From: a virus
Strand: one strand, 5' to 3'
DNA length: 64,000 nucleotides
IMG/VR virus record: IMGVR_UViG_3300022921_001344
Span: 1 to 64,000 of that record
Part shown: in pieces, positions 1 through 64,000 of the stretch
Layout: each line of letters opens with the position of its first letter
Position numbering within the stretch: the first letter of the stretch is position 1
Notes under the pieces: generated by a model
The model's database searches: none
Told to the model about the DNA's origin: nothing
What the model saw: only the letters and a program-made list of their open reading frames with translations
Program-made: the position numbers and the translations under genes

Positions 1-762
1 TATATTTGTAGTGGTACGGTAGAAGAATTGTACTGGGTAGGCGGCGAACCATTAATGTATGATATACATTGGCGAGCAATGGATAGACTAGCACAAGATG
101 ATAATCTTAAAAAAGTACATTTAAGATATAACAGTAATTTAAGTCGTGTGAGATTTAAAGACTATTACTTATACGATTGGTTACCACAAGCAAAAGACTG
201 GACAATGTGTGCAAGTATAGACGGCACGGGTTGGATAGGAGAGTTTATTCGTACAGGTCTTAATTGGGAAGAGTGGGATAAAAATTTCAGAGAAGGCGTG
301 GCATTACCCGGTGGTAAAGATAAAATGTTAATGGATCTAACACTTACAGGTCCTGGTATGCTAGACTTAAAAAACTTTTTTGACTATGCATTAGAACTAG
401 ATGTTAAAATAGAAACAAAACGTATGTTTGCATTTCATAGTGATATAGTTTTTAGTCCTATGGCATGGCCTAGACATATATTAGATCGTATTATACATGA
501 AAACTTAGACTATATACGCCCACGTGCAACAGATAAACAACAAACTCTAATAAATGAATTAGAAAATATGCTCACAGTTCCTAATTTTGAGGAACAATGG
601 CCAGAAGAACATGAAGAAAATTTCTTTAGAGGCAGAGGGTGGCAAAGAAAAATTGCTGAGATGAGACCAGACCAAAAGTATACAATTGAAGATGTTTATA
701 AACTAGATGATCAATTATATGATTGGTGGATGAAAATAGATAAAAAGCATAACCAAAGATAA
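1..762 (+). CDS. Twitch/SPASM-type radical SAM protein, C-terminal part (5' cut by window edge)
   Basis: The reading frame is open from base 1, so this is the C-terminal 253 residues of a longer protein; the TTG at 28 is not a start. The GGEP motif of radical SAM enzymes (SAM amino-group contact) is visible at about base 43, in the context YWVGGEPLM. It is followed by a region closely resembling the same part of the protein at 5886-7136. The CxxxCxxC cluster motif and the N-terminal cysteines must lie upstream of the window. It is the first of six related enzymes in this block. Substrate unknown. Confidence 0.85.
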   Translation, partial: YICSGTVEELYWVGGEPLMYDIHWRAMDRLAQDDNLKKVHLRYNSNLSRVRFKDYYLYDWLPQAKDWTMCASIDGTGWIGEFIRTGLNWEEWDKNFREGVALPGGKDKMLMDLTLTGPGMLDLKNFFDYALELDVKIETKRMFAFHSDIVFSPMAWPRHILDRIIHENLDYIRPRATDKQQTLINELENMLTVPNFEEQWPEEHEENFFRGRGWQRKIAEMRPDQKYTIEDVYKLDDQLYDWWMKIDKKHNQR

Positions 763-782
763 ATTTCTTTATCAAAAAACCT

Positions 783-790
783 GATAAATA
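783..790 (+). promoter_or_regulatory. T4-type late promoter (GATAAATA)
   Basis: GATAAATA lies 35 bases before the ATG at 826, in the only real gap (63 bases) of the plus-strand block. It matches the motif seen before virion genes in this window. An AGGAG ribosome site follows. It would drive the UDP-sugar dehydrogenase and the genes after it. Confidence 0.5.
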
Positions 791-825
791 TAACTGTATT
801 TAATACAACACAACAGGAGATAAAG

Positions 826-2148
826 ATGGCCTCAGTCGGATTTATCGGTGTAGGTAAGTTAGGACAAGCCTGTGCCGAGATGGTCGCTGAAGTACATGAT
901 GTTGTTGGGTATGATGTTAATCCTGTAGAGCCTGAAAACTTTGCAATGGTAGACAGTATAGCAGATGCTGTACATGGTAGAGATATTGTTTTTATAGCAG
1001 TACCTACACCGCATGACCCACAATATGATGGAAAAGCACCAACCAGCCATTTACCTAATAAGGACTTTGACTATTCATTGGTCAAGCAAGTACTTAGTGA
1101 AGTAAATGCGGTTGCAACAAAAGACCAATTAGTAGTCCTTATATCAACAGTACTCCCTGGAACAACCAGACGTGAGTTTATTGATTTAATTCCAAATGCC
1201 CGATTCGTTTATAATCCATATCTTATTGCTATGGGTACAGTAAAGTGGGATATGGTAAATCCAGAAATGGTAATGATAGGAACAGAAGATGGAAGTGAAA
1301 CAGGTGATGCAAAAGAACTTGTTGACTTTTATAAAACAATAATGCAGAACGAACCAAGATACATTATAGGTACTTGGGACGAAACAGAATGTATAAAAGT
1401 ATTTTACAATACATTTATTAGTGCTAAAGTAAGTCTAGTAAACATGATACAAGACGTTGCGGAAAACTTAGGCAACATAAACGCAGAAGTAGTTTGCGAT
1501 GCACTTGCACAAAGTGACAGACGTATTATGGGACCAGGTTATATGAAACCAGGTATGGGCGATGGGGGTGCTTGTCATCCAAGAGATAATATCGCTTTAC
1601 GTTGGATGGCTGAAGAACTTGACCTAGGATATGACTTGTTTGATGCTGTGATGTTATCAAGAGAAAAACAAGCAGAAAACATGGCTAATAGACTTTGCGA
1701 ACTTGCAGAAGGAGATTTTCATCCTACAACAAGAACAATGATAGGTGCATTGCCAGTAATTATTGTTGGTAAAGCATACAAACCATTAGTAGAATATGAA
1801 GCCGGTTCGGCAAGTATGTTAGTAGGCCACTATGTACAAAATCGTGGTCATGAATTACATTACTTAGACGAAAAAACCGGAGATATGCCTCCGCAATCAG
1901 TATTAGATAAACCTGCTGTATATTTACTTGCACATAATCCTGGCATAACATATGGTGATCAATTAGATACTGTACCAGGCTGGTATGGTGATCATAAAGT
2001 TACAGACTGTGATGATGCATTAGTATCAACAGGTAATGGTACAGAGTTAAACTTTGCTTCAGGTAGTATTGTAGTTGACCCATGGAGAAAAACTCCAGAC
2101 ATAGAAGGTGTTAAAGTAATTCATTACGGAAATACTAGAGGAAAATAG
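826..2148 (+). CDS. UDP-glucose/GDP-mannose dehydrogenase family protein
   Basis: This protein of 440 residues has an N-terminal Rossmann NAD motif (GFIGVGKLG, residues 5-13). The catalytic cysteine block GDGGACHPRDN has Cys250, and a Lys/Asn-bearing central helix lies near residues 189-202. The family oxidises the C6 alcohol of a UDP- or GDP-sugar to the uronic acid in two NAD-dependent steps. The exact nucleotide sugar cannot be told from sequence. The start has AGGAG seven bases upstream and a late-type promoter before it. One base separates it from the next gene. Together with the GalE at 28918-29889 it implies that the phage remodels sugar nucleotides for the transferases encoded nearby. 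Confidence 0.88.
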   Translation: MASVGFIGVGKLGQACAEMVAEVHDVVGYDVNPVEPENFAMVDSIADAVHGRDIVFIAVPTPHDPQYDGKAPTSHLPNKDFDYSLVKQVLSEVNAVATKDQLVVLISTVLPGTTRREFIDLIPNARFVYNPYLIAMGTVKWDMVNPEMVMIGTEDGSETGDAKELVDFYKTIMQNEPRYIIGTWDETECIKVFYNTFISAKVSLVNMIQDVAENLGNINAEVVCDALAQSDRRIMGPGYMKPGMGDGGACHPRDNIALRWMAEELDLGYDLFDAVMLSREKQAENMANRLCELAEGDFHPTTRTMIGALPVIIVGKAYKPLVEYEAGSASMLVGHYVQNRGHELHYLDEKTGDMPPQSVLDKPAVYLLAHNPGITYGDQLDTVPGWYGDHKVTDCDDALVSTGNGTELNFASGSIVVDPWRKTPDIEGVKVIHYGNTRGK

Positions 2149-2149
2149 G

Positions 2150-3484
2150 ATGTCAGAACCTAGATATTGCAGTTTACTTTGGGCACATATCAGTAATGAG
2201 CCTTTGGGTCATGTTAGAACATGTTGTATAGCAAAAGAGCGAGTCAAAGATGACGAAGGTAATGACTTTACACTGGGTTCAACATCTGTAAGAGACATTT
2301 TTCATAGTGAATTTTATAAAAAAATAAGACAAGACATAAGAGAAGGAAAACTTCCAGAAAATTGTGAACCTTGTTGGCGAGAAGAAGATAACGGAAAAAA
2401 ATCTAAAAGACAAATTTATAATGAATATGCTGAATGGAGATTTGACCCTATAGATTATTCTAAAGAACCTGACATGCCTCAAGATATGCAACTTATTTTA
2501 AGTACTACATGTAATTTAAAATGTAGAAGTTGTAATCCAAACTACAGTAGTAAATGGGTTAAAGAAGCAGATGCAAGAGGTCTTCCTTATTTTAAAGAAA
2601 AAGTTACAATCCCAATGGATGACCCTGAAAAGTCAAAGTTTTGGACTGAAATAGATGATTGGTTACCACATATTAGAAATCTAGAAATTATGGGCGGTGA
2701 GCCTCTGTACATGAAAGAGTTCAAATCCTTTGCAAATAAATTAATAGATCAGAATATTGCACCTAAAGTAGGTTTAAGTTTTAGTACAAATGGAACTATG
2801 GCAGGTGGAGAATTTTTTGAGAGAATTATAGATAATTTTAAATCTGTATCTTTTAATGTAAGTATAGATGCCGCTGAAAAGAAAAGATTTGACTATTTAA
2901 GACACGGTGCTGATTGGAACGAAGTAGAAAAAAATTTAGACACAATTCACAGTATGATTGGTCAGGGGAATGTTTTTGCTGGAATCACATGTACAGTAAC
3001 AGCACTAAATGTTATGTATCTTACAGAAATGCATAAAGAGTTTAACGAAAGATGGCCTAAATTTCATATATTTCATAATATAGCAAATTTACCTAGTTGG
3101 TATAACCCTAATGTGTTCCCAAATGAAATGAAAGAAGATATTGTTAAACCGTTAAGGGAAGGATTAGAAAATAATGTTTTTAAAACAGATCATGCTATTT
3201 CAGAAATAACAGGTATAATAAATCATTCCATAGCACCCAGAGAAGATGTAATAAGACCATATGGCAATCAGCCTACAGATACAATAGAAAATGAAATTGC
3301 TGTACGTTGGAATATGTTTAGAAAGCAAGTAGTTGCTGGTGATGAATATAGAGATGAAGATTTTAGAGATGTATTTCCTGAGCTTTGGGAAATCGTAAAA
3401 GAGGATTTCTTTTATAGTAAATTATATGAAAGAGCAAAGGCAGACCCAATGTACGGTGCAATTGATAAGGGAACATTTATATAA
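2150..3484 (+). CDS. Twitch/SPASM-type radical SAM protein (copy 2)
   Basis: 444 residues. The radical SAM cluster motif CNLKCRSC (Cys121, Cys125, Cys128) would bind a 4Fe-4S cluster for SAM cleavage; GGEP follows near residue 182. N-terminal to the core is a SPASM/twitch-like cysteine set: Cys7, Cys25-Cys26, Cys72 and Cys75, around a W...CC...VRDIF...R...CEPCW pattern. SPASM domains normally follow the core; here the set precedes it. Such domains usually carry auxiliary clusters in peptide-modifying enzymes. The gene overlaps the next by one base (TAATG), indicating translational coupling. The substrate is unknown. Confidence 0.88.
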   Translation: MSEPRYCSLLWAHISNEPLGHVRTCCIAKERVKDDEGNDFTLGSTSVRDIFHSEFYKKIRQDIREGKLPENCEPCWREEDNGKKSKRQIYNEYAEWRFDPIDYSKEPDMPQDMQLILSTTCNLKCRSCNPNYSSKWVKEADARGLPYFKEKVTIPMDDPEKSKFWTEIDDWLPHIRNLEIMGGEPLYMKEFKSFANKLIDQNIAPKVGLSFSTNGTMAGGEFFERIIDNFKSVSFNVSIDAAEKKRFDYLRHGADWNEVEKNLDTIHSMIGQGNVFAGITCTVTALNVMYLTEMHKEFNERWPKFHIFHNIANLPSWYNPNVFPNEMKEDIVKPLREGLENNVFKTDHAISEITGIINHSIAPREDVIRPYGNQPTDTIENEIAVRWNMFRKQVVAGDEYRDEDFRDVFPELWEIVKEDFFYSKLYERAKADPMYGAIDKGTFI

Positions 3485-4722
3485 TGAGTAATACTTTTTG
3501 TCCGCTACCTTGGATGCATTTAGGAACACACCCACATGGTGGTGTTACTCCTTGTTGTATTTCTGATATGACTGCCGGCAAGAATAGAGCCAGGAACTAC
3601 ACTGATCAAGGTGATGAGTTCTATAATTTAAATGATCACAATATTGATACACATATGAACAGTGATTATTTTAAAGAAATTAGATTGGAGATGTTAAATG
3701 ATGTGGAGCCTAAAGCATGTAAAAGATGCTACGATGAAGAAAGAAAAGGAATTAAGAGCAAACGTGTCCACGAGTCCGAGGTATATAAGGACTTTGACGC
3801 CGATTACTCATCCAGAATTACAAGTGAGGATGGTAGCATACCTATGGATCTTCGCTTTGTTGAGTTGCGTCTTGGTAACGTATGTAATGTCCGCTGTCGC
3901 ACTTGTAATCCAGCAAGTAGTTCGAGGTGGGTGGCAGACTATAAAAAGATTGTTGACTCGCTAGATTTTGTAAATGATGGATACAGTTGGTTAGATCACA
4001 AACACGATTTTCAATGGCCAGAAGATGAAAACTTTTATGAGGATTTATTTGAATGTGCACCTAACATGGAAGTTTTATATATAAATGGTGGGGAACCAAC
4101 ACTAATTAAAGCACATTGGAATTACTTACGCAAATTAGTTGATAGTGGTCGTAGTAAAAATATTATATTGTGGTATAATATTAATATGACAAACTTACCT
4201 AATGAAGCAATTCCGCTTTGGAAAGAATTCAAAGAGGCCAGAGTCTGTCCTAGTATAGACGATCTGGAACACAGAAACAAATATATCAGATTTCCTACAG
4301 AATGGTCAGATGTAGAAAAGAATTTAGATACTGTAATAAATGTACCTGAACTCACTGTGAGAATAACACAAACAGTAAGTGCATACAGTTACATTTATTT
4401 AGACGAGTTTTTAAACTGGGCACCATGCCCAGTTGATATGAACTTTGTATATGACCCTGATTACCTATCGCCTGGAATATTACCTCCTGTCGTGAGACAC
4501 GAGGCCCATGCCAAGTTTAGAAAAACGATGGGTAACAGACATGAACTCGGAACATTGTTGAGCATGTATGATAACGATGATTGGGATGAAGTTAAATGGG
4601 AACACTTTTGTCGGTACAATGACGAGTTAGATAAGATACGCCAACACGAAAATGGTTGGAGAGAAATTTTTCCTGAACTAATAGCACTTTTAGATAAACA
4701 TGGAGTAAAACATGCATATTAG
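3484..4722 (+). CDS. Twitch/SPASM-type radical SAM protein (copy 3)
   Basis: 412 residues. N-terminal cysteines Cys6 (FCPLPW), Cys24-Cys25, Cys79 and Cys82 form the twitch/SPASM-like set. The core motif CNVRCRTC uses Cys134, Cys138 and Cys141, followed by NGGEP near residue 204. The protein diverges strongly from its neighbours outside these motifs, so the six copies are old paralogues with probably different substrates rather than recent duplicates. The 3' end overlaps the next start by 11 bases. Confidence 0.88.
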   Translation: MSNTFCPLPWMHLGTHPHGGVTPCCISDMTAGKNRARNYTDQGDEFYNLNDHNIDTHMNSDYFKEIRLEMLNDVEPKACKRCYDEERKGIKSKRVHESEVYKDFDADYSSRITSEDGSIPMDLRFVELRLGNVCNVRCRTCNPASSSRWVADYKKIVDSLDFVNDGYSWLDHKHDFQWPEDENFYEDLFECAPNMEVLYINGGEPTLIKAHWNYLRKLVDSGRSKNIILWYNINMTNLPNEAIPLWKEFKEARVCPSIDDLEHRNKYIRFPTEWSDVEKNLDTVINVPELTVRITQTVSAYSYIYLDEFLNWAPCPVDMNFVYDPDYLSPGILPPVVRHEAHAKFRKTMGNRHELGTLLSMYDNDDWDEVKWEHFCRYNDELDKIRQHENGWREIFPELIALLDKHGVKHAY

Positions 4723-5914
4723 AATGTCCTTAAATATAGGATCTAAAGTCCTTGAAAATGGAGTAACTGTTTTTTTTAAAGACGAGTTTAGTCCTTGTAG
4801 ACTATACAATGATTTACCAAAAGGAGACTATATTATAATAGATTTTAGTTCCGTCTGGGAACAAGACTTTATGTTTTTTGCTATGAAAACTATAGAAAAA
4901 GCAAAAGAAATCTCCAGAAATGTTATAATGACATATCAAACAGAAGCATTTCATAGTAAATTTTGGGAATTCACGTGCCAAATTTTAGAGGATCAAGGAT
5001 TCAACAGGGCAATGATTATAGATGCCGGAATAAATTTAGGTTTTGAAGGTTATGTTAATACAGGACATAGATTAAAAGTAGTACATGTTCCTGCTTCACA
5101 ATGGTTTGATTATTATACAGATATCGTACCTGATAATTCACTACATATGCAAGAATTTCAAGGAGATAGAAGTAAACATTTTATTTCTCTTGCGAGGTTT
5201 GCCAGAGCGGAAAGAATAGAATTTACAAACGAAATATTAGATAGTTTTTTAAGATACAAAGGCAGATTCAGTTGTGGATGGGGAGATATGCAGGATAACC
5301 CTATGGTTTGGCATAAAGATTCTACAGTATGGAGTTTAATACCTAATCATCTTAGGAAATATTACCCAATTACATTAGGTGATAGTCTAGATGATCAACA
5401 CAAATTAATGGATCATATTGCCGATAATGTTTTTAATGTTGTATTAGAAGCAGAGACTGGGCATAATCCAGCATGTTATAAAATACAGAGTGACATACGA
5501 GCAACATGGGAAAGAACTGCGGGTAGATTTTTAACAGTTTATAGTGATAGAATAATGGCAACAGAAAAAACCACAAAGGTTTTTGCAATGAATCAGATTC
5601 CTTTATTTTTAGGTCCTCCTGCTATGGTGTTTACACTGGATCATTTAGGATTTGATATGTTTGATGATTTAGTGGATCATGATTATGATAAAAAGGATTC
5701 TTTAGAAACAAGAAGTAAATTATTAATTAAAGAATTAAAGCGACTTTGTACTAAACCTTTATCAGAATTAAACGAGTTTTTAGAAGAAAACAAAGATAGA
5801 TTAAAAGGTAATCAAGATCATTGCAAAGTTTTAGGTAATAGATTACATAGCAGAGCAATAAATTACACAAAAGAGTTTATTATAAATGGAAACTTGGAAT
5901 ATAGAGAATTATAA
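4712..5914 (+). CDS. GT10-like glycosyltransferase-type protein (TEK motif)
   Basis: 400 residues with no full-length family recognised. Around residues 245-320 there is an E-T-rich helix, then TEKTTKVFAMNQIPLFLG, then LGFDMFDD. This arrangement (acidic residues, TEK, a hydrophobic stretch ending in P-x-x-x-G) resembles the donor-binding part of GT10 fucosyltransferase-like enzymes. The same pattern occurs in the protein at 40548-41846, so the two are distant paralogues. GGAG six bases upstream supports the ATG at 4712; an alternative ATG is at 4724. It lies between radical SAM genes and overlaps the next by 29 bases. A sugar transfer role is inference. Confidence 0.55.
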   Translation: MHIRMSLNIGSKVLENGVTVFFKDEFSPCRLYNDLPKGDYIIIDFSSVWEQDFMFFAMKTIEKAKEISRNVIMTYQTEAFHSKFWEFTCQILEDQGFNRAMIIDAGINLGFEGYVNTGHRLKVVHVPASQWFDYYTDIVPDNSLHMQEFQGDRSKHFISLARFARAERIEFTNEILDSFLRYKGRFSCGWGDMQDNPMVWHKDSTVWSLIPNHLRKYYPITLGDSLDDQHKLMDHIADNVFNVVLEAETGHNPACYKIQSDIRATWERTAGRFLTVYSDRIMATEKTTKVFAMNQIPLFLGPPAMVFTLDHLGFDMFDDLVDHDYDKKDSLETRSKLLIKELKRLCTKPLSELNEFLEENKDRLKGNQDHCKVLGNRLHSRAINYTKEFIINGNLEYREL

Positions 5915-7136
5915 AGACAGTGATGTAATGTGTATCCTACCCTGGATTCACATGCACCCGTGGCCAAACGGCAAAACTATGCTGTGTTGTGATTCTCCTT
6001 GGGAAGATCATATAGGTGATTTACGAGAAAGTAGTTTACAAGAAGTTTGGAATAGCGAAAAAATGAAGCAAGTTCGCTTAAACATGTTAAACGGTAAAAA
6101 GTGTTCGCAATGTGTACGTTGCTATGAGAAAGAAGAAAAAGGCCATGACAGTTTAAGAGTCAGAAGTAATCGAGATTGGTTAGAACCTCATTGGGATAAA
6201 GTTGAAAAAACAAATGCAGACGGTAGTCTCGATGATCTACACATTGTATACTTAGACTTTAGATTTAGTAATGTATGTAACTTACGTTGTAGATATTGCG
6301 GACCTGAACTAAGCAGTAATTGGTATGCTGATGCTAAAGCAAGTACATTTAATATAAGTCCAACAGAACGTATCATACAAATTCGTAAAGACGTAGACGG
6401 CTTTATGGAAGAATTTGATCCTATGTTAGAACATATTGAACAAATATATTGGGCTGGCGGCGAACCTATATTAATGGACGAACATTGGGGTATAATGAAC
6501 AGACTTGTAGAAATGGGTAAAACAGATATACGAATATTTTATAATACAAATTTTACAACATTAGAATACAAGGGGCAGAGTGTATTAGATTTATGGAAAA
6601 AATTTGAACATGTATGCATAGGAGCAAGTTTAGATGCAGAAGGTTCAAGAGGGGAATATCAACGAAAAGGTACTGTTTGGTCTGATGTTATAAATAATAT
6701 GGAAGAATTTAGAAAAGTCAATCACCTAACTAATAATCCTGCAAAAGACAAAGTTGTAGACTTCTACATAAGTGCAACTGTAAATGCCTATAATGCTTGG
6801 CACATAACAGATTTTCACAGAAACTGGGTTGATCAGGGGTACATATTACCCGGTGACTGGTATATGAATGTACTATTAAATAATCCACGTTTTAGAATGA
6901 GTGTGTTACCTAAAGAATTTAAAGAAAAAATAAAAGAAAAATGGTTGGCACATTTAGAATGGCTAGAACCTTTAGATCATATAGGTAGAGCAACAGAAGG
7001 ATATAAAAGTGCAATTAAATTTTTAGATGATGACGATACTGATCTTTGGCAGGAGTTTAAAGATTTTAATAAAGAGTTTGATAAGTTAAGAAATGAAACA
7101 TTTGATGAAATATTTCCGGAGTTGGCAGAATTATGA
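5886..7136 (+). CDS. Twitch/SPASM-type radical SAM protein (copy 4)
   Basis: 416 residues. The N-terminal half shows the clearest SPASM signature of the set: Cys16 in CILPW, Cys34-Cys35, a GDLRESSLQEVWNS helix, then Cys73, Cys76 and Cys79. The core motif CNLRCRYC has Cys131, Cys135 and Cys138; AGGEP is near residue 195. The C-terminal half is similar to the truncated protein at 1-762. The start lies 29 bases inside the preceding gene and the stop overlaps the next start (ATGA). Probably an anaerobic radical enzyme with two metal clusters; substrate unknown. Confidence 0.88.
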   Translation: METWNIENYKDSDVMCILPWIHMHPWPNGKTMLCCDSPWEDHIGDLRESSLQEVWNSEKMKQVRLNMLNGKKCSQCVRCYEKEEKGHDSLRVRSNRDWLEPHWDKVEKTNADGSLDDLHIVYLDFRFSNVCNLRCRYCGPELSSNWYADAKASTFNISPTERIIQIRKDVDGFMEEFDPMLEHIEQIYWAGGEPILMDEHWGIMNRLVEMGKTDIRIFYNTNFTTLEYKGQSVLDLWKKFEHVCIGASLDAEGSRGEYQRKGTVWSDVINNMEEFRKVNHLTNNPAKDKVVDFYISATVNAYNAWHITDFHRNWVDQGYILPGDWYMNVLLNNPRFRMSVLPKEFKEKIKEKWLAHLEWLEPLDHIGRATEGYKSAIKFLDDDDTDLWQEFKDFNKEFDKLRNETFDEIFPELAEL

Positions 7137-8326
7137 GTAAGTATTTTTGTCCAATGCCGTTTGTAAATTTAGAAGCCAGAACTGATGGCTCAATGTCTAT
7201 CTGCTGTCAAATGGATGAGCTAATCAGTAAAGACGGCCAAAATTTATCTCTTACACACGATGTATTAACCGACGGCTGGAGAAGTGAATGGTTAGCAAAT
7301 TTAAGAAAAGATTTTTTAGATGGTAAAAAACCTGCTTCTTGCTACAGTTGTTGGACTGCCGAGGATGCCGGAATAGACAGTAAACGTCAGAGAGCATTGA
7401 GAGACTTCCCTACAGCATTAGAAGAAGCATTGGAAAAGAAAGAACACATTAAACCAAAATCTATGGATTTAAAACTTGGTAATGTATGTAATAATAAATG
7501 TAGAATTTGTAATAGTTTTGCAAGTAGTCTATGGGTACCAGAAGAGAAAAAACGAGATGGTACAAACAATTTGTTTTGGGATAGAATGCGTACAGTGGGT
7601 AGATGGCCAGAAACAAATGAGGCATTTTGGGAAGACTTTGAAGAACTTAGTGATGACTTAGAAGTATTAGAATTTTATGGCGGTGAACCATTATTAATAA
7701 AAAGACATTATGATATTTTACAGGATTTAGTTGATTCCGGTAAAAGTAAAGATATAAAATTATTGTATAATACAAATGGTTCAATATATCCTGAGAGAGG
7801 ATTAGAACTATGGCCTCACTTTAAACAAGTAATGTTAAGTTGGAGTTTTGATGGAGTAGGAGAGCAATTTGAATACATAAGGCATCCTGCTAAATGGAAC
7901 GAGGTACAAGAAAATTTACAAAAAGTATTAGATAAAAATATACCAAATATATTTGTAGACATATGCTATACTGTGGGAATCTTTAACATTTTTTATATGG
8001 AAGAAATTTTAGAATGGAGGGACAATTTTAAACCAGATCTTCCTATATATTTTAATCATGTTTATACGCCAGATCATTTTAGTTGCAAGGTATTACCTAA
8101 AGAAATAAAAGATAAAATTGTAGACAAGTATAAAGATAATACACATCCTGACATTGTGAGTTCTGTTAAATATTGTACAGATGTAGATTATGATGTAAGT
8201 CTTATGGAAATGTTCTATAAACAGGTTAAGTTTAGTGATGAATTTAGAGGAGAAAATTTTGCTAAAACTTTTCCAGAATTTTATAATTTATTAAAAGAAT
8301 ATGGTAATGCACCGGAGGACTTTTAA
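7133..8326 (+). CDS. Twitch/SPASM-type radical SAM protein (copy 5)
   Basis: 397 residues. N-terminal cysteines are Cys6 (FCPMPF), Cys24-Cys25, Cys70 and Cys73. The core CNNKCRIC uses Cys119, Cys123 and Cys126, and YGGEP is near residue 183. The gene overlaps the preceding stop by four bases, and the following 2OG oxygenase starts within its stop codon (TAATG). Both flanks being coupled suggests the products are needed in fixed ratio. The substrate is unknown. Confidence 0.88.
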   Translation: MSKYFCPMPFVNLEARTDGSMSICCQMDELISKDGQNLSLTHDVLTDGWRSEWLANLRKDFLDGKKPASCYSCWTAEDAGIDSKRQRALRDFPTALEEALEKKEHIKPKSMDLKLGNVCNNKCRICNSFASSLWVPEEKKRDGTNNLFWDRMRTVGRWPETNEAFWEDFEELSDDLEVLEFYGGEPLLIKRHYDILQDLVDSGKSKDIKLLYNTNGSIYPERGLELWPHFKQVMLSWSFDGVGEQFEYIRHPAKWNEVQENLQKVLDKNIPNIFVDICYTVGIFNIFYMEEILEWRDNFKPDLPIYFNHVYTPDHFSCKVLPKEIKDKIVDKYKDNTHPDIVSSVKYCTDVDYDVSLMEMFYKQVKFSDEFRGENFAKTFPEFYNLLKEYGNAPEDF

Positions 8327-8949
8327 TGGATAAATTAATTTTAAAGTCTAAACTTAATAATAAACAACAACATATTTTGGGTAATATTTTTGATTCTAAT
8401 TTATACGAAGACTGGATTTATTATGATGAATCAGAAGCAAATAAAGATATTAAATCTACTGTTGAAGCAAGGGGAAGAAAATATCTAAACTTAAATGATA
8501 TAGACAATAAGGAATTACAATCCGTATTAACAGAAATAAAAAAAGAATTATTTGAATCTAATGGATTTGATGAGTCAAAATTTAAATTGATAGAGATTGA
8601 TGAAGGAAAGGGTTTATACCCTACTATGCTTTCGTGTATATATAAAGTTGATGGACTACCTAATCATGGTGTACACACTCATAAAGACTGGAGAGGTGCA
8701 AATGACGAAATGCAGGTAAGATTTAATTATCTTGTCAGGAAACCGGAAGAAGGGGGAGAACCTGTAATTAATAGAAGAGTAATTGATTTACAGGAGAAAG
8801 AAGGTATGGTACTTTTTGCATCAGAATGGCTACATGCAGGTATGCCAGTAGAAGGTAGCAAAACAAGAATATTATTAAGTATTGGTTATCTTGTTGAAAA
8901 CGAATATGCACAGGAATTAGAAAAGAGATTTAATTATGGAAGAATATAG
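8326..8949 (+). CDS. 2-oxoglutarate/Fe(II)-dependent oxygenase-like protein
   Basis: 207 residues. A double-stranded beta-helix oxygenase is suggested by the iron triad: an HxD within VHTHKDW near residue 118, a distal His in EWLHAGMP near residue 165, and the 2-oxoglutarate-binding Arg in KTRILLSIGYLV about 12 residues later. This matches the prolyl-hydroxylase-like family, which hydroxylates peptides or small molecules. It sits between two radical SAM genes, overlapping one by one base and the next by 14. A hydroxylation step in the same pathway is inferred. Confidence 0.75.
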   Translation: MDKLILKSKLNNKQQHILGNIFDSNLYEDWIYYDESEANKDIKSTVEARGRKYLNLNDIDNKELQSVLTEIKKELFESNGFDESKFKLIEIDEGKGLYPTMLSCIYKVDGLPNHGVHTHKDWRGANDEMQVRFNYLVRKPEEGGEPVINRRVIDLQEKEGMVLFASEWLHAGMPVEGSKTRILLSIGYLVENEYAQELEKRFNYGRI

Positions 8950-10243
8950 TAAAACATTTTGTCCTTATCCTTGGATATCGATAATGACTCAACCTACTGG
9001 TACTGTTAGTTGGTGTTGTGTTGCGAGAGACAATTTTAAAAATGATGACAACACTATGTTCGACCTTAATAAGGGAGACAAAATAGAATCTGTCTGGAAT
9101 AACAATCATATGCGTAAAATCCGTAAGCAAATGATAGAAGGCGATGTGGTAAAAGGTTGCGAACATTGTTATGATTTAGAAGATATGGGTTTTCCTAGTT
9201 ATAGAACAAACTATATCAGAGACTGGTTTGAATATAGCGGAAGAGGAGAGGAAATACATGAGATTATAGAACGCAGTATAAACAACGACTATAAAGTAGA
9301 AGAATCTCCAATGTACTTGGATTTTAGGTTAGGCAATATGTGTAACCTGAAGTGTAGAATGTGTCAACCTCAAAATTCAAGTCAAATACAAAAAGAATAT
9401 AAAAAAATAGAAACTGCTGATCCAATGGCAGGAAAATTTATTAAGGACAATTTCACCTGGGGTCAATTTGTTGATCACTTAACGCCATGGCAAGATGATC
9501 CGGAGTTTCTGCGTCAAGTAGAAGAATGGTTACCCAGTGTTAGTAAATTATATTTCACTGGAGGAGAGCCAACTATTATAGAACGTGTATATTGGATCAT
9601 GGAAAAATGTGTTGAAATGGGTATAGCCCAAAATATTGAATTGGTATTTAATAGTAATATGACTAACGTTCAAGGAAGATTTTTAAATTTAGTAGAGCAG
9701 TTTAAAAATGTTTTAATGTGTATAAGTGTTGATGCATACGGCAAAGAAAACGAATATATCCGTGGGGCGAGCCATTGGAAACAAGTAGATAAAAATATTA
9801 GAAAATATTGTGAAAGTGAAGTTGTAGGTAGAATTTTATTTTCACCAGTAATACAAGTTTATAATATTTTAACAATTACTAAATTATTAGATTACTGTGA
9901 AGAATTAGAAGAAGAATACGGTAGAGAAATTTTTGTTACGTTTTTAATATGTGATTATCCAACAAGTTTAGATTTTAGAATCTGTCCGGAGCAAGTTAGA
10001 GAAGTTGCGGCAGGAAGATTAGAGCAATGGCTTAAACGCAGTAAAGTACTTGTAAACAGGCCTGAAAATGTACAAAGTATAGAAGCAACAATAAAGGCAT
10101 TAAAAGAAAATCGTAAAGAGAATTGGAGACAAGAATTAAAGACTTTTCAAAAGTATACAAATTTATTAGACAAGCAAAGAGACGAATGCATGGAAGATGC
10201 ATTACCGGAATTATATAGATTAATGTATCAATCAAATAGGTAA
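8936..10243 (+). CDS. Twitch/SPASM-type radical SAM protein (copy 6)
   Basis: 435 residues. N-terminal Cys9 (FCPYPW), Cys27-Cys28, Cys75 and Cys78; core CNLKCRMC with Cys136, Cys140 and Cys143; TGGEP near residue 204. The C-terminal third is charged and probably helical. It is the last radical SAM member of the block and is followed by a 40-residue protein and the carbamoyltransferase. The substrate is unknown. Confidence 0.88.
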   Translation: MEEYSKTFCPYPWISIMTQPTGTVSWCCVARDNFKNDDNTMFDLNKGDKIESVWNNNHMRKIRKQMIEGDVVKGCEHCYDLEDMGFPSYRTNYIRDWFEYSGRGEEIHEIIERSINNDYKVEESPMYLDFRLGNMCNLKCRMCQPQNSSQIQKEYKKIETADPMAGKFIKDNFTWGQFVDHLTPWQDDPEFLRQVEEWLPSVSKLYFTGGEPTIIERVYWIMEKCVEMGIAQNIELVFNSNMTNVQGRFLNLVEQFKNVLMCISVDAYGKENEYIRGASHWKQVDKNIRKYCESEVVGRILFSPVIQVYNILTITKLLDYCEELEEEYGREIFVTFLICDYPTSLDFRICPEQVREVAAGRLEQWLKRSKVLVNRPENVQSIEATIKALKENRKENWRQELKTFQKYTNLLDKQRDECMEDALPELYRLMYQSNR

Positions 10244-10247
10244 TATT

Positions 10248-10370
10248 ATGGAAGAAAATAAAGATAAAAAAGAAATTAATGATGAATTAGAATTGACTCC
10301 TGAAGAGGAAGAACAACTAAAAAAGAAATTAGAAGAATTAAGAAAAAGAGACCCTTTTATATATAGATGA
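10248..10370 (+). CDS. Small charged protein, 40 aa
   Basis: The frame encodes 40 residues, almost entirely charged (MEENKDKKEI... ending RKRDPFIYR), predicted as a single helix with a LTPEEEEQLKKK segment. It fills the whole gap between copy 6 and the carbamoyltransferase, and its TGA overlaps the next ATG (ATGA). This is good evidence that it is translated. It might be a small partner of a neighbouring enzyme. No family recognised. Confidence 0.65.
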   Translation: MEENKDKKEINDELELTPEEEEQLKKKLEELRKRDPFIYR

Positions 10371-11881
10371 GAATATTAGGTTTAAGTTTTGGATTTCATG
10401 ATGCAGGAGTCTGTATGCTTGATAACGAAACCATAGAATTTGCAAGTCATAGTGAAAGATATAGTAAAATAAAAAACGATCCTTGGCTAAACCATGAAAT
10501 AATTGCAGATGCTATTGCAGGCGGTAAACCTGATGTTATAGTCTTACATGAAAAAGCATGGGCCAAACGTGCAAGAAATATATATGCAGGTAATTGGTCG
10601 GCATTCAAGGAACCTACACAAACAGAATGGATTAAAAAGTTTTATCCAGAACTAAAAGATATACCTATTGTAGATTATTGGCATCACGAAACACATGCGG
10701 CCGCAGGTGTACTAACAAGCAAGTTTGATAATGCAACGGTAATGGTTATAGATGCTATAGGAGAATTTGATACTGCAACTATTTGGGATTGGAATTGTGG
10801 TATACTAGAAAAGAAAGATAGTGTAAAGTTTCCTAACAGTATAGGATTATTTTATAGTGCCATAACAGCTCTAGTTGGATTGAAACCAATGGAAGATGAA
10901 TATATACTTATGGGCATGGCCGCATACGGTGAACCTAAGTATGCCAAATATTTAGAAAAAACTTTGTTTAAAAACAACACATTAAAAACAAGAAAAAATT
11001 TACAAAGAGGATTACCAAAGAATTTTTTAAATAGAGATCAATACACTACAGTAGATGAATTTGGGCATACAAAAATAGACTACGATATAGCCGCAAGTGC
11101 TCAAAAAGTAGTAGAAGATAAAGTTATGGCATACGCCAGAAAAGCAAAAAAGATTGCAAAACACAAAAATTTAGTTTTTATGGGTGGTGTATCATTAAAT
11201 TGTGTAGCAAATAGTTTGTTACATAATCTTTTTGATAACATTTATATAATGCCTAACCCGGGTGACTGCGGAAGTAGTTTAGGGGCGGCGGCATTGTATC
11301 TGTATAACGAAACAGGCAAGTTAGTTAATTGGCATGATCCATATTTAGGATATAATATAGAGGGTAAATATCCTATTGAAAAATCACTAGAAAGTTTAAG
11401 AGCGGGGGAAATATTTGGTATAGCGAATGGTAGAGCAGAATTTGGGCCTAGAGCATTAGGTAATAGGACATTGTGTTCCGATCCTAGAGGAAGTACAATT
11501 AAGGACAAAATGAATGTTATTAAAAAACGACAAAAGTTTAGACCATTTGCACCAATGATTTTAGAGGAGCATGTACACGAATATTTTGAAATGCCAGGAG
11601 GTATTTCACATGCACCTTACATGCAGTTTGTAGCAAAGTGCAAAAAGCCAGAAGAGTTTCCTGCCATTGTACATAAAGACGGAACAAGTCGAGTACAAAC
11701 AGTTAGACGCAGTGAACACCCTGAATTACATAAATTATTAACTCTCTTTTACAAAGAAACTGGTTGCCCTATGCTTGTAAATACAAGTTTAAATATTAAG
11801 GGTCAACCTATAGTTAATGACGAAAAAGATGCAGAAACATTTGCAAAGCATTACGGAGTAAAAGTACATGTCAGAGATTAA
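10367..11881 (+). CDS. Carbamoyltransferase (NodU/CmcH/TobZ family)
   Basis: 504 residues. N-terminal Kae1-like domain: GLSFGFHDAGV (residues 5-15) and the metal/adenylate-binding HHETHAA (His106, His107, His110). Later come MGGVSLNCVAN, the PNPGDCGSSLGAA block and the C-terminal GPRALGNRTLC motif. The family uses carbamoyl phosphate and ATP to place a carbamoyl group on a sugar or antibiotic hydroxyl. It is somewhat short compared with TobZ (about 570) but all main motifs are present. Coupled to its neighbours by ATGA and a 14-base overlap. Inferred to carbamoylate the glycan or product made by this block. Confidence 0.88.
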   Translation: MRILGLSFGFHDAGVCMLDNETIEFASHSERYSKIKNDPWLNHEIIADAIAGGKPDVIVLHEKAWAKRARNIYAGNWSAFKEPTQTEWIKKFYPELKDIPIVDYWHHETHAAAGVLTSKFDNATVMVIDAIGEFDTATIWDWNCGILEKKDSVKFPNSIGLFYSAITALVGLKPMEDEYILMGMAAYGEPKYAKYLEKTLFKNNTLKTRKNLQRGLPKNFLNRDQYTTVDEFGHTKIDYDIAASAQKVVEDKVMAYARKAKKIAKHKNLVFMGGVSLNCVANSLLHNLFDNIYIMPNPGDCGSSLGAAALYLYNETGKLVNWHDPYLGYNIEGKYPIEKSLESLRAGEIFGIANGRAEFGPRALGNRTLCSDPRGSTIKDKMNVIKKRQKFRPFAPMILEEHVHEYFEMPGGISHAPYMQFVAKCKKPEEFPAIVHKDGTSRVQTVRRSEHPELHKLLTLFYKETGCPMLVNTSLNIKGQPIVNDEKDAETFAKHYGVKVHVRD

Positions 11882-12065
11882 TTGGCATAATATACAACGC
11901 AAACTAGAAGGCAGATGTCACATGTGCGGTGGTGAATTACCTGATCATAGAGGCGTATGTCCTGTGTACGGAGAAGAACTTAAGAAAAGATATGACTCCT
12001 TAAATGAATCTGTAAAAAAAATAAGTGATATAGCACAAGATATAATAAAGAAGCATAATGTTTGA
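11868..12065 (+). CDS. Small zinc-ribbon-like protein, 65 aa
   Basis: 65 residues. CHMCGGELPDHRGVC carries a CxxC and a third cysteine, with His24 as a possible fourth ligand, so a small metal-binding knuckle is likely. It is followed by a helical tail. It overlaps the carbamoyltransferase by 14 bases and the giant repeat gene by 8, so it is part of the same translational chain. Function unknown. Confidence 0.65.
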   Translation: MSEINWHNIQRKLEGRCHMCGGELPDHRGVCPVYGEELKKRYDSLNESVKKISDIAQDIIKKHNV

Positions 12066-15000
12066 TATATTCTATATAGGCAAAAACGAAACATTAGAGA
12101 AAGATTTTCCTTTCGCTAAACAAGTACCGAGCCATGAAGATATAAATCCTATTACAAAGATGTATTGGGTGGTGGAACCTAATATAGAAGTAATAGATTC
12201 AGAAGTTTTTAATTATAGACCTGAAAGTTTTGATATGGAATATAAACATATATGGAAATGGGACGATCAAAATTATGGTGGTATATCATTAATACCAAAA
12301 AATAAAACAGAAGGTATAAAAGAAATTAATAAAGTAGTTTGTAAAAAATCTTTTACAAAATTAAATACTAAGACACCAGGAAAATACTTTGAAAATAACC
12401 CCTACGCAACCCATGTTTGGTGTATTGATCCTGAATACAAATTGCCTGAGGATTTAAATTGGGCACCTAACAATTTTGAACCTAACTTTATACATAGTTT
12501 TCATTTAAGAGGACAATTAGAGCATAAGTATCCTGCAGAAGAAGGAGGTATCAAACTTTATCCTAGAAACTGGAAAGAATGCGATACAAAATATCATAAT
12601 TTTTTAAATGCAAGTGCAACATATCCTGTATTTTATGTTAAAGATGTAGAAGATTATTCTCAACGTAAAATATTTACAGATGATTATGTGTGGCTTATTG
12701 ATTCACAATATAAGATAAACGCAGGTACTCTAGATTGGGTTCCAAATCCTTTTGAGGACACAATGATACATGTATTTAAAATGCCATATCAATTACAAGA
12801 AAAATATCCTATGGCAATGGGCGGTATAAGACTCGTACCTAAAAAATGGCATGAAGCAGAAACAAAAATACATCCTGCTTGTCCTGTAGAAGATGAAAGT
12901 TATGACGTATTCTATGTAGATGAAGATGAGTTTACGGCTGAATCATATACAGAATGTGCCGAACGTAGTAAAACAGATTGGTTCTGGGTAGTAGACAGAG
13001 AGTTTCAATTTAACGGAAAACTATTATATGTACCTGCTATACACGAAAGAGATTATATACATGTATTTAAGGTCCCGGGACATTTAGAAGAAAGATATCC
13101 ACCCGATTATACAGACGCATGGGATAATCGATGTGGCGGTATTAGACTTGTACATAAAGAGTTTGATTTCACTAAACACAAATATCAAAAAGATATTGTG
13201 CCTGTTAGGTATGATATTTTTTATACAGATAATATAAATGATTATGAATCAGCGGCTAGAAAGAGTAGAACAAAAATGTTTTGGTTAGTTGACAACGAGC
13301 ACGAACTAAATGATGTTTTTAAATATGTTCCTGCTAAGTACGATCAAAAAACAATACAAGTATTTAAAATACCTAACCAGTTAGAACATAAGTATCCAAA
13401 AAGTATTACTAACATAAGCGACAATAGATGTGGTGGTGTTAAGTTAGTACCTAAAGCATATAATACTGACAGCATTAAATATGTTGCTACTAATCCTACT
13501 AGCGATAGAAGTTACCCAGTTATTAAAGTTGATAACGTTGACGAGTATACAGAAGTATTTCAAGACTGTTGGATTGTTGACCGTGAGTACGAAATAAATC
13601 AAAAGATTGAATGGGCACCACCATTGTTTCAACAAAATTGCATTCATACATTTCATGTTGGAGATCAACTAAGACATAAGTATCCTGAAAGCATAGGTGG
13701 ACTTAGATGGGTACCAGTAGATTGGAGTGGCGACATAGTCATACATGCAGAAATGCTAAATGCTATACCAGAGTATCCTATTTACTTTGTAGATGACCCC
13801 TCAATAAATCCTAAAAAAGATCACAGTTGTTGGGTAGCAGATAAATCATACCGCTTAGATGAAAGTATAAAATGGGCACCAAGTTCCTTTGACATAGACA
13901 AAGTTCATGTTTTTCATGTACACAATCAATTAACAAACAAATATCCAGAAGAAATGGGAGGCTTATATTGGTATCCTGATAGCAGTACAGAAGAATTAAA
14001 AATACATAAAGAACCTTTAGTTATAAATGCCAAAACATTCCCGGTATATAGAGTAAGTAATCCAAGTGACTATAACGATATTACAGAAGATTGCTGGTTA
14101 GTGGACGAAGAGTATGTGTTAGATGATAATGATTTTAAATTTATTCCATGGCAGAACGAAAACGAAAAAGACCAAATACATGTTTATCAAGTTAGCGGAC
14201 AGTTAGAGCATAAGTATCCAGATGAGATGGGAGGTATATATTGGGTACCTGCTAATCATAAAGATAGCAAATTAAATATTCATAACACAACACCATTTGG
14301 AGAACAACTTACATTTCCTGTGTTTGAATCTGAAGAGCAAGGCCGTATAAAAACTTCAACTAGTTGGTTTTGGGTTATAGATCCAGATGTAAATGTACTT
14401 GAAACTTTTGATTTTAGGTTTGTACCTAAAATTTGGGATAATGGAAAAACACATGTATGGCAAAAACTAAATCCAATTACGGGTAGGCAGTACGATTACG
14501 GTGGTGTAATGTTATGTCCTAAAGTAGCACAGACAAAGGGTAGACCGAAATATATTAGGGAACCTGCATGTACACAAAAAGAATATCCAGTGTATAAGTT
14601 ACAGGCAGATGACTATAAAGACGGCTTACAGAAGGTCTATGAGCGTCTAGCAGGGGATTGTGCAACAGATATGTATTGGATTGTAGATGCTTACACCCAA
14701 ATAGATCAAGATTTTAAATTTGATTATTATCCAACACAATGGGATAAAAAGAACGTTCATATATGGCAAAACGAGGATGGAGAATTTAGAAATATTAGAT
14801 TAGTACCTAAAGAAACATTTTTAGATAGACAATATACTGATAAAGAGATTGCTAACAATAGTTTTGAACATCTAAAATTAATAAATACTATAGCAAGCCT
14901 TAAGCCTAAATGGCCAGTTATCCACTTGCAGAGTTTAGAACGCAAAGAGTTTATAAACGCGATAAAGGACATAGAAACCCCCTTTGTTTGGACTGTAGAC

Positions 15001-15900
15001 CCAGATGTCAAAGTGGAACAAGACGTGCTTGACCGTGGATTCATGCCTTTGATTACTGACGTAAACAAAATTCATACATGGCAGAAAATAAATTCCAGAA
15101 CAAAAAAAGTTCATGCATACGGCGGCTTAAGATTATGGCCCACTAATTTAGACCTTGATAATATAAAATCTGACGATCTTAAATTTAATAGATTTAAAAA
15201 TTTACAATATGTAAAATCCCCAGGCTCTATTACTAATGAATATGATATTGTGTTTTTATCATATAAAGAAAAGGGTGCAGAAGAACGATATAATAATTTA
15301 AAAGAAAAATACAATATTATATGGATTAAAGACATAGAGGGAATCTTTAATGCACATAAGAAAGCATCTGAAGAAGTAAATAGTAGTATGTTCTGGGTCG
15401 TAGATGCTGATGCAGATATAGTTGACGACTTTGATTTTTCCTATATACCTGATGTATATGATGAAGAAGTTGTACATGTATGGGGAAGTAAAAATCCAGT
15501 CAATAATTTAGAATATGGTTATGGAGGAGTAAAACTGTTTCCAACTAATATGGTTAGAGAAGCAGACACTTGGGGTATTGATTTTACAACTGGTTTGAGT
15601 AGTAGGTTTAAATCTATGCCTCAAATCAGTTGTATTACAAACTTTAATGTTGACGAATTTAGTACATGGCGTAGTGCGTTCAGAGAATGTGTAAAATTAA
15701 CATTAAATAATGACGAAGAAAGTAATCAAAGATTAGAGGCTTGGTTAAAATGTGATACTGAAGCACAATTTGTAGAATATGCAAGAAAAGGTGCTGAAGA
15801 AGGCAATAAATATGCCAAAGAAAATATTAACAACATAGAAAATTTAAATAAAATAAACGACTTTAAATGGTTAAATGAGCAATATAATAAATCTAAATAG
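12058..15900 (+). CDS. 1280-aa protein of twelve glycosyltransferase-like repeats
   Basis: Twelve tandem units of 85-110 residues begin at about residues 1, 106, 191, 284, 387, 488, 575, 663, 755, 845, 954 and 1064. Each has a FWVVD-type strand, a W/Y-P loop, a VHVF or HVW strand, often QLEHKYP, and GGI-x-L-x-P. Units 2-8 form one subtype (HKYP) and units 9-12 another (YGGV). Only unit 12 looks like a fuller GT-A domain, with an LSYKEKGAE start, GIFNAHKKA and a DADAD metal-type motif. A separate 105-residue C-terminal domain (TWRSAFRECVKL) follows. No signal peptide. Enzyme, lectin-like scaffold or modification substrate are all possible. Confidence 0.7.
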   Translation: MFDIFYIGKNETLEKDFPFAKQVPSHEDINPITKMYWVVEPNIEVIDSEVFNYRPESFDMEYKHIWKWDDQNYGGISLIPKNKTEGIKEINKVVCKKSFTKLNTKTPGKYFENNPYATHVWCIDPEYKLPEDLNWAPNNFEPNFIHSFHLRGQLEHKYPAEEGGIKLYPRNWKECDTKYHNFLNASATYPVFYVKDVEDYSQRKIFTDDYVWLIDSQYKINAGTLDWVPNPFEDTMIHVFKMPYQLQEKYPMAMGGIRLVPKKWHEAETKIHPACPVEDESYDVFYVDEDEFTAESYTECAERSKTDWFWVVDREFQFNGKLLYVPAIHERDYIHVFKVPGHLEERYPPDYTDAWDNRCGGIRLVHKEFDFTKHKYQKDIVPVRYDIFYTDNINDYESAARKSRTKMFWLVDNEHELNDVFKYVPAKYDQKTIQVFKIPNQLEHKYPKSITNISDNRCGGVKLVPKAYNTDSIKYVATNPTSDRSYPVIKVDNVDEYTEVFQDCWIVDREYEINQKIEWAPPLFQQNCIHTFHVGDQLRHKYPESIGGLRWVPVDWSGDIVIHAEMLNAIPEYPIYFVDDPSINPKKDHSCWVADKSYRLDESIKWAPSSFDIDKVHVFHVHNQLTNKYPEEMGGLYWYPDSSTEELKIHKEPLVINAKTFPVYRVSNPSDYNDITEDCWLVDEEYVLDDNDFKFIPWQNENEKDQIHVYQVSGQLEHKYPDEMGGIYWVPANHKDSKLNIHNTTPFGEQLTFPVFESEEQGRIKTSTSWFWVIDPDVNVLETFDFRFVPKIWDNGKTHVWQKLNPITGRQYDYGGVMLCPKVAQTKGRPKYIREPACTQKEYPVYKLQADDYKDGLQKVYERLAGDCATDMYWIVDAYTQIDQDFKFDYYPTQWDKKNVHIWQNEDGEFRNIRLVPKETFLDRQYTDKEIANNSFEHLKLINTIASLKPKWPVIHLQSLERKEFINAIKDIETPFVWTVDPDVKVEQDVLDRGFMPLITDVNKIHTWQKINSRTKKVHAYGGLRLWPTNLDLDNIKSDDLKFNRFKNLQYVKSPGSITNEYDIVFLSYKEKGAEERYNNLKEKYNIIWIKDIEGIFNAHKKASEEVNSSMFWVVDADADIVDDFDFSYIPDVYDEEVVHVWGSKNPVNNLEYGYGGVKLFPTNMVREADTWGIDFTTGLSSRFKSMPQISCITNFNVDEFSTWRSAFRECVKLTLNNDEESNQRLEAWLKCDTEAQFVEYARKGAEEGNKYAKENINNIENLNKINDFKWLNEQYNKSK

Positions 15901-16555
15901 TTGGAAGGAAGTTACAGAATATATTGATAAAGGATTCTGGAAACCTACACCTAGTTATTTTGAACATATAGTCCAGCATGGAAACTATTATCCTGCACAC
16001 GCATTTAGCAAAGGACAGTTAGCAAGTAAAAGTTGGTTATTAAACGAACTTTATCACACATATCCTAAAATTCCTAATGTTAATGTAGCAATATTAGGTA
16101 GTTGGATAGGTGCATTAGTTGAACCATTACATCAAAATTTCAATATAGAAAGAATATATGGAATAGATACAGATGCAGAAGCAATAGAAAAATCAGAAAA
16201 ATTAAATCAACCTTTTGTACAAGACAGTTGGAAATATAAAGGGATAGTAGCAGATGTAGACATGTTAGATTGCAGTAATATGGAGTTTGAAACGAGTGGA
16301 GAACTAATTAATGTAAAACCTGATTGGATAATAAACACTAGTTGTGAGCATATGAGTACAGGTTGGTTCGATACTGTGGATTCAGATCAATTAATTATAA
16401 TGCAAACTAACGATTCTCCAGATTTCGAGGGTCACATAAACCCTGTGGCAAGTTTAAAAGACATGGAACTACTCTATCCACTTAGTAATTCAATGTTTTC
16501 TGGCCAATTAAAGACACCTGCATACACTCGTTTTATGCAAATAGGATACAAATAA
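15875..16555 (+). CDS. Class I SAM-dependent methyltransferase-like protein
   Basis: 226 residues. The Rossmann signature is visible: VAILGSWIGALVEPL (motif I, residues 69-83) and the acidic GIDTDAEA strand end about 13 residues later. These indicate a SAM-binding methyltransferase. INTSCEHM near residue 155 takes the place of the usual motif IV. It overlaps the repeat gene by 26 bases and ends the plus-strand block. Its stop directly abuts the stop of the converging lipoprotein gene with no base between. It probably methylates the same product as the other tailoring enzymes (inference). Confidence 0.7.
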   Translation: MSNIINLNSWKEVTEYIDKGFWKPTPSYFEHIVQHGNYYPAHAFSKGQLASKSWLLNELYHTYPKIPNVNVAILGSWIGALVEPLHQNFNIERIYGIDTDAEAIEKSEKLNQPFVQDSWKYKGIVADVDMLDCSNMEFETSGELINVKPDWIINTSCEHMSTGWFDTVDSDQLIIMQTNDSPDFEGHINPVASLKDMELLYPLSNSMFSGQLKTPAYTRFMQIGYK

Positions 16556-18991
16556 TTACAACCTTATATTAAATCCTAATTCGTAAGAATTCATATTATT
16601 AGAATTGATCTTAGCAGAAAAATATAAAAAATTATATCTATGTGTTAAACTAAAACTGGTTACTACCTCATCTCTATTATAATCATATTTTAAAATATCA
16701 GCAAATGTAGTTGTAGTATCATCAAATGTATTATAATAGTCTGCACCAGCAGTAAAAAGTGTTTGTCCTAATTTAGATTTATACAAATAGTTTATATCAG
16801 TAAAAACACTAAATGTATTCATTGTAAAGTCGTGTACATGAACATTGTATTGGCTACCGTTTTCCTTAAAATCTTTTATAGTTGTAAAGCCTAAAGATGC
16901 CCCACTCCTATTAAAAAATCCGTTTTCAAACTGATATCTATACTCAGTAAATGTTAAAAGTGCAGAATAATCTATATCTGCATAGCCGGTTCCATACCAC
17001 TTAGTTTTGTTATGCCCTTTTACTGTATTATTGATATAAGTTACACCTACATGCATATCACCTAGATCATAATCTATATTAATAAATCCACCTTCAGAAT
17101 TACCACTGCTTTTACCTATTGTAACTCCATATTTGTCGCCACTATGCGAATACCCTGTAATTTCCGAGTCTTCAAATTTATTATAAAACAAATTAGTTCC
17201 TGTAGTTTGCTTACGTAGGTCCTTATAGCGAATAAGATCGTCATAGACAGCATCTATGTGTCCCTTAGGCTTAGTGACTATATCTTGTTGCATTTCAGCA
17301 AAAGGGGGATCTAGTACTTGAAAGAATGTTAATGTTCTACTAGGTATACCATTTACATCTTGTTCACTCCAATTATATCCTATAAAATCATACCAATATT
17401 TTCCATCGATTTCCACAGGGAAATAGGACATTCCTTTATTACCAAATTTAGGAAAGTCATCGTAAAGCCTAAATGTACCATTGTCATTAAGTAGTACATA
17501 TGTATCCATACTAGTATCAACAATATCAAGATCTCCGTCGTGATCAAAATCCACAATAACTATATCTCCCTCTCCGTTCCATAAATTAGGATTAGTAATT
17601 CCTCCATCAGCATACTTTGTAGTTCCATACGTAGATGTCATATCTGTAAAAGATGTGCCACCATTGTTTTTAAAGAACTGTATCATTCTACCTTTATAAT
17701 AAGGGTCGTGCCTTGTAGTTGCTAAAACAATATCTATATAGCCATCACCGTCAAAATCAAATGCCTGCATATCATTGGCATTTCCGTTTTCACCAAAATA
17801 GTTATCTGGTAATTCTACCCATGCTCTATTACTCCAGTCATTATTACCGTCGTTAAAAAATACAGCACCAGCACTATTTTCGTATGTTTCTCCAAATCCA
17901 TATTCTCTGGCTAGTGCAGGATTAAACCAACCAACTGCAACATCACCATGCCCATCGTTATCAAAATCAGCAACAGTGGCAGTGGTTGGCCAAAATATTT
18001 CAGACTGTCCTACTTCATAGGGTTCAGGTATTCTATAAAAATTTTGATTTGCTGTAAAGTTTCCATTGCCGTCATTTATTAACATAGTCCATGGAATCCT
18101 GTTATTATCCCAATCGTAATCAAAAACCGGTAAAAATATATCAACATCACCGTCGCCTTCAGCATCTCCTATTGCAGTATCATGAAAAAACAGTCTGCCT
18201 AATTCTTCGTTAAAAAATAGATCGTTAGGTAAATTACTGTGACTTACATTTACTATTTTACCATTATCAGATAACATTAATGAAGAACCTAAGAATAAAT
18301 CAGTAATTCCATCGCCGTTAAAATCTGCGGCTTGACCTCCTCTATGAGAATCAGTCCAAGCACAATCACTATATGGATTACCCTGATTATCCCTAGTATG
18401 CTCTGTGGCACTAGAAGAACCTCCATATAAACAAGTAGAGCCCTCAAAAATATCATTAGATAAAATAAAATGCCCATTGCCATCATTAATAAATGCCATT
18501 AAATTAGATTCTGGAACATATTCTGTATCACCATTAAAGTAAGGCATAATGTAAAAATCCATCATACCATCACCATTTAAATCAGCCTCCCATAGGTAAC
18601 TATGAGATGTAAAATGTCTTGATTGAACTTCTTCATCACCACAAGTTTCGTTAGGGCACCCATCATGATTACCTGTAATTGTTACTTCAAAAAATCCATA
18701 ATCTGCAATTTTAAATTTTTCTGTTGGTGCTGGTAGTCCTGTTGTTGTATAAGGTGTCATACCATATGAAACTGTAATCTCATCACTGTAACCATCAATA
18801 TTAGGATAATATGTAAAAGAAAACTCATCAAAAGGTATTCTTTCATCTGTTGGTGTGGTTGAACCCCCACCATTACTTGGAGGTGGAGTAGGTGTTGCTG
18901 TAACTCCTGCACTTCCGCCACCACTTGCACAACTGGTTATAGCAAATATTACTACACCAATTAAAAATAAATCAACTAATTTCTTTAACAT
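16556..18991 (-). CDS. Lipoprotein with FG-GAP/VCBS repeats and beta-barrel-like C-terminus
   Basis: 811 residues from the ATG at 18991, which has AGGGGGAA upstream; the longer frame to 19039 lacks a signal at its start. The first 21 residues are a lipoprotein signal (MLKKL, hydrophobic core, lipobox ITSC with Cys21), followed by a Gly/Ser/Thr/Pro linker. At least six calcium-binding FG-GAP-type loops (DxNGDGxxD, DFDNDGxxD and similar) suggest an integrin-like propeller. The last 200 residues alternate aromatic and polar residues like outer-membrane strands and end GFNIRL. It should lie on the outer membrane of an infected Gram-negative cell. Adhesion, exclusion or transport are possible roles; unusual for a phage. 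Confidence 0.72.
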   Translation of the reverse strand: MLKKLVDLFLIGVVIFAITSCASGGGSAGVTATPTPPPSNGGGSTTPTDERIPFDEFSFTYYPNIDGYSDEITVSYGMTPYTTTGLPAPTEKFKIADYGFFEVTITGNHDGCPNETCGDEEVQSRHFTSHSYLWEADLNGDGMMDFYIMPYFNGDTEYVPESNLMAFINDGNGHFILSNDIFEGSTCLYGGSSSATEHTRDNQGNPYSDCAWTDSHRGGQAADFNGDGITDLFLGSSLMLSDNGKIVNVSHSNLPNDLFFNEELGRLFFHDTAIGDAEGDGDVDIFLPVFDYDWDNNRIPWTMLINDGNGNFTANQNFYRIPEPYEVGQSEIFWPTTATVADFDNDGHGDVAVGWFNPALAREYGFGETYENSAGAVFFNDGNNDWSNRAWVELPDNYFGENGNANDMQAFDFDGDGYIDIVLATTRHDPYYKGRMIQFFKNNGGTSFTDMTSTYGTTKYADGGITNPNLWNGEGDIVIVDFDHDGDLDIVDTSMDTYVLLNDNGTFRLYDDFPKFGNKGMSYFPVEIDGKYWYDFIGYNWSEQDVNGIPSRTLTFFQVLDPPFAEMQQDIVTKPKGHIDAVYDDLIRYKDLRKQTTGTNLFYNKFEDSEITGYSHSGDKYGVTIGKSSGNSEGGFINIDYDLGDMHVGVTYINNTVKGHNKTKWYGTGYADIDYSALLTFTEYRYQFENGFFNRSGASLGFTTIKDFKENGSQYNVHVHDFTMNTFSVFTDINYLYKSKLGQTLFTAGADYYNTFDDTTTTFADILKYDYNRDEVVTSFSLTHRYNFLYFSAKINSNNMNSYELGFNIRL

Positions 18992-19277
18992 GTTTACAAT
19001 TCCCCCTAAATGTATATCCTGGACAACTACACTTACCATCTTCTATGGTATATGTATTGCCGTTTGAGCCTTTTACAATTACAACATCAGAAGACAATTC
19101 TTCTGGACGTTCACCTATTTTAGTAAACTTACGTCTTGCTTTTGAAAACTGTTTTATTGGATTTTTAAATACTTTATCATTATACTGAACAAGTTGCCCT
19201 GCACTATTAACATGGTATACACCATTAGCAACTGGGTATTTGCCCCAATCAGTTATTTCCTGTAGTATCTCTATCAT
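18972..19277 (-). CDS. SWIM zinc-finger protein, 101 aa
   Basis: 101 residues. The C-terminus carries the SWIM signature CxCx8CxH (CSCPGYTFRGNCKH). The N-terminal 70 residues are basic with a YPVANGVYHV start. SWIM domains bind DNA or protein; here a DNA-handling role is plausible. Its own strong promoter (19308-19335) and AAGGTAAGGAG leader match those of moxR. The 3' end overlaps the lipoprotein start by 20 bases, so both may be on one transcript. Confidence 0.75.
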   Translation of the reverse strand: MIEILQEITDWGKYPVANGVYHVNSAGQLVQYNDKVFKNPIKQFSKARRKFTKIGERPEELSSDVVIVKGSNGNTYTIEDGKCSCPGYTFRGNCKHVKEIS

Positions 19278-19307
19278 AAATTACTCCTTACCTTAATTTA
19301 TATAACT

Positions 19308-19335
19308 ATTATAGCAAAAAATGATAATTTGTCAA
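19308..19335 (-). promoter_or_regulatory. Sigma70-like early promoter of the SWIM gene
   Basis: On the minus strand TTGACA, 16 bases, TATAAT, both boxes perfect. The leader then reads AATTAAGGTAAGGAGTAATTT before the ATG at 19277, nearly identical to the moxR leader. Confidence 0.85.
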
Positions 19336-19344
19336 CCTTAAAAG

Positions 19345-19370
19345 ATAAAAAAAGGGCGCCTAAACACCCT
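19345..19370 (-). terminator. Rho-independent terminator after the winged-helix gene
   Basis: On the minus strand AGGGTG, loop TTTAGG, CGCCCT (one G-U pair), then seven T. It lies 20 bases after the stop at 19391 and just before the SWIM promoter, insulating the two units. Confidence 0.8.
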
Positions 19371-19390
19371 TTTTCTAACATAAGTTAAAC

Positions 19391-19648
19391 TTATGAAGTA
19401 GCCAATGCTTTATAACCAGCGGCAATAACAGCTCTAGAAGGTGTACCTAATCTGTACACATTTCTGCTTCTGTTTTTAGTGTCAGTCACTGTGTTCAAAT
19501 AGATTGGAAATCCTTTGAATCTTAGTGATTGAATCACTGCTTGTGGATTACCAGCACCAAATTGTGCTCTAATTTGAGCTGAACTTAAAGTTCTGCCTGA
19601 TTGTAGTGCTGTAAGCACTTTCATTTCTTTAGTTGTTGAAGTAGTCAT
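19391..19648 (-). CDS. Winged helix-turn-helix-like small protein, 85 aa
   Basis: 85 residues: a helical part KEMKVLTALQSGRTLSSAQI, a second helix GNPQAVIQSLRFKG, then a two-strand wing PIYLNTVTD...RNVYRLG. This is the layout of a winged helix DNA-binding domain, and similar small proteins are common in T4-like marine phages. It is a single-gene unit with perfect promoter boxes and its own terminator, so it is probably strongly expressed early. A role as transcriptional regulator is inferred. Confidence 0.65.
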   Translation of the reverse strand: MTTSTTKEMKVLTALQSGRTLSSAQIRAQFGAGNPQAVIQSLRFKGFPIYLNTVTDTKNRSRNVYRLGTPSRAVIAAGYKALATS

Positions 19649-19703
19649 ATGACCTCCTATTTTTCTTCATTAAACAAAGCACTATTTTCATAGTATTAAA
19701 TAC

Positions 19704-19731
19704 ATTATACATTCTTTTTACTTTTTGTCAA
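19704..19731 (-). promoter_or_regulatory. Sigma70-like early promoter of the winged-helix gene
   Basis: Minus strand TTGACA, 16 bases, TATAAT, both boxes perfect, 56 bases before the ATG at 19648. AGGAGG precedes the start. Confidence 0.85.
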
Positions 19732-19742
19732 CCTTTATATAA

Positions 19743-19770
19743 GAAAAAAGTGCCCTGTTTCCAGGGCACT
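19743..19770 (-). terminator. Rho-independent terminator after moxR
   Basis: On the minus strand AGTGCCCTG, tetraloop GAAA, CAGGGCACT: a perfect 9-bp stem followed by TTTTTTC. Confidence 0.88.
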
Positions 19771-19772
19771 CA

Positions 19773-19819
19773 CCTTGTGCGTTCTTTAGGTAGGGAGTAA
19801 CATAGGTAGGCGCACAAGG
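19773..19819. other. Second hairpin in the moxR 3' region
   Basis: CCTTGTGCG at 19773-19781 and CGCACAAGG at 19811-19819 form a perfect 9-bp stem with a 29-base loop rich in TAGG repeats on the plus strand. It lies between the moxR stop and its terminator, so the transcript ends in two stacked hairpins. It could be an RNA-stabilising element or a small 3'-derived RNA. Confidence 0.5.
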
Positions 19820-19830
19820 ATTTTTAACTA

Positions 19831-20937
19831 TTATACTATGTACTTAATATATTTTTTACTAAATGTATCCCTAAGTTCCTTATCAAGATCAGTTCTCACA
19901 TTAAATTTAATGTTATAATCTTTCATTATAGTTCTAAATAAGAACACAACCATTTCTGGTTCAAAGTTATCAAAACTAAATCTTATAACATTATTAAGAG
20001 ACTTAACAAAATCTTTATCTAGACCTTTATCCAAATACTTTTCATTTAGCTCGTATGCAATTCCTACAACCAAACTATATTTTGCACTAAGCTCAGAACT
20101 AACCTTGTTATCAAGTTTCTTTGCTTTTCCGTCTAAAATATCGCTTGGATTAGGAAGATGTTTAGCAACTTTTCTGTGTTCTACAAATTTTATTGACATT
20201 CCTTCACCTATAGCACCTGCAATTTCTGCCTTTTGTTCAAAACTTTCAGCAGTATCAAAGCCTGATGCACCAAGCATTTCACTAACAAAGGTCCAACTTC
20301 TTGGTGTAGCAAAAGCCTGCGAACTAGATTTTGGATCAAAATCAAACAAGTCGCCTTTGCTGTAAGTTAAGTAACCTACAACATCAGGGTGTACGTTGTT
20401 ATTAACAGCCCATTGTTGCCAATCATCAAAATTAACATCCATATTAATGTGTCTAAATCTGTTAGCCAATGGGGCAGGCATTCTAAATGTAACACCTCTA
20501 TCAGTCTCTCTGTTACCTGCGGCAACTATTCTGACGTTCTCTGGTAGTCTGTATTGCCCTACTCTTCTGTTTAATACTAGTTGATACGCCGCGGCCTGCA
20601 CACTTGGAGGTGCTGAATTAAGCTCATCTAAAAATAAAACAACATTATCATACTGACTAGCGAATTCTTCACTAGGAAGATCTGCTGGGGGCGACCACTC
20701 CATAGTATTTGTTTCTGGATTTCTAAAAGGATATCCTCTTAGATCGGTTGGCTCTAATAATGCTAAACGCATATCAATCATTGTAGCATTACCTAAATCA
20801 CCACTATTAACAATAGACTCAACAAGTTCGGATTTTCCAATTCCTGGAGGCCCCCAAACAAATATTGGTCTATTTACTTTAAATGATCTTAACAGAATTG
20901 GTTTAACCTGTGTTGATCTGACTTTTAATGTTTCCAT
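19831..20937 (-). CDS. MoxR-type AAA+ ATPase
   Basis: 368 residues. Walker A GPPGIGKSE (residues 29-37), Walker B VVLFLDELN near residues 95-103, sensor 1 AAGNRETD and the arginine-finger region PLANRFRH. The family (MoxR/CbbQ/GvpN-like) works as a chaperone-like remodeller, usually with a VWA-domain partner. That partner is likely the protein at 45569-46885, which has the same promoter type and leader. The C-terminal 130 residues are a helical lid. Start supported by AAAGGAG. Confidence 0.85.
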   Translation of the reverse strand: METLKVRSTQVKPILLRSFKVNRPIFVWGPPGIGKSELVESIVNSGDLGNATMIDMRLALLEPTDLRGYPFRNPETNTMEWSPPADLPSEEFASQYDNVVLFLDELNSAPPSVQAAAYQLVLNRRVGQYRLPENVRIVAAGNRETDRGVTFRMPAPLANRFRHINMDVNFDDWQQWAVNNNVHPDVVGYLTYSKGDLFDFDPKSSSQAFATPRSWTFVSEMLGASGFDTAESFEQKAEIAGAIGEGMSIKFVEHRKVAKHLPNPSDILDGKAKKLDNKVSSELSAKYSLVVGIAYELNEKYLDKGLDKDFVKSLNNVIRFSFDNFEPEMVVFLFRTIMKDYNIKFNVRTDLDKELRDTFSKKYIKYIV

Positions 20938-20968
20938 AAATTACTCCTTTACCTTAATTTACTATATT

Positions 20969-20996
20969 AGTATACTACAATTAAAGAGTTTGTCAA
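20969..20996 (-). promoter_or_regulatory. Sigma70-like early promoter of moxR
   Basis: Minus strand TTGACA, 16 bases, TATACT, 32 bases before the ATG at 20937. The leader AATTAAGGTAAAGGAGTAA is shared with the SWIM gene. Confidence 0.82.
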
Positions 20997-21014
20997 GTCT
21001 TTTTTTAGATTTTT

Positions 21015-21446
21015 TTACATTTTATCTATAAATGTATGAATGTCATTACCGTTAAGTTTATACCATGCGGCATCTTCCTTGCAATATAAAACAAGTTTCT
21101 TTTTTGTAAAATAATAAGGCCATTCCATTGCATCATCTAAAAATAAATACATTTTAGGAGTAGGATTTATATCATGAGAAAAATCCCAATATTCAAAGTT
21201 TCTTTTTAATATTTCATTACCTAAAGATGTAAGTCTTAGACCTTGTGGTACTCCATTTTTTAAACGAAAATTACTAAAAATTTTATATCCTAATTTTTCT
21301 TTAGGTATATCTTTAAACTTTTCATAGAATTTGGAGTTTTTTGGTATGTTTGGTATTCTGGATCTATTATGTAGTAGACCTTCAGAAAGAATAGATTGTA
21401 TAGAATTAATTATTTTATATTGTAAAGACTCTTTTTCATTCATCAT
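21015..21446 (-). CDS. Hypothetical phage protein, 143 aa
   Basis: 143 residues, no family recognised. Aromatic-rich C-terminal part ([22 protein letters not shown]) and a [23 protein letters not shown] segment that may be a winged-helix-like fold. It overlaps the gene upstream by 11 bases and so is co-translated with it. The start could be the ATG at 21446 or the one at 21443. Confidence 0.6.
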
Positions 21447-21732
21447 CTTCCAATACTACTACACCAGAAGTAAGTTTGATAACCTGAAAATCTTCTGTAT
21501 CAAATAGTTTATTCAATCTTTCTGCAAGATTAAAAGCATGACCACTATTGCTGAAAGAAACTTTTTTGTATTTTGGTCCTGGATAAGAAACTAATTTATT
21601 AAGAACTCTTAAATTTATTGGTTTTTCTTTATAAAATACACTATAGATAGCATCAGCAGATAGAATCTGTTCTGCTTTGTATGTCTGCTTGTTTATAGAT
21701 TCTAAAAGTATATCTGGCTTAGGTCTGCTCAT
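21436..21732 (-). CDS. Hypothetical phage protein, 98 aa
   Basis: 98 residues, starting [15 protein letters not shown]; the last 30 residues ([22 protein letters not shown]) look like a small beta domain. Not assigned to a family. The gene has a late-type GATAAATA 24 bases upstream and heads a two-gene unit with the next protein. Confidence 0.65.
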
Positions 21733-21755
21733 ATGTGTAATCTCCTATACACATA

Positions 21756-21763
21756 TATTTATC
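21756..21763 (-). promoter_or_regulatory. T4-type late promoter (GATAAATA)
   Basis: GATAAATA on the minus strand, 23 bases before the ATG at 21732, followed by an AGGAG ribosome site. Confidence 0.55.
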
Positions 21764-21785
21764 ATTTTTTTATTAAAACAGTTGT

Positions 21786-22235
21786 TTATTTTCCTGGTAA
21801 TCCTGCTTCAATAAAAGCACCAATTGTTTCCATGTCTTTATCACTAAGCATTCCTGCCTGTGCCCACATAGTGCTACTCATTGCACCAACTTGTTCTTTG
21901 TTTTTGTATTGTACAAGTCTTTGAACAATGTATGCTTTGTCTTTGCCTTGTAAACTTGGGAAAGGTCCCATACCGCCACCGTCTTGTCCGTGACATGCGG
22001 CACAACCTGCCCATAAACTTCTTATGGAACTAAACTCGTCCAAGTTAGCCAACTCCTTCTTTCTTTGTTCTATTTCAACAACTGTACCGTTAAGAGCCAC
22101 ATATTCTTCGTAGCATTCTCCTGTACACGACCCCTGACTTGAATATCCTGTATATTCTAAATCTGGGTAAATTTTAAAACCAAAGAACAATGCTATTGCC
22201 ATTGTTCCTAATAATGCCATTCCTAATTCTTTCAT
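21786..22235 (-). CDS. Membrane-anchored class I cytochrome c
   Basis: 149 residues. Hydrophobic N-terminus (residues 4-20) as an uncleaved anchor or signal, then a short CxxxC pair (Cys37, Cys41). The heme-binding CAACH has Cys78, Cys81 and His82 and is followed by GQDGGGMGPFPSL. A Met119 or Met123 in GAMSSTMW is the likely sixth ligand, and a final helix completes the fold. It resembles the small soluble electron carriers of the c553/c5 type. The protein would be exported and loaded with heme by host machinery. It overlaps the glutaredoxin stop by one base. Probably supports electron transfer to a terminal oxidase during infection (inference). Confidence 0.85.
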   Translation of the reverse strand: MKELGMALLGTMAIALFFGFKIYPDLEYTGYSSQGSCTGECYEEYVALNGTVVEIEQRKKELANLDEFSSIRSLWAGCAACHGQDGGGMGPFPSLQGKDKAYIVQRLVQYKNKEQVGAMSSTMWAQAGMLSDKDMETIGAFIEAGLPGK

Positions 22236-22465
22236 TACTTACTTGCTTCTACTAAGGCTTTGTATTCTGTAAAGCCGCCTATCTTCTCGCCGTTTACTAT
22301 AATTTGTGGGAATGTTCTTGCTCCTGGAAAAGTTTCGAATAACTCTTCTCTGCTGAAGTCTTCATCTAACATTTTATATATTAATTCATGTCCTTCTCTT
22401 TCTGCTAGACCTTTTGCTTGTACACAAAATGGACATGCTGGTTTACTGTATATTTCTACTTTCAT
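22235..22465 (-). CDS. Glutaredoxin
   Basis: 76 residues, the usual size of a phage glutaredoxin. Active-site CPFC (Cys11, Cys14), cis-proline TFPQI and the glutathione-binding GGFTE are all present. Reduces disulfides, in phages commonly for ribonucleotide reductase. It overlaps both the cold-shock gene and the cytochrome c gene by one base. Confidence 0.9.
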   Translation of the reverse strand: MKVEIYSKPACPFCVQAKGLAEREGHELIYKMLDEDFSREELFETFPGARTFPQIIVNGEKIGGFTEYKALVEASK

Positions 22466-22680
22466 TATTCGCTTTTAGTTTTAGGTGTGAGATCACACGT
22501 TGAGTTAATTTCCATACCGTTAATTTCCCTATTAAATTCTACTTCCATACCTTTTAATAATTCAGCAGGGGCAGGAGGATTTACAATATGATGTCTTTTA
22601 ACATACACATTATTCTTACCTTCAGATACTACACCGTAATGTTTTCTACTATTCCAAAAATTTAATGTGCCTGTATTCAT
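22465..22680 (-). CDS. Cold-shock-domain protein, 71 aa
   Basis: 71 residues from the ATG at 22680. GTLNFWNSRKHYGVV matches the RNP1-type start of a cold-shock OB fold, and NVYVKRHHI the RNP2-type strand. The usual phenylalanines are partly replaced. Likely a single-strand nucleic acid binder. The frame is open to an ATG at 22740, but that extension overlaps the neighbour and is not part of the fold. A perfect TATAAATA sits five bases before the ATG, so the transcript would start at the start codon itself. Confidence 0.78.
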   Translation of the reverse strand: MNTGTLNFWNSRKHYGVVSEGKNNVYVKRHHIVNPPAPAELLKGMEVEFNREINGMEINSTCDLTPKTKSE

Positions 22681-22685
22681 AACTG

Positions 22686-22693
22686 TATTTATA
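22686..22693 (-). promoter_or_regulatory. T4-type late promoter (TATAAATA), apparently leaderless
   Basis: Exact T4 late consensus TATAAATA on the minus strand, with five bases (CAGTT) between it and the ATG at 22680. Since T4 late transcripts begin about six bases after this box, the mRNA should begin at the ATG. Confidence 0.7.
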
Positions 22694-22700
22694 TTTTTAT

Positions 22701-22976
22701 CTAAGGATCTATTCTTAATTTGGCATGTATCAAATCCCATTTACTTTCAAATGTTAAAATTAAAGTTTGATCTTTATACCAGTCTTCATTAGAATAGTTC
22801 ATATTTTTATGTGGTAAGAAATGCCAACCAAATTTTTTCCTGCAAATCTTTTTTAATTCTCCGATAGCAACACCAGATAAACCATGTTTAGGTGCACAAT
22901 TCCATTGATATTTAAATATATGATTGTATCCATAACCTTCTGGTAAAGATAAAGTTTCAGTTAAATTGTCCGCCAT
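22701..22976 (-). CDS. Hypothetical phage protein, 91 aa
   Basis: 91 residues with conserved-looking aromatic positions (YQWNCAPKHGLSG, FGWHFLPHKNM, DWYKDQTLILTF). Its composition is like a small enzyme- or structure-associated phage protein. Not assigned. It begins 20 bases inside the 55-residue gene upstream. Confidence 0.65.
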   Translation of the reverse strand: MADNLTETLSLPEGYGYNHIFKYQWNCAPKHGLSGVAIGELKKICRKKFGWHFLPHKNMNYSNEDWYKDQTLILTFESKWDLIHAKLRIDP

Positions 22977-23124
22977 CTAAATTTATTTCTTGAATTTTAT
23001 TTTCTGCAGTTGTGTCTATATTATCTAAAATACTTAATAACCAATCAACATTAACATTAAATTCTTTATGCCCTGATTTCTTTAAATTTTTTAAATGAAG
23101 AACTAATTCTTGTAATTCTGTCAT
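22957..23124 (-). CDS. Hypothetical small protein, 55 aa
   Basis: 55 residues (MTELQELVLHLKNLKK... ending DGGQFN), amphipathic helices throughout. It fills the gap between two other genes, starts in TAAATGA overlap with the upstream stop and ends 20 bases inside the next gene. The position and length make it a probable real gene although no family is recognised. Confidence 0.6.
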   Translation of the reverse strand: MTELQELVLHLKNLKKSGHKEFNVNVDWLLSILDNIDTTAENKIQEINLDGGQFN

Positions 23125-23639
23125 TTATTTTTTAATTTATTAAGTTTTTTAACTTCTGTCTTACATTCTATTTCAGTTTTGAAAGGACCTATATATCCAT
23201 AAGTAGCAAGAGTAACATACTTAGGACCTTTTGCTCTTTTCCAACCTTTTTCAAAATTAATTCCGTACCAACCAGCGGCATAATAAACATCGCTGTCAGA
23301 TGTTTTAGTATACAATGGAACTCTTTCATCATAATCAGGATGAGATGTATCTAAAGGATATGGATTTTCGTAGTCTATTTGGTACCCTTTTATGAAAAAT
23401 TCTTCACTTACTACAGTAGGCTCATCTACTTGTTCAGTAAATAAATGTACATTGCCAAAATGTTTGACTACAGCAGTTTCGTCTTCAAATTTGACTGATT
23501 CTTTTCCAGTAATATAAAAAAACTTTTCCTGAATATCTTTATTTAAAATGCCAAGTCTTTTTTCTCCTTGACGTACAAGCCATGCAACATCACTTATTTG
23601 TTGTAATTGAGTTTTACTTTTTCTTTTATTCTTTACCAT
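23121..23639 (-). CDS. Hypothetical phage protein, 172 aa
   Basis: 172 residues. Basic N-terminus (KNKRKSKTQ), a beta-rich middle and a YTKTSDSDVYYAAGWYG segment. No family recognised. Linked by overlaps on both sides within the operon that also carries the FEN-type nuclease. Confidence 0.65.
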   Translation of the reverse strand: MVKNKRKSKTQLQQISDVAWLVRQGEKRLGILNKDIQEKFFYITGKESVKFEDETAVVKHFGNVHLFTEQVDEPTVVSEEFFIKGYQIDYENPYPLDTSHPDYDERVPLYTKTSDSDVYYAAGWYGINFEKGWKRAKGPKYVTLATYGYIGPFKTEIECKTEVKKLNKLKNK

Positions 23640-23866
23640 GCTTTATTCTCCTTATTTCCGTAATCTTCATCTTTACCTACAATCTTTCCATCAATAGAAT
23701 ATAATTGTTTATTTGGTGTGCCTTTAGAATTTTTAAATTCTTCTGGACATACATCTTGTCTCATTTGTCTATATACTTTAATTTGATCTGGACTTGTATA
23801 TATCCAATGTGGATTTGCTGGCCAATCCATTGTTATACGTTTGATAGCTCTATCCAACTTGTCCAT
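23633..23866 (-). CDS. Hypothetical phage protein, 77 aa
   Basis: 77 residues, WPANPHWIYTSPDQIKVYRQ in the middle and a charged C-terminus. It overlaps the nuclease gene upstream by 17 bases. Function unknown. Confidence 0.6.
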   Translation of the reverse strand: MDKLDRAIKRITMDWPANPHWIYTSPDQIKVYRQMRQDVCPEEFKNSKGTPNKQLYSIDGKIVGKDEDYGNKENKAW

Positions 23867-24848
23867 TTAAAAACTCTGCATAGTCACCTGGGTTTTGAGA
23901 CATTCTTTCTAAATTCCACTTAGCACAAAACTTCATAAAATACACACCTACTTGTTGTTTAGGTTCTTGTAGTTTTGCATTTTCAATAATTTGTTTACTT
24001 TCTGCTTTTACTTCATCAGGTTGTTGTGTGAGATCTATAAGAATCTTATTACGTTCAAAGTCATCTCTAACTCTATGTTCTTGTTCTTCATGATCAACCC
24101 AACGTTGTAACATAAAGTTATTAAAGTTATAACCTCCATTATGTCTATCATCAAATGCTTCAGTAATACCTGTCTTGTTTTTAGTGCCTTTTAGTCTTGC
24201 ACCAGGATAGGCACTAAACACATTATCAGCACTATCTCCTCTTACACACTTCTCAAACAATACCCATTCAGGTACTACTGGTGTTTTCTTTTCGTTTGTC
24301 TTTTTATCTATAACCCATTCACCTGTTTTTGCATTTTTAAAGCCTTCAAGTGAAACTATTTGATCTGTTGTGCCATTATATTGTATAACATTATCCGCAA
24401 GTAATTGATAAAAGTCACTATCAGTACTAATTATAACATGCTTATCTTCTGGGTGTTCTTGTATCCAAGTAGCAATTAAATCATCTGCTTCTGCATTAGG
24501 TTGTTGTATAACACTTACATTAGTACGTTCTTCTAAAAATTTAGTTAAATCATTATATGATTCAAAAAACAATTCGTCATCTTCTTGCTCTTTAACACTT
24601 CTTTTGTCCATTAGAACTTTTCTATTTGCTTTGTAAGGAGGATAAAAGTCTTTACGCCAACTTCTACCTTCTAAACACATAACAACATGATCACCATCAA
24701 AGTCGTTCCATACTTTCTTAATACTGTTAAACATAATATGCATGGCCATTCCAACACGCATGTCAATATCCTTACCGCCGCCTACATGTTTGGCACGAAA
24801 GAACATGTTTAAACTATCTACTAATATGTATGTTTTTTTACTCATCAT
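23850..24848 (-). CDS. FEN/RNase H-type 5'-3' exonuclease (T4 rnh-like)
   Basis: 332 residues. The N-terminal acidic site ILVDSLNMFFRAKH, the helical arch PPYKANR, the acidic pair STDSDFYQLL and the H3TH-like GDSADNVFSAYPG are those of the T4 RNase H/5'-3' exonuclease family, which removes RNA primers and flaps during lagging-strand synthesis. Slightly longer than T4 RNase H (305). Start overlaps the upstream stop by 11 bases. Confidence 0.85.
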   Translation of the reverse strand: MMSKKTYILVDSLNMFFRAKHVGGGKDIDMRVGMAMHIMFNSIKKVWNDFDGDHVVMCLEGRSWRKDFYPPYKANRKVLMDKRSVKEQEDDELFFESYNDLTKFLEERTNVSVIQQPNAEADDLIATWIQEHPEDKHVIISTDSDFYQLLADNVIQYNGTTDQIVSLEGFKNAKTGEWVIDKKTNEKKTPVVPEWVLFEKCVRGDSADNVFSAYPGARLKGTKNKTGITEAFDDRHNGGYNFNNFMLQRWVDHEEQEHRVRDDFERNKILIDLTQQPDEVKAESKQIIENAKLQEPKQQVGVYFMKFCAKWNLERMSQNPGDYAEFLNGQVG

Positions 24849-25086
24849 TTATTCCTAAACTATCATTTATTATAGCATCGAAAGGCGATTCTTTCAAGTT
24901 CTTTTCTCGAATATTTTCAAAATCTCTAGTAAGATCGTATTTTAAATGTTTACGAAAATTTGCCAATACATACTCTATTTCAGCAGAAGTAAATTCTTCT
25001 AACTGTTTTTCAACTACGGGTTCTATAGACTTAACTAGGATCGCTAGTTTCGTCTTCGCCTGTGTTTCCAGTTGTTCTGATGACAT
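24838..25086 (-). CDS. Hypothetical phage protein, 82 aa
   Basis: 82 residues from the ATG at 25086, chosen because AGGAG lies seven bases upstream. The frame extends to 25131 but without a ribosome site. Helical, acidic at the end (SLGINDE). It overlaps the upstream gene by 56 bases, which is long but in keeping with the crowded layout. Confidence 0.6.
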   Translation of the reverse strand: MSSEQLETQAKTKLAILVKSIEPVVEKQLEEFTSAEIEYVLANFRKHLKYDLTRDFENIREKNLKESPFDAIINDSLGINDE

Positions 25087-25558
25087 CTGTGGCTCCTGTT
25101 TGTTCTTGTAACCCATAATCTTGATCTGCAAGTTCCTGTACTAATACGGTTCTGCAAACATCATTAAACCATTTGTTTACTACTGCTTCGTCACTTTCAC
25201 CCGTATATCCGTTTTCGTGTAAAAATTTAACAAAGTGATCGTTCCAGTCTAATTCCATATAACCTGCTTTAGCATTTTCTGGATTTACATCTAAATGAAG
25301 AACATTTACATAAGGTAATTCTTTAATATCAGCGATTGCTTTATCATATTCATATTTTCCAATTTTATCATTTTTAAATTGGACATCTAATTTAGCAATT
25401 TCTTTATCAACATCTGTTTCTGCTTCTAATTGTGCTAAAACTTCTTCTAGTTCTTCACCATCATAGTAATATTCTGCTTCTGCTATTGCTCGAGACTTAC
25501 CTTTAAGCCCCCAACTAGCAGGCATCATGCTAAAAGGTAATTTAGTTTTCTTCGCCAT
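25031..25558 (-). CDS. Hypothetical phage protein, 175 aa
   Basis: 175 residues from the ATG at 25558, with AGGAG just upstream. The start MAKKTKLPFSMMPASWGLKGKSRAI is followed by a long acidic helical region and a TGATDV low-complexity tail. Proteins with this kind of start are common in T4-like marine phages but their role is unknown to me. Confidence 0.68.
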   Translation of the reverse strand: MAKKTKLPFSMMPASWGLKGKSRAIAEAEYYYDGEELEEVLAQLEAETDVDKEIAKLDVQFKNDKIGKYEYDKAIADIKELPYVNVLHLDVNPENAKAGYMELDWNDHFVKFLHENGYTGESDEAVVNKWFNDVCRTVLVQELADQDYGLQEQTGATDVIRTTGNTGEDETSDPS

Positions 25559-25997
25559 CTTCTTTCTCCTCAATAACTTCTGTTATTCTTTTTATAGTAC
25601 ACGGCCATAGTGCTGTTCTATTTGACCAACTTATAGGCATAATACTATCTCCCTTTCCAATACTGTTAAATCCACCCCACGGTTTAAATTGTAATCCTGT
25701 AGCATAAGGCATATCAAAACATCTATTAAAAAATTCTACATCTACTTGTTTTTTCCTGTTAAGTGTAAGTCTTAATGTATCTGTTTCTTCTATCCATTTC
25801 CAACTTCTGATAGAATCAACTCTAACACTTCTAACTTCTAATTCTGCTTTAGTGACCGGTATTCCATGTTCAGTATATCCCATAACTTTATTTTCATCTG
25901 CTTTTGTTTCATATGCCACCATTAAAAAGAACATTACAACTGCTGTAATCAAAAGAGGACTCATATTTTTTATAAAATTCCAATCATGTTTATCCAT
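25542..25997 (-). CDS. Exported or membrane-anchored hypothetical protein, 151 aa
   Basis: 151 residues. Hydrophobic segment at residues 13-28 (SPLLITAVVMFFLMVA) acts as a signal or anchor. The rest is a small domain with two cysteines (NRCFDMP and WPCTIKRI) that could form a periplasmic disulfide, loosely like DUF6491 proteins. It could act in the periplasm of the infected host. The assignment to DUF6491 is weak. Confidence 0.6.
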   Translation of the reverse strand: MDKHDWNFIKNMSPLLITAVVMFFLMVAYETKADENKVMGYTEHGIPVTKAELEVRSVRVDSIRSWKWIEETDTLRLTLNRKKQVDVEFFNRCFDMPYATGLQFKPWGGFNSIGKGDSIMPISWSNRTALWPCTIKRITEVIEEKEDGEEN

Positions 25998-26205
25998 TAT
26001 TACAGACTCCTTCTTTATAAGTTCCTTCCTCTACAATCGTTAAAGTATTTTCTATTACTACACGATACTCAGCATATTTATTTTCACATTCAGCAAATAC
26101 TTTTTGTTTAACTTCTTCTATAGAATTTCCTATAGCATGAGGGTACCAACCCATTTCGTAGGCTCCCCATCCTTTTATAAAAATTTGATATTGTTTACCC
26201 TTCAT
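25990..26205 (-). CDS. Hypothetical protein, 71 aa
   Basis: 71 residues from the ATG at 26205 that overlaps the queE stop (TAATG); the earlier ATG at 26217 lies inside queE. Contains KGWGAYEMGWYPHAIGNSIEEVKQ. Not assigned. Confidence 0.6.
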   Translation of the reverse strand: MKGKQYQIFIKGWGAYEMGWYPHAIGNSIEEVKQKVFAECENKYAEYRVVIENTLTIVEEGTYKEGVCNNG

Positions 26206-27089
26206 TAAGTCCCCCATGCATTTCCAAATAAACTAATATGTAATCTAGGACTAAACTTATATCCAGTCTTCATACATATCTCAGCAACATTTTTTTCAGT
26301 TAATGTTTGTTGCTCTAATGTAGCACCCTCAGGCATACAGTAAATAGAATCAAGTTTAACACCTGACTCTTTATAACTATCAACAAACATATCAACTTCA
26401 TTAAAACATTCCTCATCTCTAACAACAAACTTTGTATATAGATAACTATTATGAACAGAATTCATTGATAATAATGACTTTGGTATTAGAGCATCATCAG
26501 TCTTCTCACCACTAATACTTAATTTAGGAGATGTACTCCATGTAACATGTAAATTAGGTTGTGTTAAGTTAAAATATGTTATTAGATCATTTTTAATATC
26601 TTGCGTACCATTTGTTTCAAATGTTACATTTTTTAACCCTACATTCTTACACTTATCTAAAAGTGCTGGCCAAACACGTTGCCACCCTAGTAGCGGTTCA
26701 CCACCTGTGATCACCAAGTGTATGTCTTCACCGTGTTGGCCAGTGAAAGTACCAGTTGGTAGCAATGATGTGATGTGATCAAACACTTCATCTACAGATC
26801 GAGTAAACTGTAAATGTTTATACTTCATTGCCCAACTGGCACTTGAATCACACCCAATGGGTGTGACGGGTAAATCTTCTATGCTTTTATAAGCATCAGG
26901 ATGGTTTTTATCTGCTTTAGGATCTAACATATAAGGCATTTGATCAGTTGCAATTAAATTTTCTCTAGGTTGTCCGAACCCAGCACATTCAAAATTACAA
27001 CCAAATACTCTTAAGAAGATACTAGGCACACCAACAAATCTGCCTTCTCCTTGTACTGAGTAAAATGCTTCGCTATATCTTAATTTCAT
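26205..27089 (-). CDS. queE: 7-carboxy-7-deazaguanine synthase-like radical SAM protein
   Basis: 294 residues. FYSVQGEGRFVGVPSIFLRVFGCN is the typical QueE start, and TGGEPLLGWQRVWPAL and ETNGTQ are core motifs. The family makes 7-carboxy-7-deazaguanine from carboxytetrahydropterin. The cluster cysteines are Cys31, Cys35 and Cys80: a 44-residue insert separates the second and third, and the usual CD-x-x-x-W end follows Cys80 (CDSSASW). It lies with folE and queD, together making a deazaguanine precursor for DNA or tRNA. The DpdA-like protein nearby favours DNA. Confidence 0.82.
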   Translation of the reverse strand: MKLRYSEAFYSVQGEGRFVGVPSIFLRVFGCNFECAGFGQPRENLIATDQMPYMLDPKADKNHPDAYKSIEDLPVTPIGCDSSASWAMKYKHLQFTRSVDEVFDHITSLLPTGTFTGQHGEDIHLVITGGEPLLGWQRVWPALLDKCKNVGLKNVTFETNGTQDIKNDLITYFNLTQPNLHVTWSTSPKLSISGEKTDDALIPKSLLSMNSVHNSYLYTKFVVRDEECFNEVDMFVDSYKESGVKLDSIYCMPEGATLEQQTLTEKNVAEICMKTGYKFSPRLHISLFGNAWGT

Positions 27090-27582
27090 CTAATTCTACT
27101 TGTAATAAATTGTATAAATCTTCCATTGATATTTGTCCATCTATCATGCTTTCAACAGCATCAAAAACAATGGTATGTAGCTCAGAGTTTTCAAACTGTC
27201 TATGTCCGTTATGTATATCTTCATAACATTCATATGCTAAATTTAAAAATCCTACATCAAATAATTTATTAAAATCTTCTAAATTATCATTAATGACTTT
27301 ACCAAATTGAACTATTTTTAAAAATAGGTTATCAGTAATGGAAACTGTTTGTATTTGTATGTCCTCATTAGTTCCTATATTTTTACATTTTAACCTGTCT
27401 CTAGAAGTAATACTATCAAGGTCTGCAATCGCATCTAAACATTCAAATACTTCTTCTTTACTAATTGGATATTTTTTACAAATAACTTCCAACTCGTTAC
27501 GTTCTACAATACAGTCAGTAATTTCCCTAATAGGAACACTAAATTTACCTACAACAAGATACCCGTTTCTATTATTAATCAT
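27073..27582 (-). CDS. Hypothetical phage protein, 169 aa
   Basis: 169 residues, no family recognised. VGKFSVPIREITDCI at the start looks like a small beta element; the rest is helical and acidic. It lies between queE and folE, overlapping queE by 17 bases and one base short of folE, so it may be linked to the deazaguanine pathway, but this is only position. Confidence 0.6.
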   Translation of the reverse strand: MINNRNGYLVVGKFSVPIREITDCIVERNELEVICKKYPISKEEVFECLDAIADLDSITSRDRLKCKNIGTNEDIQIQTVSITDNLFLKIVQFGKVINDNLEDFNKLFDVGFLNLAYECYEDIHNGHRQFENSELHTIVFDAVESMIDGQISMEDLYNLLQVELDEIKI

Positions 27583-27583
27583 A

Positions 27584-28270
27584 TTATTTACTTGCGTATT
27601 CTTGTTGTAATTTTATATTATCAAAAAACTCTTTCTTTGTACTTGAATCATCAAAGAAAGAACCTTCTAATACAGTTGTTTGTGTTAAACTACTATGTGC
27701 TAACACACCTCTATTCTCTACACAACCGTGTGTTGCTTGAATATAAACACCTAAGTTTTTACTACCAGTTGCTTTCATTATTTCTCTAGAGATATCATTA
27801 GCAAGTTCTTCTTGTAATGTACCACGTCTTGCACACCATTGTGCAATTCTTGTATATTTGCTTAAACCAATAAGTGTTTCTCCAGCAATAATACCAATGT
27901 ATGCTACACCTTTTACTGGTTGGTGATGATGTGAACACATACTTTGTATTTCACTTCTCACAACCAACATACCTTTATAACCTTCTTCTATATCATTAGG
28001 AAATGCTGTGGCATTAGGCATACTATTATATCTACCCCACATAAGTTCGTTTATATACATCTTAGCAAGACGTCTTGCTGTACCTTGACTATTAGGATCT
28101 GTATGCCTATCAATAATAAGTGTGTCTAGCACACCTTCAAAATGAGGAACTAGTTCTTCAATAAGGGCCTGATCGTCTCCCTCTTCCATATATTGTGATA
28201 CATTATCACTAGCCCAATATTTACCACCTGCTTGTTTAATCTTTTGTGTGATCTTCTCGCTCGTTTTCAT
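27584..28270 (-). CDS. folE: GTP cyclohydrolase I
   Basis: 228 residues. Zinc ligands Cys112, His115 (SMCSHHHQP) and Cys183 (HGCVENRG) are present. The substrate-binding GLSKYTRIAQWCARR block is also intact. The enzyme turns GTP into dihydroneopterin triphosphate, the first step to preQ0. With queD and queE it gives three of the four steps; QueC is not in the window. Overlaps the DUF465-like gene by 35 bases. Confidence 0.92.
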   Translation of the reverse strand: MKTSEKITQKIKQAGGKYWASDNVSQYMEEGDDQALIEELVPHFEGVLDTLIIDRHTDPNSQGTARRLAKMYINELMWGRYNSMPNATAFPNDIEEGYKGMLVVRSEIQSMCSHHHQPVKGVAYIGIIAGETLIGLSKYTRIAQWCARRGTLQEELANDISREIMKATGSKNLGVYIQATHGCVENRGVLAHSSLTQTTVLEGSFFDDSSTKKEFFDNIKLQQEYASK

Positions 28271-28469
28271 TCTTCTTTTCCTCGATTTTTATTTTTAATT
28301 TTTCTATTTCTTCTTTTAAAGTTAGTTTTTCTAACTTTAATTTTTTAAGATCAATATCATTTAAATAATGATTATAGTTTCTTTCTATCTTATTGTCAAG
28401 TTTTCTATGTATTTCTTCTAAATGTTTTAAATGATTCTGTAAACTTTTAACAGTACTCACTTCCACCAT
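28236..28469 (-). CDS. DUF465/YdcH-like coiled-coil protein, 77 aa
   Basis: 77 residues. HLEEIHRKLDNKIE, then KKLKLEKLTLKEEIEKLKIKI, fits the DUF465 (YdcH) pattern of a short helical hairpin. Function of the family is unclear. It lies between the phosphoribosyltransferase and folE, overlapping both. Confidence 0.65.
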   Translation of the reverse strand: MVEVSTVKSLQNHLKHLEEIHRKLDNKIERNYNHYLNDIDLKKLKLEKLTLKEEIEKLKIKIEEKKNENEREDHTKD

Positions 28470-28942
28470 TCCTCATACGGAAATACAATCCAAGGGTCAT
28501 ATGAAGGTTCTAATTGTCTTCCAACAAAATCAACTCCTCCATATTTACTACCTGTTTTGTTAAATAAAGTAGCACACCTAATATCAGATAGAGATTTTTC
28601 TTCTGCAATTACTTCAAATATTGCCTTTAATGTTGCACCACTATCGTTTATATCATCTATAACTAATATATTATCGTGATAATGTTTTTGTATAATATGT
28701 CTTAATGTTTTATCATCCTGAATATTTCCGTCTCTTTGTTGCCATCTTATCCCTTCAAAAGGGACACCAAAATAATGACTTAACATTACACCTGGTATAA
28801 ACCCGCCTCTACCAGGACCTATAATCACTTCAGGCTTAAATCCGTCTACAACCATTTGCTGTATAATACTACTTAAATCTTTTTGTAGTTCTTCAAATGT
28901 ATAATGTAGTTTTTCTATCATTTCTTTATACTTTTTTCCCAT
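28457..28942 (-). CDS. Phosphoribosyltransferase (xanthine/guanine type)
   Basis: 161 residues. VIIGPGRGGFIPGVMLSHYFG and the PRPP loop ILVIDDINDSGATL are those of type I phosphoribosyltransferases, closest to bacterial Gpt-like enzymes of similar length. Salvages a purine base to its nucleotide; next to deazaguanine genes it might act on a modified base, which is inference. Confidence 0.82.
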   Translation of the reverse strand: MGKKYKEMIEKLHYTFEELQKDLSSIIQQMVVDGFKPEVIIGPGRGGFIPGVMLSHYFGVPFEGIRWQQRDGNIQDDKTLRHIIQKHYHDNILVIDDINDSGATLKAIFEVIAEEKSLSDIRCATLFNKTGSKYGGVDFVGRQLEPSYDPWIVFPYEEWWK

Positions 28943-29889
28943 TCAAATGCATCTTTGCAAATATCTTCTAATGTATATTGAGCCTCCCAGCCTAATAATT
29001 CCCTTGCTTTTGTAACATCTGCATAAGTGATTGCAGGGTCACCATCTCTTCTTGTACCCATTTCAGTTTTTACTTTTACATCATTTACATTTTCAAAAGT
29101 TGAGATTACTTCTAAAATACTATTGCTATCTCCTCTACCAATATTAAAGGAAGTACTTTTACCACCATCTAATAGATAATTCATAGCAGACAAGTGTGCA
29201 GAAGCAATATCAGAAACATGTGTATAGTCTCTTTGACATGTTCCGTCAGCAGTCTCATAATCGTCACCATTTATGGTAAATACTTCATCATTAAGAACTT
29301 TTCTGCTTATAATAGGTATAATATGACTAGCAGGATCTTGTACATATCCATGACTACCTTGAGGATCGGCACCTGCGGCATTAAAATACCTCAATGCTGT
29401 AAATGTAAAATCATGTGCATTAGAATAGTCTCTTAAAATAGTTTCTATCATGGCCTTTGTTCTACCATATGGCGATACAGGATTCATTGATAATTCTTCT
29501 GTTGTAGGGAAAACTAAAACATCTCCGTATACACTACTTGAACTACTAAAGATAAAATGCTTAACACCTTCTTCTACACAAGCATTTAATAAGTCAATGG
29601 TATTTGCAACATTATTTTTATAAAAAACTTCCGGTTCAGTTACACTTCTACCAACTTCATGATCTGCCGCTAAATGTATAACAGCATCAGGTTTTGTTAA
29701 ACTTATAACACCTTTTAGTTGATTATTGTTTATATCAAAAGGATATTGTGTTACACCTTCTATACTGCATTTAACTCTGTCAATATTAATTACATTATGG
29801 CCTGCTTGGACAAGAAGGCGACAAACCATACCGCCTATAAATCCACTACCGCCAGTAACTAAAATTGTTTTTTGTGTTTCTTTATTCAT
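28918..29889 (-). CDS. UDP-glucose 4-epimerase (GalE-like)
   Basis: 323 residues. NAD motif TGGSGFIGG (residues 13-21), HLAADHEVGRSV, the catalytic SPYGRTK (Tyr-x3-Lys) and RYFNAAGADPQG mark a GalE-type extended SDR of typical size. It interconverts UDP-glucose and UDP-galactose (or the N-acetyl forms). It overlaps the glycosyltransferase upstream by 8 bases and should supply its donor. Confidence 0.88.
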   Translation of the reverse strand: MNKETQKTILVTGGSGFIGGMVCRLLVQAGHNVINIDRVKCSIEGVTQYPFDINNNQLKGVISLTKPDAVIHLAADHEVGRSVTEPEVFYKNNVANTIDLLNACVEEGVKHFIFSSSSSVYGDVLVFPTTEELSMNPVSPYGRTKAMIETILRDYSNAHDFTFTALRYFNAAGADPQGSHGYVQDPASHIIPIISRKVLNDEVFTINGDDYETADGTCQRDYTHVSDIASAHLSAMNYLLDGGKSTSFNIGRGDSNSILEVISTFENVNDVKVKTEMGTRRDGDPAITYADVTKARELLGWEAQYTLEDICKDAFEWEKSIKK

Positions 29890-31078
29890 ATTTTGCTCTT
29901 GCTACATGCCTTCTAAATAAATTATCATTACGTGATAAATGTTCACCAGTACCAATCATAGCATCTAAAGTTCTGTCTATAGTACCGTCCTGATAATCTG
30001 ATATCTTACCTATATTATACTGTGAAACGTCTTCATTGTCAATAGCAGATGTCATCTTTTGTAACTTCTCTATTGCATCTTGTAGACTCCATGGTACATA
30101 TAGATGATTACCATTATTAGCAAATACCTCAGGAAAACTTCTATATGCTGGATATAGTGTAAGTGTACCAAATGTATCTGCTTCACTGACCGTATTACTT
30201 ACCCAGTCCTGTAAGGCACAGTTAAATAAAACTTTGCTATCTGCCAGTAGTTCATAATAGTCGTTTTTCTTAAGGCTTGTATAAACCTTAAAGTTAGCAG
30301 TATTGCCTTCTTGTAAAGCCATAGCACGTTCTACATACTCTGGATCATTACTTTTCAGCTCAGGGTGTCCACAAAATATTGCAAACTCCATTGAAGGATC
30401 TATCTTATAATATGCTTCTGCTAAGTCCATATAAAAGTGCGGTTGTTTCTCATCGTCCCAACGTGCCGCAAAACCAACTCTGTTTGTTCTTTCATTTAAG
30501 GGAATGTTGGTATCAATTCTACCTCTTACTTCTTCTTTACCATAAGGTAAACCAGTAACATAAATAGGTGCCTTAATACCAGCAATTCTTAAATGTGCAA
30601 CAAACTCTTCTGAAGCAACCATTATACCAGTAACAAACTGATCTAACATTTCTTCATACTTACGCATCCAATCAAACATACCCTCTCTAATTAAGAAGTC
30701 ATCTGGGTCTGTTGTCTGTGCAAGAAACCTAACAAATACTTTTGGCCTAAACTCAGGAGGTGACTGGTCCATGATGTAGGGTAAACATTCAAGACCTGGT
30801 GTAAACATATCTTCATAAAAGATTACATCATCACTGGTAATTTCACCGTTCTTCATTTTTTGTATTAGGGACATTGTTTGTGATAAACTATAATATGTTC
30901 TTCCATGGGCATCTAATACACTACCGGTTACTATGGCTTTAGAATTATCTAACTCTTCACCAGTAATAATTTCGTAGTCTATACCTCTTTTGCCAAACAC
31001 TCTTTCATTCCAGTCTTGCAACTGTAAAGTGTATCTTGCTTCGTAGGACTCTAGTCCCATGTAATACAATTTACGCAT
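29882..31078 (-). CDS. GT-B-like glycosyltransferase
   Basis: 398 residues from the ATG at 31078, six bases after AGGAG; an ATG at 31084 is too close to it. Two-domain layout: an N-terminal alpha/beta part with YVTGLPYG at about residue 190, and a C-terminal NRVGFAARWDDEKQPH, NTVSEADTFGTL and YRSFPEVF, typical of GT-B donor-binding domains (VGF strand, E-x7-E region). The product may be a glycosylated base or a virion/surface sugar. Neighbours GalE and DNA-modification genes make DNA glycosylation possible. Confidence 0.68.
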   Translation of the reverse strand: MRKLYYMGLESYEARYTLQLQDWNERVFGKRGIDYEIITGEELDNSKAIVTGSVLDAHGRTYYSLSQTMSLIQKMKNGEITSDDVIFYEDMFTPGLECLPYIMDQSPPEFRPKVFVRFLAQTTDPDDFLIREGMFDWMRKYEEMLDQFVTGIMVASEEFVAHLRIAGIKAPIYVTGLPYGKEEVRGRIDTNIPLNERTNRVGFAARWDDEKQPHFYMDLAEAYYKIDPSMEFAIFCGHPELKSNDPEYVERAMALQEGNTANFKVYTSLKKNDYYELLADSKVLFNCALQDWVSNTVSEADTFGTLTLYPAYRSFPEVFANNGNHLYVPWSLQDAIEKLQKMTSAIDNEDVSQYNIGKISDYQDGTIDRTLDAMIGTGEHLSRNDNLFRRHVARAKYE

Positions 31079-31205
31079 CGTCATCTCCTAAGCCGCCGTA
31101 ATCAACCACATCTGTGATTTCATCATCTAAACTTTGAGCATAATCTTGTTTTTGATCTGCTTCTTCTTTAGATATTTTACTAGGTTTTTTCTTTTTGTCA
31201 ACCAT
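31071..31205 (-). CDS. Hypothetical acidic small protein, 44 aa
   Basis: 44 residues: lysine-rich start (MVDKKKKPSK), acidic end (GGLGDDDA). It spans exactly the space between two genes, overlapping the histone-like gene by one base (TAATG) and the glycosyltransferase by 8. Function unknown. Confidence 0.6.
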   Translation of the reverse strand: MVDKKKKPSKISKEEADQKQDYAQSLDDEITDVVDYGGLGDDDA

Positions 31206-31381
31206 TACATTGAGTTCTTTTTATCTTGGATTTCAACTCTTCTTGTTTTGCAAAGTTTTGAAATTTCCATTAGGGCCTTTCTTGCTCTTGCGGCTGACGC
31301 CTTAACACCTTTGATTTCAAAGTTGTCTTGCTCTGCTTGATACTCTTCCATCAATGCTTTAAGTTTTAAATGTGTTTCCAT
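31205..31381 (-). CDS. Histone H1-like small DNA-binding protein, 58 aa
   Basis: 58 residues. Helical; GVKASAARARKALMEISKLCKTRRVEIQ resembles the Hc1/histone-like small proteins common in T4-like cyanophages and their relatives. Probably binds phage DNA. A good AGGAG lies before the ATG at 31381. Confidence 0.65.
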   Translation of the reverse strand: METHLKLKALMEEYQAEQDNFEIKGVKASAARARKALMEISKLCKTRRVEIQDKKNSM

Positions 31382-31392
31382 TATTTTCTCCT

Positions 31393-31854
31393 TTATTTTA
31401 AACTTTCGAATACATCAACTAATGCTTGGTCTGGACCATCATTGTCTTCTGTACCCTCCAAATTTGGACCATCCAATTCTTCTACTGGATAATCCATTTC
31501 GCAACCGTTTTCATTATCTTCGGCTACTGAAATCTTTACAAATCTACCAGGATATCTATCCTGTATTTGTTCTGCTAAATTGTCTGCAATCATTTCGCAG
31601 GACTTGTTATTAAGTTGTATAACTTCTTCGTTATACAAACTTTCAAGCCATCTCTTAAACTGTATAAATTCTATGTCCCTGTCATCGTGGAACACTTCAA
31701 TCCAAACTTTAAAGTGAAATATGTGTCTGTGTTTATATCCTAAAAAGGATACATCATATTCATCACCTGTTGCGGTTGCAGGGTTTGTGTCTGCACCAGG
31801 GTAGTAATGTATACCCTCTTTACTAAATGTTACCCATATACTTCTCACTACCAA
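31393..31854 (-). CDS. queD: 6-carboxytetrahydropterin synthase-like (QueD/PTPS family)
   Basis: 153 residues. The T-fold pattern is visible: His42 and His44 in YKHRHIFHF (two zinc ligands, with His16 as likely third), FIQFKRWLESL, CEMIADNLAEQI and AEDNENGCEM. QueD makes carboxytetrahydropterin from the FolE product. The cysteine that normally precedes the HxH motif in QueD is not there, so chemistry could differ. Acidic C-terminal extension of about 30 residues. Confidence 0.75.
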   Translation of the reverse strand: MVVRSIWVTFSKEGIHYYPGADTNPATATGDEYDVSFLGYKHRHIFHFKVWIEVFHDDRDIEFIQFKRWLESLYNEEVIQLNNKSCEMIADNLAEQIQDRYPGRFVKISVAEDNENGCEMDYPVEELDGPNLEGTEDNDGPDQALVDVFESLK

Positions 31855-32030
31855 CCTCCGTCAATTGTTTCCATTACTTCATTCATATGACCTAACAGTT
31901 GTGTGATAGGTTCATCGTAGTCACCAATCTCATAATCAACGTCATCTTGTTCTTTGAACATTGCTTTTATTTGGTCACCATACTGAACAACCATTTCAAG
32001 TTGTTCTCTCATTTCATCTGATATAGCCAT
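31848..32030 (-). CDS. Hypothetical acidic protein, 60 aa
   Basis: 60 residues (MREQLEMVVQYGDQIKAMFKEQDDVDYE...). Overlaps queD by 7 bases and the membrane protein upstream by one base. No family. Confidence 0.6.
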   Translation of the reverse strand: MAISDEMREQLEMVVQYGDQIKAMFKEQDDVDYEIGDYDEPITQLLGHMNEVMETIDGGW

Positions 32031-32440
32031 TATGCCTCCTTACTTGGGTCCCACATAACCAAGTTTTTCTTTCTCAGTCTGTTAGTAATAATTGTGTATC
32101 TATTTTGTTCTTCTTTCCATTCTTTTAACCATTTATGTCCATCACGTTCTGCATCAACAAAGATTGCATTAGTAAATGCTAATGGTAGTAAAATAGAAAT
32201 ATGTATAATAATACTTGCTACTGTGCTATACCCAAACCAGCCTAAGTAGTTTGCCGCCAAGAATCCAAAAAACACACTCCATACTGTAAATAGTACTAAC
32301 ATAAAGTATGTTTGCAAACTTGGATCTTTGATTACTCTTAATGGATTGTATCTCACATCCATTACACGTCTCCAGCCATTTACAAGACCCATTACAGTTC
32401 TTCTGAATAGGCTAGGTTTGTTTATACTTGGTTCTATCAT
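32030..32440 (-). CDS. Small membrane protein, 136 aa
   Basis: 136 residues with two clear hydrophobic segments (about residues 45-67 and 73-92), and charged soluble ends. Ribosome site AGGAG precedes the ATG. Similar layouts occur in phage inner-membrane proteins. Function unknown. Confidence 0.65.
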   Translation of the reverse strand: MIEPSINKPSLFRRTVMGLVNGWRRVMDVRYNPLRVIKDPSLQTYFMLVLFTVWSVFFGFLAANYLGWFGYSTVASIIIHISILLPLAFTNAIFVDAERDGHKWLKEWKEEQNRYTIITNRLRKKNLVMWDPSKEA

Positions 32441-32449
32441 GTCGTTCTC

Positions 32450-32545
32450 CTATTCTATGTGATTTCTCACAAACTCTTTTATTACATGTAAGCCTACTGA
32501 CGCCCATGTAATTACAATTAAACTCCATATCAGTATCTCAATCAT
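32450..32545 (-). CDS. Single-span membrane peptide, 31 aa
   Basis: 31 residues, one hydrophobic helix (IEILIWSLIVITWASVGLHV) then a basic tail. It begins inside the stop of the next gene (ATGATTGA) and leaves 9 bases to the following start. Probable small inner-membrane protein; too short for family assignment. Confidence 0.45.
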   Translation of the reverse strand: MIEILIWSLIVITWASVGLHVIKEFVRNHIE

Positions 32546-32756
32546 CTACTTCAGGATCGTAATTGTTGTCATCTTTATGAGGATTACCGCCCTCATACCA
32601 ACTTCCTTCTTTTTCAGGAAGTGGATTATCATAATAATCAGTAATTCCTGCTCTTTGTCTTGCTTTCTTTTCGCTAACAAGTATACTACTCATGTATGCA
32701 AAATATCCAGCACCAATAAATAAAATTAAACCAAAAATAGTATTTAGAATTTCCAT
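32538..32756 (-). CDS. Single-span membrane protein, 72 aa
   Basis: 72 residues. N-terminal helix (residues 3-25), then an acidic soluble tail ending DPEVDD. One of three consecutive small membrane proteins. Function unknown. Confidence 0.62.
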   Translation of the reverse strand: MEILNTIFGLILFIGAGYFAYMSSILVSEKKARQRAGITDYYDNPLPEKEGSWYEGGNPHKDDNNYDPEVDD

Positions 32757-32914
32757 AAATTTTCCTCCGGATTATTGATAATATCCTGTCTTTCTTTTAA
32801 AGACTCTGTTTCAATATCTTCAAATGTTGTATCACACCAATTACATGGTTCTCCAATAAGAGTTGCAGTTTCTCCTTTTTCTCTGCAATCATGAATCCAC
32901 ATTTTATTAGACAT
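32744..32914 (-). CDS. Small CxxC protein, 56 aa
   Basis: 56 residues. MWIHDCREKGE...GEPCNWCDTTFED holds three cysteines and a histidine that may bind zinc. It overlaps both neighbours (13 and 8 bases). Function unknown. Confidence 0.6.
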   Translation of the reverse strand: MSNKMWIHDCREKGETATLIGEPCNWCDTTFEDIETESLKERQDIINNPEENLWKF

Positions 32915-33080
32915 CTAAATAATCCCTAATTTCTTCAGGTACATCAGCACCGTTTTTTACAAGAAGAATGAAAATTAATTTCATAAAATCAGCATATTCT
33001 TCCTCAGTTTTAAAGCCACTTATGTGACTAGCCGATGTTTCGATACCATGATCGTCTGTAATTTTAATATCTATTTTCAT
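32907..33080 (-). CDS. Hypothetical protein, 57 aa
   Basis: 57 residues. Begins MKIDIKITDDHGIET, with a helical second half ending in PEEIRDYLDV. Coupled to the gene upstream by ATGA. No family recognised. Confidence 0.6.
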   Translation of the reverse strand: MKIDIKITDDHGIETSASHISGFKTEEEYADFMKLIFILLVKNGADVPEEIRDYLDV

Positions 33081-33589
33081 TCTACTGGCTTATCGCCTCC
33101 ATCAGTGTATTTAGACCAAGGAATAAAATGTTCCTTATCTAATACATCTTGTAATTGCATTGACCAAGTACCTTCATTGGTCTTGTCAAATCCTTTATCA
33201 GCAACCTTAAATGCTGTATTGAAATTATATTTAGACGAATTAGGTAAAATAGCGACAATAACAGGTATAAAATTACTAAATTCGTGTAGTCCCATTTTAT
33301 AAATATCTTCTGCATATTTTACCGCAAACTCTAAAGTTATCTTTACACCATTTTCTAATATATGTAAAAGTAGTTCTTCCCATAATTTCCACTGATCAAA
33401 TCGTTCAGGATCAAAGTAGCATATATGTATATGTGTACATTTTTCATTTAATGCTCTACTTAATATTTCATCTACTGGTTGATATCCTGCTACAAACAAA
33501 GTAGTCTCACCGTGTGCAACCGTGTTGTCTACTTCTTGACCTACAAAGAATTTTACATCATTAAAATTAGGTTTATCCTTCACCTTCAA
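33077..33589 (-). CDS. Hypothetical phage protein next to dpdA, 170 aa
   Basis: 170 residues, alpha/beta in character: TTLFVAGYQPVDEILSRALNEKCTHIHICYF reads like alternating strands and helices. It overlaps the DpdA-like gene by 17 bases. Known families do not match by eye. It could assist base exchange. Confidence 0.65.
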   Translation of the reverse strand: MKVKDKPNFNDVKFFVGQEVDNTVAHGETTLFVAGYQPVDEILSRALNEKCTHIHICYFDPERFDQWKLWEELLLHILENGVKITLEFAVKYAEDIYKMGLHEFSNFIPVIVAILPNSSKYNFNTAFKVADKGFDKTNEGTWSMQLQDVLDKEHFIPWSKYTDGGDKPVE

Positions 33590-35111
33590 ATTCTCCTGTC
33601 ATTATTTCATGATTCATATCATCATCTCTGTCGCCTTCGATATATTCTTCCTGCTCAAAGAAACTACCAAATGAATTACTCTTACCTGCTTGCCAGCCAT
33701 TTTGTGTAATCTCATCTAAGAATAATTTATTCTCATCTAACATTTTATATGGATCTGGATTTGCAGGATCTAAAAGTTCTTCCACAAATTTATCAAACAT
33801 TAATATAATACCTGGTACATGAGGACTTCTCTCATTTGTACTAGATGTTTTCTTTTCACCTGTTCTATATTCTCTCCAATCGCATGATGTTCTGTGTTTT
33901 TCAACATCAGCAAGTCTATTTGCTTCTATAAATGCTTCTATATGATTATGTACACTATGTCCCATATATAAACTATAACTTAAAGTGTCCCAACTAGTTC
34001 TTGACTCTTTACCTGCTTTGTTAAGATCTCCATGTCCTTGTACACAAATATCCCCTACTTTTAATCTATCCATAATAGGACCTTTAAATGGCATTGGCAT
34101 AGTTGAACCTTTAAGGTCTTTATTGTCTATAGCCTTATCCATAAAGTAACCAAAACGTTTCTTATCAAAGAAGTTATAGGTATATGTTTGTCCATATGCT
34201 GTATTAACAAAAGGACTGGCCGCATCATAACTTACTTGTATATTAGGACTATCATGTTTTCTTAACTGTCTTTGTATACTGGTTAAATAACAACCCCAAT
34301 GTAATTTACCTGTACCTAAACAATGAATCCAACCTTTACCCTCTAATAAACCTTTTTCGCGAAGTTGTAAAAGTCTTTTTAATAGTTGTTCCATTTGTCC
34401 AATGTTTATACCAGCCATTGCATAGCCTTCTAGTGTTCTTGCCTCATCACCGTAATGTTCTTTAACAAATGCTGGATCACTAAATGGTGTAACTAAATCA
34501 AACCATTCTTGTGCCGAGGCATCATCTGCCCCACTAAGAACATTTAGAAACTTAGTTGCACCTGGTACTCTGTTCTTTACAAAGTAATCCAAGTTATACA
34601 TGCTCATGTCAATTGTTTGTTTAACATCAGTAAGACCTGTCTTTTTATTATAAGGAGGTATGGCCGCAAATGCTGGAAAGTCCAATGTCATACTCCAGTC
34701 TGCTGTATACTCCATCCAACGCAACATCTTCTCGCATAGAGCTTCTCTGGCCTTACTATCAGGCTTAATTGCATCTTCCCAGTCCAGTTTAATAACACCT
34801 TTAGCAACCTGAAAGCCACCTGAGTCTCCTAAAATAACTGTTTTAGATCTATCTCTTTTCTGAATCATTGCTTCATGTATATCAGTTTTATCTAAATCTA
34901 ATTGAGCATGACCGGCTGAATATAATCCATATGGATAATAAAAGTATCCATCTTCATCTAAAAAGTTTAATCCCTGTAATCCTTTTTCAAAACCTTCAGG
35001 ACATCGCATTGTGTCTTTTTCTTCTTCATATTTCGCTAATTGCCTAGTATAAAAGGCACTTATTGCCGGAAGATATAATGCGTAGTCTTCAGTCTTTTTA
35101 TTAAAATCCAT
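33573..35111 (-). CDS. DpdA-like tRNA-guanine transglycosylase-family DNA base-exchange enzyme
   Basis: 512 residues. GDSGGFQVAKG (Asp96-Gln101) is the TGT general-base/substrate motif. HCLGTGKLHWG matches the G-x-G strand, and SYDAASPF carries the probable nucleophile Asp296. The family replaces guanine by a deazaguanine. Much longer than tRNA TGT (about 380) and without its four-ligand CxCxxC zinc site near the C-terminus, it fits the phage DpdA group that acts on DNA. FolE, QueD and QueE in the same block would supply the precursor. tRNA as substrate is less likely. Confidence 0.75.
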   Translation of the reverse strand: MDFNKKTEDYALYLPAISAFYTRQLAKYEEEKDTMRCPEGFEKGLQGLNFLDEDGYFYYPYGLYSAGHAQLDLDKTDIHEAMIQKRDRSKTVILGDSGGFQVAKGVIKLDWEDAIKPDSKAREALCEKMLRWMEYTADWSMTLDFPAFAAIPPYNKKTGLTDVKQTIDMSMYNLDYFVKNRVPGATKFLNVLSGADDASAQEWFDLVTPFSDPAFVKEHYGDEARTLEGYAMAGINIGQMEQLLKRLLQLREKGLLEGKGWIHCLGTGKLHWGCYLTSIQRQLRKHDSPNIQVSYDAASPFVNTAYGQTYTYNFFDKKRFGYFMDKAIDNKDLKGSTMPMPFKGPIMDRLKVGDICVQGHGDLNKAGKESRTSWDTLSYSLYMGHSVHNHIEAFIEANRLADVEKHRTSCDWREYRTGEKKTSSTNERSPHVPGIILMFDKFVEELLDPANPDPYKMLDENKLFLDEITQNGWQAGKSNSFGSFFEQEEYIEGDRDDDMNHEIMTGEFEGEG

Positions 35112-35114
35112 ATT

Positions 35115-35861
35115 TTAACTCTTTGCAGGTAATAGATATGTATATTTTCCAATACCACTATCTACAATAATTTGTAATAACCCCTCATCATTAATACTCA
35201 TTACACAATTTCCTGACTCACTTAATTTTAAAATTCTTAAAACTATATCTAAAGGCCATCTCCAGTCTTTAGTAATGCTTCCTTCTATTTCGTTACTGAT
35301 AGAAATTTTTGTTCTATCACTAACTCCATCACCTATATGGAAATATAATTGTGTACCATCTGTTTTAGGTGCAAAGTTGGCCTCATAACCACCAAGTACA
35401 CTATTAAAATAACTTAGATCTTTTAGATTCTTTTGTGTAGGAACGATGTTAATATCAAAATCAGCACCTTTAAATTTAATACTTTTAAGTTGTTGATTAA
35501 TAACATCTGCTAACATAAATCTATAATGTGCATCATTACCATCTGAACTCACAAATTTTATTTCAGTAGGAACAGTATCACCGTTTCTATCTTGTTTCAC
35601 AACCTCAACTTTTGCAGTCTCATCGTCAAATCCAGGATATTGTAAATACCCTTGTAGAACACCCATCCTACTTAACCCAATAGTTGAATCTACAAAATCA
35701 ACTACAGGACTATGTGTTTGTCCTTTAAAAATTACTGTTTTGTCAGCATCTACAGTTTCAATTTCTGTAGAATCTAATGCTCCTGTAATTTTAACCATTT
35801 CAAAAATACCCAATCCATGGGTATGTTTTAAAACATCTTTAAATACATCTTTAATTACCAT
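35115..35861 (-). CDS. DNA polymerase sliding clamp (T4 gp45-like)
   Basis: 248 residues (T4 gp45 is 228). Sequence has the beta-rich pattern of a trimeric clamp subunit: KGQTHSPVVDFVDSTIGL, DINIVPTQKNL, WRWPLDIVLRILKLSESG and a final TYLLPAK strand. It lies beside the gp43-like polymerase as in T4-like genomes. In T4 the clamp also activates late transcription, which fits the many late promoters here. Confidence 0.72.
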   Translation of the reverse strand: MVIKDVFKDVLKHTHGLGIFEMVKITGALDSTEIETVDADKTVIFKGQTHSPVVDFVDSTIGLSRMGVLQGYLQYPGFDDETAKVEVVKQDRNGDTVPTEIKFVSSDGNDAHYRFMLADVINQQLKSIKFKGADFDINIVPTQKNLKDLSYFNSVLGGYEANFAPKTDGTQLYFHIGDGVSDRTKISISNEIEGSITKDWRWPLDIVLRILKLSESGNCVMSINDEGLLQIIVDSGIGKYTYLLPAKS

Positions 35862-35886
35862 TGTTCAGTCTCCAAGTTATTAAACT

Positions 35887-35914
35887 ATTATACATTACTA
35901 TTTAGAAAAGTCAA
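35887..35914 (-). promoter_or_regulatory. Sigma70-like early promoter of the clamp gene
   Basis: Minus strand TTGACT, 16 bases, TATAAT, 25 bases before the ATG at 35861; a GGAG ribosome site follows. Confidence 0.8.
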
Positions 35915-35938
35915 TTGCTTTTTTACCATTTTTTTAGA

Positions 35939-38623
35939 TTAAAATTCAAAAAACGTAGATAATGTTTTACTTTGTGTTGTTTTATCTAAGTCAAATCCCA
36001 TAGGACCTATGACATTTTTTATCTTTTTATCTAAAATTGTTTCTTCCATCAGTTCTTCATCAAAGGGTAATTCCTTAAACCAGTTGGGCAAGTTGAGTTC
36101 ATCTGTTGGATAGGCGACACTTGTATAACCCATTGGATTATTTTTTAATTTGCATACAATTACTTTCATACCATCTGTAATCGGCAAACTATAACTATCA
36201 CTATTTGCTTGTTTTAAGTTATTCCAATTTACACTTGCTCTAACATGCCCTGGAATCATTGTGCTTTTACCTTCATTTTCTAATGCTTCTAATTTATGTA
36301 ATCTGTGACTGGTTGCAACCTTTGCCTGCGAATTCATTTTTTGTGTATACATAGTCACATTATTTGCTCTCTTAGGAGTTCCTTTCTCCCAAGCAGGCAA
36401 ATTTTTAAAATATTCTTTAAAATCCATAATTTTATTTAGAACTTCATCTTCTGTTTTACCATCCAAGCAATCAAATAAAACATCTTCTAAAAAGTCCTGT
36501 ATAAATTCAGGAGTATCTGAACGTTTAATTTCTAAACCCATTGCTTTTAGTTTGCCGCCTTCTGGTTGCCAACCTTCTATATCTAAACATAGTATTGCAT
36601 ATCTTTTCTTGGTTAAGAACAAACCAGACTTACCAACTACTTCTCTACCAGCAATCATTACAGCACCTTTATCTAAAGGCACATTAAAAGTATCTTTTAA
36701 ATACTGTGGGAAAGTATCACTTACTGTATCTGAAATATGATCATATAATTTAATTGCACTATCCATATTCAGTTCTTCACCTTCCGGAAGAGCAGGAACG
36801 GCACTAAAATACACAGAGTCTGTGTCACCATATACAATACAGTCTCCTTCATAATCATATGTACCTGTAAGCATACGATTTGTTTCCGCCGCCATATGTT
36901 GTGTAATACTTCTTCCAGTTAGTGTAGTAGATTGTCCTATACGTTTATCATAAAATCTACAACCTGGATTAAGTATTGCACCATACAAACTGTTAAGGAT
37001 AATCTTTTTAACCAACTGTCTTTTATCGTAAAAGGCCTTTTCAGCATCTGTAGTTGCTGATTTTTTCTTAGCCTGTAGTTCTTGCCTTTCTTTATACCAA
37101 CGTTCCAATAGTCCTGGAACAACACCCTGTACATCTGTTTTAAACAATGTGCCATTAGCACTTATGTTCCAAGGTTGCCCACTATTAAAGACTAAATTAT
37201 AAACATCTGCACCTGTAACTTCATGTGTAGAACCATCTTCCATATCTAAATGCATCTTATGATCAACATCTTTATTTTTTACAAATTCAAATTCATTAGT
37301 AGCAAACTTGCCATGCCAAGCATCTGCAAAACTTCTTTTTTCTAATTTTTGTGCATTTGCAATTTCTTCTTCTGTGTAATCCAATCTAAGTTGCCCAACA
37401 ATAGTTTCAGGAGCCATATTCAATGCTCTAAACACACTAGGATATAGACTGTTTAAGTCCATACTGCCTACCCATTCATGGAAACCTTTTTTAGGAGTTG
37501 CCACAAAGGCACCTGCGGCTGTATCACGTTCACGTTCTCCTTTTGCTTTATCAGGAACAACCATACCACGTCTATGTGCTTCATTGATGATTGCAGACTC
37601 TGTAGTTGCTACAGCACCCATTGTTACAGGTAACAATACAGTATTTTCATGTGCTATAATATTTGCAAGATCTATAAACTGTAACTTCTTATCCATTTTA
37701 TCTAGTAGCATAACATCCTGTATATTATACTCTAAAAACTTTAGGAAGTCATGATTGTAAAGTCTATCTAAACTTCCTTCATATACAACTTTCTTTTCAC
37801 CTACTTCCATTTCACCAATGTAGTCTAATCTGTAACTATGTCTTTCTTCATAGTTGTATTTTCTATACAGTTCTAAATAGTCTAAGTGAACACGCCCTAC
37901 TAGATCAAAACTTTGTGTTTCTTTACCATATTGCACAAACTTTCTTTCTTTAGGAAGTTTTTTAAGTAGGCACATTCGTCTTGTTTCAGACTTACCTAAT
38001 GTTCTTGTAATACGATTCATTACATAGGGAATATCATAAGATTCACTGTTCCAGCCACTTAGTACATCAGCATCTTCTATAACATCTAAAAATACATCAA
38101 GCATCTCCTTTTCAGTTCTAAAAAGTTTAACCTCTTTTAAAGGACTTGCTACTTCGTGTGCCTGTTCCCAACTCAGTGTTTTAGGCGGAACTGCCAAACA
38201 AATCATTGCATCCATCCATTGTAAATACACACCAATAGATGTAATTGGTGTAAATGGATCTGACGGACTACTAAATCCACGTTCAGGATCAAAGTCAACC
38301 TCAATATCAAAGAATGCTGTTTGTAGTTTAGGGGGTTCAACATTTAAATAATGTTTTGCAAGTGTTTTATTAATAGGACGAATGTCGCTTTCGAAAAGAC
38401 CGTTATGTGCATTTATTCCAACATTTGTTTTAAAGTCTTTCGCATTTTGACAAACAACTTCTGTGACCTTGTCTCCGTAAATACTTTGATGCTTACCTTT
38501 TGGATCTTTATAATAAAAATTATATTCGGGTTTTATATCTTTGATTATTCGTTTTCCATCGACACGCTCTACGACAGTGACAACATCTTTGCCTTGTTCG
38601 TAAAATGCATCAACATAACTCAT
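35939..38623 (-). CDS. Family B DNA polymerase (T4 gp43-like)
   Basis: 894 residues (T4 gp43 is 898). The exonuclease site FFDIEVD has Asp106 and Glu108, and Exo II is SGWNSESYDIPY. The polymerase motifs A (DLNSLYPS), B (KKIILNSLYG) and C (YGDTDSVYF) are all intact, so replication and proofreading should both work. The final residues KTLSTFFEF form a likely clamp-binding C-terminus, similar in character to the T4 tail. It has its own promoter and ends about 75 bases before the clamp start. Confidence 0.96.
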   Translation of the reverse strand: MSYVDAFYEQGKDVVTVVERVDGKRIIKDIKPEYNFYYKDPKGKHQSIYGDKVTEVVCQNAKDFKTNVGINAHNGLFESDIRPINKTLAKHYLNVEPPKLQTAFFDIEVDFDPERGFSSPSDPFTPITSIGVYLQWMDAMICLAVPPKTLSWEQAHEVASPLKEVKLFRTEKEMLDVFLDVIEDADVLSGWNSESYDIPYVMNRITRTLGKSETRRMCLLKKLPKERKFVQYGKETQSFDLVGRVHLDYLELYRKYNYEERHSYRLDYIGEMEVGEKKVVYEGSLDRLYNHDFLKFLEYNIQDVMLLDKMDKKLQFIDLANIIAHENTVLLPVTMGAVATTESAIINEAHRRGMVVPDKAKGERERDTAAGAFVATPKKGFHEWVGSMDLNSLYPSVFRALNMAPETIVGQLRLDYTEEEIANAQKLEKRSFADAWHGKFATNEFEFVKNKDVDHKMHLDMEDGSTHEVTGADVYNLVFNSGQPWNISANGTLFKTDVQGVVPGLLERWYKERQELQAKKKSATTDAEKAFYDKRQLVKKIILNSLYGAILNPGCRFYDKRIGQSTTLTGRSITQHMAAETNRMLTGTYDYEGDCIVYGDTDSVYFSAVPALPEGEELNMDSAIKLYDHISDTVSDTFPQYLKDTFNVPLDKGAVMIAGREVVGKSGLFLTKKRYAILCLDIEGWQPEGGKLKAMGLEIKRSDTPEFIQDFLEDVLFDCLDGKTEDEVLNKIMDFKEYFKNLPAWEKGTPKRANNVTMYTQKMNSQAKVATSHRLHKLEALENEGKSTMIPGHVRASVNWNNLKQANSDSYSLPITDGMKVIVCKLKNNPMGYTSVAYPTDELNLPNWFKELPFDEELMEETILDKKIKNVIGPMGFDLDKTTQSKTLSTFFEF

Positions 38624-38642
38624 AGATAACTCACCTGTAATA

Positions 38643-38659
38643 TACTGTATTATACAGTA
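38643..38659. promoter_or_regulatory. Palindromic operator-like site over the polymerase promoter
   Basis: TACTGTA-TTA-TACAGTA, a perfect 7-bp inverted repeat that contains the -10 box of the polymerase gene. Half-sites resemble LexA boxes but the 17-base span is three shorter than a LexA operator. Repressor binding here would block the promoter. Confidence 0.45.
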
Positions 38660-38677
38660 ATAATATTACTTTGTCAA
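38649..38677 (-). promoter_or_regulatory. Sigma70-like early promoter of the DNA polymerase gene
   Basis: Minus strand TTGACA, 17 bases, TATAAT, 26 bases before the ATG at 38623; AGGTGAG ribosome site follows. Confidence 0.85.
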
Positions 38678-38681
38678 TAGT

Positions 38682-38945
38682 TTATAATGTTTTTCCTACT
38701 GCTTCTAATATGGTTTCTAGCTCATCAAATTTGTCATATTCATCTTGGAATTTTGCCTTGTGAGCAAGTTTGATTGCTTTCATTAAAACAGCAGGTTTGA
38801 GGTCCATTTCTTCTGCTATTGCTTTAACAGTTTCTCTAAGACCTGTGTTTAGAGCGTCGACTTCATAAAGTACTTGATCGCCTTCTTGAATTAATTTTTT
38901 TAGTCTTGCGACTTCTTCTTGATTGAATGTTTTATTAAATGCCAT
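38682..38945 (-). CDS. DsbA-like small double-stranded DNA-binding protein
   Basis: 87 residues, all helical. FNQEEVARLKKLIQEGDQV, LRETVKAIAEEMDLKPAVLMKAIKLAHKA and a closing ELETILEAVG resemble the DsbA proteins of T4-like phages, which bind near late promoters. It has both a sigma70-like and a perfect TATAAATA promoter upstream, so it would be made early and late. Assignment from sequence character only. Confidence 0.6.
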   Translation of the reverse strand: MAFNKTFNQEEVARLKKLIQEGDQVLYEVDALNTGLRETVKAIAEEMDLKPAVLMKAIKLAHKAKFQDEYDKFDELETILEAVGKTL

Positions 38946-38970
38946 GTGTTTCCTCTGTGCTCTGTAGTCA

Positions 38971-38978
38971 TATTTATA
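38971..38978 (-). promoter_or_regulatory. T4-type late promoter (TATAAATA)
   Basis: Exact TATAAATA on the minus strand, 25 bases before the ATG at 38945 and only 12 bases downstream of the early -10 box. Confidence 0.65.
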
Positions 38979-38990
38979 CAGTAAAAAACT

Positions 38991-39018
38991 AGTATAACAG
39001 AAATTTAGGTTATGTCAA
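38991..39018 (-). promoter_or_regulatory. Sigma70-like early promoter of the DsbA-like gene
   Basis: Minus strand TTGACA, 16 bases, TATACT, 45 bases before the ATG at 38945. Confidence 0.78.
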
Positions 39019-39020
39019 GA

Positions 39021-39614
39021 TTATGAGTAGATATTTTCTTTTGTCCAAAGCCATGTTACTAAGGCAGTACGCACTCCTTCGGTAACCAAAGAAACTCTAT
39101 GAGGGAGTTGAGGTTTAAAGATGACAGCAGAACATTTTTTAAGTTTAGGTGTATTTAGTATATCCTTATCGTCCCAAGAATTTTTGAATTCCATATCACC
39201 ACCTTTAAATTGATCTTCAAGTATAATACTCATACTTAAAGCTCTCCAACCAAATTCAGGATGGGCACCAGGTAAAACATCATCGTGCCAAGTTAAGAAT
39301 CCTGCATCGTCTTCAGTATACCTTTTAACATATGACACCGGTGTACAATTATCCCAATCTATATCTAATTTAAAATGTTCATTGTTTGCTTTTTTAAATA
39401 TATCAATTATTGTGTCATCATTTAAAATAGGATGATTAATAATTCTACATCTATGATTTACAGAAACTGAATAATTGGTTACAGTAAAGGTGTCATCATG
39501 CTCTGTATCGTTTTCTCTCGGTAAAGCATTTGCTTTTACATAATTGTTTTGAGAAAGTAATCCATCAACGAAAGATTCGTCGACAACATTTTCTTTTATA
39601 ATAATACTGTCCAT
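39021..39614 (-). CDS. 2-oxoglutarate/Fe(II)-dependent oxygenase
   Basis: 197 residues. Iron ligands His-x-Asp in TWHDD near residue 110 and a distal His in LPHRVSLVTEG about 60 residues later, with the 2OG-binding Arg in VRTALVTWLW. This is a prolyl-4-hydroxylase-like fold, common in T4-like marine phages. Target unknown. AATAAATA lies five bases before the ATG at 39614, so this may be another transcript without a leader. Confidence 0.78.
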   Translation of the reverse strand: MDSIIIKENVVDESFVDGLLSQNNYVKANALPRENDTEHDDTFTVTNYSVSVNHRCRIINHPILNDDTIIDIFKKANNEHFKLDIDWDNCTPVSYVKRYTEDDAGFLTWHDDVLPGAHPEFGWRALSMSIILEDQFKGGDMEFKNSWDDKDILNTPKLKKCSAVIFKPQLPHRVSLVTEGVRTALVTWLWTKENIYS

Positions 39615-39618
39615 ATTA

Positions 39619-39825
39619 TTATTTATTATATAAATTTATGTTAATTGATAATTCTTGTAAGGATACAGGGTTAGAGGTAGTATCTACTTCTATTTTATAA
39701 ACACTTTTAAACCCTGGTGGTTGTATGAATGCTAATTCATTAAGAATATTTCTGTCTGTAATTCTGTTGCCTTTGTCATCATATGCCACATACTGGTCGC
39801 CAGTATAATGGACTTCTATCATCAT
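39619..39825 (-). CDS. Hypothetical protein, 68 aa
   Basis: 68 residues. Beta-rich (MIEVHYTGDQYVAYDDKGNRITD), similar in style to small structural phage proteins. It starts inside the stop of the gene upstream (ATGATG overlap). No family. Confidence 0.6.
   Translation of the reverse strand: MMIEVHYTGDQYVAYDDKGNRITDRNILNELAFIQPPGFKSVYKIEVDTTSNPVSLQELSININLYNK
39620..39627 (-). promoter_or_regulatory. Possible late promoter (AATAAATA) at the oxygenase start
   Basis: AATAAATA on the minus strand with five bases between it and the ATG at 39614, the same spacing as the sites at 22686, 40535 and 47591. The first base differs from consensus and AT-richness lowers certainty. Confidence 0.35.
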
Positions 39826-40133
39826 ATTTCTATACTTGCTTCAAAAGTAAATTGTGTATCATCAAATTCATCAAACAACATTTCAGATATCATATCACCT
39901 TCATCTGGTTCAATTTCTTCTAACAATACAATTTCATATATCCACATAAGGCCTTCTGAGTCTTCACCCGTATATCCTATGACTTCTATGCCTACTTGTT
40001 CTTTTTCTTCGTCATAGGCGGTAAGCACTTTTGTTGGCACAACACTCTGAACAATGTCATGGTAAACTATAACGTCCTGATCTGTCAGTTCGTCTCTAGT
40101 CAACATTCTTACAAAGTGTTTTATAAATGCCAT
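39822..40133 (-). CDS. Hypothetical acidic protein, 103 aa
   Basis: 103 residues from the ATG at 40133, just after the stop of the gene upstream; the longer frame to 40181 would overlap that gene. Sequence MAFIKHFVRMLTRDEL then a very acidic domain ending FTFEASIEI. Function unknown. Confidence 0.62.
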   Translation of the reverse strand: MAFIKHFVRMLTRDELTDQDVIVYHDIVQSVVPTKVLTAYDEEKEQVGIEVIGYTGEDSEGLMWIYEIVLLEEIEPDEGDMISEMLFDEFDDTQFTFEASIEI

Positions 40134-40137
40134 ATAA

Positions 40138-40464
40138 TTACTTACCTTTACTAAATGCCTGAGCACCAAAGAATGCGGCAACGATACCTGCTACTGCTAC
40201 AAAGTATGTAGCCGCCATATCGCCAAGTATTTTACTTGCACTCTCTAATCCGAACAGAACCGCCAATACTACTGCAAATGGGTATAGAAGCATACCACTT
40301 AGTGCAAACCAAGCCATACTTCTTTGTGCATCACGCATTGCATCTAAATCTTCTAGTTCTTTTCGTTTGAACTCAAGATACATATCTTCTTCTGCTTTAG
40401 ATACTTTACCGTCTCCATTTGTATCAGCAGGATGAAAAACTTTTTTATCTGTGTCTTCTGCCAT
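40138..40464 (-). CDS. EF-hand-like membrane protein, 108 aa
   Basis: 108 residues. One EF-hand-type loop DTNGDGKVSKAE near residues 14-25, then a charged helix and two membrane helices (about 50-72 and 84-103) with a short basic end. Small two-span proteins under late promoters can be holins, but the calcium loop is not typical; role unproven. GATAAATA lies upstream. Confidence 0.7.
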   Translation of the reverse strand: MAEDTDKKVFHPADTNGDGKVSKAEEDMYLEFKRKELEDLDAMRDAQRSMAWFALSGMLLYPFAVVLAVLFGLESASKILGDMAATYFVAVAGIVAAFFGAQAFSKGK

Positions 40465-40491
40465 TGTAAACTCCCTAATTTGTTATACTAC

Positions 40492-40499
40492 TATTTATC
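40492..40499 (-). promoter_or_regulatory. T4-type late promoter (GATAAATA)
   Basis: GATAAATAGTAG on the minus strand, 27 bases before the ATG at 40464, with GGGAG before the start. Confidence 0.6.
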
Positions 40500-40534
40500 A
40501 TATTCTTATTTGTAGTGAAAATAGTATAATTCTT

Positions 40535-40542
40535 GTTAAATA
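40535..40542 (+). promoter_or_regulatory. Late promoter variant (GTTAAATA), apparently leaderless
   Basis: GTTAAATA followed by GTAGT and the ATG at 40548. The 18 bases TTGTTAAATAGTAGTATG recur exactly at 47589-47606 before the other lone plus-strand gene. No ribosome site is present between the box and the ATG. Confidence 0.6.
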
Positions 40543-40547
40543 GTAGT

Positions 40548-41846
40548 ATGTCTAAAATTATATTATTGGTAGAAGAAATATCGGAAGATGGCCATCTATG
40601 TGCAAATGGTATAGTACATAGAGCCCTTGGTATAGAAACTAAACGTAACGAATTCGATGATGATTTTCTTGTTTTTAATGATACAGATTACTTTGAATTT
40701 CATACTATAAACACATATGAAATAACTTCTGATACCAAGGTATTTTATTATGTTGAAGTAAAAGATACACAAGAACATTTGAATCCTGTTTGGGTATACG
40801 GAATACAACCAAATACTTTAAAAAAACTTAAAAAATTTAATATTCCAATTATTATAAACGAAACACAAGAATTTTTTCTCGATTATATGTCAGAAGGAAG
40901 ACCACATAGATCTAGTTCTTCTGCAGACCTATTAGACAAACAACTTACTAAGTTAGGACTTATACGAAATAATATTATAATAAACGGTGTAGCAAACTTA
41001 GGTGATTCAACGCCCAATCTTCAATTTGCAAATCGTACATACCATACGAACTTTTCTTTTTATTTTTTTAATAGAGCTCAATATTTAATCAAAGAAGATC
41101 ATACTAAAAGCATAAATTCCTATGAGGACAATTTTAGTACACCAAAAGAAAAATTGTCTATATGCATAAACAGACAACCGAGAGAACTACGATGTACTTT
41201 ACTAGCACTATTGGAACCTTTTAGAAAAAACTCTATTTTTACAATGTTAGGCGAAGAGCCGTTAAATAATAAATTAAATGAGGCAGAAATAAAAGAAAGA
41301 TTTATTTCAAATATAAATCTTTTAAAAGACGACGACTTAAAAGAACAGGCCCTAGAAAATTTAGATTCATTACTACCAGACTTCCCACACGAATTTGATA
41401 TAGAAAAAGATAAAAAGAATCAATCAATGCATACAAACATCAACGAGGAAATAAACCTTGCAAGAAGAAAATGTTTTTTTGAATTAGTGACTGAAACACA
41501 TGATTCTAAATATAAAGATATAGATGTATCTATTATAACAGAAAAAGCTCTGTGGCCAATCATAAATCGTATTCCTTTTGCTATAGTAGGACATAGGGGT
41601 AATTATCGTTTCTTAAAAAAAATAGGGTTCGATCTATTTGAAAAATCACTTTTGTCAGAAGAAGATGCAAGTCATTCATACGAACATAATTTTAGAACTA
41701 TTAGAGCTGTATACGATAGAATGTCAGGTGACAATCTAGATAATTGGGTCAAAGATCACAAAGATGCATGTGATTTAAACTTTAACGTTTTATTAAATAC
41801 TGATTGGAAAAAAGTAGAAGTGGATAGATTGTTATCTTTTATCTAA
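40548..41846 (+). CDS. GT10-like glycosyltransferase-type protein (TEK motif), paralogue of 4712-5914
   Basis: 432 residues from the ATG at 40548; the frame extends to a TTG at 40533 that lies within the promoter. N-terminal half has PIIINETQEFFLDY, then a KLSICINRQPRELRC strand-helix. C-terminal half shows FFELVTETH, ITEKALWPIINRIPFAIVG and IGFDLFEKS, the same order as in the protein at 4712-5914. It resembles the donor site of GT10/GT-B-like transferases. It is isolated on the plus strand with its own late promoter. Overlaps the convergent SGNH gene by 15 bases at the 3' ends. Confidence 0.6.
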   Translation: MSKIILLVEEISEDGHLCANGIVHRALGIETKRNEFDDDFLVFNDTDYFEFHTINTYEITSDTKVFYYVEVKDTQEHLNPVWVYGIQPNTLKKLKKFNIPIIINETQEFFLDYMSEGRPHRSSSSADLLDKQLTKLGLIRNNIIINGVANLGDSTPNLQFANRTYHTNFSFYFFNRAQYLIKEDHTKSINSYEDNFSTPKEKLSICINRQPRELRCTLLALLEPFRKNSIFTMLGEEPLNNKLNEAEIKERFISNINLLKDDDLKEQALENLDSLLPDFPHEFDIEKDKKNQSMHTNINEEINLARRKCFFELVTETHDSKYKDIDVSIITEKALWPIINRIPFAIVGHRGNYRFLKKIGFDLFEKSLLSEEDASHSYEHNFRTIRAVYDRMSGDNLDNWVKDHKDACDLNFNVLLNTDWKKVEVDRLLSFI

Positions 41847-42662
41847 TCCTCTTAAACTTCCTAGGTGTTTACCTCTGATATCAACAAAGTTTTTATTATT
41901 ATAAACAGTTTCATAAAAATTATTTTGTGTTATATTTTTACTAAAAATATTTAATAAGTCTGCATGACATTGTTCTCCTATATGTTGTACATCTTCGTTG
42001 TAAAACTCAGGTAAAAATTCTTTAACATATTTTAAATACATTTCTATAGTTGGATGTAACTCTTGTTCCAAATTTTCATCTATCCTAAAATTATATAAAT
42101 CATCTTTAGTAAATCCAAATTCTTCAACCATATACCAAACAGGAAAGGCTTCATCTAATAAATCTATATACCTAAACTCTGATACATCATAATCAAAAAT
42201 ATCTAAATCATCTGTACCTTCTTGTAAATTTCCAGATAAAGGCATAGCATTTAATAATTTATATTTTACACCGGTACTATCTAATAATTGCTTAACAGCA
42301 TTAACGGAACTCCAACTATCCATAAGACCCCATTCTAAACTCCAGTGATTTTTCTTCCACATGTCATTGTAAATATCGTTGTTTGTTGGAAGGTAAACAG
42401 GTCCTCTGGAAGGCCATTTAAGATCAGTAAGCCACACATCGTTTCTGAGGAAACTAGTAAACATAACTAATACTGTGTCGTCGGGTGTAAATTTTTTATG
42501 ATGGTTTGCTTCATAAACCATTTGTTGTATAAAACGATTGCCCATACCTGATAGGCCTAGATTATAAAATTCTTTGAATTGTGATCCTACAAGATCAGCC
42601 CAAGTGGGGTAATGGTAACCTGTACAACTACATCCAAATGTAAATAATCTATTTTTCTTCAT
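41832..42662 (-). CDS. SGNH/GDSL hydrolase-like protein
   Basis: 276 residues. FTFGCSCTGYHYPTWADLV gives a GxSxT block I, GLSGMGNRF a block II/III-like Gly-Asn, and LHPTIEMYLKYV a block V His. A Ser-His hydrolase acting on acylated sugars is possible; the Ser and His are visible but the Asp is uncertain. Similar genes occur beside glycan genes in phages. Its 3' end overlaps the opposite gene. Confidence 0.55.
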   Translation of the reverse strand: MKKNRLFTFGCSCTGYHYPTWADLVGSQFKEFYNLGLSGMGNRFIQQMVYEANHHKKFTPDDTVLVMFTSFLRNDVWLTDLKWPSRGPVYLPTNNDIYNDMWKKNHWSLEWGLMDSWSSVNAVKQLLDSTGVKYKLLNAMPLSGNLQEGTDDLDIFDYDVSEFRYIDLLDEAFPVWYMVEEFGFTKDDLYNFRIDENLEQELHPTIEMYLKYVKEFLPEFYNEDVQHIGEQCHADLLNIFSKNITQNNFYETVYNNKNFVDIRGKHLGSLRGLDKR

Positions 42663-43329
42663 CCAATATATTGATTCTATTAATAATTGTTTCCATACCG
42701 TTATGGTACCTTCCTTTGGACTGTGACTTCACATATCCCTCTATATTTATAACAGAATTTTTATTGATATTCTTTCCATGAAAAAACTTTAATATATGTT
42801 TGTCATCAACACTACAAGTAATTAGATAACTCATAGTTCTAGGAATATATCTAACAAACTCTACCTTAGCATTAAACTTGCCTCTTTGTTTATACTCTCC
42901 TAAAATCTGACTTGTTCTAGAAAGTTCTGCCTCTCTGGTTGTCCAATTATCTTGTTCTATTTTATTAAGATATACTTTTGGTAAACTTGCTGAAATTCCA
43001 ATCTTATCTTTGGTTATAATTTCTGATGATACCAATTTAAGAACATTAGTTTCAAATTCTGTTAGTTCTCTTTCAATTGCCTTAAATGTAAGACCTTTTA
43101 GATAATCGATAATTTCTATTGCTTCTTTTGTGTCTTCCTCAGTCACATTTAATTTAAAATCACTAAAAAAATGATTATATAATAATTCAGTATTACTTGT
43201 AATATCTTTGTATTTAAGATCATACTTAGATTGATCCTTTTTTACAAATCCTTTATTATACCTAAATGCAGAACAACTTGCGGATATTACGTCTAGTGTT
43301 TTTAAACCTGATAATTGATTTGATTCCAT
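42649..43329 (-). CDS. Hypothetical phage protein, 226 aa
   Basis: 226 residues. Helical N-terminal two thirds; the last 70 residues (VEFVRYIPRTMSYLITCSVDDKHILKFFHG...NINIEGYVKSQ) read like a five-stranded OB-type beta domain, so nucleic acid binding is possible. Own strong promoter at 43352-43380. Family not recognised. Confidence 0.65.
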   Translation of the reverse strand: MESNQLSGLKTLDVISASCSAFRYNKGFVKKDQSKYDLKYKDITSNTELLYNHFFSDFKLNVTEEDTKEAIEIIDYLKGLTFKAIERELTEFETNVLKLVSSEIITKDKIGISASLPKVYLNKIEQDNWTTREAELSRTSQILGEYKQRGKFNAKVEFVRYIPRTMSYLITCSVDDKHILKFFHGKNINKNSVINIEGYVKSQSKGRYHNGMETIINRINILDEEK

Positions 43330-43351
43330 TTCTACTCTCCTATAAAACTAT

Positions 43352-43380
43352 ATGATAACAAAAATATATGTTTTTGTCAA
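43352..43380 (-). promoter_or_regulatory. Sigma70-like early promoter
   Basis: Minus strand TTGACA, 17 bases, TATCAT, 23 bases before the ATG at 43329, with an AGGAGAG ribosome site. Confidence 0.75.
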
Positions 43381-43713
43381 CTAGTCTATAAAAACATTTG
43401 CAAAAAGTTTTTGGGTAGTATTATTCATAAATTTTTTTAATTTTCCTAAATCTACAATAATTTCTATAGCATCTATTTCGTCTTTAAATTTTGAAATTTC
43501 AACTATTCTTTCTACTTTATTTAAATTTATATCCTCTTTGAAAAGATTGAGTGGGACTTCAAATATTTGATCTTTATTATATATGATATTAATCATATAG
43601 ATAAAGTCTATTGGAATTTGTTTGGGGACTACTTCAAGGAGAAGTTCTCTTAAAGAATCTCCTCCTTTAGTATTTTTTGCTAAGAGCACAATTTTGGTGC
43701 CCTTTTCTGCCAT
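43381..43713 (-). CDS. Hypothetical phage protein, 110 aa
   Basis: 110 residues, MAEKGTKIVLLAKNTKGGDSLRELLLEVVPKQIP at the start and a mixed alpha/beta remainder. Overlaps the next gene upstream by one base. Not assigned to a family. Confidence 0.65.
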   Translation of the reverse strand: MAEKGTKIVLLAKNTKGGDSLRELLLEVVPKQIPIDFIYMINIIYNKDQIFEVPLNLFKEDINLNKVERIVEISKFKDEIDAIEIIVDLGKLKKFMNNTTQKLFANVFID

Positions 43714-44300
43714 TATGATTTCTTTTTAGTTGAAGATTTCTTTGGCTTTAAACTAGGGTCTAGTTTATAGGCCTCTGATTTCTTTGATTCTGCATCATCT
43801 AAAAGTGCTTTTGCATCTTGTTCTAATAATTCTGCTTGAACTAAAAGACTTTCTGCTACACTGGCGTCTGGTGCCACTGCTTCTGCAGACTCACTTATTG
43901 GTTGTGTGTCTACACTAACAGGATCTGTTTTAGGAGGTGTGTAACCGCCTTCTAGTTTATTGATTTCAGCATTTACTTCTTTAAGTGAAACTTTATCACT
44001 TGGTGTAGGTGTTAAAAATACTAGATCAACTGATACTTTCTGCAATTTTTTACTAAAATGTAAATCATTTAACATATTAGACCCGTCTGTAAATTGTCTT
44101 CTTGATAGTACATCAGCAATATTGTTGCTTTCTTGTGCTTCAGCACTTTGTACTACATTCATTAAATCATCATGTTTTTGATCAGTTAAAGAATTAGACT
44201 CTACAATTAAACAGTTTTCAGGTTCATTAGGTACTTCTCTGAAGACAACCACACATGGTTTTTCTCCAATCTTACCTACATGTTTCATTAAATTTGCCAT
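43713..44300 (-). CDS. Hypothetical phage protein, 195 aa
   Basis: 195 residues. N-terminal domain MANLMKHVGKIGEKPCVVVFREVP...ENCLIVESNSL is characteristic of a protein seen in many T4-like marine phages. The second half is low-complexity, Ala/Glu/Ser rich, ending in a lysine cluster. Function unknown, possibly a virion-associated protein. Confidence 0.68.
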   Translation of the reverse strand: MANLMKHVGKIGEKPCVVVFREVPNEPENCLIVESNSLTDQKHDDLMNVVQSAEAQESNNIADVLSRRQFTDGSNMLNDLHFSKKLQKVSVDLVFLTPTPSDKVSLKEVNAEINKLEGGYTPPKTDPVSVDTQPISESAEAVAPDASVAESLLVQAELLEQDAKALLDDAESKKSEAYKLDPSLKPKKSSTKKKS

Positions 44301-44302
44301 GA

Positions 44303-44587
44303 TTACTCCTGACTTTCTTCGTTTTGCTCAGCCGCTTCTTGCTCAGCTCTTTCTTCTTGTTGTTTAGCAACAAAACCTAAAAATGTTTGTAGTTTATCAA
44401 AAACTGCACCCACTTGGCTAAGTTCAGCACCTCTAAAGGCACCTCTACCACTTGCTAGGTCAACAATATTTGCAAGTAATTGCAAATCGTTTAGACTAAT
44501 ACTTTCTGGAGCACCTGCTTCAGCATCTGCTATTGGTTGCTCAACATTTTCAGTATTAACTTCTTCTGTTTTATTTTCTTTGGCCAT
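44303..44587 (-). CDS. Hypothetical phage protein, 94 aa
   Basis: 94 residues; acidic ends around a core SLNDLQLLANIVDLASGRGAFRGAELSQVGAVFDKLQTFLGF, a pattern found in small proteins of T4-like marine phages. Late promoter GTTAAATA upstream and AGGAG ribosome site. Function unknown. Confidence 0.68.
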   Translation of the reverse strand: MAKENKTEEVNTENVEQPIADAEAGAPESISLNDLQLLANIVDLASGRGAFRGAELSQVGAVFDKLQTFLGFVAKQQEERAEQEAAEQNEESQE

Positions 44588-44611
44588 TTTAACTCCTAAT
44601 TTATATGCTAC

Positions 44612-44619
44612 TATTTAAC
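44612..44619 (-). promoter_or_regulatory. Late promoter variant (GTTAAATA)
   Basis: GTTAAATAGTAG on the minus strand, 24 bases before the ATG at 44587. It shares 12 bases with the two plus-strand leaderless sites, but here a leader with AGGAG follows. Confidence 0.55.
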
Positions 44620-44650
44620 ATAAGTTTTAATTTTTAATCAATAAAAATGG

Positions 44651-44944
44651 TTATTTTTTTATACGATCTATACCAATTGATGTATTATAGAAAGAAATAA
44701 AGTTTTCTTTATCTAATGCTGTCTCAAAATACACGTCTATAGTTATATGTCCGTAAGTATTTTCTGTAGTATAATACACTAAGCCTTCTGGAACTTCTTT
44801 TATATAATCAAAAATATCATAGTCTTCACTATTATCTTTTTTTAATTCACATATAACCTTATTTCTTAACATGTTCACAAAGACTTCATTACCATGCAGA
44901 TTTTTCCAATCACTATCATTTAAAACTGTTGTCTTCTTAATCAT
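44651..44944 (-). CDS. Hypothetical phage protein, 97 aa
   Basis: 97 residues; GLVYYTTENTYGHITIDVYFETALDKENFISFYN suggests a compact ferredoxin-like or RRM-like fold. Overlaps the SDR-like gene upstream by 8 bases. No family. Confidence 0.6.
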   Translation of the reverse strand: MIKKTTVLNDSDWKNLHGNEVFVNMLRNKVICELKKDNSEDYDIFDYIKEVPEGLVYYTTENTYGHITIDVYFETALDKENFISFYNTSIGIDRIKK

Positions 44945-45572
44945 AAAGTCCGTCAGAAGGATAGGTTATATAACCCATTTTGTTATCATCTTTAGCAATA
45001 CCATACAGCCAAGATTTTTCTTTATTTTTATCAAGTATGAGATTTGCCATATATTTTGGCCATTGAAAAATGTCTTCAAACTGAGCAGGACACATTCCAT
45101 ACGAATCTATACCATACTGTCTTTGTGTTTGTATAATTTGATAATCCAATGCTCTAAGCATTTTATATTGTAACAAATCTTTATCTACAGGATTTTGGTC
45201 TCTGGCAACCTGGCTTGTTATATGACATATTTGTCCTTTAAACTTATTACTAATTAACCAGTCAAACAAATATACTTTAAAAAAGTTTGTATCTAGACTA
45301 TTGTGGAACCATTCCCCAAATATTAGTTTTTGTGTATCTATATTTTGCTTATGGATGGGACGATTCATTTCAAAAGGCATACCAATATTGATATTGAAAA
45401 CAACTATATCTGGTATTTTTAAATTGCTTGCCTTTAAATCTATAAATGATTTAGGGTCTTTATAATTTACATTACTTCTGCCAAAAGTATGAACTTCAGT
45501 GACATGTTGCTCGAATTCTGACACCATGGCTTGGCCAAAGTCTGAACTTGTTCCAAATACCCAAACAATCAT
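44937..45572 (-). CDS. SDR-like Rossmann protein, 211 aa
   Basis: 211 residues. VWVFGTSSDFGQAM (residues 3-16) is an SDR-type NAD(P) motif and ICHITSQVARDQNPV holds the expected Ser strand. The catalytic Tyr-x3-Lys is changed to QYKMLRAL, with Arg in place of Lys, so dehydrogenase activity is uncertain. It overlaps the VWA protein gene by 4 bases. Confidence 0.65.
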   Translation of the reverse strand: MIVWVFGTSSDFGQAMVSEFEQHVTEVHTFGRSNVNYKDPKSFIDLKASNLKIPDIVVFNINIGMPFEMNRPIHKQNIDTQKLIFGEWFHNSLDTNFFKVYLFDWLISNKFKGQICHITSQVARDQNPVDKDLLQYKMLRALDYQIIQTQRQYGIDSYGMCPAQFEDIFQWPKYMANLILDKNKEKSWLYGIAKDDNKMGYITYPSDGLYD

Positions 45573-46885
45573 TCGCCTTTTCTTTCATAAGGTACAGTTA
45601 TACCAAACGGTGATTCGGGTGTTTTGCCTCCATATCCACCTCCATGTACAATAAACAATGTATCACAGTAAGTTTCGTCTCCCCAACTGCCCCAAGGATA
45701 ACCATCTGTAAACATCACAAACTTCTTAGGTTGTATGCCTTCTTCTTTCATGTAATCAAAACAGCAATCAAATTCAGTACCACCGCCACCGGCTAATTCG
45801 TACTCCATAAAATCACCCATATCAGTTTCAGTAAATACTTTAGGATTATGAACCTCAGTATCAAAACAGAATAAATGAATTTTAAAATCAGTATATTGAT
45901 CCATAATACCTTTAACTTCACTTAAAAAGTCTCTAGCCATAGCATCATCAATAGACCCTGACATATCTAATGCTAATGCAATATCTATTGTTGTTTCTCT
46001 ATCTAATCCTGGTAAATAGAATCCGTCATTTAAACCCTTTCTACTTGGATTCATCCAGGTATAGTCACTTTTAACAACACTCTGTATTTGCATAGCAAGT
46101 AACTGTCTCCAGTCTAATTGTGGATTTATTAAATGGTCTAGTAATCTTTTAACACCACTTGGTAAGTTACCAGCACCAGCCGCCTTTGCGGCTTGCATAG
46201 TAGCATTCTGGAACTCTTGTTTAATTTGTTCCTTTTCTTCAGCAGTATATTTTTCAGGACCTTTACTGGCTTCCCCTTCTGTGTTTCCCTCTGCTCCTTC
46301 ACCTGAACCAGGGTCGTCTCCTTCTTCTCTATCTATATGTATATCCAAAGTAGTTTCAATAATTTGTCCGTTCTTTTCCATTTCTTCAAATAATTGATCG
46401 TATATTTCTTCAGATACCATACCCCTGTATTTCCAATCATGACATATTTGCACTAATTTAATTTCTTCACCAACACGACCATCTATAAGATCTGCATTAA
46501 TAACATAGTCGTTTGCAATATTCCAAAGTACAGGGTGTCTGTCGCCACGTCTATCAGCATCCATATGATCATATACACAATGTAATACTTCATGCCCAAC
46601 AAGGAATACAAGTTCCTGATCTGATAATGCGGCAATAAAATTTTTGTTATAATAGAAATATTTGCCGTCAGTTGCGGCAGTAGGACACCATTCTGTAGCA
46701 TCTTTAAGTAAAAGTCTAGTAGCAAGATTACCAAAGAAAGGTGCTGACATAAGCATTTCTATTCTGGCTTTGATAATTCTATCTACAATTTCTTCGTTTG
46801 ATAATGTAGTTTCTGGTATTTCGACAGATAATTTAGGTGCTCTATCTGATGCATTACCTTTTGCTTTAACTTTTGTATCTGTCAT
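45569..46885 (-). CDS. VWA-like metallopeptidase-type protein (MoxR partner)
   Basis: 438 residues. N-terminal metallopeptidase-like domain with HEVLHCVYDH (HExxH) near residue 98, an acidic linker, then a VWA domain with MIDAS DMSGS near residue 300 and GGGGTEFD. This is the VWA-like/DUF2201 layout that pairs with MoxR-type AAA+ proteins. The presumed partner is at 19831-20937, about 25 kb away but with the same promoter and leader type. Such pairs insert metals or remodel complexes; the target is unknown. Confidence 0.82.
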   Translation of the reverse strand: MTDTKVKAKGNASDRAPKLSVEIPETTLSNEEIVDRIIKARIEMLMSAPFFGNLATRLLLKDATEWCPTAATDGKYFYYNKNFIAALSDQELVFLVGHEVLHCVYDHMDADRRGDRHPVLWNIANDYVINADLIDGRVGEEIKLVQICHDWKYRGMVSEEIYDQLFEEMEKNGQIIETTLDIHIDREEGDDPGSGEGAEGNTEGEASKGPEKYTAEEKEQIKQEFQNATMQAAKAAGAGNLPSGVKRLLDHLINPQLDWRQLLAMQIQSVVKSDYTWMNPSRKGLNDGFYLPGLDRETTIDIALALDMSGSIDDAMARDFLSEVKGIMDQYTDFKIHLFCFDTEVHNPKVFTETDMGDFMEYELAGGGGTEFDCCFDYMKEEGIQPKKFVMFTDGYPWGSWGDETYCDTLFIVHGGGYGGKTPESPFGITVPYERKGE

Positions 46886-46914
46886 TAGTTACTCCTTAAT
46901 TTAACTATAATATT

Positions 46915-46942
46915 ATTATAGCAAAATTATAACTTTTGTCAA
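46915..46942 (-). promoter_or_regulatory. Sigma70-like early promoter of the VWA gene
   Basis: Minus strand TTGACA, 16 bases, TATAAT, both boxes perfect, 30 bases before the ATG at 46885. Leader AAATTAAGGAGTAA resembles the moxR leader. The -35 overlaps the end of the HAD gene. Confidence 0.85.
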
Positions 46943-47547
46943 GACTTTTTAACTATAATATTGTATATTTCTTCCCAATTTTTTACAACTGTTGCTGAAC
47001 CCTTATAGTCCATATTATGTCCGTGTTCCATTAAAATACCGTTGAGACCGGAATCAATACCCCATTGAACATTTTCTGTTTTATCCTCAATCCAATAATT
47101 ACCAGGATATTTTTTGCCGTATTCTAATAAAATCTCATCCTTATCTGCACCTGTATCTAAACAAATCACGTCAATAAATGCATCTCCCATTAATTTTTTA
47201 AGATTTCTTTCTCTTAACTGTTTGGCATAAGGGTCTAAACTTAGACTTGTAATTGCTAAAAAATAATAACCATGTTGTTCGTTTAATTTCTTAATAAAAA
47301 ACTGTGCATCTCTTAAAGGAGGTAAAAATCCAATGGCCGCACTTTCGTTAAATTGTTTGACTAATTTGCTCCCTTGTTCATAAGACATACCGTATCTTTC
47401 GCCTATGTTATACATGTATTGATAGTTATCAACTAATTCATGTCCATGATGTTGCATCCAGACATTGAATCCTTCCTCCCAATCCAAAATAACACCGTCT
47501 ATGTCTGTTAAAATTATTTTATTCTTTCTTATATTCTTAAATTTCAT
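46939..47547 (-). CDS. HAD-superfamily 5'(3')-nucleotidase-like phosphatase
   Basis: 202 residues. DIDGVILDW (nucleophile Asp in DxDG), AITSLS as motif II, and the acidic IEDKTENVQWGIDSG as motif IV. Size and motifs suit a small HAD phosphatase such as a 5'(3')-deoxyribonucleotidase, useful for nucleotide pool control. Own early promoter. Confidence 0.75.
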   Translation of the reverse strand: MKFKNIRKNKIILTDIDGVILDWEEGFNVWMQHHGHELVDNYQYMYNIGERYGMSYEQGSKLVKQFNESAAIGFLPPLRDAQFFIKKLNEQHGYYFLAITSLSLDPYAKQLRERNLKKLMGDAFIDVICLDTGADKDEILLEYGKKYPGNYWIEDKTENVQWGIDSGLNGILMEHGHNMDYKGSATVVKNWEEIYNIIVKKS

Positions 47548-47553
47548 GTGTCC

Positions 47554-47582
47554 ATTATACTAGTATTTTGATAAAAAGTCAA
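47554..47582 (-). promoter_or_regulatory. Sigma70-like early promoter of the HAD gene
   Basis: Minus strand TTGACT, 17 bases, TATAAT, only 7 bases before the ATG at 47547, so the leader would be near zero; the box is back-to-back with the plus-strand late promoter at 47591. Confidence 0.7.
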
Positions 47583-47590
47583 GCAAATTT

Positions 47591-47598
47591 GTTAAATA
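47591..47598 (+). promoter_or_regulatory. Late promoter variant (GTTAAATA), apparently leaderless
   Basis: GTTAAATA, GTAGT, then the ATG at 47604. Identical over 18 bases to the site before the gene at 40548. No Shine-Dalgarno between box and ATG. Confidence 0.6.
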
Positions 47599-47603
47599 GT
47601 AGT

Positions 47604-48194
47604 ATGGCAATAAAAAAACATACAGTTTTCCCAAACTACTTATTTGAAAAACAACTTATTTTACCAGAAGAAGTTAAAGAATCTTTGCTATCAGAAAGAA
47701 ACGAAATATCCAAAGCAGGTTCAACTATAGAAACAAATTTTGGTTGGGCAACAAATAAGGAATACCCATTAGGAAAGGGACATCAGAAACTTTGTAAACT
47801 TGTTAGCCATCATTTCATAAGTGAGTGCGATAGCATTCTACCAACAAAGACAAATAATGTTCAAGTATGTAATCCGTATATGTTAAGTATATCACCAGGG
47901 CACTCATATAATGTAAATATAGAACCCATGAGATGGTATAATGCATTATTCTTTTTACAAACAACAGATAAAGGTTCGCATTTGTATCTAAATAATTTTA
48001 GTGAAAAATTATATGCACAACAAAACACACAGGAATCTACCTTTGTTGTAAAACCTAAAACAAATAAAGTTGTTTATTTTCCAAGCCATTTACCATGGGG
48101 TATGTCAGCAAATATGAGTATGATAGACACGGTAGTACTTTGTTTGACGTTTAGAATTGCTGTCAAAGAACCAGACCCCTCAAGAAAAAATTAG
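47604..48194 (+). CDS. Beta-helix (2OG-oxygenase-like) protein, 196 aa
   Basis: 196 residues from the ATG at 47604. YNALFFLQTTDKGSHLYLNNFS and VVYFPSHLPWGMSAN...VVLCLTFRI have the strand order of the jelly-roll part of 2OG oxygenases, including a distal His. The usual HxD is not clear (HSYN instead). It may be a divergent oxygenase or a binding domain. Stands alone on the plus strand under a late promoter, next to the tail-fibre genes. Confidence 0.5.
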   Translation: MAIKKHTVFPNYLFEKQLILPEEVKESLLSERNEISKAGSTIETNFGWATNKEYPLGKGHQKLCKLVSHHFISECDSILPTKTNNVQVCNPYMLSISPGHSYNVNIEPMRWYNALFFLQTTDKGSHLYLNNFSEKLYAQQNTQESTFVVKPKTNKVVYFPSHLPWGMSANMSMIDTVVLCLTFRIAVKEPDPSRKN

Positions 48195-48197
48195 ATA

Positions 48198-48215
48198 AGA
48201 GGGCCGAAGCCCCCT
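48198..48215 (-). terminator. Terminator-like hairpin with UUCG loop
   Basis: Minus strand AGGGGGC, TTCG, GCCCTCT (one G-U pair), then a TATCTAATTTTTT tract. It ends the transcript of the 49-residue gene and may also stop the converging plus-strand gene, whose stop is 4 bases away. Confidence 0.7.
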
Positions 48216-48225
48216 TAAATTTACC

Positions 48226-48375
48226 TTAAGGATAGTAAGGATTATCTGTAATATATGCAGGTAACTCGCTTTTCTTACTTTCTCTAATACTGTTTTTCAC
48301 ATTATTAGTTAAGTGTTTTTCCTTAAGAGATTTTTTGACTGCTCTTATAAAGAGCCTTGATTGATATTTAGTCAT
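48226..48375 (-). CDS. Small basic protein, 49 aa
   Basis: 49 residues from the ATG at 48375, with AAAGGAG six bases upstream; a longer frame to 48414 has no ribosome site. Lys/Arg-rich helix (SRLFIRAVKKSLKEKHL) and a YITDNPYYP tail. It has a long structured leader with a two-copy repeat. Function unknown. Confidence 0.6.
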   Translation of the reverse strand: MTKYQSRLFIRAVKKSLKEKHLTNNVKNSIRESKKSELPAYITDNPYYP

Positions 48376-48393
48376 GTCATCTCCTTTTACAAA

Positions 48394-48485
48394 GATGCGT
48401 TCCTTCGGTATCATTACCTACTTCCGTCTGTTTCCAGATGAACGTAATTAATGCGTTCCTTCGTCACAATTGACTACTTCCGTTC
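48394..48485 (-). repeat. Two-copy direct repeat in a 5' leader
   Basis: Two copies of about 33 bases, read on the minus strand as ACGGAAGTAG, a variable 11-12 bases, then GAAGGAACGCAT. The copies lie at about 48395-48427 and 48451-48482, upstream of the 49-residue gene. They may be folded RNA elements or protein-binding sites. Confidence 0.6.
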
Positions 48486-48514
48486 ACTGCTACATTTAGA
48501 GTGAATGAACGAAT

Positions 48515-48530
48515 GTAACTTGCGTTACAT
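48515..48530 (-). promoter_or_regulatory. Inverted repeat near the 5' end of the leader
   Basis: TGTAAC-GCAA-GTTACA, a perfect 6-bp stem with a four-base loop. It lies right at or after the presumed transcription start for the 49-residue gene. An mRNA hairpin or an operator. Confidence 0.5.
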
Positions 48531-48555
48531 ATATTATTTATGTTTTTAGAGTCAA
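48528..48555 (-). promoter_or_regulatory. Possible promoter of the 49-residue gene
   Basis: Minus strand TTGACT, 16 bases, TATATG. An ATAAATA late-type core lies within the spacer at 48535-48541, so an alternative reading is a late promoter. About 150 bases of leader would follow. Confidence 0.45.
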
Positions 48556-48561
48556 AAGAAA

Positions 48562-48577
48562 GGGCCTAATTAGGCCC
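48562..48577 (-). terminator. Rho-independent terminator after the tail-fibre gene
   Basis: Perfect 16-base palindrome GGGCCTAATTAGGCCC, then TTTCTTTT on the minus strand, 28 bases after the stop at 48606. Confidence 0.82.
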
Positions 48578-48605
48578 CTTCTAAAGTTTTTATACTAACT
48601 TACCG

Positions 48606-51600
48606 TTATACAAAGTTATAATGTACACTTGCAGTCATAGAACCTGCAGTTACCACTGCTGGTGTGCTACCATCTACTTGCATAAATTGTACTTGTACAC
48701 TTGCGTTTTTAGTCAGTGTTTGATCACCATCAAGTTCAACAATATATGAACCAGCCGTTGCCGCATCTGCGTCAATTGCCGCTACTATTGTATCACCTGA
48801 ACCACCATTCTCTTTAATAAGAATATGGTTAAATGATCCACCACTAAATGCTGTACCTACTTTGAGAACAATTTTTTCAACATAGTATGTTCTGCTTGAA
48901 ACATTTGGTACTGTACCAATATCAAAAGTAGAAGCACTACTATCAGCAGTAAATGTACTTCTTAATAAGAGTCCATCACCACCATTGTTATCAACGTAAT
49001 CTTTTACAGCCGCTGATGTTGGGATTGTAGTATCGTTATCGTTACTTGCTATTCCGTCTGCTTCGTCAACAAACTTAGTTACTGCAATGCTTTCGCCACT
49101 GTCAGTTAAAGTTCCAAAACTTACAGCACCTGTAAACGTACCAGTTGCACCTGAAATGCTACCAGTTACGTCACCAGTTACGTCACCAATAAAGTTTGCA
49201 CTTGCTGTAACATTGTTAAATGTAACATCGTCACTTGTTGCAACTGCTTGACCAATGCTAACTACACCGGAACCATCAATGCTTACGCCTGTACCACCAC
49301 TAAAGTGTGCTCTTACTTCTGCCGCACTAGGGCCTGTATATGTAAGTACACCAGTAGAACTATTGTAAGCAAGACTTCCGTCTCCGCCTGCATCAGTTAC
49401 ACTTATTGCCGCTCTGGATCTTGCATCTGTATAGTACATTGTACCACTTGATACTGTTGCACTTGGATCTTCTGAAATATCAGCAGTAGTATGATTACTT
49501 ACATCACTAACTTGACCAGTAACATCACCAGTTAAGTCACCTTCAAAAGTACTTGCTTTCACATTTTCTGAACCGAAGTCCCACTCTTGGCCTACAGATG
49601 TATATAAGATCTGCTTAATTGTGCCATTTGCGTTTGCTTCGAAACCAGCGTCTGTATTTGCACCATTGCTGTTTACACGGAAGATTGCATCTGCTGTTTC
49701 AACAGTAGTTGAATTAACAGTAGTCTGCGTACCTTGTACTGTTAAGTTACCAGTAATAATTGCATCACCATTAACATTAACACTTGCAGAAGTAATATCG
49801 TCTGATAAGAAACTTCCTGTTACTGTTAAGTTGTTGCCAATTGTTACATCATTTGGTAAACCTATAGTTACAGTATCAGTTGCACCAACTACAACGTCTA
49901 CTTCGTTTGAAGTACCTTGTATAGTAAGTGTATCACCACCATTAACAGTTTGGTTATTAGAACCGTCTGATAAAGTAAATGATGTACTAATACTTGCGTT
50001 TGAAGCCGCTGTAATTCTACCTTGTTGGTCTATAGTTAGTACTGGAATTTCAGTTGTACTACCATATGTTTTTGGTGTAACCGCTGTATCATCAAGATCA
50101 AGTACACCGTTAGTATAGGTTAAACCTGTACCACCGCTTACTCTTGCATCAACACCAGCATTAAAGTCACTAACTTGTGAATTTGTAATACTGATTGCAA
50201 CGTTACTTGCAGATGTTAATCTACCTTGTGCATCAACTGTAAATGTTCCTACTGAGCCTGCTGAACCATAGTCACCTGCTGTTACGGCAGTATCGTCTAA
50301 AGCAACTGATATCTCATTACCAGAAGCAGTAGTTGTAATGCCTGTACCACCAGCAATATCAAGAACTTCACTATCTAAATCAATTGATAATGAGGCACCG
50401 TTATCTGCTGTAAAGTCTAAGTCTTGAGCAGTTACCTGTGAGTCAACATATGCTTTAACAGACTGTTGAGTTGGTACTAAAGTAGCACTATCACTAGCCA
50501 TGTTATCTTCGTCAACAAAACCAGTAATTGAAATACTTCCGTCACTTAATGAACCATATTGTACAGTACCACTAAATGTACCGTTAGTTGCACCACTTAA
50601 TGCACCACTACTTAATGTTGCAGTACCGTCAGTTAATGAACCACCTTCTACTGCACCACTGAATGTAGCCGCAACTCCACCAGTGATAGAACCACTGCTT
50701 AATGTTGCTGTACCGTCAGTTAATGAACCACCTTCTACTGCACCACTGAATGTTGCACTTACACCTGATGTAATATTACCAGCATTAATACTTAATGTAC
50801 CATCTGTTAATGTTCCACCTGTTAAAGTACCAGTACCAGTTACGTTAACCGCACCTGTTAATGACCCACTACTTAATGATGCTGTACCGTCAGTTAATGT
50901 TCCTGCTTGTACTTGACCACTAAATGTAGCCGCTACCATATTTGTTAAAGTAGTATCTAGGTTAAATGTTGCTGTATCAGTTGCACCAACTACTGAAGTA
51001 ATGTTTGTACCACCTGCTAGTGTTAAAGTGTCGCCACCGTTAACAGTTTGAGTGTTTGAACCATCACTTAGTGTGAAAGAAGTACTAATAGAAGCATTCG
51101 ATGCCGCTGTTATACGTCCTTGTTGGTCTATTGTTAGTACTGGAATTTCTGTTGTACTACCATAAGATTTTGCTGTAACGGCTGTATCGTCTAGGACAAT
51201 CTCACCACTTGTTACAGTAATACCTGTACCGCCTGTTACATAACTGTCGATCTTAGTTTCAACTCTTGCATCTGTGTAATACATTGTACCACTTGATACA
51301 GTTGCACTTGGATCTTCTGAAATGTCAGCAGTAGTGTGATTGCTCACATCACTTACTTGACCAGTTACGTCACCAGTTAAGTCACCTTCAAAAGATGAAG
51401 CCTTAACATTCTCAGAACCAAAGTCCCATTCTGTGCCAGCCGCTGTGTAAAGAATTTGTTTTACACCACTTGCAGTATTGGCTTCAAAACCAGCATCGGT
51501 GTTTGCACCATTGCTGTTAGTTCTAAAGATAGCATCAGCAGTTTCAACTGTTGTTGAATTAACTGTTGTTTGAGTACCTTGTACAGTTAAGTTACCAGTA

Positions 51601-52571
51601 ATTGTTGCATCACCATCAATGCTAATAGCACTAGATGTGATATCATCAGATAAGAAACTTCCTGTTACTGTTAAGTTGTTTCCAACGGTAACATCATTTG
51701 GTAAACCAATTTGTACTTGGTTGTTTGTTACAGCAGTTTCAATTTCATTAGCAGTTCCTACAAATGCTAATGTATCTGTTCCAACTGTTACATTATCTGT
51801 ACTACTTCCATCACCAATTGTTAGTGTTGAACTTGTTGTTGCTGTAGAAACACTTGTGATTCTACCTTTTGCATCAACTGTGATAACTGGAATAGCACTT
51901 GAACTACCATATGAACCTGCACTTACACCTGAATCAGCAAGTGTTACTGCAATGTTGGCTTGGTCGCCACCATTTGTAAATGTTGCTGAACCTGTTGCAT
52001 CAGAGCTAAGGTTAATTGTGACAGCACTTGATAAACCATCTGCTGTACCTGTTAAATTTCCTACAAAGCCGGAATTTGCTGTAATTGTTGTTCCCGTAAT
52101 TGCCGCCGCACTATTGGCTCCAATAACAGTTCCATCGATAGCACCGCCATCAATATCTACTGCGTTAGAGGCCTGTAAAGCCACATTACCTAAACCTAAG
52201 TTACTTCTTGCTCCTGCGGCATCGGTTGCACCCGTACCACCCTGTGCTACTGGAAGTTGACTAGTACTATCAATAAAGTTTGCATTACTTAAAGATATAT
52301 TACCAGCACTTGCCGTACCACTTGAAAAACTAACTAGACCTGTTGAGGAACTAAAATCTTGACCAGTACCACCGTATTGTGCACCTATAGACGTCGCTGT
52401 CCAACTACCTGATGTTACACTACCAAAACGTATGTCTTCTAGTGTTGATCCATCTGATTGTGTTAAATCAAATCGGTTATTACCAGCATCGTATTTTAAA
52501 CGACCGCCGCTTTTACCCATTTGGACGTCTGACGCAATACCTTTGATACCAAAGTTTTTAATGTCAGCCAT
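48606..52571 (-). CDS. Long tail-fibre protein with internal repeats, 1321 aa
   Basis: 1321 residues, Ser/Thr/Gly/Asp-rich beta-structure. QGGTGATDAAGARSNLGLGN near residues 110-129 is a well-known tail-fibre repeat motif. Two large internal duplications are visible, plus five or more copies of a GGSLTDGTATLSSGS-type unit. The C-terminal 100 residues (STFDIGTVPNVSSRTYYVEKIVLKVG) look like a distinct tip domain. Likely a host-recognition fibre. Higher GC than the rest of the window, as for other virion genes. Late promoter upstream, terminator downstream. Confidence 0.85.
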   Translation of the reverse strand: MADIKNFGIKGIASDVQMGKSGGRLKYDAGNNRFDLTQSDGSTLEDIRFGSVTSGSWTATSIGAQYGGTGQDFSSSTGLVSFSSGTASAGNISLSNANFIDSTSQLPVAQGGTGATDAAGARSNLGLGNVALQASNAVDIDGGAIDGTVIGANSAAAITGTTITANSGFVGNLTGTADGLSSAVTINLSSDATGSATFTNGGDQANIAVTLADSGVSAGSYGSSSAIPVITVDAKGRITSVSTATTSSTLTIGDGSSTDNVTVGTDTLAFVGTANEIETAVTNNQVQIGLPNDVTVGNNLTVTGSFLSDDITSSAISIDGDATITGNLTVQGTQTTVNSTTVETADAIFRTNSNGANTDAGFEANTASGVKQILYTAAGTEWDFGSENVKASSFEGDLTGDVTGQVSDVSNHTTADISEDPSATVSSGTMYYTDARVETKIDSYVTGGTGITVTSGEIVLDDTAVTAKSYGSTTEIPVLTIDQQGRITAASNASISTSFTLSDGSNTQTVNGGDTLTLAGGTNITSVVGATDTATFNLDTTLTNMVAATFSGQVQAGTLTDGTASLSSGSLTGAVNVTGTGTLTGGTLTDGTLSINAGNITSGVSATFSGAVEGGSLTDGTATLSSGSITGGVAATFSGAVEGGSLTDGTATLSSGALSGATNGTFSGTVQYGSLSDGSISITGFVDEDNMASDSATLVPTQQSVKAYVDSQVTAQDLDFTADNGASLSIDLDSEVLDIAGGTGITTTASGNEISVALDDTAVTAGDYGSAGSVGTFTVDAQGRLTSASNVAISITNSQVSDFNAGVDARVSGGTGLTYTNGVLDLDDTAVTPKTYGSTTEIPVLTIDQQGRITAASNASISTSFTLSDGSNNQTVNGGDTLTIQGTSNEVDVVVGATDTVTIGLPNDVTIGNNLTVTGSFLSDDITSASVNVNGDAIITGNLTVQGTQTTVNSTTVETADAIFRVNSNGANTDAGFEANANGTIKQILYTSVGQEWDFGSENVKASTFEGDLTGDVTGQVSDVSNHTTADISEDPSATVSSGTMYYTDARSRAAISVTDAGGDGSLAYNSSTGVLTYTGPSAAEVRAHFSGGTGVSIDGSGVVSIGQAVATSDDVTFNNVTASANFIGDVTGDVTGSISGATGTFTGAVSFGTLTDSGESIAVTKFVDEADGIASNDNDTTIPTSAAVKDYVDNNGGDGLLLRSTFTADSSASTFDIGTVPNVSSRTYYVEKIVLKVGTAFSGGSFNHILIKENGGSGDTIVAAIDADAATAGSYIVELDGDQTLTKNASVQVQFMQVDGSTPAVVTAGSMTASVHYNFV
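49419..49860 (-). repeat. Internal duplication copy B in the tail fibre
   Basis: About 440 bases matching 51264-51708 with many synonymous changes. Encodes LPNDVT(I/V)GNNLTVTGSFLSDD through GTMYYTDAR. Substitutions are mostly silent, so both copies are under protein-level selection. Confidence 0.7.
51264..51708 (-). repeat. Internal duplication copy A in the tail fibre
   Basis: The first (N-terminal) copy of the 440-base unit described at 49419-49860; differs at many third codon positions. Confidence 0.7.
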
Positions 52572-52611
52572 TATGTTCTCCTAATACATGTATATTTGTT
52601 CTAATTCGAAT

Positions 52612-52637
52612 TAAACGGTTTGCTTTTGGCTGAACCG
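52612..52637 (-). other. Hairpin in the tail-fibre leader
   Basis: AACGGTT, 12-base loop, AACCGTT on the minus strand, right after the late promoter at 52645-52652; it would form near the 5' end of the mRNA. Confidence 0.5.
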
Positions 52638-52644
52638 TTAATAG

Positions 52645-52652
52645 TATTTATC
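52645..52652 (-). promoter_or_regulatory. T4-type late promoter (GATAAATA) of the tail-fibre gene
   Basis: GATAAATACTATT on the minus strand, 73 bases before the ATG at 52571; an AGGAG ribosome site precedes the ATG. Confidence 0.7.
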
Positions 52653-52667
52653 TGTTTTTGGGTTTTT

Positions 52668-54677
52668 TTAAACGTAGGTAATAGTGACTGTACAGTTTCC
52701 TGCTGTAGAACTATAATGGTTACATCTGGCTCTTAATAATTGATCTTGCGTTTCAGTTGCTGGGTAAACAAAGTCAGGTGTACACACATAATCACCTAAT
52801 TCAGTTAAATCGTTACTTGGAGAATCACAATAGACATCAGGATCTGACTGTGTCCCAACTTCTATGTTTGGTAATACACTACCAGTATATCCAGTGAAAA
52901 CTACATCTGTACTAACTGTAACGTTAAGTATTTTTCTTCCAGGAGAGATATTACCTAGATTATTTGTTGTGCTTGTACCAAATCCGCCTGCAGGCATTGT
53001 GAACGTTGTTGTTAATGTTTTAGCATCTACTGTAGCACTATCTTGGTTTGAAATTTCAACCCAACTGCTACCAGTATAAAGATATAATCCCCATTCACCA
53101 TCACCTTTGTTAGTGACGTATGCCTGATCACCGGCCGCTGGAGTCAAAGCATCTCTGGCACTTGTAGTACCTACCACAGTGGTGCCACCTGTACGCACAC
53201 CTTGTTCTATATTCATTGCTAATGGTACACTACCTGTATGTGCTGAAAAAATACCTGTTTCTGTTTGGAAGTAAGGTGTACTTTCATAGATTAGTATCTC
53301 ACCACCGTCGCTTCTGGTAAGTCTTAATTTTTCTTGACCAGTTGCACTAGTTGTTTCAGGCAATCCGGAAGTATTACTTGCACCTACAAAATTATATCCA
53401 CCGGTATCTGCGTTACCATTTGATATAGTTATAGAATTTCCATTTAATTCTGTTACTGTTAAAATAGTTGCTGTTGCTGTTGCTGTTACATTGGCAATAT
53501 TTGCAGAATTTATATCTATAGCCATATCTTCTGGTGTACTTACAGTTGCATATTGACTGCCCTCTGTTGTAAACTCAACTAATGTATTTCCACTACCTGT
53601 ATTAAAATATGCACTAAAAGGAACATAGCCGCCTACAATACCGTATATGGTATTAGGAGCATCTGAACTTATAATGTTTTCAAACGGAACAACGTTTGCT
53701 ACTACACTAGTATTACTTGTAACATTATTAATTTGTGTCGCTATCTCATCTACATCTGATGAGCCGCCTGTCCCTGTAAATGTTATACTTTGACTATTAA
53801 TAATAATACTATTTGCATCTAAAATAGTTGGATTACCTTGATCTCCTGTTAATACAGTAGGTACAGCACTTCTAATATTTAAGAATGCAATTTTATTTGT
53901 TGATGTCCCAACATTACTTAAATTTCCAGAACTATCAACATATATGAATTCTCCTTGAGAACCTGGAATTGTAGGATCAAAATCTATTATTCTATTATTA
54001 GGCAAGATCATAAAATTATCTGGCCCGGGTCCTGTTTCAGTAACAACACCTATCATTCTATCCGCAGTTTCAGAATTTGCTTTTGCAAAGCCAGAGTTTG
54101 TAACACTAATTACATCGCCTTTACTAAATCCGTGTGCTGTCTCACTCAAAAGATAATTTAATTGAGGATTCAAATATTGAAATCTGCTGACAACTTCTGC
54201 AAAGAATGTACTCGATACAGTAGGAGGTAGAGGGTCTAACATAGGGACACCGTTCTCATTTAAAGTAAATAAGACAGCATTTCCAGTATTAAAGATACCA
54301 TTACCAGTTGTTGATTTGAATGTATTATAACGTAGATAATCTTCTACAATACAAGTTACTGATGATGAAGTTTTAGAACTTATAGATACAATTTTAAGAC
54401 ATTGGCCACTTGACTCACCTGCAATCCAATCACCTACTAAAACATCTAATCCGTTATATTTAAAATCATCACGAGTTAAATGTGAACCATGATTTTGATC
54501 TGTTATGTTAAATGTAATTTCCCAACGATAAAATCTTTTACTTGCGGAACTTTCATACCATATATCACCGCTTCCTGCGGCATGTTCCCAATAAGCATTT
54601 CCTGATATGTTAGTGACCGAGACCGATAAAACCTTATTTGGATAATTTAATCTAATCTGTCTTGAATTATATGACAT
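52668..54677 (-). CDS. Tail fibre/virion structural protein, 669 aa
   Basis: 669 residues. Starts MSYNSRQIRLNYPNKVLSV; beta-rich with SETAHGFSKGDVISVTNSGF (a module often found in phage fibres and baseplate-linked proteins) and a GDQAYVTNKGDGEWGLYLYTGSSWVEI segment typical of fibre tips. The C-terminal 70 residues carry four cysteines. It lies between two other fibre genes, 8 bases after one, so it is part of the same late operon. Confidence 0.78.
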   Translation of the reverse strand: MSYNSRQIRLNYPNKVLSVSVTNISGNAYWEHAAGSGDIWYESSASKRFYRWEITFNITDQNHGSHLTRDDFKYNGLDVLVGDWIAGESSGQCLKIVSISSKTSSSVTCIVEDYLRYNTFKSTTGNGIFNTGNAVLFTLNENGVPMLDPLPPTVSSTFFAEVVSRFQYLNPQLNYLLSETAHGFSKGDVISVTNSGFAKANSETADRMIGVVTETGPGPDNFMILPNNRIIDFDPTIPGSQGEFIYVDSSGNLSNVGTSTNKIAFLNIRSAVPTVLTGDQGNPTILDANSIIINSQSITFTGTGGSSDVDEIATQINNVTSNTSVVANVVPFENIISSDAPNTIYGIVGGYVPFSAYFNTGSGNTLVEFTTEGSQYATVSTPEDMAIDINSANIANVTATATATILTVTELNGNSITISNGNADTGGYNFVGASNTSGLPETTSATGQEKLRLTRSDGGEILIYESTPYFQTETGIFSAHTGSVPLAMNIEQGVRTGGTTVVGTTSARDALTPAAGDQAYVTNKGDGEWGLYLYTGSSWVEISNQDSATVDAKTLTTTFTMPAGGFGTSTTNNLGNISPGRKILNVTVSTDVVFTGYTGSVLPNIEVGTQSDPDVYCDSPSNDLTELGDYVCTPDFVYPATETQDQLLRARCNHYSSTAGNCTVTITYV

Positions 54678-54685
54678 AGTTATTC

Positions 54686-57600
54686 CTAATCATACATTAC
54701 AATTTGTACCCAAGCATGTGTGGCCGCTGGAGGGAATCCAGAACCTTTACTAGAACCAGTTTCGTTTTCACTCATTCTCACATTAAATGAAACTGCTCCA
54801 GCACCGTTAAACAATGTTGGGGAGCCACTAGAGCCTCCTCCTGCTATTTCTCTAACAGTCATGGTTGTTTCTAATGGTACCATATTGTATTTGTTATTTG
54901 TATAATCGTAACCATACATAACTACTGATGCTGGTGGATAATTGTATGTACTACTATCAAAGTTTAATGTTAGGTCACCAGTACTAGCACTATCAATTGT
55001 TACACTTGTAATTCCTGATGTAGTATTACTAATACTAGATACGGAACCTGATGAACTATAATTAATTTTAAATCTTTCTACTGTGGCTCCTGAGCCGCCG
55101 CCTCCGCCGGAATTATTGTCCGCCGCTGGTGCCCAACTAGAACCATTATATTTTAATACTTGTCCACTTGATACACCTGATGTGCTTACATCTGATAAAT
55201 CGTCTAATGCTGTTGCACCACCACCGCCACTTACTGTGGTAAATGAGAACGAACCACTACCGTCTGTTGTTAGTACTTGTCCGTTTGTTCCGTCTGAACC
55301 TACGTCTGTTAGGTTTAGTAAACTTGTTGCTCCACTGGCATTTGCCAACACATCACTTAAATCAATAGTGTTACCACCACTAATAGTAACAACATTTGAA
55401 GAATTGTTTACACTCAACGTTTGTGAGTCTGTATTTACATAAGCACCTAATAGTGATGTTAAATCAACATTACCACTTTGTCCTGTTAAACTAATTACGT
55501 TGCCACTTATAGATAAGTCTTGTGCATCTGTATCAACATTGAGGGCACTTGTAAAGTCAACGTTACTGTTACTACCACTTATGGTTAAAACATTACCTAC
55601 TAAACTTATTGTTTGTGCATCTTGTCCTGGATTTGCTTGTACCCAAGCACTATCAACGTAAATGTATGTATGTCCGTCATCTGTAGCATACCACATTTGA
55701 CCTTCACTAGCACCACTTGGTGCCGCATTGGCTGTTGTTACTAATACATTACCTGCTGGACCTTGAATACCTTGTGGTCCTTGATCACCACGTACATTAC
55801 CTGCATCTATAGTACTTGCATTACTTAATGTTAAAATTAAATTGTCGCCTGATAATGCCGCACTATTAACACTAACACCTTGTGGACCTGTATCACCTTG
55901 TGGGCCTGCTACTGTACTATCAGCACCTTGTGGTCCCATTGGACCTCTTATATTACCTAAATTCTGTACCGAAGTATTTGAATATGTTAGTATAAGGTCA
56001 TTACTGGTGACTGTTGCATTGGTAATTCCTATACCTGTTGCCCCAGTCGATCCAGTATTTCCTTGAGGACCCTGAGGTCCTGTTGCGCCTACTCCTGATA
56101 GATCAATAGTTGTTCCATCGTATGTTAGGTCACTCCCCGCTAAACTAATTGTTGGTCTTGTTTGCAAGTCACTGTATGTTCCAGTGAATGCAACTGTGCT
56201 TAATTCTGTATTACTATTTGCTAATGCATTTGCTACTTCGCCTAAACTATCTAAGTTTACATTAGCACCGCCTATTAATGTGTTGATTTCTGCATCAACA
56301 TAGGCTTTCATGTTTGTATTTGCTGTTGTGGCCTCTGAACTTGTTAGATAAACACTTAATGCTGTTGTAAGATCAACTGTATCATCGTTACCACTAATTG
56401 TGATAACGTTACCTGAAATGCTTAATGTTTGTTCTAATGCTGATAGATCAACATTGTTACCACTACTGATACTTAAATTAGATGTTGCGGAATCCCAACT
56501 TAAATTTTGTGCATCACTGTCTACATTACTATAACCTTGAGCATCTAAATATGCTTGAACTTCTGTGTTACCATAATCGCTAGTAACACTACCTAAGGCA
56601 CTAGTTAAATCTACTGTACTTGCATTGCCTGTGATACTAATTACATTTCCTGTAATACTGATTGCCTGAGCATCGTTATCTACGTTGCTATAGCCATTAG
56701 TGCTAAGATAACTTGCAACATTACTATCGCCATAGTTTCCACTACCGCCACTTTGAGCAACCCAGGCATAGTCTGATCCGTTCCAACTTAATACATCATT
56801 AGTACTTGCACCACTTACGTTTAAGTGTGCATCAACTCCAGCAGTATCTATTCCGCCTGAACTTGTATCTGCTGGTGTGAATGTAAATACACCTGCATTA
56901 TCATATGTTAAACTACCATTACCACTTGGTGTTGCTGTAGTTACACTAAAGTCTGTTAAAGTAACATTACTGCCACCGCCTGAGCCTGTTTGGTCTCCTG
57001 CTTCAAATTTATTGGTACTACTATTCCAAACTAAAACTTGTCCGTTTGTAATGCCTGTTGCATCTACATCATTAAGTCCGGATAAATCTAAAAGGCCTGC
57101 TAATGCTGTTGCATTTGCACTAACTGTTATTTTATCTTCACTTGGAGTTGTTGTCCAGTCAAAGCCTGTACCACCTTCAAAAGTTAAAGTATCTTCGGCT
57201 TCGTCTGCACTTAATGTTGTTTGTCCACTTACTGCAATATTTTTATATGCTAGTTGTACATTGCCTCCGGAACCGCCTGACACATTGCCTGTAACGTTGA
57301 CCATATCAACGTTTTGTATTCTACCATAGGTGTCAACTGTAATTTGAGGAATGTGTGTGGTATTACCATACACACCTGATGTTACTCCAGTTGCTACTAA
57401 ATTTAGTGAAGCATTTGAATTTTTACCTGTACCACCACTTACTGTAATTTGTCCTGCTGTACCAATAACATTGCCTACATAGTCTGCATTTAATCCTTGA
57501 GCTTCTAAAACTGTTGCTTCATTTAATGATACAGTTGTTACTTGGCCCTTTTCATTTATTGTTATAGTAGGAATATGTGTGGCATTACCGTAGACGCCGG

Positions 57601-57937
57601 CTGTTGCAACGTCAGTAATAAAGATTCCTGAGGAATTTGCTGTAAGGCCTCCGCCTGAGCCAGCAACTGCGTTTATAACGTATCCAGTGCCGCCTAAATT
57701 AATACCGTTTCCAGCACTATATGGATTATAAGTTTCTGCTTTCCATTTTCCTGAACCTGCACTATATCGTAAAACCTGTCCGCCGCCAGGTGCTGGTAGA
57801 TTTGTATCTGCTAAATTAGATAGAGCAATTTCATTAAAAATTACATTGCCTTCATTACCATCTACTTGAAGATATTTTGCACCCTGACCTGTATAAGATG
57901 AGGGAGTATCATTTAGAGTTATAAAGGTATTTGCCAT
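54686..57937 (-). CDS. Collagen-like tail-fibre protein, 1083 aa
   Basis: 1083 residues. Head MANTFITLNDTPSSYTGQGAKYLQV, then repeated VISITGNxxxVDLTSAL-type beta units, and three collagen-like G-x-y stretches near residues 630-740 (GPQGPQGNTG, RGPMGPQG, RGDQGPQGIQGPAG), which would form trimeric stalks. A C-terminal DLSDV...GQVLKYNGSSWAP unit and a Gly/Ser-rich hinge precede a tip domain. It recalls trimeric fibre stalks of T4-like marine phages. Late promoter with a palindrome upstream. Confidence 0.85.
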   Translation of the reverse strand: MANTFITLNDTPSSYTGQGAKYLQVDGNEGNVIFNEIALSNLADTNLPAPGGGQVLRYSAGSGKWKAETYNPYSAGNGINLGGTGYVINAVAGSGGGLTANSSGIFITDVATAGVYGNATHIPTITINEKGQVTTVSLNEATVLEAQGLNADYVGNVIGTAGQITVSGGTGKNSNASLNLVATGVTSGVYGNTTHIPQITVDTYGRIQNVDMVNVTGNVSGGSGGNVQLAYKNIAVSGQTTLSADEAEDTLTFEGGTGFDWTTTPSEDKITVSANATALAGLLDLSGLNDVDATGITNGQVLVWNSSTNKFEAGDQTGSGGGSNVTLTDFSVTTATPSGNGSLTYDNAGVFTFTPADTSSGGIDTAGVDAHLNVSGASTNDVLSWNGSDYAWVAQSGGSGNYGDSNVASYLSTNGYSNVDNDAQAISITGNVISITGNASTVDLTSALGSVTSDYGNTEVQAYLDAQGYSNVDSDAQNLSWDSATSNLSISSGNNVDLSALEQTLSISGNVITISGNDDTVDLTTALSVYLTSSEATTANTNMKAYVDAEINTLIGGANVNLDSLGEVANALANSNTELSTVAFTGTYSDLQTRPTISLAGSDLTYDGTTIDLSGVGATGPQGPQGNTGSTGATGIGITNATVTSNDLILTYSNTSVQNLGNIRGPMGPQGADSTVAGPQGDTGPQGVSVNSAALSGDNLILTLSNASTIDAGNVRGDQGPQGIQGPAGNVLVTTANAAPSGASEGQMWYATDDGHTYIYVDSAWVQANPGQDAQTISLVGNVLTISGSNSNVDFTSALNVDTDAQDLSISGNVISLTGQSGNVDLTSLLGAYVNTDSQTLSVNNSSNVVTISGGNTIDLSDVLANASGATSLLNLTDVGSDGTNGQVLTTDGSGSFSFTTVSGGGGATALDDLSDVSTSGVSSGQVLKYNGSSWAPAADNNSGGGGGSGATVERFKINYSSSGSVSSISNTTSGITSVTIDSASTGDLTLNFDSSTYNYPPASVVMYGYDYTNNKYNMVPLETTMTVREIAGGGSSGSPTLFNGAGAVSFNVRMSENETGSSKGSGFPPAATHAWVQIVMYD

Positions 57938-57956
57938 TCAAGTTGTTCCTAAATTA

Positions 57957-57968
57957 GTGTTATAACAC
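57957..57968. promoter_or_regulatory. Palindrome after the collagen-like fibre promoter
   Basis: GTGTTATAACAC, part of a 14-base perfect palindrome AGTGTTATAACACT, overlapping the predicted transcription start of the collagen-like fibre gene. Confidence 0.4.
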
Positions 57969-57976
57969 TATTTATC
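57969..57976 (-). promoter_or_regulatory. T4-type late promoter (GATAAATA) of the collagen-like fibre gene
   Basis: GATAAATAGTGTT on the minus strand, 31 bases before the ATG at 57937; TAGGAA ribosome site. Confidence 0.68.
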
Positions 57977-57979
57977 AAC

Positions 57980-58414
57980 TTAGGCGGATAGAATTACTCT
58001 GGATATTTGGCCGTAACTTGAATCGTATGTTTCGCCATCGCCTATATGTGTTCGGTCCATATAAACTCTAACGTATGTGAAATTTCCTTGAACTGTATAT
58101 GCTTGTGAACCTTGAGCAGGATCATTAGCATTGAACTGGATGTAACCTAAAGGATTATATGCAACTGCTTGGTTAGTTACACTACCGTATGTGGATGTAT
58201 CTGCAACTACATCAAACCAGTCATTGTCCCCTGGTGTTAAACTTAATGTAGCCTGAATCCTAAATCTACCAACAAATTGGTTATAGGTTACCTGAAATGT
58301 ATGATAACCATCACTGTAGCCATAAAAGGAGTCACCTTTTACTTCAGTGCTATATTTGTTCATGTCAGTGCTGGTAGCACTTAACATGTTTATACTTCTT
58401 CTGTTTATTGGCAT
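57980..58414 (-). CDS. Virion structural protein, 144 aa
   Basis: 144 residues, beta-sandwich-like (YHTFQVTYNQFVGRFRIQATLSLTPGDNDWFDV and FTYVRVYMDRTHIGDG). Small proteins of this type accompany fibre genes in T4-like marine phages and may bind at the fibre base or tip. Late promoter at 58436-58443. Confidence 0.72.
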   Translation of the reverse strand: MPINRRSINMLSATSTDMNKYSTEVKGDSFYGYSDGYHTFQVTYNQFVGRFRIQATLSLTPGDNDWFDVVADTSTYGSVTNQAVAYNPLGYIQFNANDPAQGSQAYTVQGNFTYVRVYMDRTHIGDGETYDSSYGQISRVILSA

Positions 58415-58435
58415 AGTATTCCTTTAATTTAATAC

Positions 58436-58443
58436 TATTTATC
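58436..58443 (-). promoter_or_regulatory. T4-type late promoter (GATAAATA)
   Basis: GATAAATAGTATT on the minus strand, 21 bases before the ATG at 58414, with AAAGGAA before the start. Confidence 0.68.
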
Positions 58444-58446
58444 TGT

Positions 58447-59091
58447 TTAAATTCTTTCTATGTATTCAATTTGCTGTATGATGTCATCATAACATAGTTT
58501 AAGAAAAGGAACATGTTCGTCAAACTCTTCTTTACTGCAATAAAGGTAATTAGAAAAATAACTGTAATTTGTTACATAATTTGAATACCATTGTTTATTT
58601 TCAAAATTATTATCAATATATTCTATAAAATTTTTAATAGTATCAATGTATTCAGAGCCTGTATTCATATTATGAATAGATAATTTTACATTATACTTTC
58701 CATAAAATAATTTAGGCCTAAAAATATTTTTTATTTTATATCTAGATGGGTCTTTTTTGATTAATACATTAAAATGTGTTTCAGTTACAGGCCCAAAAAC
58801 TTTTATTACATGTGTACCATATACATCTAAAAATTTATTTAGAGCATCTTTATTTCTAAAATAGACTCGGAAATTTTTAGAGGAAAATTTTGGTTTAAAG
58901 TCTTGATAGGAAAAATTATCATACAACCAAGAATTTATTTCTGTTATAAGTTTTATATCGTAAAATACATCATTGCCTGGCATGTCAACTCTATAAAAAT
59001 AATAATCATAATAAACTTTATCAGAAGGCTCTAAGTTACAAGTATCCTTACTTAAAATAAAATCCTTACTTTGCAACAACGTATTCATCAT
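58447..59091 (-). CDS. Hypothetical protein, 214 aa
   Basis: 214 residues, very rich in Tyr, Phe, Asn and Asp; no family recognised. It starts 26 bases inside the clpA-like gene and so is co-translated with it. Possibly a substrate or adaptor, by position only. Confidence 0.62.
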   Translation of the reverse strand: MMNTLLQSKDFILSKDTCNLEPSDKVYYDYYFYRVDMPGNDVFYDIKLITEINSWLYDNFSYQDFKPKFSSKNFRVYFRNKDALNKFLDVYGTHVIKVFGPVTETHFNVLIKKDPSRYKIKNIFRPKLFYGKYNVKLSIHNMNTGSEYIDTIKNFIEYIDNNFENKQWYSNYVTNYSYFSNYLYCSKEEFDEHVPFLKLCYDDIIQQIEYIERI

Positions 59092-61252
59092 CTATATAAT
59101 CAACAGTAAGTGATACATCTTTAAGATCTTCAAATAATATCTTTTTACTTAGTGGCTTTTTAACCTTATCCTCAAATAATCTTTTTAATGGTCTTGCACC
59201 CATAGTAGGCTCATATCCATCTTCAGATAATTGTTTAATAGCATTCTTTGTAGCAATAATTTTAATACCTGATTTATTTTCTTGTAGTAATTCATTGGTT
59301 TCTTTGATAAGCCTTTTAACAATTTTAACCATAAGTGTTGGCTCTAACTTATTAAATGTTACTGTAGCATCTAATCTGTTTCTAAATTCAGGTGAGAAGA
59401 ATTTATTTACAGCAGAACTAATTGCTTTAGTTTTTGTTTGATCTCCAAAACCTATTTTGAGACTTTCGGCATCTGTGGCTCCTAAGTTAGAAGTCATTAA
59501 TAATATTACATTGGTAAAATCTACAACTTTGCCTGTTGCACCTGTAAGTCTACCATCGTCCATTACTTGTAGCAACACTTGTAATACTTCTGGTGCGGCT
59601 TTCTCTACTTCATCTAGTAGCAACACACAATTAGGATTCTCTTCTACTTCAGCAAGTAATTGTCCTTGCCCCATCTTACCTTCAGCATGTCCTACATATC
59701 CTGGAGGGGCACCAATCAGTTTACTTACACTATGACGTTCTTGATATTCACTCATATCAAATTTAACCAATTTACTCTCCATTTCTTTTGCAAGAGTCTT
59801 TGCTGTTTCTGTTTTACCTGTACCTGTAGGTCCAACTAATAAAAAACTTCCTATAGGTTTATTTGTTTCTCGTAATCCGGATTTACTTACAATTACTGAT
59901 TCAACAATTTTATCAATTGCTTCGTCCTGCCCAAATACAGTTTGTTTCATTCTGTAATCCAAACTTTTAAATGAATCTGTTTTTTCAATATCTATTACCT
60001 CTGTGCCTATTTTAGATATTTTAGAAACAACTGCAACAATATCTTTTATGTCCACGTTTTTATCGTTCCTGAGCTTCACAGACGCTCCTGCGGCGTCTAT
60101 AACATCTAATGCCTTATCAGGGAAGTATTTGTTTTTAATATATCTATCACATAATTCTACAGATTTTATGATTGTATCTTTATTATAAGTTACCTTATGA
60201 AACTCCTCGTATTGTGATTTTAAACCTAAACATATTTCTTTGGTTTCATCTACAGATGTTTCCTCTATATCAATCCTTGCAAATCTACGCATTAAGGCTC
60301 TATCTTTCTCAAAACTATTTGCAAATTCATCTGGTGTTGTTGCACCTATAGTTAAAAGTCTACCACTACCTAATACAGGCTTTAATATATTTGCAACGTC
60401 AACACTTCCATTACCTGTGCTACCTGCACCCATAATCATGTGTATTTCATCTATAAACAATACTGCATCAGGTGTCTTTTCTAATGTTTTAAGTAACTGC
60501 TTAATCCTTTCCTCAAAGTCACCTCTGTACCTAGTGCCGGCAAGTAAATCAGAAACATTTAAACTATATACAATTTTGTTTTTTAATAACTTAGGAACAT
60601 CACCATCAACAATACGTTTTGCAAGTCCTTCTGCTATTGCTGTTTTACCAACACCAGGTTCACCTACAAGCACACAGTTATTTTTCTTACGTCTAGCAAG
60701 TATGTGAACTAAATCACTTACTTCTTCAGCTCTACCAATAAGTGGGTCTATCCTTTTGTCCAATGCTTCTTGATTTAAATTCTTTGTAAATTCTTGTAAA
60801 ATTTCTTTGGATTTTTTTGCAACATGAGAATTTTCAAAATAATTTACAATCACTGCTTTTTCTAATCCATTTAGTTCACAATAATACTTTGCATAGGATT
60901 CGTTTTGACTTAATACACTTAACAGCATATCCATAGGTTCTATAATATCTTTTCCTCTAAAAACAGCATTTGCTAAGGCTCTTTGAATGACTTCCTCTAC
61001 ACCAACAGTTCTTCTAGGAGCACCTTTAGAACCGTTCTGAGGTATTAAATCGTTTTCTTTAGAAGTTAAATAAGTTTCTAAATCTGATTTTATAAGATCG
61101 GATTCTATTTCCATATCATTACAAATCTTTTTGACCTGTGTATTGTCAAGTAACATGTACATCACATGTTCAACTGTAACGTATTCATGATTTTGTCTTA
61201 AAGCATAATCCATTGCTTTTTGTAAAATATTTTCTATTGCTTTGTAATCCAT
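59066..61252 (-). CDS. ClpA-type AAA+ unfoldase with ClpP-docking loop
   Basis: 728 residues (E. coli ClpA 758). N-domain to about 145. AAA1 has GEPGVGKTA and VLFIDEIHMI; AAA2 has GPTGTGKTE and VLLLDEVEKA, sensor SNLGA and PEFRNRLD. Between them in AAA2, near residue 598, the loop LKIGFGDQ gives an IGF tripeptide, the family's ClpP-docking signal. All ATPase motifs are intact. It should unfold proteins and feed a ClpP ring; no clpP is in the window, so the host enzyme would be used. One base separates it from dnaJ. Confidence 0.88.
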   Translation of the reverse strand: MDYKAIENILQKAMDYALRQNHEYVTVEHVMYMLLDNTQVKKICNDMEIESDLIKSDLETYLTSKENDLIPQNGSKGAPRRTVGVEEVIQRALANAVFRGKDIIEPMDMLLSVLSQNESYAKYYCELNGLEKAVIVNYFENSHVAKKSKEILQEFTKNLNQEALDKRIDPLIGRAEEVSDLVHILARRKKNNCVLVGEPGVGKTAIAEGLAKRIVDGDVPKLLKNKIVYSLNVSDLLAGTRYRGDFEERIKQLLKTLEKTPDAVLFIDEIHMIMGAGSTGNGSVDVANILKPVLGSGRLLTIGATTPDEFANSFEKDRALMRRFARIDIEETSVDETKEICLGLKSQYEEFHKVTYNKDTIIKSVELCDRYIKNKYFPDKALDVIDAAGASVKLRNDKNVDIKDIVAVVSKISKIGTEVIDIEKTDSFKSLDYRMKQTVFGQDEAIDKIVESVIVSKSGLRETNKPIGSFLLVGPTGTGKTETAKTLAKEMESKLVKFDMSEYQERHSVSKLIGAPPGYVGHAEGKMGQGQLLAEVEENPNCVLLLDEVEKAAPEVLQVLLQVMDDGRLTGATGKVVDFTNVILLMTSNLGATDAESLKIGFGDQTKTKAISSAVNKFFSPEFRNRLDATVTFNKLEPTLMVKIVKRLIKETNELLQENKSGIKIIATKNAIKQLSEDGYEPTMGARPLKRLFEDKVKKPLSKKILFEDLKDVSLTVDYIDDEYVVAK

Positions 61253-61253
61253 A

Positions 61254-62048
61254 TTAAATTTCCGATTTAATTATATTTAATGCTTCTATATGCTCTTTTT
61301 TTGTAATATCCGGCATAACAAAATTAACTATTATATATAAATTTCCTATACCTCCAGTTCTAGGATTAGCCATTCCTAATCCTCTCAAAGTAAGTTTATG
61401 TCCAGGATATATACCTTGCGGTACCCTTACACTAAACTTTCTTCCGTCCAGATGTGTAATATCAATATCACAACCTGTAAGAGCATCTAATACATTTATA
61501 TCTTTACGCAAATATAAATGATCATCTTCTCTACCCCAATCCTGAGGATAATCTATTAATATCCTAACAATTAAATTTCCTCGAGGCAGTTCCTTAATTC
61601 TTTGAGGTCCTTTACCAGCAACTCTCAATTTGGTTCCTTCTCTTATACCTTGAGGTATATTAAGATTAATTGTAACATCATCTGTATCAATTACAACATC
61701 TTTACCAGTATATGCATCAAGTAAACTAATTGTAACATTTACAAGCCCGTCAGGATTCTTTGTAGGTTGTCTTCTTACTCCAAAGATATCTCCAAAGATA
61801 TCTCCAAATGGACTTCCCTCACCAAAAGGATCTCCGCCTTGGCCAAACTGTCCAAAAGGATTAGGATTATCATACTGAGCACGTTGTTGTGGATCACTTA
61901 GTGTATCGTATGCCGCCTGAACCCTTTTGAACTGTTCTTGATCACCACCTTTATCAGGATGATGCTTACTCGCTAGTTTGCGGTATGCCTTCTTAATATC
62001 CTGTTGACTAGCGTCTTTGCTTACGCCAAGTGTTTCGTAGTGATCCAT
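61254..62048 (-). CDS. DnaJ/CbpA-type co-chaperone
   Basis: 264 residues. J-domain with HPD (His30-Asp32), a Gly/Phe-rich linker (about 66-90) and a C-terminal substrate-binding domain ([37 protein letters not shown]). No zinc finger, so class II (CbpA-like). It would stimulate the host DnaK. Together with the ClpA-like gene it forms a protein-handling operon with its own early promoter. Confidence 0.9.
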
Positions 62049-62054
62049 AATGTT

Positions 62055-62083
62055 ATTATACTGTCTTTTAGTTTAGAAGTCAA
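62055..62083 (-). promoter_or_regulatory. Sigma70-like promoter of the dnaJ-clpA operon
   Basis: Minus strand TTGACT, 17 bases, TATAAT, only 6 bases before the ATG at 62048, immediately after the terminator of the TonB receptor gene. Confidence 0.75.
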
Positions 62084-62086
62084 GAA

Positions 62087-62109
62087 AAAGGGTGCCAAAA
62101 ACACCCTTT
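62087..62109 (-). terminator. Rho-independent terminator after the TonB receptor gene
   Basis: Minus strand AAAGGGTG, loop TTTTTGG, CACCCTTT then TTCTT: an 8-bp stem, 20 bases after the stop at 62129. Confidence 0.82.
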
Positions 62110-62128
62110 ATTCTGTTCTTGGTATCGT

Positions 62129-64000
62129 TTAGAAAACGTATTTAAGTCCAAGTTGTAAACGGTAAGTACTTCTATAGTAATTGGTAACTTGGTTATCAAT
62201 TCTATCTATGTTCATACCATAAGCAGGTCTGTATTCATAAGACCAACTACCATCACCATTGTTGATAGGAGTTGCTTCTGCAATACTTCTTGCTGTTCCG
62301 TTTGCTTTGGTTTGTTTACCCCAATCGCTATCAAGCAAGTTGAGTAAGTTTTCAACATCAAGTGTAATTATAAATTTATCCTTGTCTGTTAAACCTAACC
62401 CAGGAAGTTCCTGTGTAAATTTAAAGTCAAGTCTATAATTCCAATCTGTTTCAAACTCATTAATTGGTGCAAAACCACCTGCGTATGCTCTCAAGCCTGA
62501 AGCATCAAGGTACGCATTAAAGTCGTCTGCAAACCAACTTGGTATAATTACGTCAGTTCCAGATCCGTCTGGGACATAGAATGCCGCAGTTTCGTCTCTT
62601 GTTGACTCTCTGTCAAGACCCCATAGAGCACCATCTTTGTATTGTCCTAATGTGTATGAGAAAGGCTCACCACTAATAGCACTTACAATAAATGTAAATC
62701 TACTTGGAGAATTTTCAAACCAATTAGCAGTATAGTTACCTACAAAACTAAATGTGTGTTCTCTTTCGTAAACTGATCTATGTAGTACATCTTCATTAAA
62801 GTCATCATACTTAGTAGTATACTTAAAGTTAGAAATGTTTCTACTTGAAGTTAAGTTACCAACAGTATCAACATCTTGCCATGTGTAGTTTGCATAAAAA
62901 TCAAACCCATTGTCAAATGCTTTACTTACACTAACTGCAAACAATTCGCTTTCGCCTTTGTCTGTGTTAGTTAGTAACATGTCGTAACCTCTATAATCAT
63001 AGAAACGTTCCATTGCTTTACTACATAAACTATAGTCTGCGTATATATCTCTGCCATCTGGTCCAACACCAATTGGTAAGTTGGTAACAGGAATATCACA
63101 ATTGGCTACACCGGCAAATGCTGGGTTACCAAGTCTAAGTTGTTTGTAGTGTAAGTCTTTGTCAGTTCTAGTCATTAAGAAGTCTGCACTCATGTAGTAT
63201 CCATCGCCCATTACCCAATCAGCACCTACAGAAAGTTTTAACTCTCTTGGTAACTCAAAGTTTGGATCTAGGATATCTGCAAATGCAGGTCTAAAACCTT
63301 CCTGACCAGGTTGGTAAATGTATTGATCAAATACTGATGTATCAAAACCATCGAACCCTGCGGCCGCTGATAATGGTACGTTAGCATTTTGGATACCGAT
63401 ACCGTCATTACTGAAAGTACCACCCATCCATACATTTGGTCTACCACCTGTAAAGTATCCAGCACCACCTCTGAACGTTAGTTCTTGGAAAGCACCGAAG
63501 TCGTCTGCGTCATAAACAAAACTTACTCTAGGTAAAAATACATCTTTACCGTCTAGGCTGACATCATTTCTGATACCATAATAGCCGTTAAGTGTATCAT
63601 TATACTTAGGTGCATCGTCCATTGAGATTTTCTCATAACGTGCGCCGTAGTTAAGTGTAAGTCTATCACTGTAATCCCAAGTATCTTGAACATAGTAACT
63701 AGTAGTTTCTATTTCAAAGAAAGCGGCACCATCGGCTGGATTACCACTTGGGGAGTTTCTATAGTCAATGCTATAAGGATTCTTGTTTTCAAAGTCCTCA
63801 ATACTTGCGTATTCAAGAACACCGTCTGAGTATGCAACGAACCCGTTTGCTACATCAACACCATTTTTAGAAATACCTGCAACCAATTCGTGTGAGCCAA
63901 TTAAGTATGATAATTCAAACTCTAGTTCACTTGATTGTGTTTCTAAAAAGTTGTAATGTCTAAATGGATCAGGTCCTACTAGGACTTGTGGTCCTCTATC
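62129..64000 (-). CDS. TonB-dependent receptor, C-terminal barrel (5' cut by window edge)
   Basis: 624 residues, open to the window edge. Sequence alternates aromatic strands and loops: TSYYVQDTWDYSDRLTLNYGARYE, RELKLSVGADW, FDFYANYTWQDVDT, FIITLDVENLLNLLDSDWG and a final LQLGLKYVF ending in Phe, the outer-membrane insertion signal. This matches the barrel of Oar-like TonB-dependent receptors. Plug domain and signal would be beyond the edge. Codon use and higher GC resemble the tail-fibre genes. Its own terminator follows. A phage-encoded receptor could feed the host, exclude other phages, or be a captured host gene. Confidence 0.82.
   Translation of the reverse strand, partial: DRGPQVLVGPDPFRHYNFLETQSSELEFELSYLIGSHELVAGISKNGVDVANGFVAYSDGVLEYASIEDFENKNPYSIDYRNSPSGNPADGAAFFEIETTSYYVQDTWDYSDRLTLNYGARYEKISMDDAPKYNDTLNGYYGIRNDVSLDGKDVFLPRVSFVYDADDFGAFQELTFRGGAGYFTGGRPNVWMGGTFSNDGIGIQNANVPLSAAAGFDGFDTSVFDQYIYQPGQEGFRPAFADILDPNFELPRELKLSVGADWVMGDGYYMSADFLMTRTDKDLHYKQLRLGNPAFAGVANCDIPVTNLPIGVGPDGRDIYADYSLCSKAMERFYDYRGYDMLLTNTDKGESELFAVSVSKAFDNGFDFYANYTWQDVDTVGNLTSSRNISNFKYTTKYDDFNEDVLHRSVYEREHTFSFVGNYTANWFENSPSRFTFIVSAISGEPFSYTLGQYKDGALWGLDRESTRDETAAFYVPDGSGTDVIIPSWFADDFNAYLDASGLRAYAGGFAPINEFETDWNYRLDFKFTQELPGLGLTDKDKFIITLDVENLLNLLDSDWGKQTKANGTARSIAEATPINNGDGSWSYEYRPAYGMNIDRIDNQVTNYYRSTYRLQLGLKYVF

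Follow-up and report, generated by a model that had tools for sequence, protein, structure and literature searches.

The gene block at the left end of the window, the 64,000-nucleotide stretch analyzed here, probably serves to decorate the virus particle with an unusual sugar structure. The source is a 64.4-kb piece of an uncultured marine T4-like jumbo phage, and that the window carries the 3′ part of a late-expressed locus for glycan assembly and tailoring in such a phage is a reading we regard as evenly balanced. Gene content, synteny, conservation, and motif placement are established here. Should the block indeed decorate virions, a glycosylation system absent from isolate collections, with enzyme chemistry so far tied to no function, would be present in hundreds of contigs from uncultured marine phages.

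An earlier note on this DNA described fourteen same-strand genes in positions 1–16555, nearly all overlapping. The count holds when the two small ORFs of 40 aa (10248–10370) and 65 aa (11868–12065) are included; all fourteen lie on the + strand, and neighbors overlap at 10 of 13 junctions, the others being gaps of 63 nt (before the UDP-sugar dehydrogenase gene, UGD), 1 nt, and 4 nt (Table 1). The block is truncated at the window edge and continues leftward. The leftward extension that the note had called for came from a near-identical contig, which adds 10 kb of block; the extended block contains eight radical SAM proteins (rSAMs), a NeuB-derived protein, and three GT-A-type glycosyltransferases, and lies behind tail-fiber genes. 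Its 3′ neighbors in the clade are FG-GAP, SWIM, and ATPase genes. Elsewhere in the window are a lipoprotein-like FG-GAP protein, a TonB/Oar-like barrel, GTP cyclohydrolase I, and a QueE-like protein. The relative with gp23 is 250.5 kb long.

Table 1. Features of the block within the window
Feature	Position	Strand	Remarks
rS3, N_Twi_rSAM, 5′ end cut by window	1..762	+	NF033640 139 bits (fragment)
GATAAATA, late-promoter-like motif	783..790	+	36 nt before UGD
UDP-sugar 6-dehydrogenase (UGD)	826..2148	+	PF00984 1e-18, PF03721 7e-15, phrog_9148 2e-93
rS4, N_Twi_rSAM	2150..3484	+	NF033640 300 bits; own clade
rS5, N_Twi_rSAM	3484..4722	+	NF033640 352 bits
Accessory protein, "GT10-like" group, label unverified	4712..5914	+	no library match
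rS6, N_Twi_rSAM, most widespread lineage	5886..7136	+	NF033640 389 bits
rS7, N_Twi_rSAM	7133..8326	+	NF033640 363 bits
2OG-Fe(II) oxygenase-like accessory	8326..8949	+	PF13640 1.4e-4, below cut-off
rS8, N_Twi_rSAM	8936..10243	+	NF033640 350 bits
40-aa micro-protein, conserved C terminus LRKRDPFIYR	10248..10370	+	overlaps CarbT start by 4 nt
NodU/TobZ-type O-carbamoyltransferase (CarbT)	10367..11881	+	PF16861 2e-52, PF02543 5e-38, phrog_1601 5e-101
65-aa zinc-ribbon-like micro-protein	11868..12065	+	weak zinc-ribbon matches
12-unit repeat protein, GT-A-type-glycosyltransferase-derived, 1280 aa	12058..15900	+	last unit retains DxD
Probable class I SAM-dependent methyltransferase (MT226)	15875..16555	+	weak PDB profile matches, E 0.03

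The six rSAM proteins of the earlier note are indeed rSAMs and all belong to one family, N_Twi_rSAM (NF033640). The five full-length proteins score 300–389 bits against a curated cut-off of 170 bits, and rS3 is complete in the near-identical contig G016 (470 aa, 294 bits; L031 18245–19657). In the clade, 125 of 126 complete rSAM ORFs combine the CxxxCxxC motif, a GGEP-type motif, and an N-terminal four-Cys twitch. The C-terminal SPASM domain of SPASM-type peptide maturases is absent; the SPASM/twitch match is N-terminal (residues 6–83), with four conserved cysteines. The proteins rS1–rS8 form eight separate lineages. Each is retained on its own in the nine contigs seen in full, and all eight are under strong purifying selection (dN/dS well below 1). 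A broad 11-sequence rSAM alignment, like that of GT287 (below), was too variable for scanning. The rS6 lineage occurs in more than 510 related viral stretches, and sequence search returned no solved relative for it. In many phages, rS1 and rS6 form the minimal pair. Among bacterial neighbors of such rSAMs, mostly in Bdellovibrionota loci, 26 of 122 are other radical SAM proteins, and these neighborhoods gave no hint of substrate. To our knowledge, the rSAM chemistry of the block has been worked out in no phage so far.

Twenty related contigs share the gene order, which is nearly invariant in the nine relatives seen in full. The earlier note had asked whether homologues co-occur or are scattered and whether related genomes carry frameshifts: homologues were found together in the 20 related contigs, in which frameshifts were not seen and the rSAM frames have no internal stops. 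The conserved order, uninterrupted frames, and low dN/dS of the rSAMs indicate that the block is not a product of chance. Accessory genes (GT10-like, 2OG, SGNH-like, and sulfotransferase-like) come and go, and relatives carry as extras a canonical NeuB and cytidylyltransferase-like, sulfotransferase-like, and SGNH-like proteins, the last three named from sequence with no family match.

Several sugar and tailoring enzymes had been proposed from the letters of the sequence. The UDP-sugar dehydrogenase is borne out by an NAD-binding (PF03721) and a central (PF00984) domain above cut-off, with NCBIfam cut-offs not reached, and the carbamoyltransferase by PF02543 and PF16861, both above cut-off; the nearest solved relatives of CarbT in the PDB are TobZ, GdmN, and decarbamoylnovobiocin carbamoyltransferase. 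The 2OG oxygenase call appears right on a weak match (PF13640, below cut-off), and within the clade this gene is confined to the phage of the window and the two contigs nearly identical to it. MT226, for which low-scoring PDB profile matches (E 0.03) are consistent with the proposed methyltransferase, is kept in every relative whose block end is in view. The GT10-like label is the one call without support: the protein at 4712–5914 has a TEK-type motif, but searches of Pfam, NCBIfam, PHROG, and PDB profiles matched it to no GT10 fucosyltransferase or other family, and its gene is missing in many relatives. The giant glycosyltransferase-repeat protein was correctly recognized. Its 12 repeats (9–13 units in relatives) were missed by self-BLAST and revealed by a unit profile, and a neighboring protein with a predicted GT-A-type fold is a homologue of the last unit (5e-17). 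For DxD332 and the repeat protein, a GT-A fold with DxD is supported by an AF2 prediction (pLDDT 89) and by invariant D64/D66; the top PDB matches in structure comparison were mostly GT-A enzymes, at a TM score of just ∼0.3. Rather than the acceptor that had been suggested, the 1280-aa protein is more plausibly an enzyme or scaffold descended from a glycosyltransferase.

The order tail217-fiber-stru345-p119-GT299-GT287-p214-DxD332, in which the fiber is of the S74 type, is kept far beyond the clade. In 80 loci chosen by DxD332 alone, GT299 is present in 75, p119 in 72, and stru345 in 62, and the gene directly upstream of p119 is stru345 in 78 of 103 cases. The fiber-p119-glycosyltransferase unit occurs in ∼100 marine phage loci, with no detectable homologue among 50,697 deposited phage records. 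Because 10 of 47 loci with enough flank carry the fiber-glycosyltransferase unit without a nearby rSAM, the unit itself does not need the rSAMs. GT299 and GT287 are GT-A-type proteins with LDxD-type motifs, GT287 being related to glycogenin. The composition of stru345 is about 23–28% Ser+Thr; this protein has no PDB match and matches solely unnamed viral proteins. The core protein p254, outside the window, matches the NeuB family (PF03102, 2e-14). It was rejected as a working sialic-acid-type synthase because both metal His residues are replaced (GYEGR, EKYLG) in alignment with PseI/SiaC; canonical NeuB nonulosonate synthase copies that keep both are found in contigs G005 and G009. By a hydropathy scan, the block encodes no multi-pass membrane protein resembling a flippase or polymerase, and the block of some relatives includes an OMP-like protein.

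The T4 late motif TATAAATA was rarer than expected in the clade and uninformative; a k-mer search then found GATAAATA. Among relatives, this motif lies upstream of UGD in 12 of 14 cases, tail217 in 7 of 7, DxD332 in 9 of 10, and stru345 in 4 of 8. It precedes none of 253 internal block genes. Five gene families on the opposite strand (47 genes) also lack it, and sigma-70-type sites were found in front of some of them. In the 250-kb relative, it also stands in front of a sheath-like gene and other structural genes, and its sites outnumber those of a reversed control motif twofold (50 versus 26); their placement near gene starts in this relative alone (32 of 50 versus 12 of 26) does not differ significantly (p 0.15). 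The case for GATAAATA rests on conservation by gene family. We infer that it is a late promoter and propose that the copy at 783–790 starts a transcription unit running from UGD to the methyltransferase. The block is apparently switched on together with the tail-fiber genes. Late expression would also be compatible with the host surface being altered ahead of lysis.

That a late operon makes and tailors a virion glycan, probably on the tail fibers, with the rSAMs tailoring its sugars, is an interpretation that in our judgment could fall either way. Late transcription units would start at the tail genes, the DxD glycosyltransferase, and UGD, so that the enzymes would be made during virion building. 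Cytosolic GT-A-type enzymes (GT299, GT287, the divergent DxD type, and the 9–13-unit repeat protein) would build a sugar chain from UDP-uronic acid supplied by UGD and from other nucleotide sugars. The eight non-redundant rSAMs might then tailor sugar units by radical dehydrogenation, epimerization, deoxygenation, or bond formation, followed by carbamoyl and methyl modifications and, in relatives, also acyl/SGNH, sulfo, and hydroxyl ones. The likely acceptor would be the tail protein stru345, rich in Ser/Thr, or the adjoining fiber, giving a decorated virion tail. We infer that the rSAMs act on sugars and that the acceptor is a virion protein. The earlier suggestion of a heavily modified glycan or glycopeptide holds up in its glycan-making or decorating part, given the glycosyltransferases, UGD, CarbT, and, in relatives, NeuB and the cytidylyltransferase-like, SGNH-like, and sulfotransferase-like proteins. 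Of the suggested recipients (fibers, host surface, or 1280-aa protein), virion fibers fit best because of the immediate synteny with tail-fiber genes and the common late-promoter-like motif. The sugar-enzyme core and the lack of a flippase- or polymerase-like protein count for a virion glycan; the peptide bias of rSAMs with auxiliary clusters, whose substrates are mostly peptides, and the presence of a DPFIY micro-protein count against it.

It is unlikely, but more credible than the alternatives below, that the block alters polysaccharide on the host surface (LPS or capsule), either for superinfection exclusion or to keep progeny from sticking to debris. GT8-type glycosyltransferases and UGD are frequent in LPS pathways, and the OMP-like protein of some relatives and the lipoprotein-like FG-GAP protein and TonB/Oar-like barrel of the window would fit; PMC7029224 reads the glycosyltransferases of similar pelagimyophage islands in this way. 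However, inspection of the block revealed no flippase, polymerase, or lipid-carrier transferase, synteny with the tail protein is tight, and the motif is late-promoter-like rather than of the sigma-70 type found before some opposite-strand genes.

The 65-aa micro-protein is present in 14 of 21 contigs. Of the 21 clade contigs examined, 20 carry the DPFIY micro-protein (40–77 aa, with a variable N terminus and an invariant C-terminal DPFIY), as do 25 of 151 loci from a wider set, where it always accompanies the rS7 lineage (25 of 25 versus 23 of 126 other loci, p 1e-15) and sometimes sits beside rS7 or rS3 with CarbT not adjacent. This constancy, and the frequent role of rSAMs with auxiliary clusters in peptide maturation, would suit an rSAM array acting on the tail protein or on DPFIY as a RiPP-like precursor, with the sugar genes adding groups, a scheme we consider quite improbable. 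A late, eight-step rSAM line on such a substrate combined with glycosylation, that is, a RiPP-like or radical-tailored virion modification, is only slightly less doubtful, and we know of no virus-encoded example. The strongest partner of DPFIY is, however, CarbT (23 of 25 versus 3 of 126, p 9e-22), whose start it often overlaps by 4 nt, and many rSAM-rich phages lack DPFIY. DUF5989 (PF19451) does not match the phage peptides, whereas a bacterial peptide (L065) does match it (5e-21); with a bacterial CarbT, a DUF5989 protein ending in APFIYTVF occupies the same place, which suggests by analogy that DPFIY is a carbamoyltransferase partner.

Hypermodification of phage DNA with glycosylated, carbamoylated, or oxidized bases is very unlikely. 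DNA-hypermodifying viral glycosyltransferases are known (reference 46 of PMC12619734), and the window encodes GTP cyclohydrolase I and a QueE-like protein, but these candidates for base modification are set apart from the block on the opposite strand, regulation is of a late type beside fiber genes, and the block contains no recognizable DNA methyltransferase, nucleotide kinase, or base hydroxylase. A loose cargo island of auxiliary genes without a common product, to which the gain and loss of accessory genes might point, is scarcely credible given a nearly invariant core order, eight rSAM lineages kept apart, and strong purifying selection.

The particular architecture of the block was not found described in the literature. 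Its rSAM number and order had been called unlike ordinary phage auxiliary genes, which is too strong: rSAM-rich T4-like phages and islands are known. Campylobacter phages CP220/CPt10, also virulent T4-type phages, have 11–12 rSAMs, partly in modules, and a putative glycine amidinotransferase in each divergent cluster (PMC2853527); these rSAMs belong to another family, since their N_Twi_rSAM scores do not exceed 35 bits (cut-off 170). The marine T4-like genome TARA_ERS488813_N000010, similar by description, has 12 radical SAM genes read as Fe-S cluster metabolism (PMC5332604). Pelagimyophage host-recognition islands, compared by description, likewise join tail fibers, glycosyltransferases, and rSAM cassettes; they lie between VrlC and gp14, are variable and non-syntenic, and in the available part of PMC7029224 are described without an ordered eight-rSAM set, repeat protein, CarbT/DPFIY pair, or promoter linkage. 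The unexplained abundance of rSAMs in T4-like ocean phages has so far been put down to Fe-S metabolism, to fitness genes, or to island cassettes; a virion glycan would give it a testable role, and the block supplies biochemistry with eight separately conserved enzymes of an uncharacterized family. Mycobacteriophages place phage-encoded glycans on capsid and tail proteins (cited in PMC12619734, with no mention of an rSAM array). Cyanophages P-SSM2 and S-CAM1 also have CarbT and sugar-nucleotide (heptose) enzymes adjoining a tail-fiber-like gene, but with CarbT identity of ∼29%, no adjacent annotated rSAM genes, and no DPFIY peptide. Among deposited phages, clear relatives of the rS6 type (24% identity) were limited to Vibrio phages K566/K567, whose annotated neighborhood does not show the sugar-enzyme set of the block; K566 has two matches above the N_Twi cut-off.

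The source phage falls among the T4-like phages, on the evidence of major capsid matches of gp23 type in contigs related to it; the window itself encodes a phage DNA polymerase (phrog_262, 653 bits). Its IMG/VR record spans 64,412 bases, of which the window is part, and the longest relative reaches 250,519 bases. The block holds 14 genes, all on the plus strand, as the earlier note had counted, and the six radical SAM (rSAM) proteins recognized there belong to NCBIfam family N_Twi_rSAM (NF033640), with the auxiliary-cluster domain at the N terminus. The leftward extension called for in that note came from G016, a 91.6-kb contig near-identical to the source over the common stretch, which carries the block back to tail-fibre genes: structural gene–tail217–S74-type fibre–stru345–accessory genes–p119–GT299–GT287–p214–DxD332–OMP-like–rS1–p83–rS2–p254–rS3. 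The window continues with UGD–rS4–rS5–GT10-like–rS6–rS7–2OG–rS8–DPFIY–CarbT–p65–repeat protein–MT226. Matches to phrog_10938 and phrog_19602 mark the first gene as a virion structural protein and the fibre gene as a tail fibre, respectively; stru345, sitting behind the fibre gene, is presumably a virion protein.

Features located in the window or in related loci
Feature	Position	Strand	Remark
Block	1-16555	+	14 genes
GATAAATA	783-790		before UGD
DPFIY micro-protein	10248-10370	+	orthologs 40-77 aa
Repeat protein	12058-15900		1280 aa; 12 tandem units of ~95 residues
FG-GAP-repeat protein	16556-19039	-	lipoprotein-like start
QueE-like protein, GTP cyclohydrolase I	26205-28270	-	
Nucleotide-sugar epimerase, group 1 glycosyltransferase	28918-31084	-	second sugar locus
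Oar/TonB-receptor-like outer-membrane beta-barrel protein	62129-64000	-	PF25183, 5e-16
p254	L022:2723-3487		core gene

The rSAM genes are kept together, the co-occurrence on which the earlier claim turned: rS1 to rS8 are collinear in all nine relatives showing the whole block, with accessory genes gained or lost between them, and one relative, G020, has a rearranged block. Each rSAM forms its own clade of 8–34 genomes (support 59–100; FastTree, 202 sequences). In that sample rS1, rS2, rS3, rS4, and rS7 are virus-only, and the rS5, rS6, and rS8 clades include bacterial members, largely Bdellovibrionota. For all eight, dN is well below dS (mean pN/pS 0.15–0.28), and CxxxCxxC, GG(E/D)P, and four N-terminal cysteines persist in 125 of 126 complete rSAM ORFs from near relatives sharing the block. 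Several long relatives carry further rSAMs, and a 328-kb record has 21 N_Twi matches. Bacterial (Bdellovibrionota-type) contigs of up to 493 kb (L075, L079, L083) combine DxD332- and rSAM-like genes, adjoined by Rep-like or MT226-like genes, a possible cellular counterpart of the phage module.

Relatives of rS6 and of the glycosyltransferase DxD332 occur in at least 510 and at least 590 viral stretches, respectively; rS1, DxD332, and stru345 had no match at E 1e-3 in 50,697 deposited phage records. When DxD332 was the sole criterion for picking loci, 75 of 80 also had GT299, 72 had p119, and 62 had stru345. Of these loci, 47 extend 8 kb or more downstream; 37 of them carry an rSAM, and 29 carry two or more. 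Thus, what stays constant is the fibre–p119–glycosyltransferase unit, to which an rSAM array is frequently added. A tail217–stru345–p119–glycosyltransferase–rSAM module also lies in a Gammaproteobacteria genome bin (L087 and L089, contig NZGL01000008.1), and because of this module the contig probably comes from a phage and was put into a bacterial bin.

DxD332 (AF2 pLDDT 89) has an invariant D-x-D, and its top PDB matches are mostly GT-A glycosyltransferases, but weak (TM ~0.3). GT287 matches the GT8 enzyme glycogenin (3e-7). The repeat protein is a tandem array whose units are of GT-A-type glycosyltransferase origin; the last of them matches DxD332 (5e-17), DxD is gone from most units, and unit number varies from 9 to 13 across relatives. 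p254 is a NeuB descendant that is missing both metal-binding histidines (compared with L011:1347-2168); two relatives have an additional canonical NeuB with an adjoining cytidylyltransferase-like gene. The labels sulfotransferase-like and SGNH-like for accessory genes come from motifs only. A second sugar locus lies outside the block.

Two classes of promoter-like sequence emerged from an unbiased k-mer count over the clade's upstream gaps: a sigma-70-type pair and the strand-specific GATAAATA. The latter stands before tail217 (7/7), DxD332 (9/10), UGD (12/14), and stru345 (4/8), as well as before d85330 (9/9), a gene on the opposite strand, but before not one of the 253 internal block genes. 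The 250-kb relative has it upstream of a sheath-like gene and several further structural genes too. On the opposite strand, SWIM, d83285, and d87744 have sigma-70-type sites in front of them. If the analogy to the T4 late motif, TATAAATA, holds, GATAAATA would be a late promoter.

We favour a glycan placed on the virion during assembly as the block's product, given the sugar enzymes, the lack of a flippase or polymerase in the block by hydropathy scan, the fixed linkage to Ser/Thr-rich stru345, and the shared late-type control. The rSAM substrates would be sugars. CarbT is nearest to TobZ, GdmN, and decarbamoylnovobiocin carbamoyltransferase, enzymes that transfer carbamoyl groups to small molecules or to the sugars on these. 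The main alternative is that the DPFIY micro-protein, with its hypervariable N terminus and invariant C-terminal DPF(I/V)Y, may be a peptide substrate, a reading we keep because in wider loci it always tracks rS7 (25/25). However, its strongest tracking partner is CarbT (23/25), and it resembles DUF5989 in position and C-terminal motif; the cyanophage CarbTs checked have no such neighbour.

T4-type phages rich in rSAMs have been published (PMC2853527, PMC5332604), as have marine islands with tail fibres, glycosyltransferases, and rSAM cassettes (PMC7029224). The rSAMs of the Campylobacter phages (PMC2853527) belong to another family than N_Twi_rSAM, and the cyanophage CarbT/heptose cluster adjoining a tail-fibre gene is simpler than the block. 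In the open-licence literature, our sole search scope, we found no description of the ordered eight-rSAM architecture, repeat protein, or promoter linkage.

Elsewhere in the window, the FG-GAP-repeat gene is convergent with the block and kept in many relatives, the QueE-like and GTP cyclohydrolase I genes could belong to a 7-deazaguanine pathway, and this phage genome also encodes an outer-membrane beta-barrel protein.
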